Shown here: positions 1-21,801 of the stretch, piece by piece
Numbering within the stretch: the first letter of the stretch is position 1
Layout of the letters: each line of letters starts with the position of its first letter
Translations under genes and position numbers: made by a program
IMG/VR virus record: IMGVR_UViG_3300028548_003601
Location: 1 to 21,801 of that record
Strand: one strand, 5' to 3'
Origin: a virus
Length of the DNA: 21,801 nucleotides
Notes under the pieces: generated by a model
Databases searched by the model: none
Told to the model about the DNA's origin: nothing
The model's input: the letters and a program-made list of their open reading frames with translations, nothing else

Positions 1-21
1 CGCCTGCTAGAACACGGATAG
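1..21 (+). CDS. Possible 3' end of an upstream CDS
   Basis: Frame 1 reads RLLEHG and then a TAG stop at 19-21, immediately before a G6/C6 hairpin and the helicase gene. In a genome this compact it could be the last codons of the preceding gene. Seven codons cannot prove it, and no family can be assigned. Confidence 0.22.
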   Translation, partial: RLLEHG

Positions 22-53
22 GGGGGCCGTGGCCGCTAACCCCCCAACTATTC
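18..53 (+). promoter_or_regulatory. G6/C6 hairpin leader before helicase operon
   Basis: GGGGGG at 21-26 pairs with CCCCCC at 40-45 across a 13-nt loop that itself holds the repeat GGCCGTGGCC. The flanks ATAG (18-21) and CTAT (48-51) can extend the stem past an AA bulge. A TTCTAG box follows at 51-56, then the helicase ribosome site. Nearly the same arrangement (ATAGGGGGG ... CCCCCAAACTATTC) recurs at 11671-11704 ahead of the small terminase. A leader or attenuator role is inferred. Confidence 0.4.
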
Positions 54-70
54 TAGCAAATAGGTTTATT

Positions 71-1765
71 ATGATATTACGTCCTTACCAAAAGGTAGCT
101 GTTTCTGACGCGTGTAAAGCGTTAGATAAGCATAAGAACACACTCGTTGTAGCTCCTACAGGGGCAGGCAAAACAATCATGCTCTCCGCGCTCGTAGGCA
201 AGCGCCACAAAGAGGGTAAGAAGGTTTTGATTGTGCAACACCGTGATGAGCTTGTAAATCAAAACAAGCAGAAGTTTGAGAAGGTTAATCCTCTTTTAAC
301 CACAAGCATCGTCAATGGCACAGTAAAGCATTGGGATGGCGAAGCCGTCTTCTCAATGGTGCAAACAATTTCCCGCGAACGTAACCTTCGTGATCGTCCT
401 AAGTTTGACATGGTGGTGATTGATGAAGGCCACCATGCAGCGGCTCCCACATACCGAAGGGTGATCGACGCTGTACTGGAAGACAATGAGCACGCAGAAA
501 TCGTAGGCTTTACCGCTACGCCTAACCGTGGCGATGGCAAAGGATTGCGCGGCGTATTTAACAACTGCTCTCACCAAATTGAAATCTCAAGCCTGATTAA
601 CGAAGGCTTTCTCGTTCGACCAAAAACATTTGTTATTGACCTTGGCGTCAACAGCCAACTGGAGAATGTAACCAAACGCGGCAAAGAATACGACATGGAA
701 GAAGTCGCCGCCATTATGGATCGACAAGTCATTAACGATAGAATTGTTCGGGAATGGCGCGAGAAGGCTGGTGATCGTAAAACAGTAGTATTCTGCTCAA
801 CAGTCAAACATGCCGAACATCTCTGCAATGCTTTCATTGCTGATGGCGTAGACGCTGATTTCGTTACAGGAGAGACTGACAAGGCTTTAAGAGCACAAAT
901 GCTGCATGATCTGGAGTTTGGTGACTTGCAGGTTGTTGTGAACGTAGCGGTGCTTACAGAAGGATTTGACGCTCCTCCAGTAGCGTGTGTGATTTTAACC
1001 AGACCTTGCTCCCAGAAAAGCACAATGGTTCAGATGATTGGTCGTGGTTTACGAATCATTGACCCAGAGATTTATTCCGACATCCTAAAGACTGATTGCA
1101 TCGTCATGGACTTCGGAACCAGCGTTATTACGCATGGCAGTATTGATGACGCAGCAAACTTGGATGGTCGAGAAAAGTTGGAGGAGGGTGAAGCCCCAAC
1201 AAAGATTTGTCCAGAATGTGAGGCTGAAGTTCATGCAAGGGTCAATGAATGTCCTATCTGTGGGCATGTCTTCCAGTCGCCAGAGAAGAGCGAATTAGAT
1301 TCGTTTGTCATGACTGAATATGACCTAATGCAAATCTCTCCTTTCTTGTGGATGGACCCATATGGCAAAGGCACTGTGATCATGGCTACAGGCTTTCAAG
1401 GCTACGCTATGGTAGGCAACATCAAGGATCATTGGATTGCCATTGCGAAGCCCAACAAGAAGCCTGCAAAGGTTGTTGCGATTGGCGAAAAGGTTCAGGC
1501 GATGGCTGCGGCTGACGATTTCTTGCGTGAGGTCGAAGACGGTAGCGCAGCAAACAAAACAAAGCGTTGGCTTAATGATATTGCGACCCCCAAGCAGAAA
1601 GAGCTTTTGCGTAGCAATGGCGTGCAAGTAAGCGAAATGGACTTGTCGTTTACCAAATACAAAGCCGCATGTATGCTGGGGTATTATTTTAATCGTAATG
1701 AAATTGACCGTTTAATTGAAAACAATTGGAAGAAAATTACAGGAGAAGATTATGCAACGCGATGA
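71..1765 (+). CDS. Superfamily 2 DEAD/DEAH-like helicase (ResIII type) with C-terminal zinc ribbon
   Basis: This is a predicted ATP-dependent DNA helicase or translocase of 564 residues, acting in phage replication or recombination. Visible motifs are Walker A APTGAGKT at residues 28-35, a DEGH box at 118-121, GFTATP (motif III) at 146-151, and QMIGRGLRI (motif VI) near 321-329. A four-cysteine zinc ribbon (CPEC ... CPIC) lies near 380-398, followed by about 160 residues I cannot assign. The ATG at 71 is chosen because AGG sits 6 nt upstream and the PYQ helicase start follows at once; an in-frame GTG at 29 would add 14 residues and lies inside the hairpin. The gene overlaps the next one by 14 nt and heads the replication operon. 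The closest functional analogues are UvsW-like and restriction-type SF2 enzymes; substrate polarity is unknown. Confidence 0.93.
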   Translation: MILRPYQKVAVSDACKALDKHKNTLVVAPTGAGKTIMLSALVGKRHKEGKKVLIVQHRDELVNQNKQKFEKVNPLLTTSIVNGTVKHWDGEAVFSMVQTISRERNLRDRPKFDMVVIDEGHHAAAPTYRRVIDAVLEDNEHAEIVGFTATPNRGDGKGLRGVFNNCSHQIEISSLINEGFLVRPKTFVIDLGVNSQLENVTKRGKEYDMEEVAAIMDRQVINDRIVREWREKAGDRKTVVFCSTVKHAEHLCNAFIADGVDADFVTGETDKALRAQMLHDLEFGDLQVVVNVAVLTEGFDAPPVACVILTRPCSQKSTMVQMIGRGLRIIDPEIYSDILKTDCIVMDFGTSVITHGSIDDAANLDGREKLEEGEAPTKICPECEAEVHARVNECPICGHVFQSPEKSELDSFVMTEYDLMQISPFLWMDPYGKGTVIMATGFQGYAMVGNIKDHWIAIAKPNKKPAKVVAIGEKVQAMAAADDFLREVEDGSAANKTKRWLNDIATPKQKELLRSNGVQVSEMDLSFTKYKAACMLGYYFNRNEIDRLIENNWKKITGEDYATR

Positions 1766-2039
1766 AATCCTACAACAAGCCGAACAACTTGTGAACGGAC
1801 AGCGTGCCAAAGATTATGGCGATGCCTACGAAAATCATTGTAGAATTGCAGAAGGCTGGAACATTATATTGCGCAGCGCACTTCTAACGCATGGGGAGAT
1901 CAAGGCTGTTCATGTGACATTAATGATGGACTGGTTGAAAACTTCGCGTATCCTAAACACCATAAACCATGAAGATTCATGGGTTGATAAAGCCGCGTAC
2001 TCCAGTTTAGGGGCAGAATTTGCGGATAAGGAACAATGA
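1752..2039 (+). CDS. DUF6378-like phage protein
   Basis: This is a 95-residue, mostly helical protein. The ATG at 1752 is preceded by AGGAG with 6-nt spacing and overlaps the helicase stop. The pattern matches small phage proteins of the DUF6378 type: RAKDYGDAYENH near the N-terminus, a central helix with MMDWLKTSRI, then an HEDSWVDKAAY segment. The acidic and Lys/Arg pattern with a final DxAAY resembles MazG-like nucleotide pyrophosphohydrolases, but I do not see the full EExxE metal-binding set, so enzymatic activity is not claimed. It sits between helicase and nuclease genes and is probably part of nucleotide or replication metabolism. Assignment is from remembered family pattern only. Confidence 0.75.
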   Translation: MQRDEILQQAEQLVNGQRAKDYGDAYENHCRIAEGWNIILRSALLTHGEIKAVHVTLMMDWLKTSRILNTINHEDSWVDKAAYSSLGAEFADKEQ

Positions 2040-2344
2040 TGCCGCGATTTGAAATTTATCTTATGTTTGCCGAAAAGGACGAACTCACTGTCGAAACCTC
2101 GGAATATAAAATGGTCTGTTGGGTCAAAGACCCATCCAACATGGTTGAGGTGCAGAAGACAGCAAACGAAGTAATCGAAGACCACATTGAAGATGCAGAG
2201 AAAGAAGTTTTGTTCGGAACCGCATCGGTCATGATCGAAGGTTCTGAAGTTTTAAATATTGGATTTCGAAATAAAGATGCAGACCCGGATGACATTAGCG
2301 AAGTCATAGAATTGTTCGGAATACGAGAGGAGACAAGGCATTGA
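2036..2344 (+). CDS. Hypothetical acidic protein
   Basis: This 102-residue protein starts at an ATG in the ATGATG overlap with the preceding stop, with AGGA just upstream, so translation is probably coupled. It is acidic, with an N-terminal beta-rich stretch (FEIYLMFAEKDELTVET) and a later segment rich in Asp and Glu. There are no cysteines beyond one, no membrane segment and no signal peptide. I do not recognise a family. The tight overlaps with both neighbours place it in the replication operon. Confidence 0.72.
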   Translation: MMPRFEIYLMFAEKDELTVETSEYKMVCWVKDPSNMVEVQKTANEVIEDHIEDAEKEVLFGTASVMIEGSEVLNIGFRNKDADPDDISEVIELFGIREETRH

Positions 2345-2562
2345 GTGACATACAACCAAAGCCAATTGATGAACTGGCACACATATTAGGCAAGTTTGGA
2401 TGGGGTACTAGGTTTTCTGACTTAACAGAAGATCAAGTCCACACACTGATCTTTGGATTACAAGAAGCGAAACAGCTAACAGCGGAGATAAACATTGGAA
2501 CCCTCGAAGACACTTACTTTAAGTCAACAGGCACTTGGCCCTCTACTTCAATCCCGTTCTAA
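2341..2562 (+). CDS. Hypothetical small protein, TTG start
   Basis: This 73-residue protein begins at TTG 2341, which overlaps the previous stop (TTGA). A GGAG sits 8 nt upstream, which supports this rare start. The sequence SDIQPKPIDELAHILGKFGW looks like a helical protein with Asp/Leu heptads and has no known motif to me. Its last 68 nt overlap the start of the nuclease gene in another frame, so one of the two boundaries may be wrong. Function is unknown; an accessory of the downstream nuclease is possible from the coupling alone. Confidence 0.58.
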   Translation: MSDIQPKPIDELAHILGKFGWGTRFSDLTEDQVHTLIFGLQEAKQLTAEINIGTLEDTYFKSTGTWPSTSIPF

Positions 2563-3277
2563 AACTGATCCAATAGCGGATCACATAAGGGAAGCAGTAG
2601 ATAAGGCAATAGTTGCGGGGGAAGAGAAGCGTGAAAGACGCGCATACATTGGTGCCTCAAGCATTGGCGATGAATGTTCTCGCAAAATACAGTATCGTTA
2701 TCTCAACTATTCTATTGACCCAGACAAAGCCTTTACGGCACGCACATTGCGCATCTTTCAGTTCGGTCATGAGATCGAAGACTATGCCGCAAAGTGGCTC
2801 AGAGATGCAGGATTTGATCTGCGCACAGAAGATAAAAACGGCAAGCAGTTTGGCTTCTCAATAGCTGACGGCGAAATCAAAGGACACATTGATGGTGTTG
2901 TTTGTGACGGGCCTGTTGTTATGGATTATCCCAGCCTGTGGGAGTGCAAGTCAGCTAACGACAGTAAGTTTAAAGGCTTTGTTCGCCACGGCGTGGCAAA
3001 GGCAAATCCAACTTACGCCACGCAAATCGCTTTGTATCAAACGTATATGGACTTATCAGAAAATCCAGCTTTGTTTACTGTTGTAAATAAAAATACGTCA
3101 GAGATTTATTACGAGCTAGTGCCTTACAATGCCAAACTTGCCCAAGAAGCAAGTGATCGTGCAGTAGATATCTTGACGGCTGCAAAAGCTGGTGACATTC
3201 TACCTCGTATTGCTCAAAGCAAAGATTTCTTCCTCTGCAAGTGGTGCGAGTTTAGAGCAACATGCTGGAAAGAGTAG
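2495..3277 (+). CDS. Cas4-like PD-(D/E)XK exonuclease with Fe-S cysteines
   Basis: This is a predicted single-strand-active exonuclease of the Cas4/RecB nuclease family, 260 residues if it starts at TTG 2495 (GGAG 7 nt upstream; no ATG is available before the conserved core). Motifs are GHEIEDY at 91-97, the active-site Asp in GHIDGVV (D133), E150-C151-K152 as the ExK motif, and Gln in TYATQIALYQ (motif QxxxY, Q177). Cys61 with Cys248, Cys251 and Cys257 form the spacing expected for a 4Fe-4S cluster. Family knowledge suggests end resection during recombination or replication. It lies directly before the primase-helicase, separated only by a hairpin. It has no CRISPR context, so it is a phage replication nuclease rather than an adaptation gene. 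Confidence 0.88.
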   Translation: MEPSKTLTLSQQALGPLLQSRSKTDPIADHIREAVDKAIVAGEEKRERRAYIGASSIGDECSRKIQYRYLNYSIDPDKAFTARTLRIFQFGHEIEDYAAKWLRDAGFDLRTEDKNGKQFGFSIADGEIKGHIDGVVCDGPVVMDYPSLWECKSANDSKFKGFVRHGVAKANPTYATQIALYQTYMDLSENPALFTVVNKNTSEIYYELVPYNAKLAQEASDRAVDILTAAKAGDILPRIAQSKDFFLCKWCEFRATCWKE

Positions 3278-3280
3278 AGC

Positions 3281-3316
3281 GATATGGGGCCGCATGTGGA
3301 TATGCGACCCCACATC
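3281..3316 (+). terminator. Strong 15-bp hairpin between nuclease and primase-helicase
   Basis: Arms 3281-3295 and 3302-3316 pair at 13 of 15 positions around a 6-nt loop, with GGGG/CCCC and CGCAT/ATGCG cores. It starts three bases after the nuclease stop codon. There is no U-run, so it is not a classic intrinsic terminator; an mRNA-processing or stability element, or a pause site, is as likely. A CATCTAGTGAG box follows, then GGGG and the primase start. Confidence 0.55.
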
Positions 3317-3347
3317 TAGTGAGTATTGTGGGTATAGGGGCAAGATA

Positions 3348-5561
3348 ATGAACATTAAAAGGTTTGGCAAGTCGCCAAAGGAGTTAGCAGATAAGATTTC
3401 AAGGGAAGTTCCAAGGGATGTGCAATTACGCGCTTTGTTTGAAACCTACCCAGATGGCATAAAACGAGGCAAAGAATTTTTGCTCGGATCGTTGCGAGGC
3501 GAAAAAGGTCAATCTCTGCATATTAACATTGATACAAGTAGTCCGTGGTTTTTAACTGGCAAAGATTTTGAGTCAGGCGATGGAGTTGGTGGCATTACTA
3601 AAGTTATGAAGGAAGGACGGGGTTGGTCACTTGGAGAAACAGAGGAATATTTTAAAAGTTATCTGCCGCAGAACTTTATGCCTGCGCCCGAAAACATTAT
3701 TAAGCCGAACAATCCTCAAAACTTTCAGGTCACAAACACCACAGCTACTAATGGCTTCCAACAACCCGAACAAAAGACCGTGAAGTCTACCATTGGGCCG
3801 GGAACGCCTTTCGAAGATGAATATGTTTATACAGATAAACATGGCGAAGTCATTGTAACTGTTAGAAAATATTTTGATAAATGCGAGAATGGCGAACTGA
3901 TCTTAGATAGCACGGGCAAGCCAAAGAAACAGTTTCGTCAGTTTATGGATGGTCGGCAAGGAGTCCCTGAACCTCGGCCTCTTTATAATATCCCGAACAT
4001 TTTTGAATCTGACACAGTAATCTGGGTCGAAGGTGAGAAATGCGCAGATGCTCTTAGCCAGCTAGGTTACGCTGCAACTTGCACTATCGGCGGCTCTGGT
4101 ATGCTATCCGAAAACACAGCCTCAAAGTTCGACTTCGCCCCATTGAGAAACAAGCATGTAATCCTATGGCCTGATAATGATGCGGCTGGAAAAAAGCTCG
4201 CAAACATCGTTCAATTACAGGCGAAAGAGGCAGGCGCGAAGTCTATTTTAATGCTGCAAATCCCAGCGTCTAAGGAAGAAAAGTGGGATGCTGCGGATGC
4301 TATTGAGCAAGATTTTAACGTAGAGACGTTTATCAAGTCTCACGAAAGCAAAGTTAAAAAGCCAATCTCTCTGTTGGATGATAGCCTGCTAATTAACCAA
4401 TACTTCGTTGGCTCTCCACCAGAACAAAAGTTTCTTATTGGCGATACAATACCACTAGGAGTGCCTGTTGTGTTCGCTGCTGCTGGTGACAGCGGTAAAG
4501 GTATGATGACCCTCGACCTCGCTATGAAAGTCTCCTCTGGCGCATCAATGCAAAGCGCGTTCGGTGGTCTTGTAGCAGAGCATGGAGATGCAATTCTCCT
4601 TACTGCGGAAGATGACAAGGACGAGATGCACAGGCGTATCTCACGCCTTGATCCAAAGAAATATCGGGAGCATTATGACCATAAACTGCGCATCTTACCA
4701 TTACCAAACCTCGGTGGTGTGTTTCCGGTCATGCAGAAGATCGACAACTCATATCACATGGGTGAAGAATTTTCTCGTATATATGAACAGATGTTAGAGA
4801 TGACAAATCTCAAGCTGATCGTTATTGACCCTCTCGCCTCGTTTGTCCACGCAGATGTAAATGCTGACCCTGCGGCGGGTGCTGCATTCATGAGCATGCT
4901 TGCACAGATGGCTACAGAAACAGGCGCAACTGTTATGGTCAATCACCACATGGCAAAGATCAAAGACAAGGAGCCGATCAAAACACCAGAGGAAGCTCGT
5001 AACATGATTCGCGGAACCTCTGCTATTGTTGATGGCGTTCGTGCTGCGTTCGCTGTTTGGCCTGTAACCGAATCAGTAGCACAGCAACGCTGCAAGGATT
5101 TAAACGTACCATATACGCGCAACGGCGTGTTCGATGGCGCAGTCGTTAAATCAAACGGGCCAGCGAATAGAGAATTTAGACACTTCATTCGTAACCCGAA
5201 CACAGGTTTGCTGGAAGATAGGTCACAAGACATTGTTGCGGTAAAATTCTCACTGACAGTTCGCAACAGACTTGACCTAATATTTAAGTTTGTCGAAGAG
5301 CGAGAATTATCAGGGCATCCAGTTACAAAAGGCGGCAATACTGATGGCCTGTTCGAAATGGTTCGGATTGCACCAGAAGATGACATGACTGCGGCAAACC
5401 TGAAACTTATGAATTTAAGTAGAGATACATTTGAAAAGGACGTTACAAAGCTGCAAACTGCAAATCGCATCGGAGCATTTAGAGTTACCAGAGTTGGGCC
5501 GAAAAAGTTTCTCGGCGTGGTGGGTGGGAACCTACATAATAATGAACCGACTATTGACTGA
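3348..5561 (+). CDS. TOPRIM primase / RepA-DnaB-like helicase fusion
   Basis: This 737-residue bifunctional replication protein is read from ATG 3348, chosen for AGGGG 7 nt upstream; the frame stays open upstream into the nuclease gene, but no good start lies there. The TOPRIM fold shows as VEGEK at about 227-231, LWPDNDAAG near 273-281 and WDAADAI further on. The C-terminal RecA-like half has Walker A GDSGKGMMT near 380 and Walker B LIVIDPLA near 490, with a following MVNHHM segment typical of RepA-like hexameric helicases. The N-terminus (about 1-120) lacks a CHC2/C4 zinc finger, so primer synthesis may rely on another domain, or the protein may be mainly a helicase. It is the central replisome gene in this window; no DNA polymerase is visible. 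Confidence 0.92.
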   Translation: MNIKRFGKSPKELADKISREVPRDVQLRALFETYPDGIKRGKEFLLGSLRGEKGQSLHINIDTSSPWFLTGKDFESGDGVGGITKVMKEGRGWSLGETEEYFKSYLPQNFMPAPENIIKPNNPQNFQVTNTTATNGFQQPEQKTVKSTIGPGTPFEDEYVYTDKHGEVIVTVRKYFDKCENGELILDSTGKPKKQFRQFMDGRQGVPEPRPLYNIPNIFESDTVIWVEGEKCADALSQLGYAATCTIGGSGMLSENTASKFDFAPLRNKHVILWPDNDAAGKKLANIVQLQAKEAGAKSILMLQIPASKEEKWDAADAIEQDFNVETFIKSHESKVKKPISLLDDSLLINQYFVGSPPEQKFLIGDTIPLGVPVVFAAAGDSGKGMMTLDLAMKVSSGASMQSAFGGLVAEHGDAILLTAEDDKDEMHRRISRLDPKKYREHYDHKLRILPLPNLGGVFPVMQKIDNSYHMGEEFSRIYEQMLEMTNLKLIVIDPLASFVHADVNADPAAGAAFMSMLAQMATETGATVMVNHHMAKIKDKEPIKTPEEARNMIRGTSAIVDGVRAAFAVWPVTESVAQQRCKDLNVPYTRNGVFDGAVVKSNGPANREFRHFIRNPNTGLLEDRSQDIVAVKFSLTVRNRLDLIFKFVEERELSGHPVTKGGNTDGLFEMVRIAPEDDMTAANLKLMNLSRDTFEKDVTKLQTANRIGAFRVTRVGPKKFLGVVGGNLHNNEPTID

Positions 5562-5603
5562 TGTGGGAGTATATGGTAATAATACCAAGTTCTAGTAAAG
5601 GAG
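5562..5603 (+). promoter_or_regulatory. Promoter-like leader before the DUF3846-like gene
   Basis: TGTGGGAGTATATGG at 5562-5576 closely resembles the -10 region of the two consensus promoters at about 9.78 kb and 12.79 kb, although no good TTGACA lies 17 nt upstream. It is followed by the hairpin GGTA-ATAA-TACC (5575-5586), TTCTAGTA (5590-5597) and AAGGAG before ATG 5610. The TCTAGTA box recurs upstream of ribosome sites elsewhere in the window. A secondary internal promoter is inferred. Confidence 0.38.
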
Positions 5604-5609
5604 ATCATT

Positions 5610-5837
5610 ATGATTACTACATTTGAAGACAGAAAACCAACACTTGAAGAAGCTCAAGGGATCGTTGGGGGATATGTAGAAATGGTTCTACTGCCCAAAG
5701 ATATTAACGTACAAGTTTTGGTTAATGAAGAAGGATTGCTCGAAGACCTGCCTGTTAACCAAGCCGCATCTGAACTCTGCGGTCAAAAGATCGTCGGGCC
5801 AGTCATTGTCTTAAAAGGCGATGCAAAATGGACGTAG
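5610..5837 (+). CDS. DUF3846-like small protein
   Basis: This 75-residue protein has a strong AAGGAG ribosome site 6 nt before ATG 5610. The pattern GGYVEMVLLPKDINVQVLVN, then NEEGLLEDLPVNQAAS and a final Gly-x-x-x-Gly segment leading to a hydrophobic strand, matches the small DUF3846-type proteins found in phages and mobile elements. No function is established for that family as far as I know. It may head a separately controlled group of small genes, because a promoter-like leader precedes it. The next gene overlaps its stop. Confidence 0.62.
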   Translation: MITTFEDRKPTLEEAQGIVGGYVEMVLLPKDINVQVLVNEEGLLEDLPVNQAASELCGQKIVGPVIVLKGDAKWT

Positions 5838-5983
5838 AAACCGTCCAGATACTTGAGAGGATGAAGCGCCAAATGTCTTGGATGAAAAAAGATATGGCGC
5901 TTCGTTCTGATCAAAATACTAAGCAACAAATAGAGGAGTTAGAAGCTTTGCTAAACATGTTGGAGAGAAAAATTGCTGAATAG
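5828..5983 (+). CDS. Small coiled-coil protein
   Basis: This 51-residue protein starts at ATG 5828, overlapping the stop of the preceding gene by 10 nt. It is rich in Met, Lys, Glu and Leu with heptad spacing (EELEALLNMLERKIAE at the C-terminus), which predicts a short helical hairpin or coiled coil. It has no Cys, signal or membrane segment. Coupled overlaps at both ends support translation; no family is recognised. Confidence 0.62.
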   Translation: MDVETVQILERMKRQMSWMKKDMALRSDQNTKQQIEELEALLNMLERKIAE

Positions 5984-6245
5984 AATGGAAAATTACGAGG
6001 AATTGTATCGCATGCGTTGGGAGTCGCAAATAAAAAAAGATAAAATAATAAATCCCAAACTTGAAACAAAAAATGGAGCAAAAATAAAACCCGCACCTAA
6101 AAAGTTAACTAAAGACGCTGAAATGCTTAACAAACTTCTAAAAAAAGAATTGTCTTTAAAAGATGCGTCTGACATTATGAGCCTAAGTTTGAACTCATTA
6201 AGACAAATAAAATTAATATACAAATTGCCAAGAACGGTAAAATGA
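5973..6245 (+). CDS. Small basic protein with HTH-like C-terminus
   Basis: This Lys-rich protein has 90 residues from TTG 5973 (GGAG exactly 7 nt upstream) or 86 residues from ATG 5985, which has no close ribosome site; I favour TTG. The C-terminal half (LKKELSLKDASDIMSLSLNS followed by LRQIKLIYKLP) reads as a helix-turn-helix in which the second helix would contact DNA. The N-terminal half is charged and probably flexible. Local DNA is noticeably A-rich compared with neighbours. It overlaps the genes on both sides. A small DNA-binding regulator is inferred; no named family is assigned. Confidence 0.6.
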   Translation: MLNRMENYEELYRMRWESQIKKDKIINPKLETKNGAKIKPAPKKLTKDAEMLNKLLKKELSLKDASDIMSLSLNSLRQIKLIYKLPRTVK

Positions 6246-6385
6246 TAAAGATTGAGCTACAAAAAGAAGGGGAGTTTCAAAGAAGGCTTGATGCAAATCA
6301 GTGCATTAAATGCCTTCTACCCCTGAAAAAAATAAGTGAAACAGTACGCAAATGCGAAGTTTGCAATCTAACAATTACAAATTAA
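6242..6385 (+). CDS. Zinc-ribbon miniprotein
   Basis: This 47-residue protein starts at ATG 6242 in an ATGA overlap with the preceding stop. Two CxxC knuckles, CIKC and CEVC, are separated by about 14 residues, the spacing of a zinc ribbon; the rest is basic and Leu/Ile-rich. It is the last plus-strand gene before the convergent minus-strand operon, whose end lies only 11 bp away. Role unknown; nucleic-acid or protein contact is typical for such folds. Confidence 0.65.
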   Translation: MIKIELQKEGEFQRRLDANQCIKCLLPLKKISETVRKCEVCNLTITN

Positions 6386-6396
6386 CTTATATAACC

Positions 6397-7128
6397 TTAG
6401 AACTGACCCATCTGCTGCTGACCATAACCCATAGAATTGTTCGGGTTATATGATCCCATCTGCTTGGGTTGGTACGGATTCGACATTCCGCCATAACCAC
6501 CAAATCCACCCATCTGCTGACCCATGCTATATCCACCAAACTGCTGCGCTTGCGGTCTTTGCTGTTGGTATGGGTTCTGCTGATAACCACCCATCATGCC
6601 ATATTGCTGCTGTGGTTGCCCGTATTGCTGCTGTGGCTGCATCTGCCCTTGATAAGACGGCCTTTGTGGCTGCATCTGTGGTCGCCCAAATCCCTGATAC
6701 GGTTGCATCCCATTCGGGCGCATACCACCAATACCCATCATGCGTGGTTGTTGCATGCGTGGTTGTTGCATGCGCTGCATCTGCCGTTCCATCTCGCTAA
6801 TGCGATAATCTTTGTAGCCGCCAGTGTTTGTAAATGCCGTCTGTAACTCTTCTAAACGATCAACCTGTTCTTGCTGTGGAGCCATAGACTTACGGTAATC
6901 CATCAACGCTTGATACTGTGCGTTTTCTGCGAAAGGATTGTAGGGTTCTGCTCTTTGACTTTGCTGTAGCGGTTGCGACGTCTGCATTCCTTGCATCTGT
7001 TGAAGCTGTTGGATGCTAGGTTGCCCTTGTCGCATCTGCTGGCCTCCACTGTTACCAAAAAAACCTCCAAGACCGCCCATAGTAGAGGGGTTAAATTGAC
7101 GAACAGAATTGGCAAAAGGTGATGACAT
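6397..7128 (-). CDS. Gln/Met/Gly-rich low-complexity protein
   Basis: This 243-residue protein is read from ATG 7128 (GGAG 7 nt upstream on the minus strand); a GTG one codon earlier is possible. Most of it is Gln, Met, Gly, Pro and Tyr, with QQ pairs, MQQPR repeats and GGYGG segments. The only region with ordinary composition is a helix-forming stretch around residues 80-125 (QEQVDRLEELQ ... ISEMERQMQRM), probably a coiled coil. No enzyme motif, signal or membrane helix is present. It ends the minus operon after the lysin. Prion-like or scaffolding behaviour is an inference from composition; a virion-associated role is also possible, because the 890-aa protein starts with similar MQPQGPMGQ-type sequence. 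Confidence 0.75.
   Translation of the reverse strand: MSSPFANSVRQFNPSTMGGLGGFFGNSGGQQMRQGQPSIQQLQQMQGMQTSQPLQQSQRAEPYNPFAENAQYQALMDYRKSMAPQQEQVDRLEELQTAFTNTGGYKDYRISEMERQMQRMQQPRMQQPRMMGIGGMRPNGMQPYQGFGRPQMQPQRPSYQGQMQPQQQYGQPQQQYGMMGGYQQNPYQQQRPQAQQFGGYSMGQQMGGFGGYGGMSNPYQPKQMGSYNPNNSMGYGQQQMGQF
6741..6770 (-). repeat. Tandem 15-bp repeat in the Gln-rich gene
   Basis: TGCGTGGTTGTTGCA occurs twice in direct succession (6741-6755 and 6756-6770), giving the protein repeat MQQPR on the minus strand. It is in frame, so copy-number change would lengthen the protein without a frameshift. Confidence 0.85.
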
Positions 7129-7137
7129 CACAAATCT

Positions 7138-7155
7138 CCGAATAAACTTATTCGG
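7138..7155 (-). promoter_or_regulatory. Inverted repeat over the ribosome site of the Gln-rich gene
   Basis: CCGAATAA-AC-TTATTCGG is a perfect 8-bp inverted repeat with a 2-bp centre. In minus-strand mRNA its second arm contains the first bases of the GGAG ribosome site for ATG 7128, so folding would partly mask translation initiation. The arms are variants of the TTGTTCGG octamer that recurs in this genome, so a protein-binding site is the alternative reading. Confidence 0.5.
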
Positions 7156-7161
7156 GTTATA

Positions 7162-7386
7162 TCACCCTTTCTTGATCCAATCAACTCTTCGCTCACCCAT
7201 GTAAGAATCAACAACCATAATTAAAAAAATTGGCAAATCATTTGGATTCAAACCTAAACCGAACAAAAGTTCGCAAACTAAATTACGAGAGTCAGATAAA
7301 GATACGTTTTCTGGAAGCTGCTGAAGAAGATCACTAATAATATTCTCCACTCTTTCTGGATTTAATGGCTCTTGGCTCATACTCAT
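7162..7386 (-). CDS. Hypothetical helical protein
   Basis: This 74-residue protein starts at ATG 7386, with AGGATTAGGA just upstream and overlapping the end region of the lysin gene. It is acidic in the N-terminal half and hydrophobic in the middle (LPIFLIMVVDSYMG near residues 50-63), which could be a buried helix rather than a membrane span. No family is recognised. Position directly after a lysin would suit a lysis accessory such as a holin-like or spanin-like protein, but it lacks the topology I would require for either. Confidence 0.68.
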   Translation of the reverse strand: MSMSQEPLNPERVENIISDLLQQLPENVSLSDSRNLVCELLFGLGLNPNDLPIFLIMVVDSYMGERRVDWIKKG

Positions 7387-7390
7387 TTTC

Positions 7391-7870
7391 CTAATCCTTC
7401 CTAAATTTAGGTCTAATGCTAAACCTTATAATTTTTGGTCTTTTATAACTGTAAAAAATATGCTGTCCAATACGAACAATTCTATAAAGTTTCTTACGCC
7501 ATACGGGCCTAACATTTACAGTATGGTAGTGATCGGCATCAGTATAAGGCAAGATGTCAGGATTGTTTATAATCTTAATCGCAAGTTCTTGAGCCTTAGC
7601 CCAAGCAACTTCATCTCTAGGCTTCGGTGTCTTGTCCTTGCGATAGAACGAAAACTGACGATCTTGCGTAATGACGGCACACATAGAAGAGGGCCAGCGT
7701 TTTGACTCCACGCGATTAACAATCACCCTAGCCACCATCAACTGACCCAACAACTTCTCCCCCCGTGCCTCATGGTAGAGAGCAAGGGAGAGACACGCGG
7801 CTGCGGCTATCAAAAAAACTGCGCCGCTATAGTTACACCCATTAAGATGTAAAGAAATAAAAGTGTCCAT
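7391..7870 (-). CDS. SleB-type cell wall hydrolase (endolysin)
   Basis: This is a 159-residue peptidoglycan hydrolase of the SleB/Hydrolase_2 family, which cleaves glycan strands. The signature LALYHEARGE places the catalytic Glu at E34, followed by GQLMVARVIVNRV, DRQFSFY near 70-76 and TDADHYHTVNVRPVW near 110-124, all typical of the domain. A hydrophobic segment at 15-32 (SGAVFLIAAAACLSLALY) precedes it directly, suggesting export or membrane tethering, as in signal-anchor lysins. The basic C-terminal tail (YKRPKIIRFSIRPKF) is extra. ATG 7870 has no visible ribosome site. An overlapping 26-codon membrane ORF starts 20 nt upstream and joins at a run of seven T, so the true N-terminus is uncertain. 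It acts at host lysis. Confidence 0.88.
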   Translation of the reverse strand: MDTFISLHLNGCNYSGAVFLIAAAACLSLALYHEARGEKLLGQLMVARVIVNRVESKRWPSSMCAVITQDRQFSFYRKDKTPKPRDEVAWAKAQELAIKIINNPDILPYTDADHYHTVNVRPVWRKKLYRIVRIGQHIFYSYKRPKIIRFSIRPKFRKD

Positions 7871-7890
7871 CGGACTAAATGTTTTACCAT
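7810..7890 (-). CDS. Overlapping 26-aa membrane ORF at lysin start
   Basis: From ATG 7890 the minus strand reads MVKHLVRW and then a hydrophobic run LLFLYILMGVTIAAQFF, stopping at TGA 7812-7810. That is a basic N-terminus followed by one membrane helix, a better signal anchor than the one in the lysin frame. It shares most of its length with the lysin gene in another frame and ends at a seven-T run, with a TTG of the lysin frame overlapping its stop. It could be a small holin-like or leader peptide, or the first part of a frameshifted lysin. A GAAAG stretch lies about 8-9 nt before its ATG. It may also be chance. Confidence 0.35.
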   Translation of the reverse strand: MVKHLVRWTLLFLYILMGVTIAAQFF

Positions 7891-7917
7891 AAAATTAACT
7901 TTCTTTCGTAGCCGCTA

Positions 7918-8247
7918 TTATTTTTCAATACCAAATTTGTACATCCAATTCTGTAAAACTTGATAACTCTTCAAGCCAAGCAGCTTTGATGCATCGCTCA
8001 CGTTCTTAGATCGGGTCAATGCACGTTCGACATAATCAATTTTAATCCGGTCAATCGCCGCAGTCACATTAAAATCATCAGGATCAACAGACACTTGTTC
8101 GGGTAAAGTCGGTGGATTCGCATCTCGCCAATCCTCGTTTACCTTTAAATTATGCCGAACCTCGTCAATGAAACCCATCAAATCACTCTCCGTTTTAATG
8201 CCGTTCAAACGATCAACTACATAGTGCATACACATTGTATCATCCAT
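7918..8247 (-). CDS. Fis-type helix-turn-helix protein
   Basis: This 109-residue protein starts at ATG 8247, overlapping the stop of the 433-aa gene by 8 nt. The last ~48 residues match the C-terminal DNA-binding domain of Fis and NtrC-type activators: AAIDRIKIDYVERALTRSKN, then VSDASKLLGLKSYQVLQNWM and KFGIEK. There is no AAA+ sigma-54-activation domain, so it is a stand-alone DNA binder with an unrelated N-terminal 60 residues. It could regulate phage transcription or bend DNA at replication or packaging sites. The repeated palindromes in this window are candidate targets, which is inference only. Confidence 0.82.
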   Translation of the reverse strand: MDDTMCMHYVVDRLNGIKTESDLMGFIDEVRHNLKVNEDWRDANPPTLPEQVSVDPDDFNVTAAIDRIKIDYVERALTRSKNVSDASKLLGLKSYQVLQNWMYKFGIEK

Positions 8248-9541
8248 TATTCTTATCCTTCTTAACTTTTAAAATATACTCGTGATCAATCACGCCCAAC
8301 TCAGGATCACCGCAAACCATAGGATTAATCCACTTGCGCTCCTTCACACGACCAAACATATCCTTGTAAACACGCCAGTGACCACGCCGAACATGTTGAC
8401 GCTTCGGAGTGCCATTGCCAGTAAACAACTGGTCATAAACAATAACGCCACGCTTAGGTAACTCAATCTCAATTACCTTAACCTCGCTCTTTGGAACGAC
8501 ACGACCCCAACGAACCGAACTAACCTTGTTCGGTGCAGGAGAAACTTCCCGAACAAATCTTGGGTAGTTCAACAACGAAAACACCGCGATTAAAAACCGC
8601 AAGTCACCTTCCATAGCATGACAAGATAAACTCAACATCTTTCTAATCATTTCTGGGTTTTGCATAATCGGACGCATGTCTTGACACGCAAAAAAATCAT
8701 GCGGGTTAACTTGCAGGTTTGGTGTCCACTTTAAAAACTCATCGGCTGCACCATCATTATTACTGATATACGCTCGACCCATCAAAGCGCCCATAAAGTT
8801 AGCTCTAGTATCTTCATTTTCCCGATCACTCATAAAGCTATCTTCGCCAACTTGAAACTTGCTAGACTTTAATAAAACAGGTTCATCTGGATCGTTCGAA
8901 AACAAAAATGTACACATAGGGCCAGTAATCTTCGGACCCTTAGAATCGCTTAAAGGTTCACACATAACCAGAGAATACTCAAAGCAACCGTTGCCATTGT
9001 TGCGGATTAAATAACCAAGCTTATTTGCAACGCTGTCACGGTGATAATCTACCGGAATACCAGTCTTTTCGAAATTTTCTTGAATACAGTCAAAGCGCTT
9101 TAACTCGTCCCACTCAATCCACAAAGTATCAAACGCAGGAATTGCGCGTTCAATCAACTTTGAAAAATACTTCGGGTAAGAAAAACTTAACGCAACAGCG
9201 TGCTCAACAAAATTGTCGGACAACTTCATACGTTCAGCCTTCGCCATGTCATTACGAAACGAACGAATGGCAAAATCGCCGCGCTTGCTCTGTCTGTAAG
9301 AGTGCATAGATCGCTTCGGGACTGCCAAGCCAGACAGTACCTCGTTATAAAGATCAATGTTCGAACTACGATCACCCTTTCTCATTGTATGTTTTAGGAC
9401 CTCGCCAGCAACAGTTAAAGAAACATTGTCCCCGTCTTGATTAATAAAACCTTTATCCTCAAGATCGTTCAACAAATTTGTAGTTTTGTTCGGGTCAAAC
9501 GATTTAGAAGCCTTTTTAATAATATCATCCTTAGAAACCAT
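8240..9541 (-). CDS. Uncharacterised phage protein with C-terminal GHWR signature
   Basis: This 433-residue protein starts at ATG 9541, overlapping the preceding TGA (TGATG) and with GGGGAG 8 nt upstream. Residues 1-50 look like a winged helix (DDIIKKASKSF ... LLNDLEDKGFINQDG). The middle is mixed alpha/beta with no motif I recognise. The C-terminus has RRGHWRVYKDMFGRVKERKW and then NPMVCGDPELG near residues 385-416; an RGHWR followed by WxxP and a GD turn is a signature I recall at the C-terminus of many uncharacterised phage and plasmid proteins. Its chemistry is unknown to me. It is the largest gene of the minus operon, and by position it could be regulatory or involved in host takeover. 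Confidence 0.83.
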   Translation of the reverse strand: MVSKDDIIKKASKSFDPNKTTNLLNDLEDKGFINQDGDNVSLTVAGEVLKHTMRKGDRSSNIDLYNEVLSGLAVPKRSMHSYRQSKRGDFAIRSFRNDMAKAERMKLSDNFVEHAVALSFSYPKYFSKLIERAIPAFDTLWIEWDELKRFDCIQENFEKTGIPVDYHRDSVANKLGYLIRNNGNGCFEYSLVMCEPLSDSKGPKITGPMCTFLFSNDPDEPVLLKSSKFQVGEDSFMSDRENEDTRANFMGALMGRAYISNNDGAADEFLKWTPNLQVNPHDFFACQDMRPIMQNPEMIRKMLSLSCHAMEGDLRFLIAVFSLLNYPRFVREVSPAPNKVSSVRWGRVVPKSEVKVIEIELPKRGVIVYDQLFTGNGTPKRQHVRRGHWRVYKDMFGRVKERKWINPMVCGDPELGVIDHEYILKVKKDKNNG

Positions 9542-9609
9542 CACCAGCGCTCCCCAAATACCTTGCGAAATACCTCGTCAAGAATTTTATCCATATCCTT
9601 TTCACTCAT
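9541..9609 (-). CDS. 22-aa coupled microprotein
   Basis: An ORF starts at ATG 9609 with an excellent ribosome site (GGAGG, 6-7 nt before the start). It encodes an amphipathic charged helix beginning MSEKDMDKILDEVF and ending FGERW. Its stop overlaps the start of the 433-aa gene (TGATG) and its start overlaps the end of the zinc-finger gene. It is either a real microprotein or a translational coupler; length prevents any homology claim. Confidence 0.45.
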   Translation of the reverse strand: MSEKDMDKILDEVFRKVFGERW

Positions 9610-9736
9610 CGTCTTCCTCCAGTTTGCCAGTTCCATTGCACATATCGCAATCTACATCGTAGAAAGAATCAACTTCCACGGTTACTTCCAGTTTACCGCC
9701 CCCCTTACATTCGGGACAATCAATCACATTTGTCAT
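9602..9736 (-). CDS. DnaJ-type CxxCxGxG zinc-finger miniprotein
   Basis: This 44-residue protein begins at ATG 9736, the first start after the strong minus-strand promoter, with TTGAGGAATAATTCAA upstream as ribosome site. It contains CPECKGGGKL and CDMCNGTGKL, two CxxCxGxG-like knuckles as in the DnaJ cysteine-rich domain, forming one zinc site across a short beta hairpin. It ends in an acidic tail. Stand-alone versions of this finger are common in phage genomes and are thought to bind proteins or nucleic acid. As first gene of the operon it is probably expressed strongly. Confidence 0.75.
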   Translation of the reverse strand: MTNVIDCPECKGGGKLEVTVEVDSFYDVDCDMCNGTGKLEEDDE

Positions 9737-9758
9737 TTGAATTATTCCTCAATATAGA

Positions 9759-9795
9759 CATGCCCCATATTATCCCACATAAAATAAATTGTCAA
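9759..9795 (-). promoter_or_regulatory. Consensus sigma-70-like promoter for the minus-strand lysis/regulation operon
   Basis: On the minus strand TTGACA (9795-9790) and TAATAT (9772-9767) are separated by exactly 17 nt, with an AT-rich stretch upstream. The surroundings of the -10, TGTGGGATAATATGGG, are shared with the promoter at 12776. Transcription would start near 9760, 25 nt before the zinc-finger gene. Confidence 0.75.
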
Positions 9796-9814
9796 TAAGA
9801 AAATTTATCTATTT

Positions 9815-9858
9815 AAAATAAAAAAGCCCCCGACACTAAAAGGACATGTGTCGAGGGC
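9815..9858 (-). terminator. Intrinsic terminator, minus strand
   Basis: GCCCCCGACAC (9826-9836) and GTGTCGAGGGC (9848-9858) form an 11-bp stem with one wobble. On the minus strand it is followed by a T-rich run (complement of 9815-9825). No convincing gene lies between it and the next terminator at 10048, so it is either a second, back-up terminator or the end of a small RNA. It also insulates the promoter at 9795 from readthrough. Confidence 0.65.
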
Positions 9859-9860
9859 GA

Positions 9861-10016
9861 GTCTAGTATTGAGGCAGATCGGGATAAGGTGAATTCCCTT
9901 TCTGTCCTCAAATCCATAGCATGGGAGTTTTTGGGACGCAACAAAAAAATGCAGAGTTAGTGAAAAAAATGCAGAGTTTATAAGTCGATGATTTGTTCGG
10001 TTTATTTCAGCAGCAC
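9861..10016. other. Gene-free segment between two terminators with 20-bp spaced repeats
   Basis: The sequence AAAAAAATGCAGAGTT occurs at 9943-9958 and again at 9963-9978, exactly 20 bp (about two helical turns) apart. A plus-strand TCTAGTATTGAGG box lies at 9861 and a TTGTTCGG octamer at 9993. I see no convincing ORF. A small RNA or protein-binding region is possible but unproven. Confidence 0.4.
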
Positions 10017-10048
10017 AAAAAAAACCCCCGCTCAAAATCAGGCGGGGG
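10017..10048 (-). terminator. Intrinsic terminator ending the GGCT operon
   Basis: CCCCCGC (10025-10031) and GCGGGGG (10042-10048) pair around a 10-nt loop. On the minus strand the stem is followed by eight T (complement of 10017-10024). It lies 30 nt after the stop of the last small gene of this operon. Confidence 0.8.
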
Positions 10049-10077
10049 CTTTCATATTATTCGGGTTATGTCGGGTT

Positions 10078-10173
10078 CTACCACCATTGGCAAACAACGC
10101 CGACTATCCACAAAATCACAATCACAAAAATCGTGCCAATAATAATCCAATCTTGCCAATTGCCCCAGTTCAT
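10078..10173 (-). CDS. 31-aa single-pass membrane miniprotein
   Basis: This short protein starts at ATG 10173 with a perfect GGAGG 7 nt upstream. It reads MNWGNWQDW, a run of Ile, Val, Leu and Phe long enough to span a membrane, and ends CQWW. Tryptophans flank both ends of the span as in small membrane proteins. It is translationally coupled (TGATG) to the gene before it and is last in its operon. A holin-like, antiholin-like or superinfection-exclusion peptide is possible; nothing distinguishes these. Confidence 0.65.
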   Translation of the reverse strand: MNWGNWQDWIIIGTIFVIVILWIVGVVCQWW

Positions 10174-10346
10174 CACGCTACCTCCGTCACGTCGAAGCTC
10201 ACACAATAATCATTGGGGAACTGTTGGTCTTCGTCCCAAATGAATTCATCAGTCGCAATGCGCTTGGCATCATCGGCATTTTTGGCATCATCAATCCAAA
10301 AGATATTTTTTTGAACAACCTCAACTTTATACATCACGCTACCTCC
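10171..10346 (-). repeat. Repeated 15-bp gene junction CATCACGCTACCTCC
   Basis: The identical 15-mer occurs at 10171-10185 and 10332-10346. On the minus strand each copy contains GGAGGTAGCGTGATG, that is the final Glu-Val-Ala codons, the stop, the ribosome site and the next ATG. Two consecutive genes therefore end in the same residues and share one coupling cassette. Confidence 0.85.
10173..10334 (-). CDS. Hypothetical 53-aa acidic protein
   Basis: It starts at ATG 10334 within a TGATG overlap, with GGAGG upstream. The sequence MYKVEVVQKNIFWIDDAKNA, then a helix DDAKRIATDEFIWDED and a strand CVSFDVTEVA, suggests a small beta-alpha-beta fold. It resembles many short phage proteins in style but no family is recognised. 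Its 3' end carries the same 15-bp ribosome site/stop junction as the preceding gene. Confidence 0.68.
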   Translation of the reverse strand: MYKVEVVQKNIFWIDDAKNADDAKRIATDEFIWDEDQQFPNDYCVSFDVTEVA

Positions 10347-10510
10347 TCAATGCTTTTCTTTACAGCCTCGACCTGTTCGGGCGTCAGCATCATTGCAATC
10401 TCTTCGGCAAGCTTTGTCGCCATATCGGATTTCGCTTGAGTAGGCGCACTGATAGCAAGATCGCAGGCCATGTGAAAAGCCTCAATCGGGTTTGTTAGTT
10501 CGGTATTCAT
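10334..10510 (-). CDS. Hypothetical 58-aa helical protein
   Basis: It starts at ATG 10510, in ATGA overlap with the cyclotransferase stop, with GGAG 8 nt upstream; a longer upstream reading is only frame openness. The protein is alpha-helical and amphipathic (PIEAFHMACDLAIS, then KLAEEIAMMLTPEQVEAVKK), with no cysteine knuckles or membrane span. It ends EEVA at the repeated junction. No family is assigned. Confidence 0.7.
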   Translation of the reverse strand: MNTELTNPIEAFHMACDLAISAPTQAKSDMATKLAEEIAMMLTPEQVEAVKKSIEEVA

Positions 10511-10917
10511 GCTGCTAACTCCGCGTCTGATGCGTCTTCTGCGGCAGCGCGTAAATGCCAATCATCAAGGCCAAAGTCTCGATAACCTTCCGAAATCATC
10601 GTATAATAATGATTGCTCGGCTTGCGTAAAGAACCCTTGTTGCCGTTCATGTCATAGATCAACCAATCGCCGTTAATCTTGCGCCGATCATATAGGTGGG
10701 GGAAACCCTCTAAAATGTCTAACGCTCGTAAGCAATCTTGCGTAATCTCCCACAATACAACTGGTAAAACCATGTCGATATCATGCCGAAAATCAGCAAC
10801 ACCGCGAAACGTCAAACGGTAGTCGGGCAAGTAAAAGCCGCCCATAGGTTTGGCCTTCGGGCATCGTGAAGCCATAGCCTCACGGTTCGTGTTCATTCCA
10901 TATGCTAAATAGTACAT
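10507..10917 (-). CDS. Gamma-glutamylcyclotransferase-like (AIG2/GGCT fold) protein
   Basis: This 136-residue protein is read from ATG 10917 with AGGA 6 nt upstream. The N-terminal MYYLAYGMNTN is the glycine-loop signature of the AIG2/GGCT fold (usually YGSN). The catalytic acid is E70 in LDILEGFPHLYDRR. Length and motif order fit stand-alone GGCT proteins, which cleave gamma-glutamyl amides by releasing 5-oxoproline. Amidoligases and GGCT-fold proteins are known to occur together in bacteria and phages, where they are predicted to form and remove amide or gamma-glutamyl links. An amidoligase lies at 13674-14831 in this window. Target (cell wall peptide, small thiol or a protein tag) is unknown. 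Confidence 0.85.
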   Translation of the reverse strand: MYYLAYGMNTNREAMASRCPKAKPMGGFYLPDYRLTFRGVADFRHDIDMVLPVVLWEITQDCLRALDILEGFPHLYDRRKINGDWLIYDMNGNKGSLRKPSNHYYTMISEGYRDFGLDDWHLRAAAEDASDAELAA

Positions 10918-10937
10918 TTTCTGTCCTTTTGTTCGGT

Positions 10938-10963
10938 TTAAAAATGGGGGCTTTTGCCCCCAT
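10938..10963 (-). terminator. Intrinsic terminator after the 140-aa gene
   Basis: ATGGGGGC (10944-10951), loop TTTT, GCCCCCAT (10956-10963) is a perfect 8-bp stem. On the minus strand it is followed by a T-run (complement of 10938-10943). It lies only 4 bp past the stop of the 140-aa gene and 27 bp before the cyclotransferase start, so it probably reduces rather than abolishes downstream expression. Confidence 0.68.
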
Positions 10964-10966
10964 CCA

Positions 10967-11389
10967 TTAAGCAACTGCGTAAGCATCGGCTCGCGCCTTA
11001 TTGATATGGTCCTCAATCAAATCAAGCGCATCACCTACAAGATCATCCGTGAAGAACCACAGTAAATCTTTATTGTTAGGGTTCGGTAGGCTCTTGAAAT
11101 GCTCAACAATAACTTTTTGAGCGTAACCAGTAGAGCATTGTGCATCGTGCGCCGTGTACCTTACAAACTGCGGAATAACCCAGCGATGTAAAGCAGCGTC
11201 TAAGCCGTTGCAAATTCCATACTTGTCAACCATAGCGATTAACTCAGCTACGTTTGATTTGTAGTGCTCCGCGCCTAAATAAGAGCCGTCTAACCAGCAA
11301 CGGAAGAAGCGACGGTTCGCGTGGTTGCTATCCATTAGATCGCCTTGGAGATCGCTTAAAATGCGGTTTTTGATTTCTGCGTGTGCCAT
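10967..11389 (-). CDS. Hypothetical 140-aa protein
   Basis: It starts at ATG 11389 with AAGGAA 8 nt upstream; an ATG at 11407 in the same frame lies inside the TCTAGTAT leader box and is less likely. The sequence is helical with aromatic and His residues (FFRCWLDGSYLGAEHYKSNV, LHRWVIPQFV) and an acidic C-terminal helix (LLWFFTDDLVGDALDLIEDH). No catalytic motif, signal or membrane segment is evident. It is first in a minus-strand unit driven by a TTGACA promoter and is followed by a terminator, so it is probably the most strongly expressed gene of this unit. Function unknown. Confidence 0.75.
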   Translation of the reverse strand: MAHAEIKNRILSDLQGDLMDSNHANRRFFRCWLDGSYLGAEHYKSNVAELIAMVDKYGICNGLDAALHRWVIPQFVRYTAHDAQCSTGYAQKVIVEHFKSLPNPNNKDLLWFFTDDLVGDALDLIEDHINKARADAYAVA

Positions 11390-11405
11390 AGTTTTAATTC
11401 CTTTC

Positions 11406-11449
11406 ATACTAGACGCCCCAAGTAATACCACACCAAGTGGGACTGTCAA
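11406..11449 (-). promoter_or_regulatory. Promoter and TCTAGTAT leader for the 140-aa/GGCT operon
   Basis: On the minus strand TTGACA (11449-11444) is followed after 16 nt by TATTAC (11427-11422), embedded in GTGTGGTATTACTTGGGG, which parallels the other two strong promoters. TCTAGTAT (11413-11406) then leads into the AAGGAA ribosome site. The divergent repeat cluster starts about 37 bp upstream, so repressor or activator control is plausible. Confidence 0.6.
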
Positions 11450-11485
11450 CAGTAAAGATAAGTTTTTTTATCTTTTTTTGTTTCG

Positions 11486-11639
11486 TTGATTTTAAACGAT
11501 AATTTACCGGAAAGAAATTTACCGGATTTTTTCCGGTATCCGGTAATCCGGTAAATAATAAAACAAAAACAATGCCTTAGCACTTTACAGTATCTACCGG
11601 AAGAATGGTAATTTCCGGTAGATTATTGTTTAAAATCAA
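11486..11639. repeat. 28-bp inverted repeat enclosing TACCGG/CCGGTA motifs
   Basis: The left arm 11486-11513 and right arm 11612-11639 are reverse complements at 26 of 28 positions. Both differences become G-U pairs in plus-strand RNA, so that RNA could form a continuous 28-bp stem. Inside are two further perfect 11-bp inverted repeats: 11517-11527 with 11546-11556, and 11592-11602 with 11613-11623. TACCGG or CCGGTA occurs seven times between the arm ends and once more at 11650-11654. The region separates divergent transcription units. Replication origin, operator array or structured RNA are the candidate roles. Confidence 0.8.
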
Positions 11640-11664
11640 GGGCTTATTTACCGGAAAACCTCCA

Positions 11665-11704
11665 CCCCCTATAGGGGGGGATATACAGATCCCCCAAACT
11701 ATTC
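11665..11704 (+). promoter_or_regulatory. Alternative G/C hairpins upstream of small terminase
   Basis: CCCCCTATAGGGGG (11665-11678) is a perfect palindrome. The same G-run can instead pair as GGGGGAT (11676-11682) with ATCCCCC (11689-11695), so the two folds exclude each other. The second, with its flanks ATAGGGGGG and CCCCCAAACTATTC, copies the element at 18-53 before the helicase operon. A switch-like leader or a protein site is inferred. Confidence 0.42.
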
Positions 11705-11823
11705 CTTTAACGCGAGCGCTTCCGGTTCGTTTTGGGTATGGGAACTGTTGGGCTTGCATGGGTTGCCTGAAAGATGTAAACTGAACGCATAACCAGAAGC
11801 CGCAAAATTATTCGGGATGACAA

Positions 11824-12348
11824 ATGCCAAAAATAGGAGAGCAGCAGAACAAAGGTGAAAAAAGACTAACGCCTCCGCAGCAGAAGTTTCTGGATAGTTA
11901 CATTCACAAAGACATGACACAGACCGCAGCAGCTAGAGCAGCAGGGTACAAAAATCCAAACGTCTCAGCGGTGCAGCTTCTCAATAATCCACGCGTAAAA
12001 GAACGTATGGAGGAAATGCGGAACGAACTAGAAAGCAAGTACGGCGTCTCGGTCACAAAGTCTGTTCGGGATATGCAACGCCTCAGAGATGAAGCATGGA
12101 GCGCAGGGAACTTCGGTGCAGCAATCAAAGCCGAGGAACTTCGCCTGAAAGTAACAGGGCTTATGGTAGCCCGTAGCCATGTAACTCATGAAAATGTCGA
12201 GAACCTAACCCGTGATCAGATCGTCGAACAACTTCAAGAGTTCATGACGCGTGCTAAAGATCGCATGATCGACATAACACCTGAAGAAACTCCCATAAAA
12301 GCCGAACAAATCCCTATAACGGACTGTAGCGAGAACGTCGCCGAGTAG
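11824..12348 (+). CDS. terS: Terminase small subunit (Terminase_2 type)
   Basis: This 174-residue DNA-recognition subunit of the packaging motor starts at ATG 11824, the first possible start because an in-frame TGA lies at 11818-11820; GGGA lies 6 nt upstream. Residues 15-70 carry the family signature: LTPPQQKFLDSYIHKDMTQ, then AAARAAGYKNPNVSAVQLLN and PRVKERMEEM, that is the DNA-binding HTH and following helix. The middle is helical for oligomerisation, and the C-terminus (ITPEETPIKAEQIP) is an acidic tail that would contact the large subunit. It lies more than 8 kb upstream of that subunit, separated by an amidoligase and two huge proteins. GC-rich repeats just downstream may hold the packaging site. 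Confidence 0.87.
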   Translation: MPKIGEQQNKGEKRLTPPQQKFLDSYIHKDMTQTAAARAAGYKNPNVSAVQLLNNPRVKERMEEMRNELESKYGVSVTKSVRDMQRLRDEAWSAGNFGAAIKAEELRLKVTGLMVARSHVTHENVENLTRDQIVEQLQEFMTRAKDRMIDITPEETPIKAEQIPITDCSENVAE

Positions 12349-12376
12349 CCCGAACTCTTGGCGCGGGGGTCGGGGA

Positions 12377-12438
12377 GGGGCCGCAGCCCCCCAGAAAAGG
12401 CCATTCGGGTGGGGTTGTATCGGGTTTCGGGTTCGGGG
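12377..12438 (+). repeat. G-rich tracts with G-quadruplex potential
   Basis: A GGGGC-CGCA-GCCCC hairpin (12377-12390) follows the terS stop. Then five G-runs of at least three (12407-12409, 12411-12414, 12422-12424, 12429-12431, 12435-12438) have loops of 1-7 nt, satisfying the usual G-quadruplex rule on the plus strand. A further set, CGGGGTCGGGGTCGGG, lies near 12584-12598. Confidence 0.5.
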
Positions 12439-12539
12439 TGCTTAAAATTGTTCGGGTTACTCAGCGGGCTTCCCAGAGAGTCACACAATCACACACACTT
12501 TGCCTGAATCAGCGCCGGGGATCAACTGTCCGGGGGATA

Positions 12540-12563
12540 TAACCCGATAAATTGTTCGGGTTA
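12540..12563. promoter_or_regulatory. 24-bp palindrome built on the TTGTTCGG octamer
   Basis: The site reads TAACCCGA ... TCGGGTTA around AT-rich centre TAAATTGT; 10 of 12 base pairs are symmetric. A second palindrome of the same design is at 13493-13516. This is the form expected of a dimeric DNA-binding protein site. Confidence 0.5.
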
Positions 12564-12632
12564 GTCATCCGGGTGACTCGTCGGGGTCGGGGTCGGGATT
12601 CCTGCCGGGGATGACAACACGAACAATTGTTT

Positions 12633-12660
12633 GTTACCTAACCGTTACCTAACCGTTACC
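12633..12660 (+). repeat. 11-bp iterons GTTACCTAACC
   Basis: GTTACCTAACC occurs at 12633-12643 and 12644-12654, followed by a partial third copy GTTACC (12655-12660); an isolated GTTACC lies near 12742. Head-to-tail short repeats beside octamer sites suit a replication-initiator or terminase binding site. Confidence 0.65.
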
Positions 12661-12775
12661 CGGCGCGGCGACTCCCGGCAGCAGACTCTCGCCTGGCAAA
12701 ATAAGCCGAACAATTGTTTAACTTGTTAGCGTGACTCAAGCGTTACCGCCCAGATAAGTTTTTTTATTTTTCTTG

Positions 12776-12819
12776 TTGACATTATATATAGTGTGGGATA
12801 GTGTGGGAGTATTCTAGTA
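12776..12819 (+). promoter_or_regulatory. Consensus promoter with TCTAGTA leader
   Basis: TTGACA (12776-12781), 17-nt spacer, TAGTGT (12799-12804); the surroundings TGTGGGATAGTGTGGG match the minus-strand promoter at 9795. A T-rich block lies upstream. TTCTAGTA (12812-12819) follows the start region and is joined to an AGAGAGGA ribosome site before ATG 12833. Confidence 0.75.
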
Positions 12820-12832
12820 GAGAGGAAAGAAA

Positions 12833-13090
12833 ATGAAAAATATTACACGACACACTGGCAAGATCAGAATGATTGAGCGCCTGAAGAATTCAAAAAATGG
12901 CAACCCACAATTTATTCTAGGGGTTTTTGACTATCCAGAAAAAGGTTTAGGCTGGTCGTTTAGAACGCCAAAAGATAGTATGCTTGGTTATAAGATTCAA
13001 AACTATATTGATATTGACGCAGACGTTACTGTTACAATTGGCACGCACTATAATACTTGCACGCTAAACAGCATTGAGGGATTGGCATAA
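12833..13090 (+). CDS. Hypothetical 85-aa protein
   Basis: It starts at ATG 12833 with GAGAGGA 6-7 nt upstream, directly behind a consensus promoter, so it is likely to be well expressed. The sequence is beta-rich (TGKIRMIERLKNSKNGNPQF, then GWSFRTPKDSMLGYKIQNY and TVTIGTHYNTCTLNSIEG). I recall short phage proteins with the same RLxNSxNGNP ... GTxYxxxTLxSI pattern, but none with a known role. No membrane segment, zinc site or HTH is visible. The stop overlaps the next start (TAATG). Confidence 0.75.
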   Translation: MKNITRHTGKIRMIERLKNSKNGNPQFILGVFDYPEKGLGWSFRTPKDSMLGYKIQNYIDIDADVTVTIGTHYNTCTLNSIEGLA

Positions 13091-13365
13091 TGTTTTTAAC
13101 AATTGAAAATAACAGAACAGGCGAAATGTTGGCAATGCGTCCACTCGCACCGAACGAAAAACTTGACCTTGAGGTACTCGTCCACCGAGAAATCAAAAAA
13201 CTATCACACGATGAAGACGAGCACTGGAGCACCGAGCTAGAAATTGCGGATAACGTGCCGAACGGTTGCGCCGACTTCTACGCTCAGATCAGAACAAGCA
13301 AAAACGATAGCTTGTGCGTATGGTCAACAGCAGACTTCTTCTACAAGAACATTGCTTGCGGATAA
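13090..13365 (+). CDS. Hypothetical 91-aa acidic protein
   Basis: It starts at ATG 13090 in TAATG overlap with the preceding stop, so the two genes are coupled. It is acidic and mixed alpha/beta (MRPLAPNEKLDLEVLVHREI, then DEDEHWSTELEIADNVPNG). Two cysteines are scattered and form no knuckle. No family is recognised. A strong terminator follows within 60 bp, so the pair forms a two-gene transcription unit from the promoter at 12776. Confidence 0.72.
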   Translation: MFLTIENNRTGEMLAMRPLAPNEKLDLEVLVHREIKKLSHDEDEHWSTELEIADNVPNGCADFYAQIRTSKNDSLCVWSTADFFYKNIACG

Positions 13366-13370
13366 ACAAT

Positions 13371-13424
13371 CGGGCCTTCGGGTTCGGTATCGGGTTCGGG
13401 CCTTCGGGTTCGGGCCCTTTTTTT
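13371..13424 (+). terminator. Repeat-built intrinsic terminator
   Basis: CGGGCCTTCGGGTTCGG (13371-13387) is repeated starting at 13397 within the same stretch. The last GGGCC (13398-13402) pairs with GGCCC (13413-13417) and is followed by seven T (13418-13424). It ends the two-gene unit. Confidence 0.75.
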
Positions 13425-13456
13425 ATGCTGAATCACCCCCAACACATATACACACA

Positions 13457-13492
13457 CACAAAAAAACACAAAAAAACACAAAAAAACACAAA
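13457..13492. repeat. 10-bp phased A-tract repeat (predicted bent DNA)
   Basis: A7 tracts begin at 13460, 13470 and 13480, separated by CAC, giving a unit CACAAAAAAA of exactly 10 bp, preceded by a CA run. A-tracts in phase with the helical turn bend DNA. The repeat ends beside the palindrome at 13493-13516. Further A-tracts in a repeated GACCAAAAA context lie near 13520 and 13540. Confidence 0.85.
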
Positions 13493-13516
13493 TAACCCGA
13501 ACAATTGTTCGACTTA
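13493..13516. promoter_or_regulatory. 24-bp palindrome with paired TTGTTCG octamers
   Basis: TAACCCGAACAA and TTGTTCGACTTA are mirror halves at 10 of 12 positions, the best two-sided version of the TTGTTCGG element in the window. It lies next to phased A-tracts and 180 bp before the amidoligase gene. A dimeric regulator or initiator site is inferred. Confidence 0.6.
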
Positions 13517-13590
13517 GACCAAAAACAGCTCAGAAATAGACCAAAAAAAAACTTGTAAGTTATTGTTTTTAAACAGTTTTTTAGTGCATT

Positions 13591-13661
13591 TTGTTGTTGT
13601 GTTCTCTGGGAAGATATGGGACAAATGGGCAAGGGCAAGGACATGCCCCTAAATCTAGTAT
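13591..13661 (+). promoter_or_regulatory. Weak promoter and TCTAGTAT leader for amidoligase
   Basis: TTGTTG (13591-13596), 16 nt, GATATG (13613-13618), set in CTGGGAAGATATGGG, is a degenerate relative of the strong promoters. A GGGCA-AGGACA-TGCCC hairpin (13633-13648) and TCTAGTAT (13654-13661) follow, then GAGGA before ATG 13674. The leader box is clear; the promoter assignment is weak. Confidence 0.4.
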
Positions 13662-13673
13662 GAGGAAAACAAA

Positions 13674-14831
13674 ATGATACACGCTTTTGGAAATGAATGG
13701 GAAGTGGCCTTTGACTGCCAAGTATCCCGCGAAGAAATAAACAGAGCACTAATAACAGTCTGTGGCGCTGGCGCAGTTAAAATAGTATCCGACCCCAGCA
13801 TACCACGAAACCAAGGTGGCCATTCCAGATGGGAGCTAGTTTTTTCCCCGATGGCAGATTGTGACCGCACATGGGCAATTTACAAAGCAGCCGAAACAGT
13901 TTGCGATAGTTTTGGAGCCTATTCTCCCAGACCTAGCGGCATCAATTCAGCTGGACACCATGTTCACATAAGCCGCAGCGCACTAGCTGAAGGCGTAACA
14001 GCCGAGCAATTCACAGACGCAAGTATCGCTTACATGAATAATAGCCGTGGATATTTGAGTGGCAGCGCTTGGTTTGCCGATCCAATGGACGCAATAGCCG
14101 TTAAAGACATTGTTATTCGATACGCCGAAAACAATATTAACCTTTATTTACCACGCAGCCGACACGATGCATTTTATACCAAGACCATATCAACACGAAC
14201 AATTGCACAGCTTAAAGCTTGCACAGGCGGCGTCGAAGATTTGGCTGCATGCATTGGCCAAGGAAAATACCACGTTATCAATTTAACCGAGCATTGCTGG
14301 CAGGGAAATAAGACCATTGAATTCCGCCAAGGTGGATGCACTTGGAACGCAAACAAAACCAAAGAGTGGAACCGCCTACTGCTAAACCTAGTTTACAGCA
14401 CACGCCAAGACCGTGTTGAAGAGGCGAGCCAGCGCACCATCACAACGCCAACATCTGGCAACGACATGTTTAGACGCGGCACACGCCTTGCAGTTCAATA
14501 CGATCTGATGAGAGCACCAGCTGGAGCAACCACCCGCGAGATAATCGCTGCAATGGGCGGCAGCGAAGGAGATGTAAGACGTCGCGTTTCAGAATTGCGT
14601 GACCGACTTGGACACGACGCGGCCATCGTAACCCACACCCAGCAGGCACAAGGTCGCAGTTCTGGCGATGGAACCGACCACACACGGTACGAAGTTTTGG
14701 GAGAATACAGCACCGGAAACGAGGCGAGACTAAAACCAGAAAACAGACGCGGACCAGAGACAATATTCGCACGCATGTCAGATGCAGAATATGAATACTG
14801 GCAAGGCCGAGCGGAGCAGCTGCGCAGATAG
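13674..14831 (+). CDS. Amidoligase (COOH-NH2 ligase family) with C-terminal winged-helix-like region
   Basis: This 385-residue protein starts at ATG 13674 with AGGA 7 nt upstream. It shows the glutamine-synthetase-fold amidoligase pattern: FGNEWEVAFD at 5-14, SAGHHVHIS at about 92-100, and KTIEFRQGGCTWN at about 213-225 with E216 and R218. The family forms amide bonds between a carboxylate and an amine using ATP and is predicted to make peptide tags or cell-wall crosslinks. A GGCT-like partner lies at 10507-10917. Residues about 265-325 (GATTREIIAAMGGSEGDVRR and RVSELRDRLG) look like a winged helix, an unusual partner for this domain and not part of the catalytic fold. It is a single-gene unit between its own leader and a strong terminator. 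Confidence 0.85.
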   Translation: MIHAFGNEWEVAFDCQVSREEINRALITVCGAGAVKIVSDPSIPRNQGGHSRWELVFSPMADCDRTWAIYKAAETVCDSFGAYSPRPSGINSAGHHVHISRSALAEGVTAEQFTDASIAYMNNSRGYLSGSAWFADPMDAIAVKDIVIRYAENNINLYLPRSRHDAFYTKTISTRTIAQLKACTGGVEDLAACIGQGKYHVINLTEHCWQGNKTIEFRQGGCTWNANKTKEWNRLLLNLVYSTRQDRVEEASQRTITTPTSGNDMFRRGTRLAVQYDLMRAPAGATTREIIAAMGGSEGDVRRRVSELRDRLGHDAAIVTHTQQAQGRSSGDGTDHTRYEVLGEYSTGNEARLKPENRRGPETIFARMSDAEYEYWQGRAEQLRR

Positions 14832-14855
14832 CAGCGCAAACCACCGACAAATTGA

Positions 14856-14880
14856 CCAGCCCCAACGGGCTGGTTTTTTT
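14856..14880 (+). terminator. Intrinsic terminator after amidoligase
   Basis: CCAGCCC (14856-14862), loop, GGGCTGG (14867-14873), then seven T (14874-14880). A textbook rho-independent terminator 25 bp past the stop codon. Confidence 0.92.
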
Positions 14881-14881
14881 G

Positions 14882-15131
14882 TGTCCCAAGGTACCCTAGG
14901 CAATCGGGAATTTGTTCGGGATATCGGGACTAAAGACACCCATACCCCCTTTTTATCGGGCATTCACATATCGGACTACACCACACAGAGTTTTACTCAA
15001 ACGATTACCTCAAAAAACCTTTTTGGTATGTATGGGTCCCATAGGGTGTCTCAAAAATTTTTTTCAAAAAAATCCGTTGACGGGTCCCTTATCTTCCCAT
15101 ACCGTACCACTCAGAGTGGAAGGTAATATTA
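14882..15131 (+). other. Gene-free segment before the virion module
   Basis: No convincing ORF. It holds the last TTGTTCGG octamer (14912), a palindrome TATGGG-T-CCCATA (15031-15043), a long-range inverted pair GACACCC (14935) / GGGTGTC (15044), a repeated GGGTCCC (15034 and about 15081), and A/T runs. TTGACG near 15076 could be a -35, but no good -10 follows at 17 nt. It marks the switch from the octamer-rich to the octamer-free part of the window. Confidence 0.4.
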
Positions 15132-15251
15132 ATGGCGAAGCGTAATCGAATAAATTGTTTAAGCAGGAAGTGGGAGAAGGCTTACAAGAAGTCTGAGCAG
15201 GCGAAGATACGTCGTGAGGGTAAACGAGAGTTAAAAAGGAGAGAGTTATGA
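15132..15251 (+). CDS. 39-aa highly basic miniprotein
   Basis: It starts at ATG 15132 with GGAAGG about 8 nt upstream and ends in ATGA overlap with the next gene. The composition is extreme in Lys and Arg (MAKRNRINCLSRKWEKAYKK at the start, more Lys/Arg/Glu after), predicting a charged helix that could bind nucleic acid. No family is recognised at this length; the ribosome site and the coupling support it. Confidence 0.62.
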   Translation: MAKRNRINCLSRKWEKAYKKSEQAKIRREGKRELKRREL

Positions 15252-15457
15252 TTAGATGGGCGAAGGTTAGGGAAATAGAATTTGGCGATGACATTTGGAT
15301 AAATGAGCAAATGGTTGTTTACGTTAAGGACCGTGACCCAAGCGGTAGCACAATTCAATTTTCTTCTTCTGAGGATGATTACATTAAGGTTATTGAGTCC
15401 TTTGAGGATATTGTCCAATCGTGGGACAATTGGCAGCACATTCACAAGGATGCCTAG
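15248..15457 (+). CDS. Hypothetical 69-aa protein
   Basis: It starts at ATG 15248 in ATGA overlap, with AAAAGGAGAG upstream. It reads as a small beta-rich domain (IRWAKVREIEFGDDIWINEQ, VVYVKDRDPSGSTIQFSS) and a final helix (IESFEDIVQSWDNW). No motif or family is recognised. It is coupled on both sides and precedes the virion-type genes. Confidence 0.7.
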   Translation: MIRWAKVREIEFGDDIWINEQMVVYVKDRDPSGSTIQFSSSEDDYIKVIESFEDIVQSWDNWQHIHKDA

Positions 15458-15686
15458 ATACCGTTTAATGATTGGCAGGTATTATGACTTTGACGCACAG
15501 ACTGCTGCGGAGGTTGTACCTGTTATGCAGGAGCGCATGAAGAATTTTGGTTCTAGTGAGCGAGAATTTATGCGCGATTCTGCGATTGGTTTTTGCGAGT
15601 GGAACTGTGGTAATTATTATTACCATAGCCGAGATGCGTTTGCGAAGAGTATGATGAAAAATGGTTTATTAGAGGTGATTGATTAA
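15450..15686 (+). CDS. Hypothetical 78-aa protein
   Basis: The reading frame is open well upstream, but ATG 15450 overlaps the preceding stop and fits the coupling style; AAGG lies immediately before it, so an ATG at 15467-region codons is the alternative. The protein is rich in Tyr, Phe and Arg (YRLMIGRYYDFDAQTAAEVV, CEWNCGNYYYHSRDAFAKSM). Two Cys in CEWNC could bind metal but have no partners. No family is recognised. Confidence 0.65.
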   Translation: MPRYRLMIGRYYDFDAQTAAEVVPVMQERMKNFGSSEREFMRDSAIGFCEWNCGNYYYHSRDAFAKSMMKNGLLEVID

Positions 15687-15734
15687 ATTTTAATAAATTG
15701 TTAGTGTTGCGTAGATTGACATCGGAGATATTAG

Positions 15735-18407
15735 ATGAATGTACGCATGATGCAGCCACAGGGTCCTATGGGACAGTCGATGCCGCAGGGTGGAGCGCTT
15801 GCTCCGATGGGTCAGATGGGGATGGGTCCACCTCCACTGATGCCACAGCAGCCTAGCAATCAGGACAAGGGATTGGGTTCTTCGTTTGGCGGCAATGCGA
15901 CGGGTCGCGGTCAATTCAGGCAGTTTATGAGTTCGAAGAGGCAGATGGCACCTCAGATGCCTATTGCACCTTCGATGGAGCAGTCTCCTATGTTGCCTCC
16001 TCCTATGCCGACGAACATGGCTGCTATTAGGCCCATGCGTGCGCCTAATATGGGTAGTGCTCCACAGTTGGGCAGGTCGGTACGCGGTACTGAGGGTGGT
16101 ATTGGGAGTGCTCCTGTTCAGATGAACATGGGCGGCGGTGTTCCTCGTCAGACGATGATTGCCAATCAGCCACACATGTTGGCTTATATTAATCCTGAAG
16201 AGGAGGAGATGCTTTATGCTGCTGGCGGTTCTGGTGATCCGGGTCCCGGCGGTATTCCTGCATTCAACCCTAACGACCAAGGTCAAACAGGCGTTAGGCA
16301 GACACAAGACTTTGATTTCAGTAGTGACGATAATGAGAACGACGGTCAAGTTTATGTAGCTCCTACTTATGATTTTGGCGATGACGATGACGATGATTAT
16401 ACGTCTGCTGATTTAGCTGCTGATCTTGCTGAACAGGGTTTAACGAATATTATTCCTGATTCTTTGAGCGTTGCTGAACAGATTAATTTGTATGACGATA
16501 ATGATTATCAGAACATGGCAGATGACACTGCCGTTTCTGGTGCTGAGTATGTTGCGAATGCTGATCCTAATACGGGTATAAACACGATTGATACTTTATT
16601 TTCTGATTCTGATATTGCGCAGCCTTTTCAAGCTTTTAACAACCCTTCTGTTGGTGGTTTTGGCCCTAGTTCTAATTTCGATTTAGACACAGGGGTAATA
16701 GAGCAAGGCAACACATATGGCGCTATGGCTGATGGCAGTAATTTAATAAAGTCTTTACTTCCCGGTGGCGGAATGGAGTATCGAATAATTGATCCTTCAG
16801 GCAGTTCAATAACTAACAGGTTTGATAATTTTCAAGATGCTATAGGTTTTGCCACTGGCACGTCCACATTTGATGGGATTGGTGACACTGACACTAGCGT
16901 TGGTTATAGCGTTGGTTATGGCGATGGTCAGGTTGATCCGGGTTTAGCTGCGGCGATTCCGGGGGATTCTGATTATGTTTACGATGGTGAAGGCACGATT
17001 ACGCTTGATCCTATTGTGAGTGAGGGTACTGGCACATTTACTGGTGGCGAATCCATGATGGATGACGCTGCTGAGGAATTTTACAATCAGGACACGACTG
17101 GTCAGGGTGGCACTGATCCGTATGCTGGTGACATTGTTGAGAACGATGCTAGTACGACATACGATGAAAACCCCAACTTCACTGTTGGCGGCATTGAGTC
17201 ACAGAGTCTTATTAATGAAGAGATTGCTGCTTTATCAGGCTCCAGCGAAGGTGTCAGCATTGGTGACGAATACGACATTGATACGACAGACGTTGATACG
17301 ACAGGCGTTGATACGACAGGCGTTGACAGCTATGATCCATTTGCTGTTGGCGAGCCTGCAAACAGTTTATCTAATGTTGATACTACTGTAACTTCAGACG
17401 GTTCGGCTGTGACTCCCGCTGGAGCAGGTTCTGGAGCAGGTTCTGGAACAACTGGAACTCAAGCGTACTTGAATGCTATAACTAAAATATCTGCTGAGGG
17501 ATACGATCCTAATGCAAAAGGCAACCTAACTGAGCCAGAACAGCGTGCATTGTATGGCGCTCGTGGTCAGACGCCCAACGCTGCTGAGACTGCTTATCTT
17601 GAATTTTTACTTTCAGATGCGAAGCACAAGGAAGATTCCACTATAAAAGGCGATGATGGTAAGCCGATTTACAAAGCTGGTGAATATGTCACTAAGCAAA
17701 GTTTTGGTGAGAAAGTTGAAGATGGCTTTGTTTCATTTATTGACACATTCCTTAATCCTTTAAGTTTTTTAGGGGATAACTTTACGCTTGGTGGCATAAA
17801 CGCGTCTTATGTTGAGGAACAACTTAATGCGTATAAGAACGGTGGCACGTTTGTTTACGGCGACGACGGCAAGACCGTTGTTGGTGTAGCGGAGCCTAAT
17901 TTTGATGCCAGCGGTGATGGCAACAATGACACGGTTGTTTTGTTTGATGGAGATGGCAACAAGACAGTTACTGGAGATGGAATAGGAATATCAGATATTA
18001 CAACATCGAACAGCAACACTGACGGCGAAGATTTCGACATTGATATTGTTAATTCTAATAAAACTTATACAAACACTGAAGATGGTGTTGTTGTAGGCAC
18101 ACGCGGAGTAGAAGAGGAAAAAACAGGTGATGACAATAACTTTATCATCTGCGAAGAGGGTTTTGAGTTTGATCCTGTAGAGGGCATTTGTATGCCTATA
18201 GTTGGTGTTGGCGATGGCGATGGCACTGGTGGCTCTAACAATTCTAACATTTCTATTGGTGATGTTAATCGCAATGTTTCTTCTGGTTCTTATACTTCAG
18301 TTCCATCTAATGTGACTGGTTTAAAGATTAACACGCCGAAGCAGTTTAATCGCGGTGGCATGGTAACGCCGAACATAAGTAGATTTGTTCAGTCTTTAGG
18401 CATGTAG
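15735..18407 (+). CDS. 890-aa acidic low-complexity protein, probable virion or ejection protein
   Basis: It starts at ATG 15735 with GGAG 7 nt upstream. Residues 1-180 are Met, Pro, Gln and Gly rich. From about 190 it is very acidic, with an Asp run near 215-222, Thr/Asp repeats near 515-530 and Gly/Ser linkers. Segments such as ASGDGNNDTVV and DGDGNKTVTGDG near 720-750 resemble calcium-binding loops. Near 806-820, CEEGFEFDPVEGICMP is a motif I recall near the ends of large proteins of marine phages. The C-terminus RGGMVTPNISRFVQSLGM is also typical of those. No enzyme motif is visible. Its place directly before the 656-aa protein and the large terminase suggests a structural or internal protein; function is not known. 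Confidence 0.83.
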   Translation: MNVRMMQPQGPMGQSMPQGGALAPMGQMGMGPPPLMPQQPSNQDKGLGSSFGGNATGRGQFRQFMSSKRQMAPQMPIAPSMEQSPMLPPPMPTNMAAIRPMRAPNMGSAPQLGRSVRGTEGGIGSAPVQMNMGGGVPRQTMIANQPHMLAYINPEEEEMLYAAGGSGDPGPGGIPAFNPNDQGQTGVRQTQDFDFSSDDNENDGQVYVAPTYDFGDDDDDDYTSADLAADLAEQGLTNIIPDSLSVAEQINLYDDNDYQNMADDTAVSGAEYVANADPNTGINTIDTLFSDSDIAQPFQAFNNPSVGGFGPSSNFDLDTGVIEQGNTYGAMADGSNLIKSLLPGGGMEYRIIDPSGSSITNRFDNFQDAIGFATGTSTFDGIGDTDTSVGYSVGYGDGQVDPGLAAAIPGDSDYVYDGEGTITLDPIVSEGTGTFTGGESMMDDAAEEFYNQDTTGQGGTDPYAGDIVENDASTTYDENPNFTVGGIESQSLINEEIAALSGSSEGVSIGDEYDIDTTDVDTTGVDTTGVDSYDPFAVGEPANSLSNVDTTVTSDGSAVTPAGAGSGAGSGTTGTQAYLNAITKISAEGYDPNAKGNLTEPEQRALYGARGQTPNAAETAYLEFLLSDAKHKEDSTIKGDDGKPIYKAGEYVTKQSFGEKVEDGFVSFIDTFLNPLSFLGDNFTLGGINASYVEEQLNAYKNGGTFVYGDDGKTVVGVAEPNFDASGDGNNDTVVLFDGDGNKTVTGDGIGISDITTSNSNTDGEDFDIDIVNSNKTYTNTEDGVVVGTRGVEEEKTGDDNNFIICEEGFEFDPVEGICMPIVGVGDGDGTGGSNNSNISIGDVNRNVSSGSYTSVPSNVTGLKINTPKQFNRGGMVTPNISRFVQSLGM
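17278..17322 (+). repeat. Three tandem 15-bp units in the 890-aa gene
   Basis: TTGATACGACAGRCG occurs at 17278-17292, 17293-17307 and 17308-17322, coding for a DTTGV repeat. A second in-frame repeat, GGAGCAGGTTCT, is doubled near 17421-17444. Units are multiples of three, so length variation keeps the frame. Confidence 0.8.
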
Positions 18408-18416
18408 GGGGTTTTT

Positions 18417-20387
18417 ATGAGCTTTATGTACGAAGAAGGTCGCGGCAGTATTTACGATAGCTATACTAGCCCCGAACCTAGGCCCAAGTCTAGGCCGACT
18501 GAGGTTCCTAAAGAAGATGAGGAAAAGGGTTTTTTCCAATCACTAGCTGATCTTTTTTCTGGTGGTAATGATTCTCCTGCGCCTGTTTCTGGTGGTCGTG
18601 GTAATGTGGTTGAGTCAAGAAATGAGCGAAGTAACTATATTAACGATGTTGTACCCCCGTCTCCTGTATCTGCTCCTCCTAGGCCACAAATCTATGACGA
18701 TGTTTTGGGGAAACCTTCTGACGACAACGTGTTTTCTACGAGATATAATCCGAATACAGAGAACTTTGATGTTATAGACAACCCTAGGTTTATGAACACT
18801 AGAAACAAGAATGACATCACGCGTAATATTGTTCAATACGTTCCTCCGAATATGCGTGATGCTTTGATGATTGGTGGTCAATATGATCGTTCAGTACCTC
18901 ATGCTTTTTTTGATAATATTGGAGGTCTGTTTACAACCGACAGTATTGGCTTTGATGACGATTATCAAAGTTTTGGCGAGGATTTAGGCGCATACTTCCT
19001 TGATGACCCCATAGGTTTAGGCACTGATGTTGTAAAAGGAGTGGGCGAAGGACTTTATAATTTTGTTACCAGTCCGATTGATACGGTTTCTGGTTATGTG
19101 AAAGATGTTTATGGCGCGGCAACACGGGATCAAACGAACCGAACTGCTGATCAGAGGTTAGGTGATGTTTTTACTGCGGGGTCTATTATTCCTGCGGTGG
19201 GGGGAGCTAAGATACTCGGTAAGGCTGCTTATAATAGCAATGTTTCAAGGGGCCTTAGAGGTGATCTTGCAGAGGATTTTTATGGCCCTGATGGTCCTCT
19301 AGTAGCTCCAAATGTGGGTGGTTTTAAGGTTCCAGAAAACCCTTTATATAGGGATTCTCTTAATGCTCATTATGATGCTTTGAAAGCATCTGGACTTTCT
19401 GATTATGAAATTGAAAGTGAGTATGGGGTAAAAGCCTATAAAACTGCTGATCCCAACGTCCCTCGTGTTGTTGGGCAGGTTAAACCATCATCCGAAGTTG
19501 ATGTATCTAATGAGCCTTACACTTCAGAATATATTCCTAGAAGAGTAGGTGGTCTTTATTATCCTACGACTGATAAAGTTGTTATAAATACAAAATATAA
19601 TCCAAACGCTTCGCAGTCAGATAATATACTTCGTCATGAGGTAGAGCACAGAAACCAGCGCAAGCAAGGCATAGGCGGTTTTAAATATGGCGCGGGTGGG
19701 CCGGAGTATTCTTTTGAACTTCAACAGAAAAGATTAGAGGATTTAAATGCTCAAATTAGGCAAGAGACAGATCAATTAAAAAAACAAGAGTTAATAGCAG
19801 AAAGAGAAGTTATTGCAAATATTGATGCGGGTGGTTCTTATTATAACAGTCCTCTTGAGCGTGGTGCGCGTCAAGGAGAACTAGACCCGTTTAATACACA
19901 TGACCCTAGTATTAAGGCTTCTGAACTTCTTGACCCAAAGATTAATCCTAAAAGTTTATTAGGGCGTATTGATGATTCTTTAGGTAGAGCCATTCTTCCT
20001 ACTTATGGTGGTTTATCTCGTTTTAGAGAAATGGGTCCAAGAATACCTTTCACTAATGAAAAACTTTTTAAAGGTATTGCAGAAGCTGCCCTGCCACTTG
20101 CTCAAATGAATACGCCTACAACGCCTAGTACAAGGGGTAATCAGCCTGTTCCGTTTATATCTGGACCTGATGGTAGTGCGGATCAGGCATTATACAGCCA
20201 ACCTAAAAACCCTTCACTTGCTGACGATATTCAAAGAAAACTTGATTATTTATCTAAAAAAGCTCCTGTTGTTGAGTATGAAAATCGAAAAGCACAAATG
20301 ATGAATGGTGGTATTTCAGGCGCAAGGCTGCAATCTAACTTGGACAATTTAGCTAGGAACTTGGGCATTGAACGAACTGACAGGTGA
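18417..20387 (+). CDS. 656-aa protein with zincin-type HEVEH metallopeptidase motif
   Basis: It starts at ATG 18417, 10 bp after the previous stop, with GGGGG 5 nt upstream. The N-terminal 200 residues are Pro/Ser/Asp-rich. A Gly/Ala hydrophobic stretch (TAGSIIPAVGGAKILGKAAY) lies near 257-276. The segment PTTDKVVINTKYNPNASQSD leads into ILRHEVEHRNQ with H407, E408 and H411, and NSPLERGARQGEL places a likely third ligand or helper Glu at E481. That order (HExxH, then a helix, then a xSPxExxAR motif) resembles metallopeptidase domains in large polyvalent phage proteins delivered with DNA. Peptidase activity is predicted, not shown. It overlaps the large terminase by 20 nt. Confidence 0.83.
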   Translation: MSFMYEEGRGSIYDSYTSPEPRPKSRPTEVPKEDEEKGFFQSLADLFSGGNDSPAPVSGGRGNVVESRNERSNYINDVVPPSPVSAPPRPQIYDDVLGKPSDDNVFSTRYNPNTENFDVIDNPRFMNTRNKNDITRNIVQYVPPNMRDALMIGGQYDRSVPHAFFDNIGGLFTTDSIGFDDDYQSFGEDLGAYFLDDPIGLGTDVVKGVGEGLYNFVTSPIDTVSGYVKDVYGAATRDQTNRTADQRLGDVFTAGSIIPAVGGAKILGKAAYNSNVSRGLRGDLAEDFYGPDGPLVAPNVGGFKVPENPLYRDSLNAHYDALKASGLSDYEIESEYGVKAYKTADPNVPRVVGQVKPSSEVDVSNEPYTSEYIPRRVGGLYYPTTDKVVINTKYNPNASQSDNILRHEVEHRNQRKQGIGGFKYGAGGPEYSFELQQKRLEDLNAQIRQETDQLKKQELIAEREVIANIDAGGSYYNSPLERGARQGELDPFNTHDPSIKASELLDPKINPKSLLGRIDDSLGRAILPTYGGLSRFREMGPRIPFTNEKLFKGIAEAALPLAQMNTPTTPSTRGNQPVPFISGPDGSADQALYSQPKNPSLADDIQRKLDYLSKKAPVVEYENRKAQMMNGGISGARLQSNLDNLARNLGIERTDR

Positions 20388-21801
20388 TTTTTCAAAGTAC
20401 CTTACGGATGAGGAACTAGCCAAGGTTGCTCCTATGCTGGAGCGTTTAAAGACGCTTGACGATAGAAATGAGAAGCAAGATAGCTTTATGAGCTTTGTAA
20501 AGTATGTTTGGCCTCAGTTTATTGAGGGCAGGCACCATAAGATTTATGCGCAGAAGTTACAGGATGTTGCTGATGGCAAGTTAAAGCGTTTGATTATTAA
20601 CATGCCTCCGCGTCATACGAAGTCTGAGTTTGCGAGTTATTTGTTTCCGACTTGGTTAATGGGCAAAAGACCTGATTTGAAAATTATTCAAGCGACACAC
20701 ACGGCTGAGTTGGCTGTTGGATTTGGTCGAAAGATCAAGAATTTAATTGAGAGTGAGGATTTTAAAGATGTTTTCCCAAGTGTTAGTTTGGCTACGGACG
20801 CTAAAGCGAGTGGTCGTTGGAGCACCAATGGCGGTGGTGAATATTATGCGGTTGGTGTGGGCGGGGCTTTGGCGGGTCGTGGCGCGGATTTGGCGATTAT
20901 TGATGACCCCGTTTCGGAGCAAGATGCGTTAAGCTCTACTGCTTTAGACAACATCTACGAGTGGTACACTTCAGGTCCTCGCCAGCGTTTACAGCCCGGT
21001 GGCGCTATTATTATCGTTATGACACGTTGGAGTATTCGTGACCTGACTGCGAAGGTTTTAGCCAAGCAGAGTGAGAAGGGCGCGGATAAGTGGGAGATTG
21101 TAGAGTTTCCTGCGATTATGCCTTCTGGTGATCCTTTATGGCCTGAGTATTGGGGCTTAGATGAATTAGAGGGTGTTAAGGCTTCTATCCCTGTGGGCAA
21201 GTGGAATGCGCAGTACATGCAGAACCCCACTGCTGAAGAGGGTGCGATTATTAAGCGTGAGTGGTGGAAAATCTGGGAGAAGGATGATCCCCCTGATTGC
21301 AGCTATATTATTCAAAGTTATGATACAGCGTTTAGTAAGTCTGACAGGGCTGACTACAGTGCTATTACGACTTGGGGCATATTTCACAATGAAGAGACGC
21401 GAGAGGATCATATTGTTCTTTTGGACGCTGAGAGAGGGCGCTGGGAGTTCCCAGAGCTAAAGGAGCAGGCTTTGGAGTCTTACAAGCTTTATGATCCTGA
21501 TATGGTTTTAATTGAGCAGAAGGCGAGTGGTATGCCGTTGACTCAGGAGCTTCGCAGGATGGGTATTCCTGTAACACCATTTACTCCGAGCCGAGGTGCT
21601 GATAAGTTTACGCGTATGCACGCCTGCGCTCCTGTGTTTGAAAGCGGCATGGTTTGGTGTCCAGAGACTAATTTCTCTGATTTAGTTATGGAAGAATGTG
21701 CCGCTTTTCCGAATGGTGAACATGATGACTTGGCGGATTCGATGACACAGGCTATACTACGTTTTAGACAGGGTGGTTTTATTACGACTCCAAGTGATTA
21801 T
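20368..21801 (+). CDS. terL: Terminase large subunit, open at the window end
   Basis: This is the DNA-packaging ATPase and headful or end nuclease, 478 codons visible with no stop before the edge. Walker A variant PPRHTKSE at 80-87; Walker B LAIIDDP at 175-181; RNase H-like nuclease acids D319 in SYDTAFSKSDRADYS, E383 in VLIEQKASG, and D453/D454 with D457 in HDDLADSMTQA. The start is TTG 20368 (AGGA 9 nt upstream, overlapping the preceding gene) or ATG 20434 (AAGG 8 nt upstream); residues from TTG look protein-like (DFSKYLTDEELAKVAPML), so I prefer it. The C-terminal motif order is complete, so only a short tail is probably missing. Portal and capsid genes would be expected next. Confidence 0.93.
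   Translation, partial: MNELTGDFSKYLTDEELAKVAPMLERLKTLDDRNEKQDSFMSFVKYVWPQFIEGRHHKIYAQKLQDVADGKLKRLIINMPPRHTKSEFASYLFPTWLMGKRPDLKIIQATHTAELAVGFGRKIKNLIESEDFKDVFPSVSLATDAKASGRWSTNGGGEYYAVGVGGALAGRGADLAIIDDPVSEQDALSSTALDNIYEWYTSGPRQRLQPGGAIIIVMTRWSIRDLTAKVLAKQSEKGADKWEIVEFPAIMPSGDPLWPEYWGLDELEGVKASIPVGKWNAQYMQNPTAEEGAIIKREWWKIWEKDDPPDCSYIIQSYDTAFSKSDRADYSAITTWGIFHNEETREDHIVLLDAERGRWEFPELKEQALESYKLYDPDMVLIEQKASGMPLTQELRRMGIPVTPFTPSRGADKFTRMHACAPVFESGMVWCPETNFSDLVMEECAAFPNGEHDDLADSMTQAILRFRQGGFITTPSDY

Follow-up and report, generated by a model that had tools for sequence, protein, structure and literature searches.

A module-wide array of 26-bp palindromes, probable operators of a regulator in uncultured aquatic phages

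Genes, promoters and palindromic sites of the window

The window, that is, the whole stretch analysed here, is a 21.8-kb fragment in IMG/VR. It carries helicase and primase/helicase genes, a gene for a small Fis/NtrC-type HTH protein (7918–8247, minus strand), the terminase small subunit gene terS (11824–12348, plus strand) and a gene for an amidoligase with a C-terminal, DUF3489-like winged helix (13674–14831, plus strand). A sigma70-like promoter, TTGACA-N15-GATAGT with an extended -10, lies after terS (12776–12802, plus strand), and a leftward promoter of like form, TTGACA-N15-GATAAT, lies at 9769–9795 (minus strand). No RNA families were found in the window with Rfam.

The initial annotation had reported 20 copies of the octamer TTGTTCGG, and all 20 coordinates and strands were correct (12 plus, 8 minus). 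The octamer is the commonest 8-mer in the window and, as claimed, far above chance: dinucleotide shuffles gave 0.88 ± 1.04 copies (0 of 100 as high). In the codon-preserving check, 1000 synonymous-codon shuffles gave 1.15 ± 1.05 coding copies, with a maximum of 5, against the 14 found (0 of 1000 as high). The core GTTCGG occurs 44 times, 40 of them before 15 kb and four after. Three of these 40, at 13382, 13394 and 13408, are part of an ordinary G+C hairpin with a T run after it.

The octamer had been taken as the unit, but the actual unit is an imperfect palindrome of 26 bp, ATAACCCGAACAATTGTTCGGGTTAT, in which TTGTTCGG is the one strong arm. A palindromic matrix was built from 213 non-redundant sites, and scanning the window with it identified 28 sites in 1–15 kb and none after. 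The palindromic spacer copies (about 6424–6450, 12539–12565 and 13491–13517) were genuine. The described lack of strand bias also held, with 14:14 matrix sites in the window and 156 sense to 174 antisense sites in 21 genomes (p 0.35).

The sites are given here from left to right, with strand and matrix score in brackets. Two lie in the helicase gene, at 732–757 (+, 16.9, octamer at 744) and 807–832 (-, 13.5), and are followed by sites at 1774–1799 (-, 15.6, octamer at 1780) and 2300–2325 (+, 21.7, octamer at 2312). The primase/helicase gene contains four sites, all on the minus strand, that match at the aligned codons in 31 (3699–3724), 36 (3760–3785), 24 (3987–4012) and 31 (5190–5215) of 40 relatives. 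A strong palindromic site at about 6425–6450 (+, 28.0) belongs to repeat family D1. Further sites were found at 7136–7161 (+, 18.1), 7253–7278 (-, 21.1, octamer at 7259), 7466–7491 (-, 13.4), 8083–8108 (+, 19.0, octamer at 8095), 8543–8568 (-, 16.6, octamer at 8549) and 9474–9499 (+, 17.2, octamer at 9486), in a spacer ~198 bp upstream of the leftward promoter (9981–10006; +, 23.9), and at 10045–10070 (+, 14.6) and 10917–10942 (+, 15.4, octamer at 10929). Two octamers, at 2210–2217 and 8526–8533 (both plus), stand alone under the matrix threshold. The densest cluster adjoins terS: one site is directly upstream of the terS start codon (11796–11821; +, 20.0; 9–24 bp upstream in several relatives), two are within the gene (12050–12075; +, 13.6; and 12296–12321; -, 17.1, octamer at 12302), and after it come sites at 12436–12461 (+, 23.4) and 12613–12638 (-, 20.0), a palindrome at about 12540–12565 (+, 28.5) and a promoter-proximal palindrome at 12700–12725 (-, 25.5). 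The strongest site in the window is a near-perfect palindrome at about 13491–13516 (-, 30.9, rank 1 of 28), ~170 bp upstream of the amidoligase-winged-helix gene; another lies within that gene (14189–14214; -, 18.0), and the last in the window is at 14900–14925 (+, 22.6, octamer at 14912).

Distribution among relatives and selection inside genes

The carriers are an abundant, uncultured and diverse group of aquatic phages. In nearly all relatives, reaching down to 49% primase identity, TTGTTCGG ranks first or close to first among over-represented 8-mers, and 79 of the 80 contigs carrying the motif 18-mer fall in this phage clade. The matrix is nearly identical in every lineage, with the differences TTGTTCGT and ATGTTCGG in the G016/G017 lineages. 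The word is absent from TerL-related named phages, pelagiphages included, and the first 20 kb of AcaML1, which shares Sak4 and the primase, contain no copy. A dispersed word of HTVC023P, CAGTTCC, was considered as an analogue and rejected, being strand-biased and limited to structural-gene codons. In the open-licence papers searched, no account of this array was found.

In 10 genomes, site density was 1.0–2.3/kb in the replication-TerS-amidoligase module (13–17 kb) versus 0.14–0.49/kb elsewhere. The word is thus not genome-wide, contrary to what had been proposed; its concentration in one module stands, and its absolute confinement there does not, since complete relatives carry sites elsewhere too. 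Genomes have 17–31 sites in about 15 kb, at 2.08/kb in the primase gene and 2.74/kb in terS, with none in 17 kb of terL copies, and in most genomes the densest 700 bp adjoin terS. Between deep lineages the site positions turn over and the number persists. In one relative, G013, nearly all sites are cluster sites and the primase gene has none.

Most sites are intragenic, the others lying in spacers. Among primase genes, given identical amino acids, motif 8-mers were identical in 85.5% of comparisons versus 23.6% for other 8-mers, and the codons flanking the sites do not share this synonymous conservation. By this sequence comparison, the word inside the primase gene is under synonymous-site selection. 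The outcomes named beforehand as refuting the idea, similar codon-shuffle counts and no conservation of sites in relatives, were both looked for, and the idea was not refuted.

Promoter spacing and candidate binders

At the post-terS promoter, the nearest palindrome centre lies 52–55, 61–64 or 71–75 bp upstream of the -35 element, and spacings of 56–60 and 65–70 bp are empty (R 0.70, n = 40). The window falls in the 61–64 class, with the centre of 12700–12725 ~63 bp upstream. Each of the four held-out promoters that had a site and could be used fits the classes (52, 54, 62 and 73 bp), and TTGACA without a -10 showed a wide spread of distances. The classes require 12 changes on the TerS tree; a few divergent contigs have off-class distances of 78, 88, 92 and 97 bp. 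Upstream of the amidoligase operon, the distance from palindrome centre to TATGGGA is 34 (17 cases) or 44 (4 cases), and this site is the best in its locus in 29 of 67. At the leftward promoter and its relatives, sites lie only about 198–265 bp upstream and phasing was not seen, nor was it seen between neighbouring sites in general. These comparisons show from sequence that the distance from the promoter-proximal copy to the sigma70-like promoter changes by whole helical turns. Class I activators and looping repressors of the CRP, AraC and GalR type act in dependence on helical phase upstream of a promoter; such systems have one or few sites per promoter, whereas here the array extends across a whole module. 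The spacings of 53, 63 and 73 bp with empty gaps constitute a natural helical-phasing experiment, and the mechanism is directly testable.

The likeliest binder appears to be the amidoligase-winged-helix protein. Its gene was present in 15 of 15 core site-bearing genomes and in none of four motif-less TerL relatives, and AlphaFold2 predicted a confident winged helix at its C-terminus. A fold search with the model gave, among the matches listed, glutamine-synthetase-fold ligases such as YbdK (Z 12.6), and did not inform on the winged helix. The putative recognition helix varies between deep lineages (CSEQRVRAAVSEIR, WTAQTIRARVSEMR and TSRQNIAGRISEMR) and the word core is constant; the amidoligase is matched in universality by the primase, exonuclease, GGACT protein and TerS. 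We know of no sequence-specific role described for an amidoligase-winged-helix fusion. In some relatives, G001, G013 and L044 among them, a short winged-helix paralogue is encoded just before this gene. The Fis/NtrC-type protein, one of the binders suggested in the initial annotation, was favoured at first for its conserved recognition helix. It was dropped once site-rich contigs spanning the locus (L130, L151, L170/G016, G017 and G020) proved to lack it, and it therefore cannot be the general binder.

Proposed mechanism, alternatives and significance

Taken together, we consider it probable that a dimeric transcription regulator encoded by these phages binds a 26-bp operator, helix-phased at promoters and spread over the module, of which TTGTTCGG is the better-conserved half; the amidoligase-winged-helix protein is the candidate reader. 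The earlier prediction of a binding site for a phage protein is supported by the palindrome, its restriction to the clade, its concentration in the module, the synonymous selection and the promoter phasing; recombination (Chi-like) and uptake, proposed alongside it, are unsupported, the dyad having no strand polarity (14:14 in the window) and a fixed geometry to promoters. The regulator would sit on one face of the helix upstream of the promoter and would either touch RNA polymerase or, more likely, loop with many other copies; looping is favoured because the promoters already have a consensus -35 and an extended -10. As auxiliary operators, the 20–30 intragenic sites may lend cooperativity to regulation or compaction across the whole module. 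This regulator could be the amidoligase-winged-helix protein or, alternatively, the short winged-helix paralogue, and it may control its own operon via the strongest site. More tentatively, and with doubt, the enzyme-regulator fusion might read the palindrome and gather the 15-kb replication-packaging module into loops that form one regulatory domain; synonymous selection would have placed the intragenic operators in coding sequence, and promoters would be controlled in dependence on helix phase, making the whole a phage-scale counterpart of the MatP macrodomain.

A host transcription or nucleoid factor, exploited by the phage, is an unlikely reader of the operators. The core CGAAC-N4-GTTCG resembles the LexA boxes of Gram-positive bacteria, and, apart from five universal phage genes, no phage gene is needed. 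However, across 257 Gb of genome sequence with each species represented once, the motif 18-mer had only 14 matches; most were terminators or chance, and none recurred along the stretches examined. The word tracks the phage clade and is absent from TerL-related pelagiphages. A host-encoded word was rejected on that scan.

An improbable reading likewise is a module-wide silencing array in which a bound regulator halts transcription elongation, as at mycobacteriophage stoperators. Like here, cluster A phages (L5, TipsytheTRex) have 20–30 regulator sites dispersed over the genome, some at promoters and in similar numbers per genome (PMC6550527), and the present sites lie over early-type genes, intragenic ones included, some 20–30 in number. 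Stoperators, however, are asymmetric, 13 bp long and placed in short gaps between genes, where they are bound by a monomer, oriented with transcription and functionless when reversed (PMC9283540, PMC6550527), in contrast to these 26-bp, unoriented (156:174), mostly intragenic dyads that are helically phased at promoters. A search of 12 records, fragments among them, gave no match to a tyrosine integrase or resolvase, and a lysogenic role is therefore not indicated; no repressor was identified either.

Reading by another phage protein is also quite improbable, the foremost candidate being TerS, a ring-forming HTH protein, with the cluster as pac region and dispersed copies as secondary sites. 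Pac sites often adjoin terS, and here terS is universal in the clade and, in most genomes, lies beside the densest 700 bp. Nevertheless, four TerL-related phages without the word have TerS homologues, packaging from a pac signal spread across 15 kb would have no defined start, and the packaging reading explains neither the fixed helical distances to sigma70 promoters nor the presence of an operator ahead of the amidoligase operon. An origin in codon or dinucleotide preference, or in a recurring peptide motif, is practically excluded: several sites share codon pairs such as CCG AAC and GTT CGG, but both kinds of shuffle yield about one copy, the word occurs on both strands, as the initial annotation had argued, and in different frames, synonymous conservation is lacking in the flanking codons, and codons cannot produce helical phasing in spacers.

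For a probable operator array of this kind, the nearest known systems are the L5 stoperators, SPBRE/MrpR and MatP/matS, and none fits fully. SPBRE of the Bacillus prophage SPbeta is likewise a repeated phage element first seen in silico at many places; it is 15 bp long and located at promoters in about 10 places under one master regulator, MrpR, with a tyrosine-recombinase fold (PMC10516654), whereas the present array has about 30 sites, most of them within genes, and its candidate reader is a winged helix fused to an amidoligase. In Escherichia coli, the architectural MatP/matS system also relies on a word that recurs across one domain and is rare outside it; its 13-bp sites number 23 over 800 kb of chromosome (PMC3330122), in contrast to 17–31 sites in about 15 kb of phage that are tied to promoters; no Pfam match to MatP was found among the proteins scanned.

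Dispersed operator arrays were previously known from a few temperate phages. The present array of about 30 palindromic sites, mostly intragenic and apparently kept by selection on silent positions, belongs to diverse uncultured aquatic phages in whose searched records no integrase was found. Should the amidoligase-winged-helix fusion prove to be the reader, this phage protein family would gain a function, and a ligase fold would become connected with gene control.

A 26-bp site concentrated in one phage module

The window, classed by IMG/VR as linear and a fragment of a phage genome, carries genes for a helicase, a Cas4-type exonuclease, a primase/helicase and an endolysin, together with the terminase small subunit (TerS), a GGACT protein, an amidoligase and the terminase large subunit (TerL). 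The 21,801 bases contain 20 copies of the octamer TTGTTCGG, against 0.88 expected from dinucleotide shuffles, and our recount matched every position listed in the initial annotation. Codon-preserving shuffling did not give similar counts: 14 copies lie in coding DNA, compared with 1.15 ± 1.05 in 1000 synonymous-codon shuffles. The core GTTCGG, estimated at about 40 copies before 15 kb and about four later, was recounted as 40 and 4. Three GTTCGG matches are explained by an intrinsic-terminator-like G+C hairpin, GGGCCTTCGGGTTCGGGCCC, followed by T7 at 13370-13425. Positions 6397-7131 encode a 244-residue protein rich in glutamine, methionine and proline, which lacks a family match and is kept in part of the relatives.

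When 213 non-redundant sites from relatives were aligned, the octamer, although a real repeated word, proved not to be the full unit, which is a 26-bp imperfect palindrome with the consensus ATAACCCGAACAATTGTTCGGGTTAT. One arm hardly varies between sites and its partner is degenerate; the strong arm was preselected by the octamer seed, and the dyad is visible in the weak arm although that arm lies outside the seed. Roughly one helical turn would separate the contact positions in one arm from those in the other, a spacing that suits a dimeric helix-turn-helix protein. A position matrix, trained on the same clade in which the sites were counted and nearly identical across every lineage, identified 28 sites at 1-15 kb of the window, including 18 of the 20 octamers, and none at 15 to 21.8 kb.

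We retrieved 80 loci whose primase is related (97 to 67% identity). The word recurs in these relatives: the octamer or its one-base shift ranked first or close to first among over-represented 8-mers in nearly all loci of testable length. An 18-mer of the motif matched at least 120 viral stretches, and 79 of the 80 examined belonged to the clade, even though primase identity was as low as 48% in some of them. The TerL-related named phages HTVC027P, HTVC023P, 023Pt_psg01 and DSL-LC04 had 0 or 1 copy in the 50 kb read, and 257 Gb of bacterial genomes gave 14 matches to the 18-mer, mostly terminators or chance. In Flavobacteriaceae and a Pasteurella (loci L240, L243, L245, L246, L249, L250 and L253), perfect palindromes of the sequence AACCCGAACAATTGTTCGGGTT resemble intrinsic terminators rather than operators. 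These comparisons indicate that the repeated word is a property of one phage clade.

In ten genomes or large fragments, the helicase-to-amidoligase stretch contained 1.0-2.3 sites/kb versus 0.14-0.49 in the rest. The word is thus concentrated in one module but not absolutely confined to it as initially proposed, because a lower density persists outside. Densities were 2.74/kb in terS, 2.08/kb in primase genes, 0.70/kb in helicase and 0.59/kb in amidoligase genes, and 0.85/kb in the genes of a 958-residue protein family without assigned function (11035-13911 in the relative G001). No sites were found in 17 kb of terL or in 9.6 kb of the p207 gene, SSB-like by our reading.

Selection within genes and phasing at promoters

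At six positions of the primase gene, many relatives share the word in the same codons. Where the amino acids were identical, 85.5% of the comparisons of motif 8-mers in this gene also showed identical DNA, against 23.6% for other 8-mers, which indicates at the sequence level that selection acts on the DNA word itself inside genes. Between lineages about 50% identical, site positions differ, yet many sites remain; the pattern looks like selection for site number per region, with places turning over slowly.

Downstream (3') of terS (11824-12348, +), a cluster of three or four palindromes precedes a promoter of the form TTGACA-N15-GATA(A/G)T, a phage promoter family whose -10 is extended and whose spacer, at 15 bp, is unusually short (9769-9795 and 12776-12802 in the window). 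Among 45 non-redundant promoters of this form, 40 had a palindrome no more than 100 bp upstream of the -35. In 34 of these 40, the centre closest to the -35 lay at 52-55, 61-64 or 71-74 bp, and in six at 78-97 bp; none lay at 56-60 or 65-70 bp, and milder deduplication kept the counts to the same classes. Palindrome distances from TTGACA words without a -10 were broadly spread. The classes were derived from the first promoter set and the rule was recorded before new contigs were fetched; in this small held-out test, four of six promoters were usable, with sites at 52, 54, 62 and 73 bp, and the other two had no site nearby. Since relatives are non-independent, Rayleigh-type phasing figures overstate certainty. 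On the TerS tree the distance class needs 12 changes, some among near-identical TerS sequences; a single inheritance therefore does not account for the pattern, to which recombination may also contribute.

In the amidoligase operon, the palindrome centre lies 34 bp (17 cases) or 44 bp (four cases) from a TATGGGA element, and 30-35 bp from it in six other cases. Whole-helical-turn indels are the signature of a bound protein that has to sit on the same DNA face as its partner. In 29 of 67 non-redundant cases, the site upstream of amidoligase outranks all others at its locus, and in the window it ranks 1 of 28.

Other repeats were also observed. The inverted repeat TCCCATAA-N11-TTATGGGA overlaps the amidoligase operon promoter in the relatives G002, G003, L044 and L087, and ATGTGGGA/TCCCACAT is likewise over-represented in G001. 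A second repeated word, TACCGGAA/ATTTACCGGA, is over-represented, with six copies of TACCGGAA in the window; it clusters at 11486-11660, where a spacer separates the leftward p160 gene from terS, possibly as a second operator or origin element.

Candidate binding protein

The Fis-type HTH protein (7918-8247, -), proposed in the initial annotation and at first favoured by us, is missing from several site-rich contigs that span its locus. Primase, exonuclease, TerS, GGACT protein and amidoligase are universal in 15 core genomes. The amidoligase (13674-14831, +) combines a ligase part of glutamine-synthetase fold (YbdK, Z 12.6, rmsd 3.5 over 206 residues) with a DUF3489-like C-terminus predicted by AlphaFold2 to be a winged helix. 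It is missing in four motif-less relatives, in which TerS homologues are present. This absence and the strong phased site at its own promoter single it out as the leading candidate binder, a proposal kept tentative by the variation of its presumed recognition helix between deep lineages. In some relatives, a short stand-alone protein akin to the winged-helix domain is encoded just upstream of amidoligase (G001 31628-31867; G013 32425-32601; L044 17055-17228). The whole clade has both the GGACT gene (gamma-glutamyl cyclotransferase-like; 10507-11016) and the amidoligase gene, as though these phages made and cut a peptide-like bond.

Proposed mode of action

Beyond the sites, dyad, module, selection and phasing, which the sequences themselves establish, we infer a dimeric regulator that would bind on a fixed helix face upstream of strong sigma70-like promoters. 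Given the consensus -35 and extended -10 of these promoters, it is slightly more probable that the regulator represses or modulates them by looping to the many other copies than that it simply activates them. The intragenic sites would act as auxiliary operators that hold the module together. L5-type stoperators come in similar numbers and are similarly dispersed, but each is asymmetric and oriented, and the sites here are neither; SPBRE/MrpR and MatP/matS are other close parallels. As neither integrase nor resolvase was found in 12 records, some of them fragments, the sites more probably serve regulation in lytic growth than in lysogeny.
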